Below, piece after piece: positions 1 to 64,000 of a stretch of DNA of 64,000 nucleotides. This DNA is from Mytilus galloprovincialis (Eukaryota; Mollusca; Bivalvia; Mytilida; Mytilidae), in the NCBI RefSeq assembly GCF_965363235.1, contig NC_134846.1, forward strand, positions 29,646,218 to 29,710,217, read 5' to 3'. The translations under genes and the position numbers were made by a program. Positions within the stretch are counted from its first letter, which is position 1. Every line of letters starts with the position of its first letter. Under the pieces are notes generated by a model. It ran no database searches and was not told where the DNA came from. It saw only the letters and a list, made by a program, of their open reading frames with translations.

Positions 1-1940
1 AACAATGGCACTATGGTAACATTTAAGGGAGACACGGAAAAACCTGAAAAGAAATAAAATGAGAGAAGCTATGTTAGAAATAAATATGTGTTCGTAAAAT
101 TCAATAAAATTACATTTGCATGTAGAGGTGGCGAACCTTTTCTATGACTTATGTGAAAATATAGTAATATCGAAGTGCTTGCTTCAATTTTTGTATACTC
201 GAATTTTCAAATCTTACAGCTGTATGGAATTTCGAAGATGGCCACTAGAATGCGAACTGACATAATATTTATCGTAACCATGCACATGATCATATTATAT
301 TCCACCTGTTTGAATTTCATCGTAATCCATTAGTTTTTGATTTTTTTTTTCGTTTATATTTGTATGGTAAGTTATTGTTGTTACGTCTTACCATAGTCTT
401 ACACAGCAAAAATGGCATAATGAACACGGGACTTATTGCTTAATTATGTAATAATACATAAAATTAAATATTTTAAAAAATTAGGTTTTATTTAATATCG
501 ATTAAACTGATGAACCAAGACAAGTAATTATTTGATAATACGCATAATTGGTTTGTTTCTGTCCTATTTATGCATCAAGAAATGGTCAAATGAAACATTG
601 ATCGAATACCGCGCCTAACGTCATTACTTTGTTCTTTTATAGCACACATGATTTCAGGTCGATAGTTATAGGTTAAAGGTCAATATATTACAACGCGATT
701 TCTGATTGGCTACAGGCACATGTTTTGTAAGAAGGTTTCTTCTATTGGGACAATTTGATTGAGTTGTGTACGGCGAACATGGTTATTTAGCAGGTGGCAA
801 GGCAGCCAGTAGAATTCAAGTTTACAACTGCATAACCGCACAATATTAGTTAGCCGCTTAATAGGGAATTTACTGACCCTACAAATATTACATAAGGTCA
901 CTAGCACACTATGCACCTAATGTATCTTACCGACTATCTTAACATGTGTTATTTAGACTAGTGGACTAGTCTTCAATAGTCTCAGTATTAAAAAATACTT
1001 TCATCGGTCTATAACTTTAACAACTTGTTATTTTTTTAGTATGTTTTATGATTCTATTTCAATTGCTCATCATCAATTTCTTCGTCTGTCGAAACCTTTA
1101 AGATGTTTCCTCAGCAACGTGTTGTTTTATAAAGGGACGTTACATCACTAATACCCGTGTATTTAAATAAGCTCCGCCTACTAACCAAATGTCGAATATA
1201 CACGGTCTCCACTCGGTTGCTTTTAGCCAACCATATTCCTATCAATTTATAGGAGGTAAGATACATAAACATACGCATAAAATTTTGCGTATTGCTCACA
1301 TCAAATTTCAATGTTTACTTATTTTGTGTTATATTTAGTCTCACTATTTTTAATACGTATTCACATTGATAAGAATTTAGTATGAGGATAAGTTTTTACT
1401 TCTCAGGCGTACTGTGAACTACAGTTTTTTTAAATTTTGTTAAAAATGTTTCCATTCTCCCAACAGCAAAAATATCATTTTTAAAATTATCTGCATAAGC
1501 TACTTTATTGAACACCATTTTGTGACAGGTGAGAGTTGTCTTGTTCACATTGATCTACATCATGTTCATCAATATTGTATTTATATTGTGTCATAGACCA
1601 AAAGTTATTTGTTTAGTGTGTGTTTACTTGTTTTTGTTTATATGTCTTTTTGGTCGTGTTAAACCATTTCAATTGATGGTATATAGTGTGAATTTTTATG
1701 TTGTAATGTTATACTACTGTTACAAGTTAGGTTGAGGTTATCGCCTGTTAAAATGTTAAAACCCGCTGCATTTGTATGCAAATGTCGTACGTCATTGGCC
1801 TGTTGTTCAGTGGTGATCGTTTGCTGTGTGGTTCATAAAGTTTCTCGTTTTTATTTAATTTTATAAGTTTATTGAATATAATGCACATTTGTACCCTTAT
1901 GGGTTGAAGGCATACATAAATCAACATAGTAATTTTACAA
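1..1940. other. Non-coding AT-rich stretch
   Basis: No supported gene. The open frames here are short, have no codon pattern I can defend, and lack paired splice signals. The part around 840-960 (ending in a run through CACTAGCACAC and CTTACCGACTATCTTAAC) is a diverged relative of the hairpin repeat at 13309-13480, so it is repeat-derived. Confidence 0.6.
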
Positions 1941-1998
1941 TACATCATACAGAAAAAACCAACAAAAGAACCAAACATTATATACATATATGTATCTA

Positions 1999-2400
1999 TC
2001 ATGCAGTTGTTGAGTCCACCCTCCTCAGTGACCATGAATTTTTAACAAATGAAGCAGCATACTGCATAATTGACGGACAAGAAAGACATAAAACCAATTT
2101 ATCCAAATTATCCATATTATCTATATCGGAATAGATATTTTTAACTTTTTGCAAAAATTCAAATCTCAAATCTTTATTTTTTGTACATGTAAATAAAAAA
2201 TGCTCTTCATCATCTATTTTATTTAGACAACAATGTTGACATAAACGTTCTTCTCTTTTTATATTTTTGTATCTACCCCTTTCAATTTCCAAAATATGGT
2301 CACTCACCCTTAATTTAGTGAATTTTTTCCTTATTTCAAAGTTATTCTCTTTAAGTAAATAAGGCTCAGTTTCATATTTCTTTTTGAATTTACTTTTAAT
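1999..2400 (-). pseudogene. LINE ORF2 C-terminal fragment
   Basis: An open frame on the minus strand reads as the C-terminal end of a non-LTR retrotransposon polyprotein. It has the block SDHILEIERGRY, then a zinc-knuckle-like CxxC followed by DDEEHFLFTC, the typical 'E.GRY...R.C..C...EDE.HFL..C' tail after the reverse transcriptase. It has no upstream RT domain (an in-frame stop and a different repeat begin at about 2400), so it is a 5'-truncated dead copy. The frame runs from about 2400 to the stop at 1999. Confidence 0.7.
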
Positions 2401-2407
2401 AGATTAG

Positions 2408-2545
2408 ACAGTTGGGGTACTCTATAGCTTGCTGATCAGTGTGAGCAAAGGATCCGTGTTGAAGACCGTACTTTGACCTTTAATCATTTTTTTTTACACA
2501 TTGTGATTTAGATGGAGAGTTGTCTCAGTAGCACTGAAACAACAT
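2408..2545 (-). repeat. Interspersed repeat copy (GATGTGGTATG-type family)
   Basis: Short diverged segment in the same orientation as the copy at 5215-5410. It carries the 'gttgaagaccgtac' and 'gagagttgtctca' blocks that are found, reverse complemented, at 23740-24005 and 44095-44260. No coding content. Confidence 0.5.
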
Positions 2546-2790
2546 TTGATAATCGTCTAAAAAGACACAACAAAATTGACAAAATCCAGCTATTTAATCA
2601 GAGAATTTACATTCAATCGACTTCGTTCATTAAACGATATATTCAGGCGTGTAGCAAAGCAGAAAGATAAAACCGACACGATAAAGCTGTCAGACCATCA
2701 TTTCCAAATCCCTATCTATTCAATCGACTTTTTGAAAATTTTCACAGCTTTCGTTATATTTTACTATTAAGTTTAACTTCATAGAAACCA

Positions 2791-3712
2791 GGGGCCGTGT
2801 CAACGAAGCTGTCCTAGGACTAGGACATGTCTTAGGATGGTCTTAGGACACGTCTTAGTCCTAAGTCAGGTTAACGAAAGTCTCCTAAAATAAGATATGT
2901 CCTAAATTTGGTCCTAAAGTTAGGACATACAAATAGGTGTCTTAGGATAGTCCTAAAGGTAACAATGTCCTAAAACGTAATAAAAACAGCAAATATGGCA
3001 TAAACTCAATACTAAAAATACTAATACAATATTAAACTATCAAACTATTATAAAAATTAAATTTAAAAAACAATTTTTTTTTCAATTTTTGTTAAAGATT
3101 CAATTGTATTACATTAAATTATTTCGTGTTGCCTTTTTTGAAGCCTAAAAAATACTATCAGTAAAGCAACATTTTTGCGACTTACCAAAACGGTGCAATA
3201 AAAATTTAGATGTGGGAAAAAATTACTTCTTTTTTTAACTAATCCTCATTCGATACATGTAATGAAATCGAGTGGACCTAAGGACAAAACTAGTTTAGGT
3301 ACTAAAATTGCAGCACGAATATCGCATTTAACAAAGTTTTGTGACTATTTACTTTTGTTTTCGTATTAAAATCTTTTATATCTTCCATCATATTTTTAAT
3401 TATCGTATTTATTAGTATTACGTTAAATCTTTAACTTTTATTTTGCGTTAATTGTTTTCCGTATACAAGTCTCTTTACATATATAAATATTAAAATACAA
3501 TAAAATCTATGTCATAGAAATCTCTGTATATTTTTTTCAATTAAATGTATATGTGTTAGGATGGTCCTAGGACCATCATAGTTAGGACTGTCCTAAGACA
3601 GCTTTGTTTTACATCCTAAGACATGTCTCAGACACGTCCTAAGACTATCCTAAATAATGTCCTAAGACCTATCTTAGGACATATCCTAGGATACTTTCAT
3701 TGACACGGCCCC
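2791..3712. mobile_element. Foldback/MITE with GGGGCCGTGTCAACGAAGC ends
   Basis: Terminal inverted repeats: the left end GGGGCCGTGTCAACGAAGC and the right end, which reads ATTGACACGGCCCC. Both termini are filled with short reiterated motifs (TCCTAGGAC, TCTTAGGAC) in opposing orientation, so each end can fold on itself. The ~600 bp interior is AT-rich and has no transposase reading frame. Non-autonomous; superfamily not determined. Confidence 0.75.
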
Positions 3713-3713
3713 A

Positions 3714-4518
3714 GGGCCCAGTTTCACGAAGCTGTCTTAGGACTAAGACATGTCTTAGGATGGTCTTACGACATATCTTAGTCCTAAGTGGGTTTCACAA
3801 AGTGGTCCTAAATTAGGACATCTCTTAAAGTTGGTCATAAAGTTAGGACAACGCGAGAGGTGTCTTATGATGGTCTTAGGATAGTTATACGTTTATTTAT
3901 ATAAATTACACTCATTTTTTATATTAATTTTTGAAAAAAAATATCTTATTATCATCTAATTATCTATTCTCCTGTTCCTGCTTATAATGTTATCTTTCTA
4001 GATTGACGGATTATCATGATTTGTCAACAATGAAAATTCGATGTATTGATATCAAGATTGCACGATTTTATCCCTTAACCTTTTTATAACCAATAAAGTC
4101 GAAATTGAATTCACTCACTTGTACCAAAATAATGTCATCATTTTATATTCTTTTTTCTTAATTTTGCATTAAGAATTTCATAATTATATTAATGTATTGT
4201 TTAAAGATAATTTATATATAAATTACTTTTATTTTTTTATATTTATTTTGCAAATTATGTCATTATATTAATCAATACGTTTAGAATAATTTCTGGTAAG
4301 ACATACTACATTTACATGATTTTTTTCCGTAAATCATATTTATATTTGAAAATTTAAAGAACTTGCGACAGGTTTAGGATGTCTTAGCTAAGATCATCCT
4401 AAGACAGCTTCGAGACGAGGTCTGAGATATGTCCTAGGATAGTCATAAGAGGATCATAAGACATGTCCTAAGATATATGTTATGACATGTCTTAGGATAG
4501 CTTCGTGAAACCGGCCCC
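3714..4518. mobile_element. Second foldback/MITE, related to the first, abutting it
   Basis: Begins 2 bp after the preceding element. The ends GGGCCCAGTTTCACGAAGC and GCTTCGTGAAACCGGCCCC form inverted repeats, again followed by arrays of (C/T)CTTAGGAC-type motifs. The overall design matches 2791-3712 but the terminal sequence differs (TTTCACGAAGC against TGTCAACGAAGC), so these are two subfamilies side by side. No open frame of note. Confidence 0.75.
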
Positions 4519-4914
4519 TGGTATATCCTGAATTGTACATGTATTATCTTTCTACAGGTCAATTTTCAAACTATGTTCAAATTCTTGTAAGGAAAGACTT
4601 ACAATAGGGAGGCAAGTACTGCAAAAAATAAACCTGTTTTTTTTTCTGAAATTATAAACAAGTATTATGGAGTGCATTAATCGTCAATTTTTAATGCCAA
4701 CTCATAGACAAGTAAATGTTGGCTCACATTGATCGACACATAATTATTTTCCAATAAACATTTCATTTCTGCAAAGGAGTATGACCACGAAAGGTTAAAA
4801 ACGGCCCTGTCTCAGCAATTTACGAAATTACTGCAGAATGATCACTTACTAGTGTAGTTCATAAAATGATAACCATTAGATTTGTAACTGTGTTTGTATA
4901 ATTTTCCAGGGCGT

Positions 4915-5075
4915 CAGAAAAGACCAAGGTACAATGGGTTTTTTAGCCATTTGCGCGTAACGTTAAAATCGTTTTTGATGCGTTTTGTTATTTGATTTTG
5001 CCATGTGATTATGGACTTTCCCAATTGATCTTCCTCTAAGTTCAGTATTTTTGTGATTTTACTTTTTTCTAACGT
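4915..5075 (+). repeat. Interspersed repeat fragment (TGATGCGTTTTGTTATTTGA family)
   Basis: A block running from GATGCGTTTTGTTATTTG through ATTATGGACTTTCC to GAGTTCAGTATTTTTGTG-like sequence recurs at 36415-36510 (same strand), at 20170-20270 (opposite strand) and more diverged at 28700-28800. It is therefore a dispersed repeat. Confidence 0.7.
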
Positions 5076-5214
5076 TAACGTTCTTGTAATTTTTAAATCA
5101 TTTCACCTCAATAATTTTTTAACAAAATATTCCTTGAATCTCGTCCATGTGCATTGTTTTTTTTTTTAAACTTTATTAATAGAAACTTACTAATATTTAA
5201 AAGTTTTAAACATC

Positions 5215-5410
5215 ATACTCATTTCCGGAGGAATACATGCTAGTTGTGTTACATATTTGTTTTTCGTTCATTGTTTTGTACATAAATTAGCCTATTAGTT
5301 TATTAGTTTGAATTGTTTTGCATTTGTCATTTCGAGGCTTTTCATAGCTGACTATGCAGTATGGGATTTGCTCACTGTTGAAGGCCGTACGGTGACCTAT
5401 AGTTGTTAAT
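5215..5410 (-). repeat. Interspersed repeat copy (GATGTGGTATG-type family)
   Basis: Reverse-complement relative of 23740-24005. Shared blocks include 'gaaggccgtacggtgacctatag', 'tttgctc' and 'acatatttgtttttcgttc'. It lies just downstream of the coiled-coil gene's stop codon and may be part of its 3' flank. Confidence 0.6.
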
Positions 5411-5608
5411 TTCTGTGTTATTTGGTCTCTCGATATAATGGTTGTACTGTTATAACATTATCCCAGGCCACATAAATGCATGACGTGTTTTGAGAATTCG
5501 CAAACAATATTGTAAAACAGAGATAACAAAAATATAGAAAATTTAATATAATACGAATAAAACAGTGATAAAAATATAAAAAATTTGGTATAATAGAAAA
5601 ACCGATTA

Positions 5609-5964
5609 TCAAACTACAGCTTTATCCTTTTCCTGACGTTTGTTGCAAGAAAAGATTCGAAAAAATGCCTGAATGTTTGCTGAAATTGAGTATTTCTTTC
5701 CGCCATTATCAATGTTTTCCATAGTTTGGGACTCTTTTTTCTTTTCATCTTTGTTTTTCTCAGCCACTTTCTTTGTTTTGTTTTTATTCATAGCCTTTAT
5801 ACCATCTTTATTGCGTTCCTCTTTCATCTCCTGACCCTTAATATTCTCTGTCTCTTTCTTTGTTTTGCTTTTCTTCATATCATATTTTTTGTCCTTTTCA
5901 ACCATAATGGGGGTCTTTTTCTTCTTTTCATCTTTTGCATCTACTTTCTTTATCCTCTTCATTT
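5609..5964 (-). CDS. Coiled-coil gene, exon 5 (terminal, KKxK-rich)
   Basis: Acceptor tgtgtttacag|AA completes a Glu codon. The exon reads about 118 residues to a TGA at 5609-5611. It is extremely Lys-rich (KDEKKKK, KKSKTKKE, NKNKTKKVAEKNKDEKKK) with a less charged tail (SISANIQAFFRIFSCNKRQEKDKAVV in part). It contains VDAKD, resembling the VDAK motifs in the caspase linkers; that may be coincidence in Lys-rich sequence. Confidence 0.7.
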
Positions 5965-8921
5965 CTGTAAACACAAGTGTTAATATATATCATGCATTTT
6001 TAAAATCATAATATTAAACTAGGGAAAGTATTAAATGAGACCACTTATTTATTAAAGACCAATAAAAAATGTTTTTTTTTAATTTTTGCATTCAAAATTT
6101 AGTTCAGTATTTATTTAACTTGGTATCAGCTATTTGATCCTGTTTTACTATACATAAAGTCATGTTTGATAAAGAAAAGACTGCTATTAATAGAACATGA
6201 AACAGTACAATATATATTGCAATAAAAATGAAACTGGACAAGGAACTGAACTTTTAACAATTTAATGTGCTTTTGTTGTACTTTTTAAAATTTATTAGTG
6301 TGCAATTAGAAAAACAAATACAGCATACCAATTGGTAATTCAATAACCGCTTTAGAAACTTGCACAATCTTATTACAATAAGTTCGCATCACTTGCTCCT
6401 CGATTTTTTATACACACGGCGACATATAAAAAATCGAGGAGCAAGTGATGCGAACTTATTTTAATAATATTGAAACATGCAAAGATGTGATTATATATGA
6501 TTATATTTCGTATTTCCACATGTAAAACATTTCGGTTGAATTAAAAATAATAAAAAAAATTCTAGTTTGTACTATGTTTTTTTCAAACATCATTAGCATG
6601 GTCTGACATTTGAAAATACTACTCGTCCTGTTAAGGCGTCCATATAGAATCGTTTAAGGAAAAAAAACCTGGAAGTGTACATTTCAATAAAATGAATACC
6701 TTTCTCCAACATTTTTTGAGCTTTTATCTCAATTTTGTCAATCTTCTTTCTCCTCTGTTCTTCTATTTTTCGTTGTACTTTGACGTCCTTGTTGTACCTT
6801 TTCATAATTTGATCTACCAACTTTAAGTGCAACTGTACAACTTTTTCCTCTTTTTTAGCAATTTTTTCTCTTAATTTTTCGTCTTTCTTAATATTTCTTT
6901 TTATCCTATTTTTGTCCTTTTTTGTTTGTTTGCTAAGAGCTCTATTCTGTTTAGAATTCTGGACAATATCCTATGAAAATATCACAACATGTATATATAA
7001 TTGTTATAATATAGTTGTACATGTTACACTTTCACATGTATTGTGTTTTGGGGAAAATATCTATAAACCATATCTCATCAAACATTAAAAGCAAAACAGG
7101 ATTTATACTAAACATATTGGAGGTATACAAGATCCCATCAACTATGCATTCTGACTACGCCGAAGAAATAAATTGATTGATTGATGGTTGCTTAACGTCC
7201 AGTGGCAAATATGTCATGCATGTTCTGGACGAGAACGAGTTGACAATAAATACAATACTAGGTAGGTCTTGTAAAAGAGGCCATCCGGAATGATGGTCGG
7301 GAAAATTTGGATTGCCATTAGAATAGAGGGTATTTGGATAGGGACAGAAATTTTGACGTGTAACAGGCCACCTACGGACCCTTAAACAGTTGTTGTTGTT
7401 GCAAGGGTTTTTACCGTGCAGAGAGCATGTCGCTTTCTTTACACAAGGCATCGGATTTAGCGTCCCCATTCTGATCGGATGTGGCTGTGTACTTGATACA
7501 TCCCGCACAGTCAAACGGAAGCCCCACTTTGGCAGCGTTTTTACTGCCGGTCGGAAGAACAATAAGCGGCCATATTTCTATTCCCCAGTAACCCTTGTGG
7601 CCAGAAGAAGTAAAAGACACAAAATCAATACAATCAATAGAGAACAGCACTGTCGCTCGTGGTAAAATATTAAGCAAAATGTGCAAAACCGTGAACAGAT
7701 CAGAATAGCTCAAACCCCCAGGACTTATTTCTTAAATATTGTATTGTACCTGGAAAAGATATCCGGCATTCTTTGGCGATTTTTCTGTTGGTCCTAAAAC
7801 ATCTAAAAAGAAAATACCCTCATGAATATAACTATATTGTCATTTTCATTTTTTTTAAAAACCTACAAAAAAAACCTGACAAGATAACATAAGATTTACA
7901 GATCCAGTCAATGATGATAAGGATTTTCACTCTCTAACGAAAACACCGAAAACGGCTCAACATTTTTTTAAATATACTAACAGAAAATATGCTACTATTC
8001 AGGTAAGAGTAAAAAAATCAACAAAAAACACGGACATATTAAGGTAGAACTGTTTATGAAGTTAAAGTGTAAAACAAATCAGAATTAAAACTATTAAAAT
8101 AAAACAAGTGGCAATGGGATTAAGAAATTATGTCATTACCTGTTAATTTCATGTATGCCTCTTTTTGTTCTTCTACACTCATAAATTCCTCTTGTTCTGC
8201 TGCACTCGCAGATGCCTCTAGCTGTTCTGGTGCACTCAAAGATTCCTCTTGATGTTCTGCTCTAATTAATGCCTCTTGTTGCTCTGCTGCACTCATAGGT
8301 GCACCTTGACGTTCTGATCTTATAGTTGCCATCTGCTGTTCTGCCACGTCTAATGCCCCGTCCAAGTCTTTCAATTCGTCAGATATATTACCCGTGTTGT
8401 CTTGAACTTTCAACCCATATTCTTCTCTTTCTAAATCTTCTTTTTCGGTTGTGCCATGTTCTTTTAATTTGTCTAAATAGAGCAACACGAGTATAATTTT
8501 ATTTTTCTTGCACATTTAGTGCTGCCAGAGACATATATTAAGGCGATATCAGGTACATTTCAATTAAACAACAACCTAACAACTCAAGAAAAGTATCTGG
8601 AAAATTAACAACTCGTATAAATACGATTTTGACAGGATTTGGTCTACGGTTACGAGAAATGTAAGTAGTTCGAAATTATTAAGAGACAATCTTGATTTTG
8701 TATTACATTCAGAAGTGTAAGCAATGACAGTGGAGGAAGATTACTGACATACCTAACTCCTTTATCAGGGCAGATTCCCTATCCTCAGCTGCTCTTATGT
8801 CTCCTTCTACATTTGCCCACTGTTCGTATGTGAATTCAAATGTCGCAACACAAATGATTGCTTCACTGAACCCAGCTACTACTTTATGTACTTTTTCTTC
8901 TTTTTCTGCTGTCCACTCCAT
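5609..8921 (-). CDS. Five-exon gene for a K/E-rich coiled-coil protein (~393 aa), unrecognised
   Basis: Not a family I recognise. Exons (minus strand): 8753-8921, 8140-8472, 7750-7802, 6700-6970, 5609-5964. Phases agree at every junction (1,1,0,1) and the joined length is 1182 nt, an exact codon multiple with a single terminal stop. The ATG at 8921 follows a possible acceptor (caacttcag), so a 5' UTR exon may exist. The N-terminal ~55 residues look like a compact helical domain with aromatic residues (EFTYEQWANVEG). The second exon carries a 9-10 residue Ala/Glu/Gln repeat, and the last two exons are long Lys/Glu helices with many KKxK clusters. No signal peptide or membrane segment. The fold suggests an elongated coiled-coil, possibly nucleic-acid or nuclear binding because of its charge, but function is unknown. 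The small third exon is the least certain part. Confidence 0.7.
6377..6460. repeat. Perfect 36-bp hairpin in intron 4
   Basis: Arms 6377-6412 and 6425-6460 are exact reverse complements over 36 bp with a 12-bp loop. The arm contains TTCGCATCACTTGCTCCTCG. It lies inside the last intron of the coiled-coil gene, so it would form a strong hairpin in the pre-mRNA. Perfect identity suggests a recent or maintained structure. Confidence 0.9.
6700..6970 (-). CDS. Coiled-coil gene, exon 4 (lysine-rich helix)
   Basis: Acceptor gatattttcatag|GAT, donor AAAG|GTATTC. Encodes about 90 residues of Lys/Glu/Gln helix without proline (for example KKDEKLREKIAKKEEK and VQRKIEEQRRKK), typical of a charged coiled coil. 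Confidence 0.7.
7172..7630. repeat. GC-richer interspersed repeat starting ATTGATTGATTGATGGTTGC
   Basis: The block opens with GATTGATTGATGGTTGCTTAACG and is clearly higher in GC than its surroundings. I recognise this opening as a dispersed molluscan repeat. A related short opening (TGATTGATTGATTGATAGGTG) occurs at 60473-60560. The open frames on both strands here are repeat-derived and not taken as genes. It sits in the intron between exons 3 and 4 of the coiled-coil gene. Confidence 0.6.
7750..7802 (-). CDS. Coiled-coil gene, putative 53-nt exon 3
   Basis: Acceptor tctttttag|AT and donor CAG|GTACAA enclose 53 nt that convert phase 1 to phase 0, exactly what exon 4 needs. It encodes a short non-helical linker (DVLGPTEKSPKNAGYLFQ). 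A second acceptor 9 nt inside (at 7793/7794) would also keep frame. Without this exon the flanking phases would not match. Confidence 0.5.
8140..8472 (-). CDS. Coiled-coil gene, exon 2 with internal 9-10 residue repeats
   Basis: Acceptor ctctatttag|AC joins in phase to give Asp, donor ACAG|GTAATG. The 3' half encodes about five imperfect units of the form (A/S)(A/E/P)EQxExx(L/M/S): AAEQQEALIR, AEHQEESLS, APEQLEASAS, AAEQEEFMS, VEEQKEAYM. The DNA shows the same repeats as recurring 'tgttctgctgcactc' blocks, so this is a coding minisatellite and likely length-variable. Confidence 0.75.
8753..8921 (-). CDS. Coiled-coil gene, exon 1 (start)
   Basis: Starts MEWTAEKEEKVHKVV and ends after ...ALIKEL plus one base, at a good donor (G|GTATGT). 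The sequence is helical and contains the only aromatic-rich part of the protein. The start is chosen because it is the only in-frame Met before the helical segment. The preceding bases read as a weak acceptor, so transcription may begin upstream. Confidence 0.7.
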
Positions 8922-10504
8922 ACTGAAGTTGTCTTGTTGATTGTTGAGTCAACTGCAAATTAAAAAAAGCATTATGAAATCCGTTTTAACCCCTTCCCTT
9001 TACCCCCTTTAAAAATTTGAACAACAAAACAAAGAACTTAAGACAAATACTTTAAAGTAACTTACCACCCTTCGCTTACGAAGACTATTTTCTTCAGAAA
9101 TACTGCACTAGATCAATTTAGACGTCTAAAAATTTATCCTTGTGCAATTTATCGACGATACATCGACGATAATGTTGTCAGAAGAGATGTTTATGACGTC
9201 GATGAATGGTATAGTCACTATAGGGAGCAACCAATATACTTAAGGGATGGAGGTATTGCTTTTTGTTAGAGTCAGAAAATTTTATTTGTTTTTTTAAACG
9301 CTATCAATCAAATTATTTGCTCAAAATTTAACAGTATAAGGTATGGGGGAAAATCTGGATTCAGATATTTTTTTGTCCTCTGATTGTGATTGAACAGAAT
9401 ATTTGTTTCATTAATTTGGAAATACATGTACACGGCCGACACTCGGCTTACCGAGAGATTGGTCGGTTAATCTATATTGAGTATGCGGCTATATGGACGA
9501 TTGGTCTGTTAATCGGGTTGGTTATACGTCTGTTAAGAGTAAAACGCTTAATTTAATGTTAAACTCTATTAAATCTACAGATTTTTGGCATGTTATAAGA
9601 ACCAAATCAAAAAAAGAAAAGTGTCTGACAAAATGATATCTATCATAGAACATTTTGCACTTGTAAAAACATTTCTTAGTCTGTGCAGTTTTCAGTAAAA
9701 CTAAAAGGCGTCGCGCAAGTATGTAGTATTTATGCTTATACGCATAGCAATTTTTTTGTAATAAAAGGCGTAACAAACAAATTTAGATATCATTTAAAGG
9801 ACAAAAAATAGTACTGTGGTTCTAAAAAAATAAATTGACATTAGTTAATATTTCATAATTGTAAAACAACGTGAATAATACCACGTTTTAGTGAAAATTA
9901 TGTAAATAAAGTCTGTTAATGGGTTGGACAATTGAAATTGTGCCAGTTAAGAGTTATTTAGCCACGACAATAATTTTGCTACCTTTATATTTTCCCCTTG
10001 AAAAAAATAAGAATGAGATGTTCCTGAGTAAACAAAAATAACAATACGGTGCCACAGTATCCTAGAAAGAGCATTTTTATTTTGACTTTCTTTGCATTTT
10101 ATTGAAGGGTGTGTCACTTCAATATAGACTGATATGGATTGGCCTCTGGAATATGCATGAATTTTTTATTGACGTTTTCAATCAGCCTTAATTTTTGTGT
10201 CTGTTTGAAGAAGCACGTTCTCAATTCCGACTGAAAGTGTCAATCTAATACAACACATGGTACATATAACGTGTTCTCGTTCACATATGAACATAATATT
10301 TGTCACTGGACTTTAAACCCTAATTCGTCAGCATCATCCAATTGGTTCTTTTCTTCTATTACTTAATCATATGTTGTTTACAAATCACTCTAAAGAAGTA
10401 AACGGAAAGGAGCGAATGCAGCTACATTTGGTTATTTTAAGTTTCAATTGATTTTATTCCGTTTAGTTCCTTTCTACAAAAGTGCAGAGGAGAACTACAG
10501 TTGT

Positions 10505-10726
10505 CTATGGTGGCCGGTGAAGTCCATTTCGCGTTTTTGCGATTTCGCCTTTCATATTCTATAGCTTGAAAACGCGAAATCGCGAAAAGGCGAAGTCGAA
10601 AACGAAAAATCGGTTTCGCGTTTTCGCGTTTTCCACTTCGCAATTTCGCGTTTTCGCCATATAGAATATGTAAGTCGAAAACGCTAAAGCGCTTAAACGC
10701 AAAATGACATTAACCTGCCACCATAG
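10505..10726. mobile_element. MITE rich in CGCGAAA motifs, TTGT target duplication
   Basis: Ends CTATGGTGGC and GCCACCATAG are inverted, flanked on both sides by TTGT (10501-10504, 10727-10730). The interior is packed with opposing TTTCGCG/CGCGAAA words that fold into stem-loops. It is inserted into the 9431-12391 element and is therefore younger. Confidence 0.8.
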
Positions 10727-10817
10727 TTGTCCGCATGTAAACTTCTAGAATTTGTCACCAATATAAGTACATCGCAATCCATTACTGTTTCAACAGCCAT
10801 CGGTGTTTCATGTATGT

Positions 10818-11261
10818 AGAATGAAATTCAAAACAGTGTGGCTGTGGCTATTGATTGACACATTAAATTCATCCATTGACTGGAACAATTTACGTGAACG
10901 TTTGTCTGTAACGACCACTGTTCACGACGTACCTACGACAGACATTTAAACTGTGGGGTCACCAAAGGTTTTTTAACGCCTTTAATTATAAAATAATTCG
11001 AAAAATTAATCAGGAATAACCTTTATGTTTTATTTATATAATTGATATAAATCAAAACATCGTGTTATTTCTGATTAATTTTTCGAATTACTTTATTAAG
11101 GTGTTGAGAACCTTTGGTGACCCCATAGTTTAAGTGTCTTTAAAAAGTACATAGTGAGCAGTGGTCGTTACATACAAACGTTCACCTAAATTGTCCCAGT
11201 CAATGGATGAATTTAATGTGTCAATCAATGGCCACAGCCACACTGTTTTGAATTTCATTCT
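10818..11261. mobile_element. Foldback element with ~200-bp arms
   Basis: Sequence from 10818 to about 11020 is repeated in reverse complement from about 11063 to 11261 with a ~40 bp AT-rich loop. The arms contain GTGGGGTCACCAAAGGTT and AGTGTGGCTGTGG with scattered mismatches. Nested in the 9431-12391 element. The open frame over its right arm is not a gene. Confidence 0.8.
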
Positions 11262-12399
11262 ATTCTTTAACAAGTATTACTTTTCTCTCGTTTTTAGCAA
11301 TGTACAAAAACAATGCATCACTCTCTACTGTCCTTATATATTATTCTATATTCTGCGTTTCCCTCCAGATTCTCGTGTATACCATGAGTCGTCCGGATTG
11401 GGGGTATTGTTTATTTCTGTATTCTTTAAATTGTTATGTTATTTTTTTCTACATTTTGTTTATCTTACTCATTATTCTTTCTTTATTTTTTCATATTTTG
11501 TCATCCCAATATATTTCATTTACTGATGTTTAGTTACATTACGACGTTTATCTCTGATTTAAATACTGGTTACCAATGTAGATGACAAATTTGTGTCATT
11601 CATGACAATTAAACAGAATCAACATGATATATGCGATCATTCTTGGATGAAATTAATATTACTTTAATATTACACTTTTTGAAACCATTTTTATCAATTT
11701 TCAATTTCATGTGTTGTTTCCGTATATGTTATGTTTCATTGCTCATGTGTTGTTTTCGTATATTTTAGCCGCTCGTCTTGAGCCTACTCATTTGATCCGA
11801 TAACACCCCATATAGCAATAAAATTATACCTTTATTGCCATTCATAACTCTTAACAGACCAATTAACAGACCGGGTTTTAAACATACGACCCATTAACAG
11901 ACCAGGTTTTGAATAAAGATTGATTTATGTCACCAAAATACAGATTTTCGTGTAGATTTTTCACACAATGATATCAATATGGTTAAGAAACATAATGCCT
12001 TTCTTTTTTCGATGTTCAAAATATTTAATGCAAGTAAATTTAACCAATGTGTCATTTTGTGTACATTTTATGTGTGTAAAATATGTATGAATTTATTGAT
12101 GAGTAACCCGACTTTTCATTTTAAAGATCGTACATCGAAGCTAGAAAAATAATAATTACACCACTGAATTCAGTACATTGAATTGTTTTGTTAGACGTCA
12201 TGACTACTTTTTATGATGAAAATATATTTAGAAAGTTATACAATGAAACATGCTGAACTTTCAATGATTTTCTCGATAACACCTGATTAACAGTCTTTAG
12301 CCAACCCGATTAACAGACCAACCGCCGAAATAGCCGCATACTCAATATAGATTAACCGACCAATCTCTCGGTTAGCCGAGTGTTGGCCGTGATGTAAGA

Positions 12400-14589
12400 A
12401 TACCTTTTTCACTATTATCCCCCTCTTTTCGAAGTAATATGGTTCCTCACAAGCGCAAAGTTTTCTCGGACCTTCTCAGGTTCCTATTTTGTGGTATAAA
12501 GATGATCAATTTTCATTTTCATTTCATTTCTGAATTAAAAGTACATAATTTATTATACATGTTATACGTCACCTTTTAGAGTGATAAAAGGATTCCGTCT
12601 ATATGTTTGTTTGTCCGTTCGTTATTGTATAAATTTTGTTTCCGCATCTGCTAGACAAAAATGTGTAAATTTTTGTCCAGCAAATGAGGATATAAAAATT
12701 ATATATAAATTTTTGACTAAATATTGTTGACAGTATTTGTTTTTGCACCTATCATATCATTTTGTCATTTGAATACATTTTTGGTTTAATTTTAAATGAC
12801 ATCATATCTGCATATAATAATAAAATTTGTATCCGCCTTTCCTCCTAAACCTCTATTCAAGCTTAAAATTATTTTTTATTATTAATTTCTAAAGTTTATT
12901 TTTTGGGGGATTGGGGGAAGGGGCCCGGGTTGTTCATAGTAAAGAACCTTGCCATTGCATAATGTTTGGTCTACCGATATTTGTTCATACGTTACTCCTC
13001 TTATAGACCCCTTATCTAACTTTATCACAATCTTAATCATATACATGCCATCTATTTTATTTCATCATAATGGTTATGGGGTTTCCCATCCGATTGTAAC
13101 TTTTGCAAGGCGTTGGGGTATAACTTTTGTTAGTTCTGCTCTTGCAGTACTTCAAGTTTTTATCAAAATTGTCCAGAGTCCTGATGTTATTTTCTCTTCC
13201 CTGTTGGCATAATTACAAAATTTAGTCCTGGTATCTATGATAGGTTTATCAGTCTATGGAAGAAGCGAATCGATAAAAACTTTTCTTATATCACATAGCG
13301 ATATTATTAGTTACATAGTGTGCTAGTGACGTAATACGGTATTTATGAGGTCAGTAAATTCCATATGGGGATTCGAGCGAATTACTGACCCCATATATAC
13401 CGTATTACGTCACTAGCACACCATGTAACGAATTTATCTTACCGACTATCTTAACGTGTAAAATTTATACTAGTGACCTATCAAAATGAGCAAGTCTTCA
13501 ATACAGTTAGCATTAACATGATTTAGAAACTTCTTCCTTTGATCCTACAAAGACAGTTGCCAACAATGACAACTTGTTTTTGTTTGCTTCAGCTAAAAAC
13601 ATTTTCTTCAGAGAAGTGCAACTTCTTACATACGTTCTAATACTATTGTAGTTTGTAGTATTTAGGTATCAGTAAAGAAAAGCAAATGGTTAGAGGAAGA
13701 AAAACATTAAAGTTGGTATACGTCCCCAGGTTTACACCTAGAATAGTGGGTTGGCGTCGTACACTTGTGTGTTGGTTGTTTTATAATGGTTACTTTTGGA
13801 GTGAAATTTTTTAAAACACAAGTAAATGGGTTTTGGCATAGATTTTGGTAATATTTTGCATACAGTTTTTGCTCGTTTAAATCAAACTTAACTTGAAATG
13901 GAAAACATAATGCATTTATCTCTTTTTATTTTCTGATTAATATCTTTTTCTTAATTATTTCTTTTAAAATTGATGAAAATTATCAAATATCCAATTTCAA
14001 ATGCATATATTCTAATTAAGAATCGATTTGCTGTTGAAACATAAATCTCTTGTCTAAATTGAAGAATTTGTCGTGCTGATAATTTTTGCTTATTTCTTAT
14101 TTAAGTTTTCTATCTAAGACTATCTATTATAATTTTAAAGATAATATGCAAAAGCGCAAAATATTGGTAAAAATTATCATCAAAGAGTAATTATAAGGAG
14201 CCGACCATGCAATTTTGTTTTGCCGACCAATTTCTCACTATTTAAAGTTTCTCCGTATCTATTATAGTTTTAAAGATAATAAGCAACAAATGATAAAAAA
14301 TGTCATTTAAGGGCAATTACTCATATAACATATATAAAAAGTCTTCTGACTGTTTTCACAAATATGAAAAAAAAGGTTGAGTTCAGCATTCAAGACAGTT
14401 TTGCCCTGTCCGATTTTCTTTTCTATTTTTAGCCATGTCGGTCATCTTGTTTGACAGGCCGGGTCATCGTACTCATTTTTTAACTATATGCCACAATGGT
14501 GATTGTTGCCAAGTTTAGTGATATCTGACCAAGTAGTTTCAGAGGAGAATAATTTGGTAAAAGTTAGTGACGGACGACATCAGATGAGC
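12400..14589. other. Non-coding stretch
   Basis: Apart from the hairpin repeat at 13309-13429 I see nothing to support: no frame with splice signals and no recognised domain. The sequence is AT-rich with poly-T runs. Confidence 0.5.
13309..13429. repeat. Hairpin repeat, ~50-bp arms
   Basis: Arms 13309-13360 and 13380-13429 pair around a 19-bp loop (sequence GTGCTAGTGACGTAATACGG and its complement). The flank continuing to 13480 (CTTACCGACTATCTTAACGTG) is shared with 900-945, so this is a dispersed family. Confidence 0.8.
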
Positions 14590-15599
14590 TAATTATAGGC
14601 AGCAGTCCTTTTGCGCCAATTGCTGTTTTTCAGGGGTATCATTTGCGCCAAATCAGTGTATGTAAAGTGCGGATCCTAAAATACAATTTTCACTGTATAT
14701 GCCATGCATTTCTGATGTAGAATGGTAAATAAGCAGACGAAAAAATTATGATTTTTGAATAAAATAAAGAAAATTGTTCACATGTATTATGTTCAGTAAT
14801 AAATAATACAAGTTATACAAAGTAAGAGATGGGAACGTGTTTTTATCGCGCCGAGAGCCATCCATACGTGAAATATATACCGAAATAGGAGAATATTTAG
14901 GACGTTTTACGAACAAATCGTGCAGGTGATTAATAACTAGCAGGAAAGATGTAGTTGCAAACAAATATTCATTACAACACAATTATTAATGTTGTATGAC
15001 GTAGAATAGCTTTTGTTATTCAGTTTGTCCATATTGTATTGAATTCCACTATGATGCTATCTTTATGCGAGTCATGTAATGATACTTTACTTTCATTTTC
15101 ACTGTAGAGCGATTCATTAGTATTGTATATGCGGTGCATTTTCACTGTATGAATTTTATTAATTTTTATGCATTAAATTCCAAATTCAGACGATTTGCTC
15201 AAACAATAATTAAAGTAAGAAAAGGATGTGATAGTGCTGACTTTGAGATGAAAAGTTTGATTGAACACTCCAATAAATTCAATAGAATTAATATTTATTT
15301 CAAATAAAACACATCGCTGTCATAATATAACAATATGTGGATCATTTCAGAGTTGAAAGTGTTTTTAGATTAATGCAAAATATTTTAAAATGCATGCCAA
15401 TTTGACAAAATTCATGTTTCTGCCGTAGTCATTATACGCATTTGGAAACAAATGTTATCATTGGATTTCGAGTATGGGTCTATATACCAATCAGAAGAAG
15501 CATGTCATTGAAATTTTTATAATCCATCAGAATCTTTATTTAAAGTGTAGTTATCTTTATCTAAATGCATTGAAACTTCATCACTGATTTCATCACCAA

Positions 15600-15935
15600 T
15601 TTCAATGAGGTTTTGAAGTAATATTTTTGATTTTGGGTCCGGTTTTAAATTGGCCCACAGGCTCCAAAATAAAATTTGAGGTTCTTTGGTAGGCTGAATC
15701 CATACATGATTGTGTTTATTATTATTTTTTTAAGTTTTGGCCCATTTAACAAGTTTGTGGGGTCTTAACTGTCAAGAAATAAATTCTTTTGGATGTCATC
15801 AACAGTTGAATATTTGGGGTACTTTGGAATGCTGAATCTTACCGTGTTATTAAATTTGGGATTTTGGTATTTTGGGCCAAGTTATTGAAATGGTCCACAT
15901 TGAGGCCTAAAGGGTCCGAAATTCAACTTTTTTTG
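15600..15935 (-). repeat. Pearl-type core repeat array, inverted copy
   Basis: Reads on the minus strand like the units at 44590-44950: phrases such as 'catgtatttag', 'aggcctaaagggtcc' and 'ggaccaatttaa'-like words at ~130 bp spacing, here diverged. No coding content. Confidence 0.5.
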
Positions 15936-16283
15936 TATTTCATCAAAAATGAAGTCTAGCTTGAATGTTGTGTACATACTTACCCAAACTGTTCAGGGTT
16001 CGAACTCTGTGGTAGTATCAAGGGTGCTCTACAACACGTACATCATGTTCCAATGCAACTGTATCAGTATACGTATTTGACAGATAAATTTTGCCCTACA
16101 CAACTTGACTTGCATTTCACTCTTTAATGACTTTGGATAATTATATGTCACATTGTCGTTTCATTTTATACAGTAAAGAACATGCAAGCAACAATCGAGC
16201 TAAAAACTATCCTTCCTTCAGAATATGGATATTGAAGCATTTGGGGAATGAAAACAGAAAAAAGAACTAAAGTTAAGGAGGGG

Positions 16284-16403
16284 TCTTCATACCAATGCAC
16301 GTATTGTCCTTTCAAGACAAAATGGGTATCTAGTTTTCCCAGGCATAAGAAGATCCACACTAATGGTTTAAACAAATGTGACCAGTGTGAATTAAAATTT
16401 TAA
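16284..16403 (+). pseudogene. C2H2 zinc-finger remnant
   Basis: In frame +, YQCTYCPFKTKWVSSFPRHK continues to KIH and gives a perfect C-x2-C-x12-H-x3-H finger (Cys codons at 16296 and 16305, His codons at 16344 and 16356). A second half-finger (KCDQCELKF) follows, then a stop. A further CTHCSKHFKS piece at about 16460 and HTCQYCGKTYKW at about 17590-17625 (its His positions lost) lie downstream in other frames. This looks like a multi-finger protein that has decayed, perhaps the DNA-binding part of a transposase. Confidence 0.6.
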
Positions 16404-16859
16404 GACTTCTCAATAAGCATAACAATTGCTAGCATGGAGAAAGCCTGATTTGTACTCATTGTTCTAAACACTTCAAAAGCAGAACTGGGCAGTAGAGGAT
16501 CCAAAAATTTTTATAAGGCAGGCCCGATGGCTGACCTAAAAGGGGTTCTCAATTCACGCTTCAGTGATTCCCTATATAATCAACCAAATTTTTCCAAGCC
16601 CCCCCTTCTGAATACGCCTATGCTGGCATAGCTTACCATATCAAGAAAGCAACAGGAACTATAATCACATCTGCTCGTTTTATAGTAAAACATTAAAAAT
16701 GCTTCGCTGACCGCAGAGATCGAACCCTGAACAGCTGGGGCAAATTTGGATACGATATTAAAGCTTAATACTATCTGAATTGGGATTGTGGTCAAATTTA
16801 TGACGTTATATAGGTTTCACAAGGTAAACGTGGTCGAAGATCTTAAATCGTAAATGCGC

Positions 16860-17530
16860 AATACTGTGCAACTGAAGGTTTCTTTCCGCCCATAACATTT
16901 TGTTTTTCTTCTAGGATAAATAACCATCAAACTAAATCCCAGTCTTTTCTTTCTGGTAATGAACCTTGTAGTACAAATTTAGAGAGGTCCATACACTTGA
17001 ACAAGATATTATCTGGAAACTAGAAAAATGTTTGTTTTGTCATTTCTTTTGCCCCTAATTTCTGCATGTTTGGGGCAATTATCCCCGAACCAAATCCAAG
17101 TCTTCCCTTTGTGACATTGTTCCTTGTCGTACAATGCGAAAAAGATCCAAAAACGTACACACAAGTAATTATCCGGAAACTACAAACATGATTGTTTTTG
17201 TCCCTTTTTGTTCCTTGATTCCTAAACTGTTAGTACCATTACCCCAAAATGAATCCTAACATTCTACTTGTGGTATTGAACACTGTGGTACAATTTCAGA
17301 ACAATCAAAATTCTTATACACAAGTAATTATTCTGAAACTAAAAACATGCTTCTTTTATGCCCCTTTTTCGTAAACGATTGGAACCATCATCCCCAACAT
17401 TATCCCAACTTTCATTTTGTGGTATTGAACCTTCTTTAAAATTTATATAGATCCATTCACTTAAATTAAAGTTGTACGGAAACCAAATGGGTCTTCGGAC
17501 GACGCAGGGGATAACGACATCATAGCAATA
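16860..17530 (+). repeat. Pearl-like tandem array with terminal CTTCGGACGACG
   Basis: About four units of ~155 bp, each with 'ccccta/ttc.taaactgtt..gg.a..at.accccaa', 'attgaacc.tgt.gta.aa' and 'cacaagtaattat.c.gaaact', ending in GGTCTTCGGACGACGCAGG then ATAGCAATATACGA. The last part matches the 3' end of the array at 44560-45520. Confidence 0.65.
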
Positions 17531-18134
17531 TACGAATTTTAACCGAAAAAAAAACATTGCGGGGAAACATGGCAATACAGTTCACACATGTCAATACTGT
17601 GGGAAAACGTATAAATGGCCAGCCAGTTTCTGGACATATACAAGTTATAAATATATATAAATATTAAAGTAATCAAATAAGTTTTTCATTTGTTGCCAGT
17701 CTAATCATTACATTAATCTACAATAAAAATTCATCGCATTTTCGAAAATTCTACATCAGAAATGAATGCCATACAGTGATAATTCATCGCTTCTATAGTG
17801 AAAATGGATCGCTTTTAATAACTGATATTCTATGTTGTGTTGCTTTTATAACACATATATGAACTTTAATACTGTTATTATACATTAAAAAGACACATCA
17901 TAATGAAAATATGTTAGAATTTAGTTTCAAATCAATTATTTTGGTATTTTCAAAACGTAAACAAATAAAGTTTTCCCGTGATCCTTTATTCTACAATGAA
18001 CATACTCGCATACAACAGTGAAAATGAACTGACTGGATTCGCACTTTATATACACTGCAAATTTTGTTTTCCAAATGTATCAATTGCGCCAATATTCGGA
18101 ACTCATTTGCTCCAGTTTACCTGTACACATAACT

Positions 18135-18825
18135 ATAGTCCGTTTGACTTCTATAAATCTTCAAAAAATAATTCTTAAAATTTCATTTTTAAAGATAAAT
18201 ATTTTTTTTCTTCATGTATGTTAATGTATGATATATACGAACTCTGACTATGAATATCATAATTTTAAACCTATAATCAAAAAAAGTTACTCATTAGGTC
18301 TCTATGTTACTTCAATTTATTTTAATATAAAATACTCAATGGAGTACGTATGAGTAGTGTAACAGCCTTCCATTCAAAACAAAAACATTAGACATGTGCT
18401 CTAAACCTGTTTTATTGTACCATGTGACTTTACTCATTTAAATAACTCTGGTCATGTGATTACTGAGCTTTCTGTATTCAATGAGAAATACAAAAGCATG
18501 CACACATGACCAGAGTTATTTAAATGAGTAAAGTCACATGGTACAATGAAACAGGTTAAGAGCACATGTCTAATGTTTTTGTTTTGAATGGAAGGCTGTT
18601 ACACTACTCATACGTACTCCATTGAGTATTTTATATTAAAATAAACTGAAGTAACATAGAGACCTAATGAGTAACTTTCTTGATTATAGGTTTAAAATTA
18701 TGATATTCATAGTCAGAGTTCGTATATATCATACATTAACATACATGAAGAAAAAAAATATTTATCTTTAAAAATGAAATTTAAAGAATTATTTTTTGAA
18801 GATTTATAGAAGTCAAACGGACTAT
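18135..18825. repeat. ~690-bp near-perfect palindrome
   Basis: Arms 18135-18458 and 18503-18825 are nearly exact reverse complements for about 323 bp around a 44-bp spacer, with only a few mismatches. Sequences such as TAACTCTGGTCATGTG (end of left arm) meet CACATGACCAGAGTTA (start of right arm). No open frame spans it. It sits inside the right part of the TTTGCGCC-bounded region and is probably a young foldback insertion. Confidence 0.92.
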
Positions 18826-20159
18826 ATCATAAATATTAATGATTACTATATATTTATTCTTTTTTTAGCTTAAAAAGTATCATATGTTCGGAAATATTTC
18901 ACCATGAAGATGAGCATCTGAAGAGAAATGACTTAAAATGCATTAGACAGTCAATGTACAAAGAGAGAATCAAACTTTTTGCTTTGCTAAATATTTAATA
19001 TGACAATATAGTAGATAGAAGCTTTTGCTGAGTATGTTTAAGCCACAAATGTTGATGACACAGTGTTTTTGTTACCACCATGCGTATGGGCTTTATTGTA
19101 CTATCAGGAATTATTATGAACTGTTTTATGCATTTCTTCCTTCAATGTTTGTGTTTTTGGACAATTAAGTGAAGTTAAAAGCTACTACATACATTAAATG
19201 TGGAAGTATCTATACAGCAGCAGTTAGAAAAAGATATGTTACAAAAAAGTAAACATTTGCCGTTTAAACTGCCGGTTCCAAGTCCGAATAAAGGAGTAAG
19301 GACGTCATTTTTCTTCTAATTGGCACAATCGTATATTTTATTTTTGGCGCAATTGATACCATGTAATTTAAAAAACATGTGGCGCAAACGTAGCATTGGA
19401 GAAAAAAGTTGTGGCGCAAAAGGACGCATTTTTGGCGCAAACGGATCTCTCCCTAATTATAATAGTGTCACTAAAATCGTTTGCTACAGTAAGTGGTGTT
19501 CCTGGTAAAAATAAAATCCCAATACGGAGAATTAAGCGTAACGTCATCGCCGTGTAAACAATATTATGTCGGTTCACTTTATATCTAACTACCAACTACA
19601 TGTAGGTAACACATTTTTCAAAACATCAAAAACGATATCCATGATTATTTTATATCAATGTAACGGAAATTCTTGCAACAAAAACATACCAATTTTGGAG
19701 AAATATATTTACCATCCAGCAAAATGTAAACTCGAATAACGCCAGGTCTCGAAAAACCACCTAATTGAGACTATTCGTTATACTATTTTTTCATTCGTGA
19801 CGTCTTTCCAATCAGTACATGTAGCTCATTCAAACGATTTAATAATTTGGAGTCTAAGCCTGACACAGTTCAAATATTGCAATGGGGAGTGGATGTGAAA
19901 AGGAACAGTTATTGCAGATTGACGTACTCCAAAAAAGTATGTAAAAAGTCCGTTTGATGGTTGCTTGCCTTACATATTAGAACCATATTCAAGAGTATAG
20001 GCTGTAATCGGCAAAAGAGAGCGTGTTGGCTTAGTACAGTAATTGATTGGCTATCTTGACTGATAAAATAAAAATCATAGCTGACATATTCATGACCACC
20101 AATAATTCTTTTTTGTACAGAGTCGGCGATACATAAGATCAACTCTATCTTGTTACGTT

Positions 20160-20480
20160 AGAAAAAAGTAAAATCACAAAAATACTGAACTCCGAGGAAA
20201 ATTCAAAACAGAAAGTCCCTAATCAAATGGCAAAATCAAATGATAAAACACATCAAACGAATGGACAACAACTGTCATTAAATATCCCTTACTTGGTACA
20301 GGCTTTTTCAAATGTAGAAAATGGTGGATTGAACCTGGGTTTTTTTTAGCGCTAAACCTCTCTCTTGTATAACAGTCGCATCAAATTCCGTTATTTTTAC
20401 AACGATGCGTGAATAAAACAGACATAATCGGTAAGATAGTCAAAATATGGTTACAGCAGTTATCACTGTGTTACAATCTC
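20160..20480 (-). repeat. Interspersed repeat copy (TGATGCGTTTTGTTATTTGA family)
   Basis: Reverse complement of the element seen at 36240-36520: matching blocks include 'aaaatactgaactccgagga', 'ggtacaggctttttcaaatg' and 'aaaatggtggattgaacctgg'. A more diverged copy on the same strand lies at 21880-22050 ('cttggtactggcatttcc'). Confidence 0.75.
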
Positions 20481-20489
20481 AAAACAAAA

Positions 20490-22970
20490 CAAAAACACAA
20501 AAAAAGCATCTATCAAATTAAATAACACATTCATGGTTTCGCGTGTTTGGTGTCAGAAAATGAAAACGTCACACAGGAAGAAATTTTGTCGTTCAAAGTA
20601 TATTCAAAACAATTATAATTTCACATTGGGAATGGTAGTGTGCAGGGTTAAAGAATCAAAAGTTATATCAGAATTGATTTCAGAAACAGATAGAGATTAA
20701 AAAAAATTCCAGAATTTCTTTAAATTTTTTTAGAATCCATATATGGTTAATACCACTACGCGAGTAAAATAATTTTGTCGTTCAAAGTATTATAAAATTT
20801 ATACTAGAACAATAACATAATGACGTATAATAGAACAATAACATAATGACGGGATCTTTAAAAGTACAGAATCACGTTATAAGAACCAAAGAAACACAAA
20901 ATGTCGCATATACAAAACACACCAGAAAAAATGAAAGATAATACAAACACATTGATGGGATGTACAAGTACCGAGCCACGTCAAATGGATAGAAGTTCGC
21001 GAAATGGATGGATATGATATAACTGGTTGAACTATAAAGTGTGGTCAATATAATTGCAGGATAATCTCATTGGAAGAGTTGAACAGTAAGTATACCAAAT
21101 GCCTGTTTGAAATCTATTAAACTTTTAAAAAAAAATCAAGCATCATGTCAGTTTTACAGTTTTGACCCTTCGTTTTAACCACTTTTGGAATAATATTTAC
21201 ATTGTTCGTTTCTAAAACAAGAAATCTGTATCATCTTTGGCTATTTCAGCAAATCGAATTAATGATAAAAGTTTATTGAGGAATGCTCGCTTAAAGGATA
21301 GAGATGGCAAATGATTAGAAACAACTATACTTTGAAATACACTATAAATAATATTTTATCTATTTTTAGCTTCTCTATTTTCATTGAATAAAACATTGGT
21401 TATGTTGCTGCCTAATTGCTTCAAGGGAAGCTACCCCATTTGATTTGTTATTTCTTTGAATTGTATGTGTACAATCTAACAATTGTCTGCAGGATATAAG
21501 TACATTTTATAAGCAATTGCGATTGTAAGATTTCGGATAATGCCCTAAGCGTTATAACAATATTTAACTTGAATAATGGGGTTTTTACTACTTAATAAGT
21601 TCGCACAGATTTTGCTCTTTGAGTCGTAGACTTCAACAGAAATGTTACCATTTGCTTGTAGGCTACGTTCTTGACATTCATAATTAATACAATGGTAAAG
21701 CTGCTTAAAGATGTGTAAAGCAAACATTTTTAATTTGATTATCGACTACATCTTTTTCTCCTTTATATATATTTTTGATAAACAATTAAAACTAGATTTC
21801 TTATATTTATTCAGTTTGCAGGAGTGCTGATTTATTGACATAAACACAGCCTCGATTCATGTTTACACAACACATTAACGTAAATTCCACCTTCAGTTGA
21901 CGACTGGGTTTATATTCTTCAGTGATTATTTCCCCGATAACATCTCTGACTTGGTACTGGCATTTCCTTACGTAGAAAAATGATGGGTAAACCCTAGTTT
22001 TCCAGCTAGCGAAACCTCTCACGTAACTGACAGTTATATAGCTTTTAATAATATTGACAACAATGTGTAACAATATCTTGATTTCCCTGGTTTTACAATA
22101 AGTTTTAAGTATAAAGGACTATGAGCATCTTAAAAGCCACTTTTTTTTGACAAATGTAGAGAATAAAAAATCTAGCAAATTATTTGGGTTTTTTTTTAAT
22201 GTGCAATAAGTTTCCACAATGAAATGTAAATGGAAAGTTGCAAAACGGCAGAATTTCAGCTAATTTAATAAAATCTGCTCATACCACGACGTCATAACAT
22301 GTACACGAAGAGCATTGTGGACCAATAATTTCAAAAAGATTTGGTCAAATACTGCTAAGGTAATCTATTTCTGGAGGAGACAAACCATATAATGACAAAA
22401 GTGTTGACTACTGCACTGGTAGTACCCTCGGGTTGAAAACCTTCACCAGCAGTGGTATTGACCCACTGGTTGTACACACATCATCATTAATACCAGGATT
22501 ACCTTAAAATTATCTGATAAGCACTTTTGCACTATATAAATATAAAGTTCTAAATCAAACTTAATACACATAAAAAAAGGGAACACACCTTATTCATAAA
22601 ATACATTCGATAATTGCGATAATTGTTTAAATAGTGTGTCTCGCAAAATGATAAAGTAACTGAATCGTGATTTACACATATTATCGCAATTCAATTTTTG
22701 CAATTAGATAATATGCACTTGATAATTGTTCAAAAACGAAAATGAGAAGTAAATTTTGTATATTAAGCAATTGATATATTTTTTTATAGCTTTTCAGCTT
22801 AACTAGAAATTTATTTTTATTTTGACTGAATACGTACATTGTATTTTCAATTTTCATCCTACTTTGTTTTATGGTTGGAAAGGCGTTATCGTTCAATTTT
22901 TAAATATGTAGATGTAGCCAATAAAACGTTCAAACATGTGAATAGTGTTTTATGAGGGACATCCTTTTTT
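20490..22970. other. Non-coding stretch
   Basis: Contains the diverged repeat copy at about 21880-22050 and AT-rich unique sequence. None of the short open frames shows a recognised domain or paired splice sites. Confidence 0.5.
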
Positions 22971-22977
22971 GTCGAAA

Positions 22978-24499
22978 TGAGTAGGTCCGGTAAGTGCAGT
23001 TTTTGGCCTCAAATTTCAGGTTCATCTGATGAAAGATTTTGAACACTTTTAACACTTAAGTGTCAAATTTAGTAGATCTAATTAGTTTATGTGAAAGATA
23101 TGAAATGATTTAGTCATTTAAGATGTTCAAATTCAAGCTTTAGTATGAAAAATCTATCAAATATGCCATAATATGTCACTTTTCAGATGGTTTTTGTCAA
23201 AAATAATAGTGGCCGGATCCGGGTTTACTCTAAACCTCTACATATCTTCTATACTATTAAACGAGAAGACCTCATTTTTGGTGTCGCTTCTCTTCTTTCC
23301 ACAATAAATTAATCAACACGACTCTGTGTCCTATATGTACAGTGCATAGTCGCATTTGTCATCCATTCATATGATTATTCAGATTGAGTTATTTTGGGAG
23401 AAAAACGAGAAAAAAGGCATCCGGATATTGTCCCGTCATTGGACGAAATTTTAAGTCAGATTATACTTCCGGTTTGCGTTTTTCTGTATACTTTGAACAA
23501 ACAAATAGTACGAATAAAGTGTATTTTAATTCTGTTCAGAGTTTATTAAATGGAGAGGGTCTGTATACTATGTCAATTGACCACCATGGATCGATTACTA
23601 AACTAAGAATTGAAAGTAAATACACTTTATTTATATAGTAATATACAGATAAGCGCTAAAATTATTCATGTGAACTTTTGATACCTTTTCTGAAATTCTC
23701 CATTCATTAAATATTTTACAAAATTCATTGATAACAAAAAAAAAGATGTGGTATGATTGCCATGTTGAGACAACTCTCCACAAGAGACCAAAATGACACA
23801 GAAATTTACGACTATAGGTCACCGTACGGCCTTCAACAACGAGCAAAGCCCATACCGCATACTCAGCTTTAAAAGGCCCCGAAATGACGATGTAAAAAAA
23901 TTCAAACGAGAAAACTAGCGGCCTTATTTATGTACAAAAAAAAAGGAACGAAAAACAAATATGTAACACACAAACAAACGACAACCACTGAACTACAGGC
24001 TCCTTACTTAAATGTTCATAACATACTAAATGTATGTTCATATTGAAATTGATAGAAAACCAAAAATTGGGAATTTTGAAAATGAAGGAGGAGGTATAAA
24101 ACTTCTAACAACACTTTACATACTTTTAACTCCGCTCGGAATGCCCGCGATTTCGCGGGTGTGTTCTAGTGTTATGTATTATCATCATATACAAGTTACA
24201 TATAAATATTAAGAATGAAGACAAATGCGGCCACTTTTGTGAAAGAAACCGTTTTTAAACCGAAAATTTAACTCAATTGCTTATATTGTGAAGATTTTAG
24301 TAATTGAGCATGACTTAATGATGCTAGTACCTGATATATGTGCATTGTATTATAAAAAAAAAACAGCACACATTTATGTTACAGAAGTATTCTACTTTCA
24401 AATAAATAGCTAAAAATTTACATTTTAACAATTTTGTAAAACTGCTATTTTTGTTAATTTTGGGGCCAAATAGGGGGTCTTACTGGACATATTCCTTTC
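22978..24499. mobile_element. TIR element interrupted by nested insertion
   Basis: Left end 'gagtaggtccggtaag...ttttggcctc' (22981-23010) and right end 'ggggccaaatagggggtcttactggacatattccttt' (24462-24499) are inverted and match the ends of the element at 62706-63289. Here the interior is expanded to about 1.5 kb by other repeats (a segment beginning near 23215, 'ccggatccgggtttactc', and ending near 24170, 'cgcgatttcgcgggtgtgttctagt', plus a GATGTGGTATG copy). Confidence 0.6.
23740..24005 (+). repeat. Interspersed repeat copy (GATGTGGTATG family)
   Basis: Begins GATGTGGTATGATTGCCATG, continues 'gagacaactctccacaagagacc', 'tataggtcaccgtacggccttcaac' and 'aaaggccccgaaatgac', ending near 'ccactgaactacaggctcc'. 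Related copies lie at 5215-5410, 37040-37450 and 44095-44260. Confidence 0.8.
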
Positions 24500-24782
24500 A
24501 AGAAAATATGGATTAAAGCTTTTTACGTGAGTTCAGAGATGTTATAAGAAAATTTTCTGACACTTTGGTCTTAATACGTGAGAAAGGGTTGGATATCTAT
24601 GCCCAGTCTTCAAATATAGCAACTTATAGAAATAAGAAGATATGCATGGTATGCATGTAAGTGACACAACTCTCTATCTAAGACACAATGTGTATTAATT
24701 AAACCATTATAGGTAATATGGTCTAATATGTATAATTAAAACATTGTTGTGACGTCATTCTATTGTTTTACTCGTTTTTTTA

Positions 24783-24949
24783 TTTCAGTGATTGAACTAT
24801 CATTTACCTGTAAGAAACCATTATGTTACCTTTAGCTGTCTAATATTTTTAAAAATAGCCCTCCTCTTTCTTAAAAATATTGGACAGCTGAGCTGGCTCA
24901 AGGTAGCATAACTGATTCTTACAGGTAAATGATAGTTCAATCACTGAAA
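24783..24949. repeat. Hairpin, ~70-bp imperfect arms
   Basis: TTTCAGTGATTGAACTATCA at the left matches, in reverse complement, TGATAGTTCAATCACTGAAA at the right. The arms continue through 'ttacctgtaagaa' and 'agctgtc.aatattttta' to a short central loop near 24860-24872. Confidence 0.9.
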
Positions 24950-25331
24950 TTAAAACTATTAATTACCCCAATTGATTTCATCATGTAAACAAAAATAAAT
25001 CATCGAACAAATGACAATTAAAAAAAAACATTTTATTAAAGTCGCCTTCCAATACAAAAAAAAATTGTCCCTCATCGAAACGGTTTCTTGAGGGAAAAAA
25101 TCAGTTTCAAATTGATTTTTAACACTACCAATACTTATATCGCAGCCATTTTTCTCATGTTTTTTTTGGTTGTCCCTTTCAGCACTAGTTCAATAGGTTA
25201 ATTATGCTCGTTGTAAGTCTTATTTTTGTTGCTTTTATGAATTTCTTTTTTCAAATATTTATCCTCGTCCGTCTTTAGGTTACAAAAATTGACTTCTGGT
25301 GTTGCTCATATTCTTCCTACATCATTTTAAA

Positions 25332-25495
25332 CTACTTAAGAATTGAATGCTTCTTTTTGTAAATTTATTGGGATGTAAAAGCGTTGACCGAAGTACATTT
25401 TGTATGAAGCGCGGAAGCGCTTCATTCTAAAAATGTACGCACGGTCAACGCTTTTACAACCCTATAAAGTTACAAAAAGAAGCATTCAATACTTA
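25332..25495. repeat. Hairpin, ~80-bp arms, GAAGCGC centre
   Basis: Arms share 'gaatgcttctttttgtaa', 'ttgtaaaagcgttgaccg' and 'gtacattt' in opposite orientation and meet at GAAGCGCGGAAGCGCTTC near 25415. No gene on either side; an interspersed MITE is likely. Confidence 0.85.
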
Positions 25496-25499
25496 TAAT

Positions 25500-28400
25500 T
25501 ACATTTTTTAGCTATGATCATGAAAACACGAATTTTATATATTTTATTATTTAATTGACCTGTGCACTTTATTGTTAGAGCACGTGTTATTATGAGTGAA
25601 AAGTTGTATTGAGCAATGCAACTGCTTACGGAATAACACGTGATGTGCAGTTAGCCAATCAGAATAAAATATTATAATGAAACATACATCTAATGTAATT
25701 ATAATCAAAATGAAAAAAATCAATAAAGTAATGCTTCTAAAATTTGAAAGATCATGCCGCAATTCAAGGGTCATGATCAACCTAATCCTTATTCTATTTA
25801 CAAAGTGCGAATCTAGAACGTCCTTCATGAACTAGGGGACTATAATAGTTTTTATAATTTTCAGGTTTCGGCGTTGATTTACAAGTTGTTGTTTTTAAAG
25901 TCTGATATTATTGCTTAAATATGAATATAATGCAACACTTCACTTATGAACGACGATGAATATGGGAAGCAGAATAAAAGATTACATAACCGCATTTTAT
26001 CTGTCAAACAATCCGATCGTGTGCACTTTGTTCGCAGTGATCGTTTTATAAAAGTTTTTTTCAAAAGAAAATCGAGACAAAATTACGTTTCGGTAACATT
26101 AAAAAAAAAACCAATGGACTCAATACACAAATAAACAATTATAAAAGAGTGACATGACCTTGCTGAAAGAAAATAAAACAGAAAGGGGGAGGGGATATTC
26201 AGGTGGTACCGTTCGGGTAAAAAATAACGGTCCCTTGAAAATTCAAACTATAGAATAAAACTGATTGCATGTTGTTATCTCTTCATTTGCTCATCTTAAT
26301 TATATATTTGAAATAAAATCGACTGCGGTGCACTCGATATGATTCAACAAAAACCTGTCTTCATATGTTATTCTTTTTTTTTTCTCATTCACCTAGTAAA
26401 AAATAAAACCGGAGAAGAAACAAGAAACTAATAGGAGAGGAGTACATTTTGAAATATAATATATATAAAACTTGCCATTATTAGCTGCTTTGACTATATC
26501 CTCTTTGAAATTCACACTGAAATAATGTATCTGAATAGATTCTGGATACACATTTGATTTTAATTCAAAGTTTGAAACAACACAATCACTAATAACGATA
26601 TCTCTTTCTTCGTTTTTGCATTAATTAAGAATAAACTTTCATAACTTTATCCATTTTGTGTTTCACATATGTAAAGGTATTCACGGAAACTATGAGCGGA
26701 AACTATGAGTAGTCCTTGCGCACGCATAACTTATGGTACTCATACCCTGTGTCTTATTAGTCATGTAGAAATAAATGTTGTTTACCTTCAGCTGTACTTT
26801 TTTTTTTAAATTGAGCTACTGTTTAAAGGGGCCAACATGTATTGAGTTTTTTTTTTTAGTCTGGAGAAAAATCGTACATCGTATTTCTCCTCACTAGTGA
26901 AAAATCTGTTCTCTGCAAATGATTAGTCGAAATATAACTGTGTCCGTTAAATTGTCTTAGCTTCTTCTGAATTTTCCTATTATAAAGTTTTGAAAAAAGG
27001 CGACCATGCTCGTTGACAACACATTAAAAGTACACATATCGAGTTAGAGTTATAGTTCTGGAATCTGTTTCTCTAATGAATTTTAATTAAGTAAGAATGG
27101 ACGTCACACACAACTCCGAAGACTACAAAACAAAACATGTTAGACTAGCAAGGACAGAGGCTCCTGACTTGAGAAATGTGCATAACTGCGACGGGGAAAA
27201 CCATGTTTAGTGAGATATACATCATAGACATATATATCAACTGACTTAAAAATTCAATCAATTATACAAATTGATCAAACAAAGACACCAACAAGGTGTA
27301 GTGGGTATTTAAAATAACAATGATGATAACATACAAGTTTTTGTTGTGATAGCACATGTCGTATTTCATGCAGTATACACTTTGTCGATAAGAGAACAAT
27401 CAATTTGTAATACCACCATTGATTTTCCCCTATTAGTCTTTGTTAATTTTGAAATTTACAAAAAATGTGCAGAATTAATCTTTGTTTTAAATAAAGAAAT
27501 ACTTGGCACGAGTAAAGTTTCATCCTGTCCTGTACTATAGAAAAAAATCACATACCATTTCATTGCATATTAGAAAATAACCATCACTGGAAGTTAAGCA
27601 ATCAAATTTCCCCACTTATTTAACCTGTGTACAAGCTTAAGTGACCATGTTACCTCAAGTTTCCAAAGTATTCTATAGAAACCCCAAATAAAAAACAATG
27701 GTGCTTTGGCATACCCAAGATATATGTTTATGACCAAGAAATGTTTCACTGCAATTAGATATAGAATTAATTACTTATAACTGTCAAATTCTAGGGAATA
27801 TTTTGTTTCGACATATTTTCGTATGCAAACTGGAGGTGACGTACTATGATTTTGTGGTAAAACACCTCAAGCAAATATGAATACAAGGGAAAAATAAATA
27901 GAGACATCACTGTAAAAATTATTTGTGTCTGAATCGCGTCTCAGTCAAAATTCCAAATGGAGTATAATAGCAATAAGACAACTACCGGGGGAAACTGATT
28001 TAAGTAAAATTGAAATATATATAACTTCAGCACCTATGATATATAATTTCAGCACCTACGGTATATAACTAAGAAGATCATCGTGGATTATTTGATAAGT
28101 GGATTCCGACTATGTATCTTAAAAGTCTTGATAACATTTCTTGATGACATTTTGAAAGAAATGACGGATTTCTTTAGTAACAATATCAAACAACCGAGAG
28201 AGTGGAAAACAACTGTTATATGCTTGATTTGGAACAGCTTAATATTGTTAAATTTTGTGTTTTTTGTATCAAAATGTGTTACAATTGACAAGCATTGTAG
28301 TATAAAACTTATGAGCTAGAAAACATTTTTTTTTTCAATTGTGTTATTTTTTATGAAGTTTGTCACAATGAATTGTTTTATTTATTACTGTTTAAAAAAT

Positions 28401-29810
28401 ATTTTTACAAATGATTTTCAAATAACTAAAATTTGAAAAAAACGAAAGAAATTCAATTACTGATATGAATGCGTCTTTTAAGTTCTAGAATGTAATTGAA
28501 TCCAATGCCTATATATATGTGTCCATGTGTTTTCATGTTTTCTATAATGTCTGTTTGGTTTTTCTCATACATCGTTGTCAATATAATGGAATTAGATGCA
28601 ACTGTCAAATAAATTAGAGGTTTAGCTGGCTATACCACCAATCCACCATTTTCTACATAAGAAAATGCCTGTACCAAGACAGGAATATGACAGTTGGTAT
28701 TCATTCGCTTGATATCTTTGAGCTTTTAATTTTGCTATTTGGTGAAGGACTTTCCGATTTGAATTTTCAGTCTTTTTGTGCTTATACTTTTTTCAATGAC
28801 AAATAGAGTTCAACGGATGTTAAAACCGAGAAACCGTTCAAACTTATAAGGCGTCATGGTTCATGCTGAGAGTGATGGAAATTTTTGAATAGCTTATTGA
28901 TTGTAAATTCTTACAATTAATAAGCTTGTGTGAAGAAAAAAAGAACCGAATAAAATAAGTGAATATTAATTGAATTATTAAAGAAAATAATTCACGAACA
29001 GAAAAAAAAAACATAATACATAAGAATAGGGCCATTGCACAAGTGCCTGTGACGTTGTCCTTTAAGGCAATTGAAAAAACTGTCTCGGCAAACATTTAAA
29101 AATCTATTAAATTTTTTTTAAACAAGCTGTATAGTTTTTAGCTATTGCAACCAACTTGAATGAGTCATATAAGTTATACTTATTTTGAAGAGCTCTAAGT
29201 ATATAGTGCATTTTGTATAAGTTTTTCCACTACTGACATTGGCTGGATGCATGTATATTTTTATATAAATATATGATCAAGTTTTAAATATGAAATAAGG
29301 AGAATTGAAGCGTAACTCAAAAACATGCAAGGATAGAAAAACGACGTTGAATTTATTAAATCCGATTTAAAGCTATATAATTATCAGTAAAATAAGCATT
29401 TTGATGAAAAGTTCAAATATGACCAAAACAACCTTCCAACTCTTGTCATATGCCCACAGAGGGTTGGTAAAAAATGCAGAATCCACACCGACTATAGTGA
29501 AGGTAAGTACAAATTGCACAGTTCTAGTATTACAAGTGGTTCTTAGAATATACACATCCTGAATTTCAATCATGTATGCCCAAAGTAAATACACACAAAA
29601 AACATCATACATCTTTAAGGCAAGACAACACTCACGATACTGCAGGCACATAAAAGATATATATGAGAATGAGGCTCGTCAAGATGGACGTTTATGGTTT
29701 TGTCCGATAGATATATATATATACAACTTTAGTAGTATTGGTGTATTTGAATTGACAATGATACGTCAAAGTTTTGCTATATAGACTAGGAAAGTATACA
29801 CACACTCGTA
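25500..29810. other. Non-coding stretch
   Basis: No supported gene. Repeat fragments: 27115-27240 is a diverged piece of the repeat at 30087-30965 ('agactagcaaggacagaggctcctgactt'), and 28530-28800 is a plus-strand copy of the TGATGCGTTTTG family ('ccaccattttctacataagaaaatgcctgtaccaagacaggaatatgacag'). Confidence 0.55.
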
Positions 29811-29814
29811 ATAT

Positions 29815-32800
29815 ATGCATAGATACAAAAACGGTCCTCATAGGCCACGATACAGTTCCTCAGACACTGATAGTGAATTCTATCGTCCATCACCTAAACG
29901 AGTGAACACAAAATCGTACCCTGCTCCTGTTGATATTTCTTTAAAACCAGTCATGTCTGATCCATCAAAAGATAACACAACCTCCACAAATGATTTATAT
30001 CAACTATGCTGACCATTAAAGAAAACCAAGACTCTCTCAGAAATTCATTAGAACAGAGAATAACAAACTTGGAGTCTAATAGAATTGAGAATGAAAATGG
30101 GGAATTTGCCAAAGAGACAACAATCCGACCATAGAGCAGAAACAGCAGAAGGTCACCAACAGGTCTTAAATGTAACGAGAAATTCCCGCACCCGGAGGGG
30201 TCCTTCAGCTTGGCCCTAAACAAATATATGCTAGTTCAGTGATAATGAACGCCATACTAAACTCCAAATTGTACACAAGAAACTAAAAGTTAAAATAATA
30301 CAAGACTAACAAAGGCCAGAGGCTCGGGTTAAACATGTTTGTGAGATCTCAACCCTCCCCATATACCTCTAGCCAATGCAGAAAAGTAAACGCATACCAA
30401 TACGCACATTAAAATTTAGTTCAAGAGAAGTCCGAGTCTGATGTCAGAAGATGTATGTAACCAAAGAAAATAAACAAAATGACAATAATACATAATTAAC
30501 ATCAGACTACTAGCAGTTAACTGACATGCCAGCTCCAGACTTCAATTAAACTGATTGAAAAAATATGTCTTCATCATATGAATATCATGCATAATCCTCC
30601 CCGTGAGGGGTTTAGTATCATACCATCATAACATATATGAGAAGAACATAACCCGTGTCATGCCAACAACTGGTTTATTAATAATAAATGTGTTTAGTTC
30701 CGATGCAAAGACCCTATAAGTGAATCAATATTAACGCCAAAATATGCAATCTTTAATGACCTGACAACAGTATCATAACTTTATCTCTTCTTAATAAATC
30801 TATTTAAAGGTTTTGTTAGCTTCTGAGGTAAATACTTACATTTTTGTGCTTTATAAAGAATATTTCCATAAAATATTGGATGTGAAATACCTGGACATAT
30901 AAGAAGTCTGCATGTTGATCTATATTTACGAATGATGTCCTTATACCGATGATAAAGTTTAGTAAATGTTTACACAAGAGATACAACGACATGTAAAATC
31001 GCTGAAAGATGAAATGACATTAGAATTTGCACATGTTGACAATAAAATAAAGGAACTACAAACAAAGATGTCACAATTTTAATAAGGTCATAATACAAAC
31101 AGTTTACAATCGGTTACAAACGAGAACAACTCACAACATAAACTGGTATTTAAAAACATAAAACTCGAAAACAACGACCAAGAGAGCCTTAAGGTATACG
31201 TTAACGGTATCGTACATTTTATTGGATTAGATTTCAACGTAATTGGTGCCCGACAGATCGGTCAAAATAACGGTACAGCCACTACGGTCAATCCAATTAG
31301 AACGAAACCCGTTATTGTGTCATTTCAAGAGGGAAAACATCGCGTTGATGTACTAAAGAATAAAAGAAAACTGAAAGATATTGATGATTTTAAAAACATA
31401 TATATAGAACCGGATCGTTCTCGTCAAAAAAAGATTGCAAGAGGCAAACTTTCAACGCTACGCAAAATCTATTCCAAATCTATAATTCAGAAACGGGCAG
31501 GTTATTGAAAAACACAATTAACAGCCACGCCAGTCAAATAGAGATGATACAAAATTAACTATTGGTAGCTGGAATTGCAATGGCTGGTATGTCAGACGTG
31601 AAAATGATAACGGGAGAATTTTAAGGGAAAATATATTAAACATTCTAAACTGTGATATTGTTGGTATATGCGAAAGTCATTTCAGAGATAATCAGACAAT
31701 AAATATGAATGGTTACACTTGGATAGGTTATTATAGAAATGTTATTTCGAATAAGGCTTGGCGAGGAAGCGGGGGCGTAGGATTTCTTATTAAAAACTCT
31801 ATATTTGAATATTTTGAAATTGACATTCTCGACAAAAGAAGAGATGATATACTTTGGACATATTTTTAAAAATCTGTAAATGATCCGAACTTAGTCTTAT
31901 ACTTCAGTGTATGCTATTTACAACCTGAGAGATCTAGTAGAGGAAACATTTCTCAAGAGATTTACCAGCATTTACTCTCGCAACTGTATCTTTATAACAC
32001 AGGCAACCCTATCTTTATTTGTGGAGATTTCAACAGACGAATAGGAGACTCGCAGGATTTTAACGATTCGCTAGATAATTTACCGAAACGACAATATGTA
32101 GACGAGCAAAAGAATGCGTTTGGTGAACACTTGCTAGATATCTTTTCAGATGCAAACTGCTGTATGTTTATCGGTCGCGGAGACCCTTCGAAAGACAATT
32201 TCGCATATGTGTCTACACAAGTCCGTTGTTGACTATATGATTACACCGTACAGCGACACTGATAAATACAACAATTTTGAGGTAAAGCTTATCTCAGGCA
32301 TACTTACAGACTACGATATTGATATGTACCCCGACTAAGGAGTCCCTGATCACTCGGTTCTTACTTGCACTTTTAAGTATTGTATAAACGAAAACATGAG
32401 TGAACTTCAAACAGTATCTGAAAACCAATCTTCGGTGTCTTCGGGAAACAAAAAATACTTTCGAAAATATACTGTATCGAACATTCCGAGTGATATTTTT
32501 GGCAGCGAACGTTGCGTCAGAATTCTTGAAAAGGTAGTTGACTCTTTACTAGACATCCGAAATTTAGAAAACCGAATCAGTACAATATACAATACCTTAA
32601 TCAATGTCCTTCATGAGGAAATGGATGATAAAACGGACTATAAAGACTATACTCAAAACAGAAGCACACGTAAGCGAAGTAAGGCGAGGCCGTATTGGAA
32701 CAATAATTTACGCAATCTGCTGACCGATGAGAATAAAGCTGAAAAGGTTTTTTTGAATTTTAAAGGAAATCGACGTAAGAAATCGGAAATGAGAAACATA

Positions 32801-33870
32801 TTCAAAACAAAGAGAAGATAATTTGATAAAAGTTTACGACAAGAAGAACGCAAATACAAAATACAAAGACTAAACAACATAAAATCATTCAACAGCGGAA
32901 ATCCAAAAGAATTCTGGCGAGAAGTTAACAAACTAGGTCCTGGAAAAACATGCTTGATGGGTTCGTGTCTCATAAACCCACAGACATCTTGCAGAGGTGG
33001 AAAGAAGAGTTCTCCAATCTGTTCTCTAGCGAAGTTGTAAATGTCGATAATCACGATTCAGTTCATAGCGCAAGTGCAAACCCTTAATAAACAACTCCAA
33101 CAAGAACTTGATAATTGTGATATTCAGGAAGAAGATGACACCACGGGCATTACGGACGTTAATTAGTCGATCTCTTTCAAAGAACTTAAAAGGGCTTTAC
33201 TTAATTTGAAAAACGGGAAAGCAACTGGTATAGATAATTTGCCTAACGAATTTTTGAAGTGAGAAATTGATTAATGTATTACTTGAACTGTACAACGCCT
33301 GCTTTCGAATGGCATATTGTCTGATGCCTGGTACCAAAGTATCATCTGTCCATTTCTTAAAAAGGGAAAAGATTATCGTGATCCATTAAGTTACAGATGT
33401 ATAAGTCTGATGTCAACCGTTGCAAAGGTATTCAGTCAAATACTAAATGGTAGATTGATACCACCAATGATGTCTACAGACTGGTTTTCGGTAGATTCCG
33501 GTGTACGCCAAGGAGACAACTTTGCACCTACATTGCTTGCGTTATTCATTGACGATGTGGTGCCACTTATCAAAGGTCTTTCGCAAGGAGTATTGGTTGG
33601 AAACGATTAGTTGTTTATTTTACGCGGATGACGTCGTTCTCATTTCGGACTCAATTGAAGGCTAACAGTCTCAACTCAACGGTCTACATGACTGGACAAA
33701 GAAAAATCTTCTTAATGATAACATTGAAAAAACCAAAGCTTTGCATGTTCGTAAGGCATCTACTATTAGATCATATGTTTTGTTCAGACTCGGACAAAAG
33801 GAACTAGAAAACGTGGAAAAGTACCGTTATTTAAAGAACATATTTGTAGTTTACAGACTTATTCAAATCG
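29815..33870 (+). pseudogene. Decayed non-LTR retrotransposon (ORF1 + endonuclease/RT ORF2)
   Basis: ORF1 begins near 29815 (serine-rich N-terminus), shifts frame near 30010, is broken by a nested repeat and resumes about 30966 with a coiled coil (QRHVKSLKDEMTLEF), then an RNA-binding segment (VIVSFQEGKHRVDVLK, EPDRSRQKKIARGKLSTLRK) ending at 31508. ORF2 starts about 31550: the endonuclease has GSWNCNGW, GICESHF and PIFICGDFNRRIGDS, with a stop near 31868 and a frameshift near 32205. RT motifs follow: NGKATGIDNLPNEF (about 33215), a 'DPLSYRCISLMSTVAKVFSQIL' region in part, SGVRQGD (about 33500) and YADDVVLIS (about 33620). A segment between the last two RT blocks appears deleted. L1/Tx1-like by layout; many stops, so inactive. 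Confidence 0.8.
30087..30965 (+). mobile_element. Interspersed repeat nested in the LINE ORF1
   Basis: Begins about 'gaatgaaaatggggaatttgccaaagagacaac', continues with 'gagaaattcccgcacccggagg' and 'agttcagtgataatgaacgcc', and ends in AT-rich sequence before the LINE frame resumes. I recognise it as a common mussel repeat. Because it splits ORF1 it inserted after the LINE. Exact ends are uncertain by tens of bases. Confidence 0.6.
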
Positions 33871-34135
33871 TATGATAGCATTAGCCTCTGATTTCCAGGG
33901 TTAATAGCTTATCTAGAACTTGCCCCTTTTCATATATGGTCTGCCACCTCGAACATATTCGGCGATCATCATACAACATTTTTAAAGAAACATATGCATT
34001 TCTATCACTGAATTTTAGTTCATATCATATCACAAATTGCATTTCATATAAAAGTACATATATCATATTTGTTAATAAATGCTGTGGCCATTTCCTGCCA
34101 ACTCTAATTTGTTATTTTTTAATGAGCATCTAAGA

Positions 34136-34578
34136 TAATCCCAAGAGCTCTGCTCGAGGAATTATGTTTGTTGAGGGTTGATACGGTGTGTGATATTGAA
34201 AAAGCCATATCATATACACTTTATTATATATCATACAGATAAATTGTATGTGTAATACAATCATTGGCTAACGTGTTGTATCAGCCACCCGTGATGATAT
34301 CGATATTAGCACGGTTGCAAAAGCTTTATCACATCTTCAATCTGTATGACGTCACGTCATCGATTGCAGTCACTGTTGCAAAGGCTTTATCAAATCCCTT
34401 ATCTGTATGACGTCATGTCAAACATATATTCTGTAAGACGTCATGTCACATAAAAAACATCTAGTTGAGGTATATGTAAATAACAAAGTGTATATGATAT
34501 GGCTTGTTCAATATATATAATTTTTTAAATATTTCTCAACCAATATATATAATCCCTCGAGCAGAGCTCTTGGGATTA
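34136..34578. mobile_element. MITE with TAATCCCAAGAGCTCTGCTC ends and TGACGTCA repeats
   Basis: Terminal inverted repeat of about 25 bp: TAATCCCAAGAGCTCTGCTC at 34136 and GAGCAGAGCTCTTGGGATTA ending at 34578. Inner inverted segments 'gccatatcatatacacttt' and 'aaagtgtatatgatatggc' also pair. Between them three tandem units carry ctgtaTGACGTCA, ctgtaTGACGTCA and ctgtaAGACGTCA. If the terminal TA is the target, this fits a Tc1/mariner-type MITE. It lies 80 bp downstream of the caspase 1 stop codon. Confidence 0.85.
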
Positions 34579-34658
34579 CATTGGTGTCTCGGGTTGATGA
34601 GGATGCGATATTGAAAACGCCATATGATATTCTCTATATAAAAAAGGTCTAAATAATA

Positions 34659-34948
34659 TTATTTGTTTCTAAAAAATCCCGAAATCATTTGCTTAATTCT
34701 ACGTCTCGAACTTTTCTTTTTAAAGAAAACTTCCTTATTCAGACAATGAATGAAAGTGCCAGGTGAAAATTGATCTTTAAGTGTACCACCTCCAGAAGGT
34801 TGAAATGTTCGTTTACTCATGCCTGCTAAAACTTCTGTTAAAACTTCCACAAAGTTTGTTCTTTCTAGTTTGTTGGCATCCTTTAAACACAGATATAACT
34901 CATTAAGCATCCATCCTCCTGTTGCCGATGATCGCACAGCAAAGTTTC
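34659..34948 (-). CDS. Caspase 1 exon 6 (p10, terminal)
   Basis: Acceptor tttttgttctag|GA. Encodes GNFAVRSSATGGWMLNELYL, then FVEVLTEVLAGMSKR and SPGTFIHCLNKEVFF, ending in a basic tail and a stop at 34659. The Arg of AVRS aligns with the S1-pocket Arg of YxSWR; the Trp position is Val. GGWMLNEL stands for GSWFIQSL. Confidence 0.88.
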
Positions 34949-37900
34949 CTAGAACAAAAACAATATACAATCTCAAAAAAGAAAATTTTGTTTGGAACAG
35001 AATTGAGACAACTTGAGATGGCAGATCAGCATTTCTGGTGGGTAATTCTGTATGAACTACAATTAAATATTCACTGTTTCGTCTTTTCTCACTTTTCTTT
35101 TTAGTGATTGTTTTGTGTACAATTCTATTTTCTATTCATTGATATCCTAGGGAACATTGCACAACCTGCATCGTATTATATAAACACTAACATGGAGAAA
35201 ATAAGATTTATTCTCGTGTATGGACAAACAAAAAAATAATGTAATCACACTGACACATCATGAAAATCTTGACCTGTAAAACATTCATCGGTGTGACAGC
35301 ATTACAATTGTTTACTGTGAGTGTACAATAAAATGAATCATTTGATGTACCAAAACAAATACATATCTAGCAAAACCAGTAATCATAATTTTACAAATAT
35401 ACCGGTATGCATGTACTTGGTGTATAAGAAGGCACTTTTGACATTGTATTATTTGCAAATACTTTTGACATTGTATTATTTATAAATACTATAATAAAAA
35501 CAAAATATCATTGTGCTAACATTAACATTCATTACGTTGCTGGTAAATACAAAACAATCATCTTGCACTTAAGTTATCATAACACAATGGAAACTAGGAT
35601 CACCCCATGTGATTTTGTTATGTTAAAGTTTCCGTAAAGTTGTCGTTTTTCATGTAGAATTTTCATGTATATCTAATTTGAAGCATTGGTCCTGGTGAGT
35701 AATTGATTAATTTGGAAACAAACGTAGATGACCACCAAAAAAAAAACCACATACATATATTGTTTTATATTGTCGAATAATTTCTTTTTTTCTATATTTC
35801 AGTATGTAACCTTAAAATTCAAAAGTCAAGGTGAAAGAAGAATGTTCATTAACTCCATGTAAGTCCCTAAATAATAAGTATATAAATTCCCGGGAAATAT
35901 GATTGAAACATAATTTACAGATTATGTCCTGTGAAGGTGCTATGGATCAAGAAGAACAAATATACTAACGTAACATAACCACTTCATTTATCACCATGTT
36001 TTTATTTTTGATCACATGTTTTTGTTGACCTATTTGTTTTGATATTATCATGTTTATCAATTCGATTCGATATTAATGGGTGCATTTTACATAGACAAAT
36101 ATAATCGTATAATATAATCAAAATGAGGATGTTAATTTGATGTATGCCTTTTTGTGCTTCTTCGTTACATTTGTTGTTTTTATAGTGATTAAGATGATAA
36201 CACAATGTTGACTGCTGTACCCCTATTTTTGACATTTTTACCTATTATGTCTGTTTGTTTTGTTCACGCATCGGTGACTATATAATGGAATTTGATGCGA
36301 CTGTCATACAAGTGAGAGGTTTAGCTAGCTATAAAACCAGGTTCAATCCACCATTTTCTACATTTGAAAATGCCTGTACCAAGTCAGGAATATGACAGTT
36401 CTTGTCCATTCGTTTTTGATGCGTTTTGTTATTTGATTTTGCCATGTGATTATGGACTTTCCGAATTGATTTTCCTCTGAGTTCAGTATTTTTGTGATAT
36501 TACTTTTTACATTGTTTAACAATTTGTTTTGTGTTTTACTGTTCATCGATTTGTTCCGGTGTTATCCTATTTGTCGATTTGTTTAAGTGTTAGCTTTTTT
36601 ATCGAATTATTCAAACAACGTTCTTACCGGATTGCGCCGAAAACATTATCAACGTGTCCTCAGGACAAGGAATCAATGTTATCATAGGAACGTTTGATAG
36701 CTGGTCGTCTGTAAGAGTGGCTTTGGCGTCTGTTTCTTCATTTTGTTTTTCTTCTGATTGACATAACTGTAATTCTGTTTTCGATGAAACGGTATGCATG
36801 TGTTCCGTTTCTGAAGCGAACACATTAATTTTTAATGCAAGACTATGTTTTCTTTTGCATAAAAATTGCATATAAACTAATACATGATTTTGATCTATAG
36901 AAGGACTTTTATATTATATAACCTTTACTTTATTATTTTAACAATAAGTCAACATGTTTTTTGTACAGTCTAGTAGCAATTGACCTTAAAAACACAACAA
37001 ATAATTATATTAATTCTTAAATTACTATTTAAAAATAAGAAGATATAGTATAAATGTCAATGAAACAACTATCCACAAGAGACGAAACGACGTTGACGTA
37101 ATCAACGTAATGTCACAGTGTGACCAATGATAATTTGGAAAAACCCTCCGCTTTATAATAAGCTATACAAGTAGTAGCACAAAAAACGAACTCTAGGATA
37201 AATACAAACAGGAGAAGTCAATTAAAACGCACAAAATTTAAAGATAAACATTAAGTATAATCTTTAAAAGGTTATGATGTAGCAAAATCGCAACAAAACC
37301 AAACAAAAAACAAAGACCTGATTAATGTACAAATTAATTAACAAAAACAAAATATGAAAGACAACGACCACCGACAACCAATTGATTTAAAAGTTCATAT
37401 TTCTCACTTGACACAGATACATACTAAAAATTTGCGATTCGGATCGTTCAATTCTCTCCTTTCTCTGTGGTTTGACTAACTTGTTTTGAGGTTTAAGTTA
37501 AACTATCGATTAGTTAGCGGATAATTGCTTACATTATTGACATTTACATGGAAAATGAGAATATTTAAAGGCTTACTTTGATATGTCTCTTTTAAGTATA
37601 AGAAGTCATCATCATCATCTGTATCAGACGTGTCAATTTCTTCATATTTGTCTTCAAATAATTTGTTGTCGCCTAGGAATGAAAAAAGAAACCGTTTTAC
37701 TAACGTAAACTACTCTAATATATCTACTTTTCTATTTTCCAGTTATAGAAAGCAAAGAAGAAACACTGGTTTGCCTTGTTTTATTTTAAGTAAACAGCAA
37801 CTTAAAGTTAAAGTTTACAAATTTCAAAATGTGGATTCCGGTTACTAATTCGTATAAGAAATATTTATGGCATCAGCTGAAAACTTTATTATATCTCAGT

Positions 37901-40900
37901 AAAATATAAACTGATCATTGAACAGCCAGCCCAGTAGCTCATTTCTTCAGTATAGGAATTACTATACGACTGTTTTACTACTGAGATTTCCTGTTATGAA
38001 ACTTTATAAAAGTATAAACTTAAGCAATATATCTTATTCGGGTTTAGTTGTAATTCCTTGTCCGTTTTAAATTATACTTTTGACCCTTTCAGAGTATATA
38101 AGCTCCCTAACGTTTTAATGGGGTATATTTTTTCAAATACTTTAGATGTGCTACAATGAATAGTAACTGTCCGTATTTCTCACAAACTCTACACAAATAT
38201 TTTTCTGTTTATTTTCTTTGTAACTGAAGTAAAATAGACAATTTAACATGAACACATTGATGAATTCCAGAATTATAAAGTTAAATCCTCAAACAATTGC
38301 AATATGAAGGTTAAGCTGGACTCCGAAATGTAAGACTCAGCTTTCGGGACACATATGCAAATTTAATTTTATCATCTATTCATTACTTGTGTAGGTTTTA
38401 AAATAGCAAAAATAAAATAGAATAAAATAAAAATACTTATTTTTAAATATGATTGGTTTTATCAACTGTTAATTCTATTTGCTTGCTCGTCTTTTTTTCT
38501 AATTGTTAGACGTTGTTATAATTCTGCAATAACTATTTAATTTCAGCAATGTTCTTTTTAAGTTTAAAGGAACACAAATATGCCGCATAAACAATCACCA
38601 GATTTTCAGTTTCACTAAAAAATCTACACAAATCAATCAAGTGTTTCAAATATTTACTGCTAATAAACATGATGATGAAACATAATCAGCACCAATCAAA
38701 CTAATGGTAGCTGCATGAAAATTATGGCCATAACACATATCCTACTCTATGACAAATAATAAATGGAAAAACATCAGCTGGTCGATTTATTCCTATATTG
38801 TTAGAAGACAAAAGTCATACAGGAATTATCACAAAACTAAAGAAAATCTGAAACCTAAGTCTCAACTAAAAACATACAAGCTTTTTGATAAAATAATTCA
38901 ATAAGTGTCGGCTTTATTGACTTCATTCCCCGTATCAATTCACAGATACAGTTAAATTTAATCTGCCTCCACATGACTGACATCTAGACTTTGATAAAAT
39001 GATCGTTTCAAAACGTTATTATAAGACAAACGAATTGATTTCAGTTTTCTCTTAGTATAATTTATTATTCTTTATAGCCGCATTTCAGTAGCACCTACAA
39101 ATAGACCATTTTCATATTGCCGACTTTTGACTCCGGGTTCTATAATTTTTCGACAGGTTACCTAATCCGTGGTAGGACATCATGTTACTCGTTCAACTAT
39201 TAGCAACAAAAGGAAATACAATCAAATATATATAATCCGTACAATTCTGGTTGAAAGTTTACTGTTTTTCCGATGATTTAGTCATGTAAAGAAAATTTCC
39301 AAACCTGTCAAAAGAATACGAAGTCCTGAATATGAATATGGTCTATTGAGTTTATAACTGTTTGTTGGTACGGTGTTACTGGTATACGTTTCCTGTTATA
39401 AGATTTTTACGAGGAAGCTTTTGCATCTGAGGGAACAAATAAAGAATAAATGTCTTTGTAATTTTACAAATGTCAATTTGAATTTGTTGACTGATATTGA
39501 ATATCTGTGTCACAAATAACCTCGGATATAATTCATATGTTCCACTTATCGTAACCCTATCCTCATATCCCGATTGGGATACCATCCAATGTGTATCACG
39601 TCTGAATGCAACTAGTTGATCAGGAACAACTTACCTCTCTGTTGTACTTGAATCCACTTCTATATTTGGCAAGTTATATTGTGCTCGTTTTGTGCAATCT
39701 TTAACTTATTCTATCTAAAGTGTTAAGTTTTTTATAACTTGTCTGATATACTAGTACATTTTTTTTCTTTTGAAATTATGATTTTTATTTTCCTATGGGT
39801 ATTTTGTTTCCTCCTTATATTATATACTTTTAACAAGCATGATACTCGATACTCACATATAGCTGAAGCGTCCGCTTCTTCATTTCCAAATCTGTTTTGC
39901 CTTAAGTTATTATTCCCGGCAGGATTAAGAAACCATCCTTCATCCATTTTACAAATTCCTGATACCCTGCAAGCCTTAACATAACATAAAATTTAAAAGT
40001 AGCTAGCATTATCTATGAAGGGAATTTTTTGCATAGGGTTTTACTTTTTTTCTTCAATACGGCAAGGGTAAAACATTGAGTGTATGAGAATGCTATTTCT
40101 ATTGTAATTTCAAACGATTATTTCTTAATTTAGAATGTGCAGTCTACACATGCATTTAGATTATAAAAAATCTAAAAACATCTTTGTTAATAATTAAAAC
40201 CAATGCATGTATATGTTACAGTGAATTTGTATAATCAGTGATTATGTAGAATCCCTGAAATTTTCAGAGATTATGTAGAATCACTGGCTAGTTGAGTGAT
40301 AATGTAGAATCCCTGAAATTTTCAGGGATTATTTTCAGGGATTATGTATAAACACTAGAAAAAACGTCAGGGATTCTTTATTTATAAAGAAAATGAATAA
40401 AAGTTAAATAATTTATTCTATAAAATCACATAAAAACATCATAATAAAGTAACAAAAATTGTAAAATGTTAAGCACAATATATCAAAATGATAATTTTTT
40501 TTTAAAGTTAGGCACACTATCTTAAAATGTTAAACACAATACTAGTATATTAAAATAATATGCTTCACATCTGTTTTACCACAATATCCACATTTTAAAA
40601 ATCCTTTTCCTGCACATATCGAATCAGATTTTAACGACACGCCTAAGAGAAATAAAAAGTTCAGTAAAAACATCTGAAGGTACACTCCCCCCCCAAAAAA
40701 TTTTTTAAAAAAAAAAATGTTTAAAAAATGGGAATTTGCAACCTTGAACCGGTTCGGGCAAGAAAGATACCATGTTTTGTGGTCAGGCAATATCCTTTTT
40801 CAAACTCTTTTTTGAACAATTGTCATTATGTTTTTTGAGTTTCCCTTTCCTTTTTTATCCTGTCGAATTGCTATGAGAATATTACACAAAATGCAAACTT

Positions 40901-43900
40901 CCTCTAAAATTTTGTTCTATTTGTCAATCCTAAGTTCTGCCTGTTTTTCTATACATTTAGATACCTAAGTTTTCACAGTTTGAATTTCTTGTTCTTTGAA
41001 CAAAAAAACCCATACAAAACAGTTGTTCCATAATCTTCTTCCCATTTGCTTTACATGTATCACAAATAACATGCTTATGGATTTAAGAAATAATTCATGG
41101 GGGCTTGAATATATCCATTTGACGCTGGCTTTTAATAAACAAACAATACATGTAAAGCAATCGCTATAAAGGGAATGTTAATATTATTAACTTCTCGAAA
41201 CCTTGTGTTAGTTATATCTATTAGATCATCCTCTGTGTTTAAAAGCAAAATTATTTCTTCTATCAAGGAAAATGAAAGAAACTTAAAATTATAATTTGTT
41301 TATATTAATTTTTTTTATCAAACAAAGGATCATTAAATTATTCATAATCCCTGAAATCATATTAGGGAATTTGTAGAATAATTATTAAATTGTTCAGTGA
41401 TTATGTAAAATCACTGGGCATTTTCAGGGATTATATATAATTACTAATGATTTTAGTGATTCTACATATTCCCTGAAAAATCAGGGATTCTACATAATCC
41501 CTGATTATACAAATTCACTGTAACATATATACAATACATGTATACTACAGTAAGTCCCGTGTGTATATTGCTACATTTCTTTACGAATCCATAACGAATT
41601 ATCAACAAGTTTAATTCTGTGTTTGCAAGGGGAAAGTTATGAATACTAAATAATTTTCATGTTTTGGGACATAAGTTTACCAATATTGATTTGATAAATA
41701 ATAAACAATCAGCACGTGCAAAATAAGTGAAATGATACAACGTTGTTCATTTTGTGAATTTAACATTGTAACAAGTGTTAAATGATTTTAGAAATAAGTC
41801 TTTCATGCTATGCTCAATTTCAATTTTAACATGATTAGGAATTATATTTAGATGTAAAATGGTAACAAATAGCATGCATACCTATGTGATAATGACCAAT
41901 GCAGTAGAACAGATACAGATTTGGGAGTTCGGTATTTTTGCTATTTTACTTTTTCATGAATAAAATTAGTTGGTTTTGGAAAGTTTGCCTGTAACTGTAT
42001 AAATGATATTAATAACGGGATGTTCTCACTAAACACCAAACTATAATGTTATCTTTACCTGAATGAAAAATAATTTCGGTTTACCACGGAGACCTTCACA
42101 ATTGTCATTACTGAAGATGTCTATCAACTCGCTAGTCTTAACAAGGTCTTTTTCTAAATTGGTAGTCTTTGTCTGTGTATGATTGGTATCATATTTTACA
42201 CCACCCATGATATGTTGTTCTCTTGTCAGGTATGAATCGTGGAGGCTTGTTCCGGTTTGTTCCTCCTGACCATGAGAGGCTATTACACATACAAAGCAAT
42301 CCGAATTTTTATGACACTTTTTTTTAGCGACTGTAAGAAAAATATATATTACTGTTATGAACTCTTTTTTGCATATAATATAGTAAAACTTTGTCAAACC
42401 TGAGTACACTTGTATTGACAGTTGCAGTTGTTATTTGTTATCAGAATTGGAAGTAGGATTTACACAACGGGTAAAATCGTAAAATCAAACGAAGCATTTT
42501 TATATTTAGTCAGAATATTGTCTATTTCGTTAAATCATTCTTTAACACTAAATGTTAAAAGGTGCATGTTTTGGCCAGACTTACAGAAAAAAAAATTAAA
42601 ACATGGTGAATTTTCTTCTTATCTTGCTATCAAGTTTATGTTTTATAGGACAAACGGCACCCAGAAGTTTTACAGGTTTACTGTTTGTTAGTTGAATCAA
42701 TAAGTTTCTCATTGTCGGTTAAAAAAAATCTTTTATAATTCTGATTCGATGTTTTCACAATCGTTTAAAGGGGACAGAATTGGGGGTGGCGACAAATGGA
42801 ATATGGCAGCCGATATTATAATCGATAACCGTCAACCAGACTATAATTTTGTCCATAAAATAATAGAATAAAAATGTGATCATATTTTAAACAAATAGTT
42901 TAAACCGCTAGGTGTATATTATCTAAAAGCAAGACCGTGATAAGTAAGTGGATATGTAACATGTGTAAGTATCATCTGCCTATGATTCTCATTTCAACAA
43001 TGATAATTTAATACCATATAATTCTGTTAATTTTATTATATTATTCAACCACAATGACTCATGTAGAATTTATTTTACACATTTTTCTTTGTTTTGTTAG
43101 ATTTAGCATTCCTGATGATGATAAATTCGGTAAGGAATTTCATACGTTCTAAATACATCAACGAATCATATAATTTAGAACTATTTACCCCAAGTTTTGT
43201 TTGAAATTGGCTCAGTTGTATTAGAGGAGAAAATCTATGAAAAGTACACGTCAAGGAACACTAAAATACGGAAGATTCCAGAGCTATAAGATCGTAGGGT
43301 CTCGTCCAATTGTCTTGACGGAAATCGAAATCGAAATTTTAAAGATATTGTATTTTGATAAATGATTATTTTTGTTGTTAAAATTAATTAATTAATTACC
43401 TATTTTTTATTTTGAGATAACACTTAAACAAGCAAATCAAATTGTCTTTTCATGACATTAGTTCCTTTACGAGACATCAGATTTTGATGCAAACAGGATT
43501 TATATTCCGTTTTAATTATAAGCGTTTTTGCCTGCCTCGTCAGATTTCAATATTTATTACAATCTGCATGTCATAAGACAATAAATGCATTTTATTGTGA
43601 TGTTATATTTTAATCATCATAGACATGTTTTTTTCACTGAACTAAAAATCAGAAAAATTATACCATTATCAATTACCATCCTTTGTTTGATTGAAATGTG
43701 TCAGAAGTTTCAGAGATGTATATTTTTGAAAAGTTGTACAAATGCTACAAAATAAGTACAATTTTTTTTTATAAAAGATAGGAGAAAGTTATCAAATGGA
43801 CATTCACAACCTGGACATTTACAACCACAAATTAAAGCCTGATTTCACAGTTACTAGACCTTCCACTGGTCTAAATTGAAAAATTGTGTACAAGAAAAAT

Positions 43901-46900
43901 CGACATATTTGTTCAACGTTCGAATAATTGAGACCCGGTAGACAATATAAATCTACGTAGATATACAAATCAACTAAAATTCAACCAAACGTACAAATAA
44001 ATCTGACGATGCATTAAACAAAAAGGTGTTGTTGCTTTTGTGTGTATTTTAATTGAATCGATGTCCAAGGACTTAATTGATAACAAGATATAGGAAGATG
44101 TGGTATGAGTGTCAATGAGACAAGTCTCCATCTAATTAACAATTCATAAAAGTTAACCATTATTGGTCAAATTACGGTCTTTAACACGAAGCTTTGGCTC
44201 ACACCGAACAGTAAGCTATATAGGGCCCCAAAACATACTAGTGTAAAACCATAAAGGAAGGTAACTCCAATGCAACATTTTGTATTGGCAAATTTCCAAT
44301 GAAGTTCATTAAACTAAAGTTTTTGGCAAATTTCCAATGAAATTTATTAATAACAAAGTTTTTGGCAAATTTCCAATATACATATTTTAAGAGCAGTTTA
44401 GGTGAGCTATTAAAATGAGTTTCAATTACCAACCTTACACTGCTTTTAAATTATGTTTTGTACTTAAGTAATTGTCCATTAACCTAGAAACCCTTTTCCC
44501 CCCTTTTTTGCACCTTATTCCTTAACGGTGTGAGCCATAACTCCCAAAGACAATTCTTACCATCCCTTTGTGGTATTCCAATATCCAAAATCTAAATACA
44601 TGGTTAGATTCATCATATCAAAGAACCCCAAGAATTCAATTTTCGATGAAATCAAATAAAGTTCAATTTTGGACCCTTTAGACCTCAATGTGGACCAATT
44701 TGATAACCGGTCCTAAATATTAAAAATCTAAATACATGGTTACATTCAGCATATTGAAGAACCCCATATATTGAATTTTTGTTAAAATCAAACTAAGTTT
44801 AATTTTGGACCCTTTGGACCTTAATGTAGACCAATTTGAAAACGGGACCAAAAATTAAGAATTTAAATACACGGTTAGATTCGGTATATCAAAGATCCCC
44901 AATAGTTCAATTTTTGATGAAATCAAACAAAGTTTAATTTTGAACCCTTTTGGCCCCTAATCGTTGGGACCAAAACTCCCAAAATCAATCCAAACCTTCC
45001 TTTTGTGGTCATAAACCTTGTGTTAAAATTTCAAAGATTTCTATTAACTTATACTAAAGTTATTGTGCAAAAACCAAGAAAAATGCTTATTTTGGGACCT
45101 GTTTTTGGCCCCTAATTCCTAAACTGTTGGGACTTTAACTCTCAAAATCAATTCCAACCTTCATTTTGTGGTCATAGACCTTATGTTAAAATTTCATAGG
45201 TTTCTGTTTACTTATTCTAAAGTTATTGTGCAAAAACCAAGAAAAATGCTTATTTGGGCCCTTTTTGGCCCCTTTTTCCTAAACTGTTGGGACCAAAACA
45301 CCCAAAATCAATCCCAACCTTCCTTATATGGTCATAAACCTTGTGTTTAAATTTCATAGATTTCTTTTTACTTTTACTAAAGTAAGAGTGCGAAAAACAA
45401 ATGTCTTCGGACGACGACGACGACGACGACGACGACGGACGACGATGACGGACGACGACGACGCAAACGTGATACCCATATACGACCAAAAATTTTTCAA
45501 TTTTTGCGGTCGTATAAAAAACGAGAAACACTTATGAACCACATATGATTTAAGTGTATAACTCCTTAAGGGGCAACTAATAGTTTCGATCGTATCTGTA
45601 GTTTGGGGATCCATAATTTCTGACAATGTTTACTATTCACACTGTATTCCTATCTGTACAATATAGATTAATTATGAACTAAGCACTGAAAATAAGATAA
45701 AATTCGTAAATTAAGGGTAATAAGAACATGAAGAAAACTTCTGATATTTTAATTACAAAAAGGAAATAGGACAATGATGACATTCTGAGCTTTTTGATTG
45801 ATCAGATGTTTACTACCTCGTCCCGTTTATCAAGATATAAAACACTGTAATGCCTTTCCTCCTTATGTTTTTTTTTTTCAGTTATCCATGTCAGCCTTGT
45901 CTATTGACGGACAATAATAATTTTCATAAGGGTTCAAAAAAATTCACAAAAAATATACCTCTTTATTATTTTATTTTATATTGTAAGAAGTTTCCGTCCA
46001 AGGTTGCATGGTTAATGAATCTAAGTAACGTTTAAATACTTTTAACAGCAGACTGTTTGTAATGTTAACTAGAAGAAAACTAAGTTTATTTATAAGAAAT
46101 ATACAAAAAATAGGAAATATTTTTTTACAAAATTTCCTTCTAGATGCTAGCTTTGATAATAAACAAGCTTCTGTTCAAGTCTGGTACAAATCCAGGATAT
46201 TTTAAGAAAGTGATGAAAAATTTTAAAACGTTAAAACCACAGAGTGAATGTAATGTTAATTGGCAGAAAAACTAAGACCTTTTACAAGAAAAATACGGAA
46301 AAACAGGACATTTAATTCTGGATTCTTTCTTATGAACATAAACGAGAATTTGTTTAAGTTTAGTACAAATCCGGGATATTTTAAGAAAGTTAAATATAAA
46401 GCTTTACCACACCTATCACATCAACTTAACATGATCCTAGAAAATGAGGTCAAGGTCATATAGACCAAAGAAGAAATACATGTACACCTCACAATCATTC
46501 AGTACACTAAATATAGTTGACCTATTGCTTATTGTTTCTAAGAAACAAACTAAACCATGAAAACTAAACATTGGCCAATGAACCATGAAAATGAGGTCAA
46601 GGTCAGATGAACCATGCCAGGTAGACATGTACAGCTTAATTCTTCAATACAACAAATCTATTCGCCCTATTGCTCATAGTTTAAGAAAAAAATCAAAACA
46701 CAAAACTTACACTGAGCAATGAACCGTGAAAATGTGATAAAGGTCAAATCAAACCTTTGACACTAACATGTACATCATAAAATATTTCTATGCACCAAAT
46801 ATAGTAGACCTATTGCATTTAATATAAAAAAAAACACCAAAACACAACTACTTAACTATAACCAATGAACCATGAAAATGAGGTCAAGGTCAAATGACAC

Positions 46901-49730
46901 CTGTCAGTTAGACATGTACACCTTACAGTCCTTCTATACACCAAATATACTATACCTTGTTGTTATGTGTTATCGTAACTGAGATGTGTACTTAATCACC
47001 AAAACTTAAGGATTATGTACCCTTATGTTGATTCAATGCTAAACATATGGAAATTTTATAGAAAATCCACAGCCTTTATCCTTGTACTGTGATATTTGGC
47101 AATTTGAGGACTGATAGATATAGGATAATTGCATGCAGTGCTAGCATCGATTTCCTTAAAACAAGTTTATTAATGTAGTTATTGGTTGAAATAAATAAAA
47201 ATATGGACCAAATCAAGTACACATTTTAAGGTGTGTTTGACTTTAGTGACTCAGCACGAGGTATTTTGGAATTTACAGGTTGGTTAGAACTTTTTGTAAA
47301 ATATAAACACTAGCACATCATAGAAAAGCAAGTGAGTAATCTATGTTTCAAATTTTATAACAAAAATCTCTGTATTAAAGGCTGTGGATTTTCTATAAAA
47401 ATCTTGGTTTATTTGCCACAAAGTACTCTTTTTCTTTTAAAGGCAATGAAACAGTAAATTATAATGCATTCCATCAAGTTTCCCCTAGTATATGTACAAA
47501 ATGGCCTGTCTCTATTATTCATTATATCTGTAGTTTTGATACAATTGATGTTTAAAAAATTTGTACAAAAATGGCTACAGAAGTGGTCATAAACCTTAAA
47601 GTCATATGAAACCAGTGAGTGGTGAAAAATAATGTTTATCCAATTCTTGAACCAATGCCTGTATATATCATAAACTTAGAACTCTGTGCACGATTTTGTC
47701 ATTTTTTACGCAAATATATCGTATAATCGTCAATTTTTTTTTCTCTCTGTCTGTTATGATTTAACAAATATGGCTGCTCATTAAATGCCGTGTTTAAAGT
47801 CGAAGATTACCGATTGTCACCTTATAGTGAACAAATAACAAAAAGCATGGGAATTGAGCACGTGTTTAACATGTACAATCAGATAATTGTTTATTTTAAT
47901 GACTGATCCATGTGTATTGCGATCGCCGGATTTTTACGAGGAGGGTTACGCTCAGGTCACTATGCTGCTGCATACTGAAAATATGTCGGCGAATTGCTTC
48001 CTAGAAGCAAGCAATTAAAAATAAATAAACTTCTTCTAAATGTGGACAAATTAAAGAATTTTCCTCAGAAAAAAGTATAAGTACATAAGTTGTATAATGA
48101 AAACTATCCATTTAGTTATAAAAAACATATGCATGATTTTTTTTTAATTTGAGGTTTCTTATGACTTTAACCTAATTCACTGATCTATGAAATGAGGCCG
48201 AGGTCAAGTGAAAAATGTCCGACGGGCATAAGGACCTTGTAAGGTACGCACATACCAAATATAGTTATCATATTACTCATAATATGAGAGAAATCAACAT
48301 TACAAACAATCTTAACTTTTTTCAAGTAGTCACTGAACCATGAAAATGAGGTCAAGGACCATGGACAAATGACAGACGGAAACTTCGTAGCATGAGACAT
48401 CTATATATAAAGTGTAAAGCATCCAGGTCTTCCACCTTTTAAAATATAAAGCTTTAAAGAAGTGAGCTAACTCCGCCGCCGCCGCCGCCGCTGTCGCCTT
48501 ATCCACAGCCGCCGGATCACTATTCCTAAGTCGAGCTTTGTGCGACAAAAGTCGCAGGCTCGACAAAAAAGGATAAACTAAGATTTTTTTTTACAAAATT
48601 TAATTATGGATACTATCTTATGATCATACACAAGCTTCTGTGAAAGTTTGGTAGAAATCCAGGATTGTTTCAGAAAGTAATTAAAATTTCAAAAACTTTA
48701 ACCACGAGTGAATATTAGTGGACGACTCCGACGACAGAATTTAGGATCTCTTTGTCTCGATTTGTCTGGCTTTTTGGTCAAAAGACGCAGGCTCGACAAA
48801 AATCACAAACTTTATACTAGATATTACCAATGTTATTTCAACCAGCCGGTGGAGCTTACGTTTTAATTTGCATAAGGGCAGTCTATTTGAAGTAGCGTAT
48901 GGTAAGGATGATGGCCGTTATAATTATAATTGATTTCTAATCACCTATCAGTGTCACAAAACTAATATACAAATGTACCGATTGTATGATATGGGACGAA
49001 TAACTGAAAACTTTTATTATTGATGAGTTTATCCTGAAACACCTGTCTATAGACAGACTGGTCTTCAATGTGCAAACTGGTTAAACCCCGCCCAGTCAAC
49101 CGAAATAAATCAAGTAATGCCTCTTACATATATACTTGATTGGACATATTTTACACACCAAATCAGTTGCAGTAAAAATATTAGATTGTCTGATATTAAA
49201 TCAGAAAAGGATAATGTTAATTGAAAATATGACACTTCACTTCATAAAGAGATGTAGGATGAAACCACTGCAAACAAGGATAACTTGCAATTGGAACTAA
49301 CCAAGTTAAAATAACTATTTTGGTCAAATTCAACATCCGATCTCTATTTTGGTCTATAGATTTTCTTCCATTATGGTTACCTGATTTATATCCAGCAAAA
49401 ATATGTTGATTTGTTTTAAACAAAGGAGTTACATACACCAATGAATGGCAAATACTTACTATTGACATGCGTGAAGTTCTATGTTTTATATCAAAGAAAT
49501 TAATTTTTCTTACTGTCTTTTGCTTTATTACGCATCTGTTCCGCTGTTTGATCTCTTAATGAACAAATCTTAAATCCTAAGCTCTTAAAGACTTTCTTCA
49601 TACGTTTGTGATCAACTGTATCTCCATTTCTCTTATGGCTTTTATCTTTGAAATTTTCATTGTGTATCAATAAAGCAATGCCTCTTTCTTTCATGTCGAA
49701 GTTATAAGAACTGTTATCTGAAGAGTCCAT
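34659..49730 (-). CDS. Caspase 1: effector-type caspase, six exons, ~391 aa
   Basis: A cysteine protease of peptidase family C14A. Exons: 49514-49730, 42059-42330, 39857-39974, 37577-37672, 36628-36810, 34659-34948; joined length 1176 nt with one stop. Substrate Arg of S1 in KRNG (exon 1), catalytic His in IASHG (exon 2), GKPKLFFIQ at the exon 2 end joined to ACR (catalytic Cys) at the exon 3 start, p10 with PCPEDTLIMFS, FAVRS and SPGTFIHCLNKEVFF. The N-terminus has only ~9 residues before YNFDMKERG, so no CARD or DED is visible, as in executioner caspases. A possible acceptor (ttcttttttag) just before ACC ATG leaves room for an upstream exon. Odd points: ACRV not ACRG, no Trp in the S2 motif, an insertion after the active His, and a ~110-residue linker. 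Expected to be a cytosolic zymogen activated by cleavage in the linker. Catalytic competence is likely but untested. Confidence 0.88.
36240..36520 (+). repeat. Interspersed repeat copy (TGATGCGTTTTGTTATTTGA family)
   Basis: Reads 'tgtttgttttgttcacgcatcggtgactatataatggaatttgatgc' through 'aatccaccattttctaca', 'cctgtaccaagtcaggaatatgacag' and 'gagttcagtatttttgtg'. Best preserved copy in the window. It lies in the last intron of caspase 1, opposite to the gene. Confidence 0.8.
36628..36810 (-). CDS. Caspase 1 exon 5 (linker end and p10 start)
   Basis: Acceptor gtgttcgcttcag|AA (A+AA = Lys), donor TCCG|GTAAGA; phase 1 on both sides. The linker part contains QNEETDAKATLTDDQ, a candidate cleavage site (EETD then Ala). 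The p10 part VPMITLIPCPEDTLIMFS corresponds to the IPxEADxLxAYST strand of caspases. Confidence 0.87.
37040..37450 (+). repeat. Interspersed repeat copy (GATGTGGTATG family, diverged)
   Basis: 'aatgtcaatgaaacaactatccacaagagacgaaa' and 'gaaagacaacgaccaccgacaacca' correspond to the start and end of the 23740-24005 copy. Located in the intron between caspase 1 exons 4 and 5. Confidence 0.6.
37577..37672 (-). CDS. Caspase 1 exon 4 (acidic linker)
   Basis: Acceptor ttttttcattcctag|GC, donor CAAA|GTAAGC; phase 1 on both sides. Encodes a highly acidic segment with the core IDTSDTDDDDDF, matching IETSDTDDDEDF in caspase 2. It sits in the p20-p10 linker, where activating cleavage at Asp occurs in known caspases. 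Confidence 0.85.
39857..39974 (-). CDS. Caspase 1 exon 3 (catalytic Cys)
   Basis: Acceptor tatgttaag|GCTTGCAGG supplies ACR right after FFIQ, giving IQACRV. The last residue is normally Gly. Ends TCAGCTATAT|GTGAGT, phase 1. After the Cys the sequence (SGICKMDEGWFLNPAGNN) is unlike the usual linker. The Gly to Val change next to the active Arg is visible and mirrored by Ile in caspase 2. Confidence 0.85.
40216..41523. mobile_element. 1.3-kb TIR element with CCCTGAAAATT subterminal repeats; transposase remnant on minus strand
   Basis: Ends TTACAGTGAATTTGTATAAT (40216) and ATTATACAAATTCACTGTAA (to 41523) are inverted, followed inward by repeated 'agggattatgtagaatcactg' words in both orientations. 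On the minus strand, 40728-40808 reads GYCLTTKHGIFLARTGSRLQ and, in another frame, 40580-40630 reads ICAGKGFLKCGYCGKTDVK. These resemble the C-terminal Cys-rich tail of Ginger/KRBA2-type DDE integrase-like proteins (from memory, weak). It lies in caspase 1 intron 2. Confidence 0.65.
42059..42330 (-). CDS. Caspase 1 exon 2 (catalytic His)
   Basis: Acceptor tttttcttacag|TC joins phase 1 (A+TC = Ile), donor CAG|GTAAAG, phase 0. CFVCVIASHGQEE holds the catalytic His, and RGKPKLFFIQ is the strand before the active Cys. Between them are about 60 residues where caspase-3-like enzymes have roughly 30; the extra part is Thr/Asp/His-rich and polar. Confidence 0.9.
44095..44260 (+). repeat. Interspersed repeat copy (GATGTGGTATG family)
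   Basis: 'gaagatgtggtatgagtgtcaatgagacaagtctccatctaa', then 'ggtctttaacacgaagctttggctcacaccgaacagtaagcta' and 'agggccccaaaacatactagtgtaaaacc'. In caspase 1 intron 1. Confidence 0.8.
44560..45520 (+). repeat. Pearl-like array I: two unit types, (GAC)n, terminal hairpin
   Basis: About three ~130-bp units (with 'aatctaaatacatggtta') are followed by about three ~160-bp units (with 'tgttgggacc..aactcccaaaatcaat', 'ttttgtggtcata.acctt'; starts near 44963, 45128, 45287). Then comes a GAC triplet array (about 45414-45463) and a terminal inverted pair TATACGACC...GGTCGTATA (about 45479-45517) followed by A's. The core-repeat plus microsatellite layout fits the bivalve 'pearl' elements. The Arg/Ser-run open frames here are read from the microsatellite. 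Confidence 0.8.
47054..47400. mobile_element. Insertion with perfect 25-bp inverted repeats
   Basis: TTTTATAGAAAATCCACAGC at 47054 runs 25 bp and is repeated exactly in reverse complement at 47376-47400 (GCTGTGGATTTTCTATAAAA). The 297-bp interior has no open frame. It is part of the block that splits pearl-like array II. Confidence 0.8.
47600..48166. mobile_element. MITE with TTAA target sites
   Basis: Inverted ends AGTCATATGAAACC (left) and GGTTTCTTATGACT (right) are flanked by TTAA on both sides (47596-47599 and 48167-48170). TTAA duplication is characteristic of piggyBac-type elements. No transposase frame; non-autonomous. Inserted into pearl-like array II. Confidence 0.75.
49514..49730 (-). 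CDS. Caspase 1 exon 1 (p20 start)
   Basis: Begins ATG at 49730 in a good context (ACCATGG) and ends at GACA|GTAAGA. Encodes YNFDMKERGIALLIHNENF, then HKRNGDTVDHKRMKKVFKSL, the first beta strand and helix of the p20 fold with the S1-pocket Arg before the NG. This aligns with the 'RGxALIINN..F....RxGT..D...L...F..LGF' pattern of caspases. Confidence 0.88.
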
Positions 49731-49884
49731 GGTCTAAAAAAGAATATAAAAAAGTAAGATGGCAACAGCTTATACGTTGAGAAAACCTGCATACATAATA
49801 AATCTATACTCGATATTCAGATTTTGGAATCAAACGTCATAAAAAAATGGTATTTAAAAAGGATTAAAAAAAGATATATAAACA
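49731..49884. promoter_or_regulatory. Possible bidirectional promoter/5' UTR region
   Basis: The 154 bp between the caspase 1 ATG (minus) and the candidate plus-strand ATG. It contains an A/T-rich TATATAAA (49876-49883) immediately next to the plus ATG, too close to serve as its TATA box. The acceptor-like ttcttttttag next to the caspase ATG would instead make this an intron, which weakens the promoter reading. Confidence 0.25.
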
Positions 49885-50075
49885 ATGGATAAAGATCAAA
49901 CTTTGCATCGGATTAATGTTTATAGTGACCGGATTTTACATGCGCGTTTTCCCAATTTAAATCGCTCATCAATGGAGTATAGATTAAACCAGATTCAAGG
50001 ACTAATCAAATACGAAGTTGAAGAGTTGTTAAAGCACATATATCGGAAATGGAAAACCCCTTGTGACGAAATTAG
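49885..50075 (+). CDS. Candidate first coding exon of a divergent plus-strand gene
   Basis: ATG in a good context (aaacaATGG) opens 63 codons plus two bases ending at a strong donor, ATTAG|GTAAGG (phase 2). The product begins MDKDQTLHRINVYSDR and includes RLNQIQGLIKYEVEELL, helical and polar. I do not recognise it and found no following exon in the window. It starts 154 bp from the caspase 1 ATG on the opposite strand. It could also be a chance frame. Confidence 0.35.
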
Positions 50076-50089
50076 GTAAGGCTGTATAT

Positions 50090-52650
50090 AACCGGTGGTA
50101 AAAAAAAATGGTGTTTTGAATAATTCAATATGTTATAAAATGTTAACCGACAGAAAATTACCGTATCAATAATATTTTATGTCTAGCCAGTGCTGGACAC
50201 TGGGCTGGTGATACAATTGGGTAAAAAAACGTCCAACAGAAGTTGCATCAAAATAATTTGGGTAAAATGTTTTTAGAGATACCAGACTTATAATTGGTAC
50301 GCAAGGTTTGTGTTTCGTCAACAGTAAACTCAGCAGTAGCGCTCGCATTAATTCAGTTGTTTATGTGGCTTACCAAGTCAAATTCGAAGTTGTACTGCAT
50401 TGAAACAATATAAATTTTGACACCCATTAAAAAAAATCGTGAGAACTATTCGAAAAGACTTCCTAAGTCTCATAAATTTGATTTAAAATGACAGTTGGCA
50501 TAGATACCATAAACAAGATCCGTTGTAAGATGGTCATGATTCTATTTGACTCCAAAATCAAAAACAGAATAATTAACTACTCATGACTCATATAACTGTT
50601 TTGTCCAGGTTTATATTAAAACAAATGGTAGACGTCGACACTTTTAGTTTTGTAATCTTCGGCAGAATAAAAACTTCCGTTTTCCCTATTGCATTTGAAT
50701 AATTCAAAAGTAATTAATTCACATCAAATGTACAGACAATAATAACGATCCTAAGTATGTAGCAGAGTAAGGACTTTTCACATCACACTTTCAACATGTT
50801 AAATATAGAGACATTTTCATATTGTAAGGTTTTCTAATGAAATAAAATACAATTGTAAAGTCAATGTTCCTGGTCAATGTTCGTTTTTTAAACGTTAAAT
50901 GGGAGTAAGAAAAAAATAACTCTAATCAACTAATTGTTGAAAATATTATTTTCACATATTTCCTGTTGTTTGCTTTAAGACACATGTGTGTAATATGTGC
51001 TTTATGTTGCAAAATCTTTCTATCATTTTATGCTTTCAATCGACATGCTATTTGTATGTCTCTCTTTCAATTAAGCTTATCGTCATAAATGCTTGTATTC
51101 ACCTCTCAAATTGCAAGAATTGATAACATATTTTAAACATTGTACATATATATACGTACTAACACATATAGAGGTCTTTTCTACCTGAGTGGTGTTCTTT
51201 TCTTAATTCAAGCATGAGTTTAAAAATATATCAACAATATTTAATTTACACTAAGCGTATAAATAAAAAAACATAGTGTGTAGGCAATTATAAAGAGTAA
51301 CCAAACGGTCTCATTTTGAATATAGAAAAAAAAATTATTTAAATCCAAATTTTATGCGATTTCAGTGGGATAAATTATAAGTAAATCAAAGTAAAAACAA
51401 AATCATAATTACAAAAAGGTAAAACAGTACCTAGTTGATAGATAGACAAAAATGCACACAATTATATAAATACATTTTTGTAGTTTTCATATTGTTTAAG
51501 AACTAGACCAACGCATCATGCAGTGTATATGCGTACATTTGTAGATTCTAAAAAGAATCATAATCATGTCTACGAGTACTCTACATTAATAAACAAATAA
51601 GGTCTTACAGCTTTTACGACAGGATCCACCATTAGTAAATTTCTAGTCTCTTATCAGTTGACCATATCTGATATCAGTTCTTGGAAAATGGTATTTAATA
51701 TAAACATTTATAAATAGAAGAGATTTATCTCTTTTAAATTTAATATTTTGTCTGTTCCCTTTTTCACTTTATTACAATAAATAAAGGGTAAAAGAAAAAA
51801 AAGATTGGATACAGAGAAAGTTAATTTTCTAAGGCTTACTATATAAAATTGGCAATTTTCCTTCTATATGTTTGAGAACCTTCAGAGCTGAGTTGGTCAT
51901 CGCTGTTGTCTGCCTTGTGTCAAACATATATCTGATGAGATTGTCGTGTCTGTAAAGACTGAGCAATTATTTCAGATTAATAATATTTGGTATGCGCGTT
52001 TCGTCTACCACTCATCAAAGGCTCTTTATTCAAATAATTGGAGAGCCAAACCATATACAATGTTGAAGAGCATTTAAAACAAAAAATTAAGATCAAATTC
52101 AACTTTGGTTTCCATAATTTTATAAAATTCGAGATTACATGTAAGTTATGTTAGCGCGAAACTGTTTATGAAATCCTGGATTGTCTGCCGTTAGTGTAAT
52201 ATGTGCATTGTTGACAATATTTTATTATGAATCATACAAATACATTTTATATTCACATTCATCAATATTATTTGTGTTATAAACGTTTCTCTGTGATGAA
52301 TATACTTGCGTGTGTTTGTGCTGTATTTATGTCACGTAGTATTGTCATTGTAGTGATATTTTTTACCATTGTTATAAAGCTGGAGGTACAAGCGTATTGC
52401 ACAAATTAAGATAGATTCATTCAATGTGGGTTTTTTCACTTCAACTGAATATTTGGATTAACAGACACCTATTTGAGACGGAACTGCAAGGATTTTTTTT
52501 TATGCTTAATCATTTCCAATTTTAAAATACGCTTGCTCCTAAGATTGAACAAGAGTGCACACGCTGAAATGTATCGCCTTCTTTACTAATCATTGATATT
52601 ATGTTGAAGGTCTTAAATATAAAAAGCTTTATTACAACTGTCACAACTAT
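50090..52650. other. Non-coding stretch
   Basis: No supported gene. A dispersed repeat is visible at about 51880-52080 ('gctgagttggtcatcgctgttgtc...tatgcgcgtttcgtctaccactcatcaaaggctc'), of a type I recognise from mussel sequence. The rest is AT-rich. Confidence 0.5.
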
Positions 52651-52659
52651 CCATTTAAT

Positions 52660-53590
52660 TGACTAAGGAACCATGAAAAAGCTGTCAAGGTCAGATGAAC
52701 CATACCAGGCAGGCATATAGAGCTAAAAAGTCTTCCATACAACAAATATAGTTGATCTATTGCTTATAGTTTAAGAAAAACAGGCCAAAACACAAAAACT
52801 TAACACTGAGCAATGGACCGTGAAAATGAGGTCAAGGTCAAATAAAACCTGCGTGACTGATATATGTATCATAAAATATTTCCATACACCAAATATAGTT
52901 GACCTATATTGCATATAATATTAGAAAAAAAGACAAAAACTCAAAAACTTAACTTTGACCACTGACCCATGAAAATGAGGTCAAGGTCAGACACCTGCCA
53001 GCTAGACATGTACCCATTACAATCATTCCATACACCAAATATAGTAGACCTACTTGCATAAAGTATAAGAAAACAGACCAAAACACAAAAACTTAACTAT
53101 ATCCACTGAAAAATGAAAATGAGGTCAAGGTCAGATGACACCTGCATGCTGGACATGTGAACCTCACAGTCCTTCCATACACCGAATATACTAGACATAT
53201 TGCTTATAGTATCTGAGTTATGGACTTGACCACCAAAACTAAAACCTTGTTAACTGATCCATGAAATTAGGTCGAGGTCAAGTGAAAACTGTCTGATTGG
53301 CATGAGGACCTTGCAAGGTACGCACATACCAAATATAGTTATCCTATTACTTATAATAAGAGAGAATTTAACATTACAAAAAATCTTAACTTTTTTTCAA
53401 GTAGTCACTGAACCATGAAAATGAGGTCAAGGACATCGGACATGTGACAGACAGAAACTTCGTAACATGAGGCACCCATATACAAAGTATGAAGCATCCA
53501 GATCTTCCACCTTCTTAAATATAAAGCTTTTAAGAAGTTAGCTTACGCTGCCGCCGGATCACTATCCCTATGTGGAGTTTTCTGTTCAAT
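52660..53590 (+). repeat. Pearl-like array III (~145-bp units)
   Basis: Six units with 'gaaaatgaggtcaaggtcagatgacacctgc' spaced near 52685, 52826, 52975, 53118, 53268 and 53415. It ends with 'aagaagttagcttacgctgccgccggatcactatccctatg', as array II does, but with the triplet run and terminal hairpin mostly lost. The last two units match 48181-48470 in order. Confidence 0.85.
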
Positions 53591-53599
53591 TAAAAACTT

Positions 53600-55530
53600 G
53601 TATTAGAAATTAATCAGTTGCCCATTTGCATTATTGAAAGTATAAATAAAATCAAAGCTTAGGATCACAAACTGTTTTTTTGGTATACCTCCAGATGGGG
53701 AGACGTCAACGTATATGATACGGTTGATGCGTCTTTAAATGACCAACCTTCGATAATAGTATGTCAATCAACCTAAACTAATATCATAAATTTACAAAAT
53801 GTACATATTTCATTAAATTTTATTTATATAACAAAGCTGTTTTGTGTAAATAATCAACATAAAACTATTAAATTAACAGAAATATTAGCTTAATTTACAA
53901 CTTTAATCAGTGGAGCATGATCCAAAACAACCAACAAAACCTAATATGTATTTTGACTATGCAGATGTAGAATCAGTTCAGATCTATTTATATAAATATA
54001 TATATTGTTTTACCAGTCATATATGGTTGAATCAGAAATGTATGAGTTGTATTTATAACTGCATGGTTTTGCTGAATTCAATATTTAAACATGAGATCAA
54101 ACATACATATAAAGGTTCCTTATCAATCAGAAAATGTATTTATATTAAGGTATTACTGTTCTACCATCCTGACCCTCCATCAACCTAAAAATATGATGAG
54201 TTTGCTTATTTATAATTAGTTCAGCTCAACAAGTACGGTTTTGTAAACTAATAAAAGTTGTAATTCACAAATTTCTAAATCTACCAACATATTGCTTTGA
54301 ATAATCTCAGAATAATAACATATCATAGAGCAGTGAGGTAAATTTTCATTAGATCATATATCCATACAAGAGTCAACCAATTGTTTGATAATATTTTAAT
54401 GTTTGTATGTTGTATAACAATACTTGTTAAGAAAACAATTTTATCAAAAATACATAAATTAATGTAGTTTAACTACAATTGAAGACATATGGAAGATAAC
54501 TCAACTTCAAAAACGTGTTATATAGGTGTTACATTGCAATAGATATACAAAGATTGGACCAATTTAAGTAAAAATTACTTAACTTGCCACCATGCTAGAG
54601 GTCTAAATGTGTAATATTTTAATAAATCATCCATTGAAATTCAAGTTGTAATACATAGTTATCTTTATAAACAGTTGTTTTCTTAACTATTTAATTTCTT
54701 TTTTCTGGTTTGATTCATCTGACACAGTATACAATCTAGTAAGTATATCTTATTTGAATTGGTTTATGTCGCATGTTTCAATGCAATATGTTCAGTCAAT
54801 TAGGAAAATCAACAATTTAACCCTCCAAAATAGTAGCCAAGGGAGTACAACTAAAACTATGTCAAAAAGATTACAGTGTTTAATTTTAAGTTCAAATTGC
54901 AAAATGAATGCAATCTTTTGCTTTCATTGCGATCAAGTTCTTTGATAAAGTATATGTCTGGGGAATTGCTTTTTACATAACAATGTTAAATTTGACCAAT
55001 CTGTAGAAAAATATATTATTTTTAAACACGCTTCTTTTGAAGAAAAAGAAATAATTTGTTTTCTTCCTTCACATATCAAATAGTTTGAGTCAAGTTATTC
55101 AATTCATAAAAATAAATTATGTAAAAAATACACATAAATACAAAGCTAACATCATTAAAAAATATAACTATTTACATTTAACAATTCATGTGATTGTAAT
55201 ACATTGTACTGAAAAGTAATAGAAATAAATGTACATGTATGATCACTATCAATTTTTTTTAATATCTATTCTTTATTTTTCATACTTTAAAATGAATGTG
55301 TAATGCTTAAAAACAACAACAACAAAATCAATGCCCATTTCATGAAAATTAAATAAATATTTTTTTTACATATTAAATTTATTTCACTACCAACTATTTA
55401 TTGATATATATATTTTAAAACTAATATGAATAAATTGTTATCACAGAGATATGTCTCCCCTGTAAATAAATTTGATTATGCAAATGTTGAAATTAAAATT
55501 GCAATACTTTAACATGTAATTTATGTAAAT
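53600..55530. other. Non-coding intergenic stretch
   Basis: AT-rich, no recognised repeat or gene. Short plus-strand frames at 53910 and 54754 lack splice support and domain content. Confidence 0.5.
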
Positions 55531-55534
55531 AGTC

Positions 55535-56560
55535 AAAGTCAATGAACCGTGACTGAAGGTACATAGCCAAAAAGTATCCACAGAAATGGGATGTGCTAAT
55601 GCTTATACAACTGAATACCAATTAAAATTGGCCTGCTACTAAATTATGGTTTCCCTTGAACTCACCTAATCACAAACTAATACATGTCACACAACACTGA
55701 GAGACATTCCCCGCCCAGACACAACACAATAATCACATTCTTATGAATTATAATACATGTGTAAACTAACCAAAGATTTCAAAGTCAATTGATCATGACT
55801 AAGGGGGCAGAGCTAAATCATCTCCATGAAAATGAGATATGCCAATGCTTATACAACTGCATACTAAATATCATTGACCTACCACTAGTGGTTCCCCATA
55901 AACTTACTTAATCACAATGTAATATACATGTACACACACAAGTTTAAAAGTCAATAGACCATGACTAAGGGGGCATGCCCAAATAAACTCCATTGAAATA
56001 AGATCTGCCAATACTAACAAACTGCATACCAGATATTATTTACCTACCACTTGTGGTTCAACATAAACTAGACCTAATCACAAACTTATACATCAGAAGC
56101 AGATACAGATAAAGATCTTCAAATGGAGATTTTTTTTAAAGTCATGGAACTTTATGCTTACATTCATTAACATGTGTAGTGGCTGGTAGCAGAATATTAT
56201 TTCTTACATGTTTTGGGTCAAAAATTATTTTTTTCTATTTTAAAGAGGCTCACCAAGTGTTAACACCTGCTTATGCATCTGTAAATAAGGAAGAAAACAA
56301 TGTTTCCATAGACCGATGCAACACTCTCACTTAAATATGTAATGTTCAGAGGACCTCAAAATTTAGGTCAAAACTCTAATTTGGCATTATTTTAGAAAGA
56401 TTTTGTCATAAGGAACATGTGTACTAAGATTCAAGTTGATTGGATTTCATCAAAAACTACCTTGACCAAAACTTTAAACAGAAGTGGGACAGACAGACAA
56501 AGAGATGGATGAATGGACAGACAAATGGATACACAGACATGCCTAGGTGGGGCATAAAAA
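55535..56560 (+). repeat. Pearl-like array IV with GACAGACA microsatellite
   Basis: Three long imperfect units starting near 55535, 55784 and 55945 ('agtcaat..accatgactaagggggca', 'cttatacaactgcatac', 'cctaatcacaa'), then unique sequence and a degenerate tetranucleotide tract 'gggacagacagacaaagagatggatgaatggacagac' (about 56485-56525). Same core-plus-microsatellite layout as the other arrays with an unrelated core sequence. Confidence 0.7.
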
Positions 56561-57072
56561 GTCACATACAAAGAGATGTAAAGGATTTCACTTTGAAGCA
56601 GAACCAAGAGCTTTTGATGCAGCTGTAGAATTATCTAAAAAAAATCCTGAAACTTTAACAGATAGGATTAACTGAAATGTGTTTTTTATTTCAAGGTTGA
56701 TATTATTATTTTGGTTTGAACTTCCTGTTAATGAAATAACAAAAGCCCTTAATTTAATCCTTTGATGATTTGAACATCTGACAGGTTTTTAAATGCCTCT
56801 TATAAAATAGGTATATAACTAATGGTCAATATTTAAAGAAGTCTAATTTATTGACTCATTGCATATAAAACTGAATGGAAATGATGTGTTTTGAAAGATT
56901 TTATCTAAAGTTCCCAATAGTCTACTGACCAACATTATTTTATATTTCCTAGCAGTTTTTTTTTGTGCCCCACCAATAAAAACCAAAAAAAAAACAGCCC
57001 TTGATTTACAAATGAGTATTAAAACCAACTAAATATCAAATATATATTAAAAACATATATTCCTATTCTGAT

Positions 57073-57374
57073 TTATCTTTTAAAAAGTTTTGAAAATGAA
57101 AATGTTCTTTTTGATTTTTTTGTAGTAAAAAATACTTGTTCTGTTAGGCAATGAGTTATGCAACCAGGAGAAAACCTTCCTTCTAAATTTTTTGTATTAC
57201 TTTTTTCTCCAGGGCTATATGTTTCCAAGCTCATACAGGTTAAAATCTCTGTCAAAATATACAGGAAGTCAATGTTTTGAAAGCTGTCAAGATTTCCTGT
57301 ATAAAACTTAAGTTGCTGGTAAAGCTTGTTGAGTAACCAACTACCAGCTGCAGGGCTTCGTATAGCAAAATTTC
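57073..57374 (-). CDS. Caspase 2 terminal p10 exon
   Basis: Acceptor tatcatttcag|GA. Encodes GNFAIRSPAAGSWLLNKLYQ, then FLYILTEILTCMSLE and RFSPGCITHCLTEQVFF with a Lys-rich tail, stop at 57073. 302 nt against 290 in caspase 1. GSWLLNKL is closer to the canonical GSWFIQSL than the copy in caspase 1. Confidence 0.88.
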
Positions 57375-60300
57375 CTGAAATGATAAAATAAAAAAATAGG
57401 CCATTTTCAAAAAAGCAAGTTCATGCTGACACATTACTGAAAGAATTTTTGATTTTCATATTATACATGTACAGTCCTTCCATTTCGTTATATTTTTAAT
57501 GTGTAAAAATTTATGATTTACATGGATATATCTCATGTTTATCTATAGTACACAGGATATTGCAAATGTTGACATTCATTGATCCAAATACCAGAGGTAA
57601 ATGATGGTAATGATATAGAAAAGTTCTTGACTAGATATTTACTGTTATTATACTTCGGTCAAAAGACCAGAATTTGATTAGTTGATAGGAGGGAGACAAT
57701 TTACTCTATTCCATGGAAAATACTCTATTACCCTTTATGAGACATGTGTGATCAAGTGTTCACTTTATTAAACAAATGATTGTTATGCACAAGATGTCAT
57801 AGTGTTTTACTTTGAATTTGAAGTTAAAGACGGTAATAACAGAACATTCAGTATAATAAATTAAATAATATATAGCTGTGAGGGTGATAGAGCAGATTGT
57901 AACCCCTTGAAAAGACTGGTCAACCTTGGCTTCGCCTCAGTTGACAATGTTTTCTCAGGTAACAATCTGATCTATCACCCTCTCAGCTATGTGTTATTCA
58001 TATATTGTACTGACATGCTTTTCAAATCAGGAGTCTGTGATTCAGTGGTTGTTGTTGGTTTTATACAGGGTTTCCGCTGGCGGTCGCCATTTTCGCAATT
58101 TGCGAAGAAATAAAAATTGTGCAATAAAAATTCGTCATTTGAGAAAGAATTTGGCGAAAGAAATATATATAACGATTTATTTTCCTCCATCTTGTTTATT
58201 TACTTTTTTTTCCGAGTTTCTCAGACTTTTCCCGATTAGACAATACTTGGAATTCACCTTGACCTCATTAAGATTTGGACAGAAAATAATAGTCAGCTAA
58301 TTGCATTTTATAGCTATCGACAACAAAGGACTAATTAATAAAGGTGTTGATTGAATTGTTTGACAAAATGATATGGTTAAATGGCTTCCGCTAAATGTCA
58401 CATACAGAATTTATTTACCACTTTGCGACACACGTGTTGGAAGCAAACTTTTGACGTCTCCTCTCCTTTTAAAGATAGTTAAGAAAAGAAAACTCTTGTT
58501 GTGTCGAACAATGTTCAAAAGCCAGAAAAATCGCAGATTTAAAACTTTAATTATGGTATTTGATTAGGGAGACTACTTTTAAGTCGTTTGAGTGACATGT
58601 GTTTCAAGCATAGTTTTACATCTCAACTTTTTCATTTACAATGGTCAAGAAAAGAAAACTGTCATAATGAAGAAATCTATCCAAAAGGTTGGAGACAACC
58701 CCTCGAATGCAAGTAACCCTTCAATGGTATGACTACACATGAAATGAGGGATCAATTTCATGAGATAAAAGCTTTTGTTTTGTTGTAAAAACCACTTCTT
58801 AGTACAAAAGGGCACATCAGTATTTTTCTTTGAAAGAAACTTTCCCTACGAACTATACTGGTATTATATGATCAAAACATTTCCATTAATTTTGTTATAT
58901 CCAGGACTTATATCTTCTTTATTATTAAAAGTATAGTGGCCCCCTCATTTAGAAAAGTTGTTTAAAAATCAATGAATATTTTTCCCTTTTAAGTTAAAAA
59001 AAATTCTGTTGTTTTAGATAAATGTTTAGTGTTTATTCATTAAAATGTAGATTCTAATAAAATAAGTTTAAGGGAATAATCATAGAGACAATGGGGCAAA
59101 ATCATCTTATTTAAGGGAGGGGGGGGGGTTAGAAAAAAGGTAAATTTTAAACAAAAAATATATTTGTTACTTGGCGAAAAAAATAATAAAGTGGCGAAAA
59201 ATATATTGTTTTTGCGAAAGAGGTGGTGAAAAAAATAATTGACCCAGGAGAAACCCTGGTTTTATACCTTACTTTGGGCTATTGACTTTGCTCATTATTG
59301 AATATCTCACATATAGTTGCTTACATCCATGTCATTTGATCTCTGGGCTCTCTGGGGCAGATCTCTGGTGACCCAGAGACCGAATGACATGGATGTAAAA
59401 ATCCAAGGGGATGAGGCTGAAGGCCAGATCTCCTATGGATTTTATTCATCCTCGATGGTACCTAAGGGGTCAGTAGTCAATCATATAATGAATTTATCGC
59501 ACAAGGGACTTTTCTGCTCAATGTGTAGGAAAAAAAACAATGAAACCCAACAACATTAAAAGATGATGTCACCATTAACGGTAGACCTAAATGAACCACT
59601 TATGAAATTTACTTCCCCCTAGGGAACAATTAGGGGTCACCACATGACAATGTGATAAATTACCTATGGTTTAAATAAAATGAAACAAGTTTTGATTGGT
59701 TGAGGCAGCTGATATGGCTTGGGGGAACATGACCCTCCTGAAGGAACTTCAGCAATCCTAGTCAATTAAATTTTGATACAAACTTTTATCAAAATATACA
59801 GAATAAAATGCATCTGAGCTGTATCATTTCATGTTAACAAATATGTTCATGTTTTGGTATTCACAACAGAAATCTCTGGGATCAAATCAGAAAATTAAAA
59901 CTGCAGGTGCACAGCTCCTTGTCCTGTAGAAAATCTATGCCTTCCAAAATAAGTGTAAAATAATACAAACCTGATGTTGAGGCAAACATAATGAGTGTAT
60001 CTTCTGGACACGGTACTACTGTAACCATGGGAACAACATAATCATCTCTCCTTACAGAAGGTTTAGAACCTTTGGCATCTACTTCTTCAGTTGAAGGTTT
60101 ACTGTCATTTTTTCTAACCAATTTTTTAACGTCTAATTCATCTTTATGTGCTGAGGTTTTTGTTTTGTCTATAGAAACAATTTGCTGATTTGTTTTAGCA
60201 TTCACAGGCACATCTATCTTGGAAAAACCACTGCCTACACTGACGCTAACACTGTCCTCATCTGGCATTATTCCTTTAGCATCCACTTCCTCACTTTTTT

Positions 60301-62188
60301 TTCTTCGTATCCTCTTTTCAGATTCTAATCTCTGTTTGGGATGACTTTCTTTTGACAAATCTGCATCAACTTCTATTTAATATCAATAGAATACAATTAC
60401 TTAAAATTTGAAAAGGATTTTTTGGAGACCTAGTATCATATCTGTTATATTTAATTTTAACTGCTAAACACTAACTGATTGATTGATTGATAGGTGTTTT
60501 ACGCAACATTAAACAATATTGTGCTATTCCGAGGGGGTCAGTTTTTATTGAAGGACAAAGCCAAAGAAAAAATCCATTTATCTATAAAATACAGCAAATA
60601 AGAGAAATATATTTTCAAATTTTTACTTGAAATTTTATTTCTTTATCATATAAAAGCTTCTGCCAAAGTTTCTTACAAAAAAACTCTAGACAAATTTATT
60701 CTGAAATGAGTTGACACCATTTAATCATGCTTCTCCGACCATGTAATATTTTCTTTAGCTTCTAGAACACTTGCCATAAAAAATTCATGATTAAGTTTGA
60801 TACAAATGAAAAGGATTCACATAATTTTTATGCATATATAAAACTAAAAAATTGGTAAACAGTTTTCAGAAGAAGCAACTGTTAACCTAAAAAATTGTCC
60901 CATCTCTGTCAAAGTGGTGACAATTATTGATGCCATCACTGCCAGTAACAGCTAGATTCAGGCTGCTTTGAATTTTGTCACAGGTGTGATAAATTGTTTT
61001 ATACATACTTTGCAACTTGGCTCTCAACTCTGCAAAGTCTTCATCATCATCTGTATCTGATGTCTCTATATCTTCCTCATCTTCATCACTGTCATCTGAT
61101 TCGTCAACTGTTTCATCTTCAGAGTCTTGCTTCTCACTTGTAGCTCGTTCTAAAAATAAAGTAAATGACAGTTGTGTAAAAGAAAGATGAAAGAAACAAA
61201 AGGAACATTCAATCTCATAAGTTAGAAATAAACTGAAAATGCCATGGCTAAAAAAGACAAACAGGCAAACCACAGTACACAAAAAACAACATAGAAAACT
61301 AATAACTGAGTAACACAAATATTGTTCTGAATAAAGTCAGAGAAGAGAGATAATCCATAAAAGACTATTTGCCAATGGTAATGCAATCAGAGGTCCTTCC
61401 AATTGCACAAGTTTTTTACTTTGTGCGGGTCAAAACTATTTCATTGTTAATAAAAAAAAATTTAAAAGGTATTAAAAGTTTTAAATCTTTGAATTACAAT
61501 TTTTGAATTAAATATTTTTTAAACTTTTAGTTTTTTTATATTAAAAACTGAAAGAAAAAAACAGACCATTTTGTCTGCTACCATCTAATGGACCTTAAAA
61601 CAAAAATTACATAAATGTGTCAAATCAAACTGTCAATAAGAATGGAAGAAACATAACCATATCCCTTCTGTGCAACACACAAGGGACAAAAAGCCTTAAG
61701 ATTGGCAGGAAAAGTAGTGTGCTTGCGTTCTTATCTAACATGATTGGTTTGCCAAAACATTTAAATGAACTCAAACTTAGGCAATAGTAAAATGAATACT
61801 GTGGATTCATTTATTTTTGTTTGAGGAAAACTTGCCTAATGTGGATTTTTAATTTCATGGTTTTTGTATAGTCTGCATACATTCCTTTGGAAAACTTGTT
61901 ATTCGTTAAACATTTTATATTGAAATCATGGTTCCCCATTATTCATGAAATCTACAAAAATTGGTATCTAACAAATATTAATGAATCCACAGTATAATTT
62001 AAATTACAATACTGTGACTAAAAAAACATTATTCTTCATTATTTACCCTGAACTGAACCATCTACCATATGTTTGGCTTTTGTCTTCTTTTTCTTCCTTT
62101 TCTCCATGTTTTCCTCTGTTGTGATGCCAATCTCCAGTCCTTTATCCATTCCTTCAGAACTGCCTCTATATCTTCCTATTCTGCATGC
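57073..62188 (-). CDS. Caspase 2, 3' part (catalytic Cys to C-terminus), four exons
   Basis: Tandem duplicate of caspase 1. Exons: 62047-62188, 61009-61149, 59971-60372, 57073-57374; 987 nt in frame, 328 residues and a stop. It starts with ACRI (phase 0, as in caspase 1 exon 3), so the His-bearing p20 exons must lie beyond 64000; none is seen between 62189 and the edge. Phases and exon roles match caspase 1 one for one. The linker is much longer (about 200 residues), with a basic stretch (KRKKKKTKAK), an acidic exon and three VDA-containing motifs. p10 is well kept: PCPEDTLIMFA, FAIRS, GSWLLNKLY, SPGCITHCLTEQVFF. No stop or frameshift in the visible part, so it is probably active as a gene. 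Confidence 0.85.
57872..57990. repeat. Hairpin in caspase 2 last intron
   Basis: ATAGCTGTGAGGGTGATAGA at the left pairs with TCTATCACCCTCTCAGCTAT at the right, continuing through 'cagattgt.acc' with a few mismatches; a second inner stem involves 'tggtcaacct' and 'cagttgaca'. No coding content. Confidence 0.8.
58066..59258. mobile_element. hAT-type non-autonomous element, 8-bp target duplication
   Basis: Inverted ends CAGGGTTTCCGCTGG and CCAGGAGAAACCCTG (13 of 15 matching) are flanked by GTTTTATA at 58058-58065 and 59259-59266. An exact 8-bp duplication and CAGGG termini are typical of hAT elements. Interior 1.19 kb with 'ggcgaaa' words near both ends and no hAT transposase frame that I can identify. 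Located in the last intron of caspase 2. Confidence 0.85.
59322..59399. repeat. Short hairpin
   Basis: ACATCCATGTCATTTGATCTCTGGG (59324-59348) pairs imperfectly with CCCAGAGACCGAATGACATGGATGT (59373-59397). It lies in the last intron of caspase 2, just outside the hAT-type element. The 80-codon plus-strand frame across it is taken as chance. Confidence 0.8.
59971..60372 (-). CDS. Caspase 2 expanded linker and p10-start exon
   Basis: Acceptor tgatattaaatag|AA (weak tract) and donor ATCAG|GTTTGT (less usual), yet both phases fit and the frame is open throughout. 402 nt against 183 in caspase 1. The extra length holds VDADLSKE, SEEVDAKGIMPDEDS and TEEVDAKGSKPS, an apparent internal duplication. 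Ends VPMVTVVPCPEDTLIMFAS, the p10 first strand. Confidence 0.82.
60473..60560 (+). repeat. Short interspersed repeat fragment (TGATTGATTGATTG start)
   Basis: 'actgattgattgattgataggtgttttacgcaac' resembles the opening of the repeat at 7172. It lies between caspase 2 exons in the intron after the acidic exon. Confidence 0.5.
61009..61149 (-). CDS. Caspase 2 acidic linker exon
   Basis: Acceptor actttatttttag|AA (G+AA = Glu), donor CAAA|GTATGT; phase 1 both sides. Reads RATSEKQDSEDETVDESDDS, then more Asp/Glu, then IETSDTDDDEDFAEL. The IETSDTDDDEDF core is shared with caspase 1 (IDTSDTDDDDDF). Confidence 0.87.
62047..62188 (-). CDS. Caspase 2 catalytic-Cys exon
   Basis: Acceptor ttttctgttacag|GCATGCAGA gives ACRI (Ile where Gly is usual), donor CAGG|GTAAAT, phase 1. 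Downstream the exon encodes RYRGSSEGMDKGLEIGITTE and a Lys-rich patch KRKKKKTKAK resembling a nuclear localisation signal. The patch has no counterpart in caspase 1 exon 3. Confidence 0.85.
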
Positions 62189-62705
62189 CTGTAACAGAAA
62201 ATAACATGAGGTTATTATATTGAACTTTGGTCAAAAGTTGATATGTTGTTTAATTGCTACCCACACAGACACTTATACACCCCTTAAGCTCATTCATTCA
62301 AAATGTCAAACCTGTACTTTGAATATGCAATAATGAATAAAAAAAAAACAAATACAATCAGTGTATTACAATGTACAACTTTTTTCTCTTAAGGAGGCTC
62401 GCATGTACAAAAATTTCAGCAAAAATATAAATATTTGTTTTCTCTTTACAAATTTTATTTATTACACTATTAGTTATCACCTTATGATATGGCACAAAAT
62501 TCAACCCAAAGAAAATCGATTCGATTTGGCCCCAGATGACTTTTAAAATGTTTATATCATTGAAAAAAAACTCCAAATTACCTCCCTTTAGTGCAAAAAA
62601 AGCAATTTTTCTGCATTAAAATTGAAATATCTTTTTTAACTCATTGGTGACCTATATTTTTTATTATTGTTTTAAAATAAGCTGTACACAAACTAAATAT
62701 TTGTA

Positions 62706-63289
62706 AAAGGAGTAAGTTCGGTAAGGGCCATATTTGGCCCCAATTATAAAGTTCATAGTAACAAGCCAATAAAGGTTTTAAGTTGCATTAAATACATGTG
62801 AGAAAGTTAAACAGAACTGTTTTTGTCAAAGTTTAAGTGTAAGACGTAGATTTTTACATCCCAAAAAGGTCAAGATAAGGGATTTTGGTGAAATTTGACA
62901 AAAATGAGCTGGATTTCAACCAAATTAAGGACCAGGAAACATAGAGCGCAGGCGTCGACAAACTTAATATTCAAATAAGAAATGTGAAATGTCTTCACAA
63001 ACATTATTTTAAAAGATCTTTGTTGTCGACGTATGCGCTCTATATTTCCTGTCCAATAATCTATTGAAATTTACCTATTTTCATTGATTTTATCGTGAAA
63101 AATCAATATGAGTGCAACTTGTGACGTCATAATGTAACGTAGAAAAAAAGTTTTCAACAAAATAGCTTATTTCCTACCTAGTCACTATATTAGCTTTAAT
63201 TTATTGTGATTTTGGTCAATAAATCCGAATTTGAAATTTACGCTAAAAAAGGGGGCCATTTTAGGACCTTACTGAACATACTCCTTTAA
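62706..63289. mobile_element. MITE with AAGGAGTAAGTTCGGTAAGG ends
   Basis: Left end AAGGAGTAAGTTCGGTAAGG...TTTGGCCCC and right end GGGGGCCATTTTAGGACCTTACTGAACATACTCCTT are inverted over ~35 bp. Inside, 'ggaaacatagagcgcaggcgtcgac' (62937-62961) and 'gtcgacgtatgcgctctatatttcc' (63026-63050) form a second inverted pair. Same family as 22978-24499. Confidence 0.8.
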
Positions 63290-64000
63290 GCGATTTCTAT
63301 AATTTAGTTCTTTTTTTATTTCGATATTACCTCTATTTCTCCTATTAGTTCAACAGAAAAAATGGACATTAACAAAAATGTATGCCTCTTTCGGAGACAG
63401 ATTGCGAGATTAAATGAACGGTGACCCCATTTCTTATTTCATTTTTCTATTAAGTATATGTTAAAAGTTCATTTATAAAAAAAATATAGCAAAATCCTAT
63501 ATTACAAAAAAAAATGATTTATACCCGCGAGCCCCCTTAAATTCCATCTTCAATAAACCATAGTAAGGAAACAAGAGGCTCTCTAGAGCCTGAATTGGTC
63601 ACCTGTTATTTAGGTTTTTTTAAGGATGTACTTTAAAAAAGGCGAGGTTTGTACATGTTGTAATGTTTGTCCAATTTTCAGACTCCTTGGTTTTTCAATT
63701 TACAAAATCTTTAACTCATACTTAAAACATTTTATTTCATATTAACATTATTATTTTTTGTTGATAAAATATATTACATACAATAGATACTATGGATTAC
63801 AGGGCTTTCCATTGAAGCTGGTAGCCGGCGGAAATCCGCCGCTTACGGTGGCTTCAAGTGCCGGCTACTTCACTGCCAAAAATATAAATTCAAAAAGAAA
63901 AAAATATCTTTTTCAAATGTTTACAGGCAGCCGAGAGACGTATATTGTCGCAAAGTCGCGGTCACGATAAACAAGAATGAAAAGTCAATGTTGACCTTGG
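63290..64000. other. Non-coding right edge
   Basis: No caspase p20 exon is visible here. 'aagaggctctctagagcctgaattggtcacctg' (63571-63603) is a common molluscan repeat opening. The short plus frame at 63758-63970 is not supported as a gene. Confidence 0.5.

Follow-up and report, generated by a model that had tools for sequence, protein, structure and literature searches.

Long multi-exon linkers with repeated EExDA motifs in two tandem mussel caspase genes

Bivalves have unusually many caspases. The 64,000-nucleotide stretch of the Mytilus galloprovincialis genome analysed here (contig NC_134846.1, positions 29,646,218 to 29,710,217; the window) contains two tandem executioner-type caspase genes on the minus strand, c1 and c2, and raises the question of why the linker between their p20 and p10 subunits is so long and repeats the motif EE(V/T)DAK. 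At slightly better than even odds (about 0.55), we suggest that each linker is a long removable insert, in which the motif copy proximal to p10 would be an inherited maturation site and the upstream copies would allow a second trim.

Gene models of c1 and c2

Both genes were modelled at full length, c1 with 391 and c2 with 475 amino acids, the start of c2 being taken from DNA beyond the window. All features described below lie on the minus strand. Exon 1 of c1 (49514..49730), identified by tblastn with a human caspase-3 sequence and placed in the spliced model, holds the start codon and the first part of p20 (MDSSDNSSYNFDMKERG...), including the substrate-Arg region KRNGD. Exon 2 (42059..42330; PDB phmmer, PF00656 and the model) continues p20 through the catalytic His (ASHG) to ...KPKLFFIQ, and exon 3 (39857..39974) is modelled to carry ACRV, which contains the catalytic Cys, and the start of the linker. 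Exon 4 (37577..37672, phase 1-1), defined by its phases and by alignment to the c2 exon, is a linker exon with the acidic module KYEEIDTSDTDDDDDF. Modelled exon 5 (36628..36810, alternative start 36894, phase 1-1) comprises the end of the linker and the first p10 strand; the remaining p10 (GNFAVRSS...GGW) and the stop codon lie in exon 6 of the spliced model (34659..34948). The c2 model has two further upstream exons beyond the window (L016), followed within it by an exon with ACRI (catalytic Cys) and the basic stretch EKRKKKKTKAK (62047..62188), a linker exon of phase 1-1 with the acidic module DSEDETVDESDDSDEDEEDIETSDTDDDEDF (61009..61149; model and alignment), an exon of phase 1-1 with both EEVDAKG copies and the first p10 strand (59971..60372; model and genome search) and a last exon with the remaining p10 (GNFAIRSP...GSW) and the stop codon (57073..57374). 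In the spliced models both genes have GT-AG sites and the same phases, 0-1, 1-1, 1-1 and 1-0.

Pfam family PF00656 matches c1 with 140.2 bits and c2 with 122.6 bits (cut-off 21.4). Alignment with the human caspase-3 sequence shows that the catalytic His (SHG) and Cys, the substrate-binding Gln before the Cys and the two Arg residues are intact in both proteins. The pentapeptide QACxG reads QACRV in c1 and QACRI in c2, and the same Val/Ile pair occupies the position of the caspase-3 pocket Trp; since Val or Ile replaces both the QACxG Gly and this Trp, activity of c1 and c2 is not assured. In Mytilus coruscus, QACxG is reported to be kept in only 11 of 51 CASc domains (PMC10967218), and QACRV and QACRI are therefore compatible with caspase membership. 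In the PDB, c1 is matched best by the 'Ancestral Effector Caspase-3/6/7', and its other top matches are likewise effector caspases. Upstream of c1, a scan of the three minus-strand frames of 49733-57072 gave no CARD, no DED and no other Pfam match at E<=0.01, and within this scanned region c1 shows the short prodomain of an executioner caspase. NCBIfam assigned c1 to no family. The p10 exon of c2, used as a query against viral contigs, gave 23 pattern-matching stretches and no relative among them.

Length and exon composition of the linkers

From QACR to VPM the linker measures 108 residues in c1 and 204 in c2, very close to the approximately 110 and 200 given by the sequence-only reading. Counted from the catalytic Cys, the Asp of PEDTL in the first p10 strand lies 121 residues away in c1 and 217 in c2, versus 29 for the corresponding distance in human caspase-3. 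The claim that both linkers far exceed the roughly 25 residues of caspase-3 thus stands, but it overstates how odd they are here: among 20 other linkers of the same genome, which are not a random sample and for one of which (L052, 34 residues) the distance was set by hand, the Cys-to-Asp distance ranges from 24 to 99 residues (median 40.5), exceeding 30 in 15 and 60 in seven. The c1 and c2 linkers are the longest among those measured in the genome. Outside the 20 are 17 caspase loci, some overlapping the same genes, in which an intron interrupts the linker or no parse was obtained (L001-L008, L020, L023-L026, L029, L030, L032, L035); exons L050 and L051 gave no parse and were excluded from the comparison. 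The length of c1 assumes the acceptor before 36810. An acceptor before 36894 would add 28 residues (149 from Cys to Asp), and the added 84 bp, with 25% GC, resemble introns (28-33%); we regard this longer linker as the less likely alternative.

The charge-hydropathy score, a crude test of disorder, was 0.27 and 0.23 for the two linkers and -0.12 and -0.19 for the p10 subunits, but the p20 of c1 also scored slightly positive, at 0.07. Two Pfam matches in the c2 linker, BING4CT (21 bits, cut-off 23.7) and Cwf_Cwc_15 (23.6 bits, cut-off 30.4), were put down to the charged, low-complexity character of the segment and rejected.

The nearest intact relative found, c3 (L018, contig C2; p10 match 43% identical to c2), has no CARD-like prodomain in its model, which starts MDVSNKG. 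Whereas the linkers of c1 and c2 are each spread over three exons, that of c3 lies in one undivided exon, spans 85 residues and has no EExDA. Much of the difference in architecture between c3 and the pair is at the level of exons. The acidic exon is common to c1 and c2: none of 1,000 shuffles aligned as well, the parallel segments are EIDTSDTDDDDDF and DIETSDTDDDEDF, and both exons have the word TSDTDDD (a common word of seven letters arose in 1 of 3,000 shuffles). The QACR exons of the two genes are another matter, with 100 of 1,000 shuffles aligning as well, and the two linkers can be aligned only in the acidic exon and beside p10. When the genome was searched for relatives of the c2 linker exon, two of six candidates matched, c2 itself and c1.

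EExDA copies and the p10-proximal site

EE[VTA]DA occurs twice in c1 and twice in c2, bearing out the proposal of several candidate sites per linker. Composition shuffles contain 0.005 copies on average and none of 100,000 reached four; the looser pattern [DE]ExD[AGS] attained its observed level in 2 of 100,000. SEEVDAKG and TEEVDAKG in c2 and NEETDAKA in c1, on which the sequence-only reading was built, are all present. VDADL of c2 is also real, but reads QKVDADL after splicing, with no Glu at P3 or P4, and the fourth copy, NEEADASA in the QACR exon of c1, had escaped that reading. The upstream candidate sites are NEEAD|ASAI in c1 (39861..39881; motif count) and SEEVD|AKGI in c2 (60272..60292; motif and genome pattern search). 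The candidate maturation sites next to p10 are NEETD|AKAT in c1 (36719..36739; motif, flank alignment and position) and TEEVD|AKGS in c2 (60068..60088; motif, genome pattern search and position).

The coding pattern for EEVDAK occurs at five places in the 1.385-Gb genome, two of them inside one c2 exon, and a lone EEVDAK is unremarkable, because the control pattern read backwards occurs at 15. None of the other three places is near the PF00656 matches listed (150 of 191 candidates scored). The sequence-only reading had proposed looking for EEVDAK in other mussel caspases; EExDA is found in none of the 20 comparators. Since c3 and the other 19 lack it, the motif is not conserved past the c1/c2 pair. 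Of the same 20 linkers one contains DAK, and eight have an Asp-Ala of some kind at a distance of 10-30 residues ahead of the p10 Asp. A literature text search for EEVDAK, EEVDAKG and EETDAK matched only unrelated work.

The last EExD copy lies 24 residues before the p10 Asp in c1 and 26 in c2. In L019, a canonical mussel caspase-3/7-like gene, NVAD|AKGE occupies the matching place at 21 residues (shuffled L019 linkers contain DAKG in 0.2% and DAK in 2%), and in human caspase-3 the maturation site, IETD|SGVD, precedes the p10 Asp by 17 residues. On the downstream side of the proximal copy, the c1 and c2 flanks align better than in any of 5,000 shuffles. The proximal copies lie at an L019-like distance from p10 and are thus likely processing sites; the EE[VT]DAK copy nearest p10 is most likely an ordinary maturation site. 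The earlier idea that these motifs are plausible cleavage sites gains from their non-random occurrence and from this position of the proximal copies. The upstream copies sit in different exons of c1 and c2 and are therefore not an inherited pair; they could be unrelated gains. The exon 60372-59971, earlier called the 60-kb linker exon, does hold linker, but p10 begins in it too, with its first strand, VPMVTVVPCPEDTLIMFASTS. Its skipping would therefore damage p10 rather than merely shorten the linker, and we dropped transcript skipping as a simple refutation.

Possible roles of the linkers and comparison with known caspases

On the removable-insert reading, the intersubunit linker would have become a long, charged and probably disordered segment that can be cut out. 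Cleavage at the proximal EE(V/T)D|AK would free p10 with an Ala-Lys N-terminus, like NVAD|AKG of L019. The upstream EEAD|A of c1 and EEVD|A of c2 may allow a second trim, by c1 or c2 acting on itself or by an initiator caspase, which would set free the acidic segment of c1 or, in c2, what lies between the two copies. We speculate that a long linker also lets activation proceed with less need for cleavage, in line with reports on caspase-9 and on lengthened procaspase-3.

Other readings are partly compatible with this one and with each other, and their odds do not sum to one. Possible, if on balance unlikely, is that only the p10-proximal site matters, and that length and extra EExDA copies are neutral filler under low constraint in fast-diverging tandem duplicates whose disordered linkers tolerate insertion; c1 and c2 would then fall within the usual variation of a protease family already known. 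The 24-99 residue range of the 20 other caspases, the alignment of c1 and c2 confined to the acidic exon and the p10 side, the lack of the motif in c3 and of positional homology between the upstream copies all agree with this. It fits poorly with four EExDA copies far above chance, with the shared acidic exon and with the two c2 copies, which differ in four of seven codons, all synonymously. The acidic exon may instead suggest an autoinhibitory lock, perhaps tuned by CK2, that holds a constitutively active long-linker zymogen off. An Asp-Asp-Asp 'safety catch' in the linker, reportedly described by Roy in 2001, is said to restrain the procaspase-3 zymogen, and the GVDDDEE of c3 is similar to the human GVDDD. 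Besides EIDTSDTDDDDDF and DIETSDTDDDEDF, this tentative and rather unlikely idea draws on the c2 acidic block, which lies beyond all 20,000 shuffles, and on CK2-like S/T-x-x-D/E sites, four in c1 and nine in c2. However, DDD, present in the linkers of c1, c2 and c3, also arises in 16%, 36% and 12% of their respective shuffled versions, the c1 acidic block is unexceptional (1,369 of 20,000 shuffles), and among the matches listed by a literature search on the safety catch (10 of 17) none looked relevant by title.

The sequence-only reading proposed growth by internal duplication and a multi-site or decoy segment. Taken as repeated copying of a unit with EEVDAKG at its end, to give a multi-site buffer or a purely conjectural decoy, this is now doubtful. 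The upstream flanks of the two c2 copies are weakly alike (score 38, reached in 20 of 5,000 shuffles, and in 8 of 1,000), and the longest exact repeat of seven was reached in 10 of 20,000. But the downstream flanks differ (4,867 of 5,000 shuffles as good), the single c2 upstream flanks match no c1 upstream flank (2,739 to 4,311 of 5,000 as good), and the linkers are divided into three exons, a division absent from c3. That the apparent linker is partly intronic, an artefact of annotation, is very improbable. The gene structures are predicted from sequence alone, an alternative c1 acceptor exists, and GC content is as low as 30% in one linker exon of c1 (37672-37577); against this, the other linker exons have 37-41% GC compared with 28-33% in introns, GT-AG sites and phases agree between the genes, protein words are conserved between the paralogues, and the frame of the c2 linker exon, at 164 amino acids, is the longest of 62 listed open frames in the window.

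A last reading starts from EEVD, the C-terminal signal of Hsp70 to which TPR proteins are recruited, among them CHIP, a ubiquitin ligase; CHIP also binds an EEVD-like end of tau made by caspase. It is a long shot that the EE(V/T/A)D|A sites exist for the sake of both ends they yield, each cut tagging both enzyme halves for ubiquitin ligases, with successive sites as a timer and the long linker keeping the zymogen active before cutting. The large-subunit/linker fragment would end in EEVD-COOH (EETD or EEAD in c1), readable by CHIP-like proteins, and the other piece would begin with Ala-Lys or Ala-Ser, near IAP-binding motifs. If true, caspase maturation would be tied directly to degradation signals. 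Compared by eye, the neo-ends AKAT, AKGS, AKGI and ASAI each agree with three of the four positions of A(K,T,V,I)(P,A,E)(F,E,I,S,Y) and none with the full consensus (PMC3972657).

Like c1 and c2, human caspase-9 has a long linker, with more than one Asp site, but c1 differs in having no CARD upstream and effector caspases as its best PDB matches. Human caspase-3 resembles the pair in the catalytic domain, the site just before p10 and the DDD after it, and differs in its much shorter Cys-to-Asp distance and single linker site. Human caspase-9 is described as active uncleaved (PMC5410359), and its exposed small-subunit end ATPF as binding IAPs (PMC3972657). Human procaspase-6, with two reported cleavage sites, DVVD and TEVD (PMC7586219), is alike in number of sites; those of c1 and c2 are EExD|A, in linkers far longer than that of caspase-6. 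Also comparable are the bivalve executioner caspases of the caspase-3/7 group; gene expansion with tandem copies is reported for bivalve caspases (PMC10967218). Oyster Cg3/7 shares the long intersubunit linker, reported to be essential for maximal DEVDase activity (PMC7836458, citing Li 2016); the likeness is one of description, and the cited passages make no mention of multiple EExDA copies or an acidic exon. With Cys-to-p10 distances from 24 to 217 residues and a repeated site, this one genome offers material to test linker length and site number against zymogen activity. That oyster caspase-3/7 has a long linker is already published, and the extra length and sites of c1 and c2 would be a variation on that known theme.

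Linker length in c1 and c2

The minus strand carries a tandem pair of caspase genes, c1 and c2. The window contains the whole of c1, with six predicted exons, 391 residues and the start MDSSDNSSYNF (start codon context ACCATGG). It also holds the last four exons of c2, two more lying in the adjoining DNA (475 residues predicted). Both genes belong to PF00656; in the PDB, c1 matches effector caspases best. Between c1 and c2, the three minus-strand frames gave no Pfam match at E ≤ 0.01, and so no CARD or DED. When set against the human caspase-3 sequence, both keep the His, the Cys, the Gln before the Cys and two Arg, and carry Val or Ile at the position of the pocket Trp. The Gly of QACxG is replaced by Val in c1 and by Ile in c2. 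Genome-wide there are at least 143 PF00656 matches, in agreement with the caspase expansion described for bivalves.

The segment between p20 and p10 (the linker) is very long in both genes, as the sequence-only reading had claimed: 108 (c1) and 204 (c2) residues from QACR to VPM. Measured between the catalytic Cys and the PEDTL Asp of p10, the distances are 121 and 217 residues, compared with 29 in human caspase-3. In 20 other linkers of this genome, chosen as loci with a directly readable linker exon and hence not a random sample, the distance is 24–99 (median 40.5), the value of 99 coming from c4, a probable pseudogene described below. The sample leaves aside two further exons and 17 caspase loci, some of which overlap the same genes. 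c1 and c2 have the longest linkers among those measured, and linkers above 60 are common (7/20 comparators). Four linkers on contig C12 (L041–L044, Cys-to-p10 distance 77–80 residues) share a F[CSY]TD↓AHS[FY] motif 14 residues before the p10 Asp; they form another group of long linkers, in which a different Asp-Ala site is conserved.

Some features lie outside the linkers. c1 has an insertion of ∼30 residues after SHG (42059–42330, minus strand) that is shorter in c2 and in c3, the nearest intact paralogue found, and absent from human caspase-3. A short basic tail ends both p10 subunits (SSRRRIKQMISGFFRNK, KSKRTFSFSKLFKR; 34659–34948 and 57073–57374, minus strand) and is absent from c3 and human caspase-3. 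On the plus strand, open frames at 31086–33807 resemble a LINE-type retroelement: an endonuclease/exonuclease domain lies at 31522–31866 (PF03372, 25.2 bits, cut-off 24.5), the frame at 32339–32818 gave no Pfam match and that at 33287–33610 is reverse transcriptase-like by eye.

Repeated EExDA motifs

The long linkers with repeated EExDA are a real, non-random feature of the tandem pair. EE[VTA]DA occurs twice per linker (EEADASA and EETDAKA in c1, EEVDAKG twice in c2); four copies were reached in 0/100,000 paired composition shuffles, and EExDA is found in 0/20 other linkers of the genome. EEVDAK per se is not rare, since its coding pattern occurs at five places in the 1.385-Gb assembly versus 15 for the backwards control. 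The unusual point is that two of the five are in one c2 exon; none of the other three is near a PF00656 match among the matches listed.

The copy nearest p10 lies 24 (c1) and 26 (c2) residues before the p10 Asp. On its downstream side, 30 residues align between c1 and c2 (score 88, 0/5,000 shuffles), whereas the other five downstream-flank pairs do not (2,816 to 4,867 of 5,000). In L019, a canonical caspase-3/7-like gene of this genome (QACRG, GYYAWRN), NVAD↓AKGE stands 21 residues before the p10 Asp; human caspase-3 has IETD↓SGVD 17 residues before it, and 8/20 comparators have Asp-Ala at 10–30 residues, but only 1/20 has DAK. Taken together, these observations make the p10-proximal copy the likely inherited site of a putative cut. 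The proposal that these motifs are processing sites is thus likely by virtue of this position; a decoy role is unsupported.

The upstream copies of c1 and c2 are not positional homologues, that of c1 lying in the QACR exon and that of c2 in the exon also holding the p10-proximal copy. Linker growth by internal duplication had also been suggested. On their upstream sides, the two c2 copies resemble each other to some degree (8/1,000 shuffles; 20/5,000 in a second test) and an exact 7-residue repeat arises in 10/20,000 shuffled linkers; together these hint weakly at duplication. However, the downstream flanks do not match (4,867/5,000 shuffles). Neither c2 upstream flank, taken alone, resembles any c1 upstream flank, although the longer c1–c2 exon alignment extends some residues upstream of the p10-proximal copy. 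The c2 copies differ in 4/7 codons, all silently.

Linker exons

Three exons share the linker in both c1 and c2, with identical phases (0-1, 1-1, 1-1, then 1-0 for p10). When the c2 linker exon was compared with the whole genome, c2 and c1 were the only matches. In c3 (contig C2; p10 match 43% to c2), a single 289-bp exon encodes the entire linker together with the first p10 strand, and several other genes of this genome hold both in one open frame. Because their linkers are undivided, the c1/c2 ancestor probably acquired either an exon or two introns of phase 1. Adjoining intact c3 on contig C2 is the caspase relative c4 (∼3.113–3.118 Mb), with ACRG and two in-frame stops, probably a pseudogene and a decaying tandem copy.

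The middle linker exon is acidic and conserved between c1 and c2 (EIDTSDTDDDDDF versus DIETSDTDDDEDF; 0/1,000 shuffles). Its omission would keep the reading frame; skipping the following exon would lose the first p10 strand. The acidic block is extreme against shuffles in c2 (net −15 in 20 residues, 0/20,000) but not in c1 (1,369/20,000). A DDD element is also present in c3 and in human caspase-3, but arises by chance in 12–36% of shuffled linkers. NLS-like basic stretches (KRKKKK, KRIR) flank the c2 acidic block (62047–62188 and 59971–60372, minus strand); the basic block is not extreme (3,110/20,000 shuffles).

Possible function and known long linkers

The simplest account would be an executioner caspase with a lengthened, removable linker. 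We infer the lengthening, a reduced need for cleavage and an acidic brake: a long linker may render cleavage less necessary, and the acidic exon would therefore be left as a possible brake on the enzyme.

On a bolder reading, the ends left by cleavage may matter: a cut at EEVD↓A would leave an EEVD C-terminus, and the other piece would begin with Ala-Lys or Ala-Ser. Hsp70 is described as binding CHIP through EEVD, and caspase-cleaved tau as binding CHIP via a new EEVD-like end (PMC11393453). By eye, each of the four c1/c2 neo-ends has 3/4 positions of the IAP-binding consensus printed in PMC3972657, as does AKGE of L019, a suggestive likeness and not a match.

Long-linker bivalve caspases are already known, the long linkers of oyster Cg3/7 being described in PMC7836458 with reference to Li 2016, and the c1 and c2 linkers are a variation on them.
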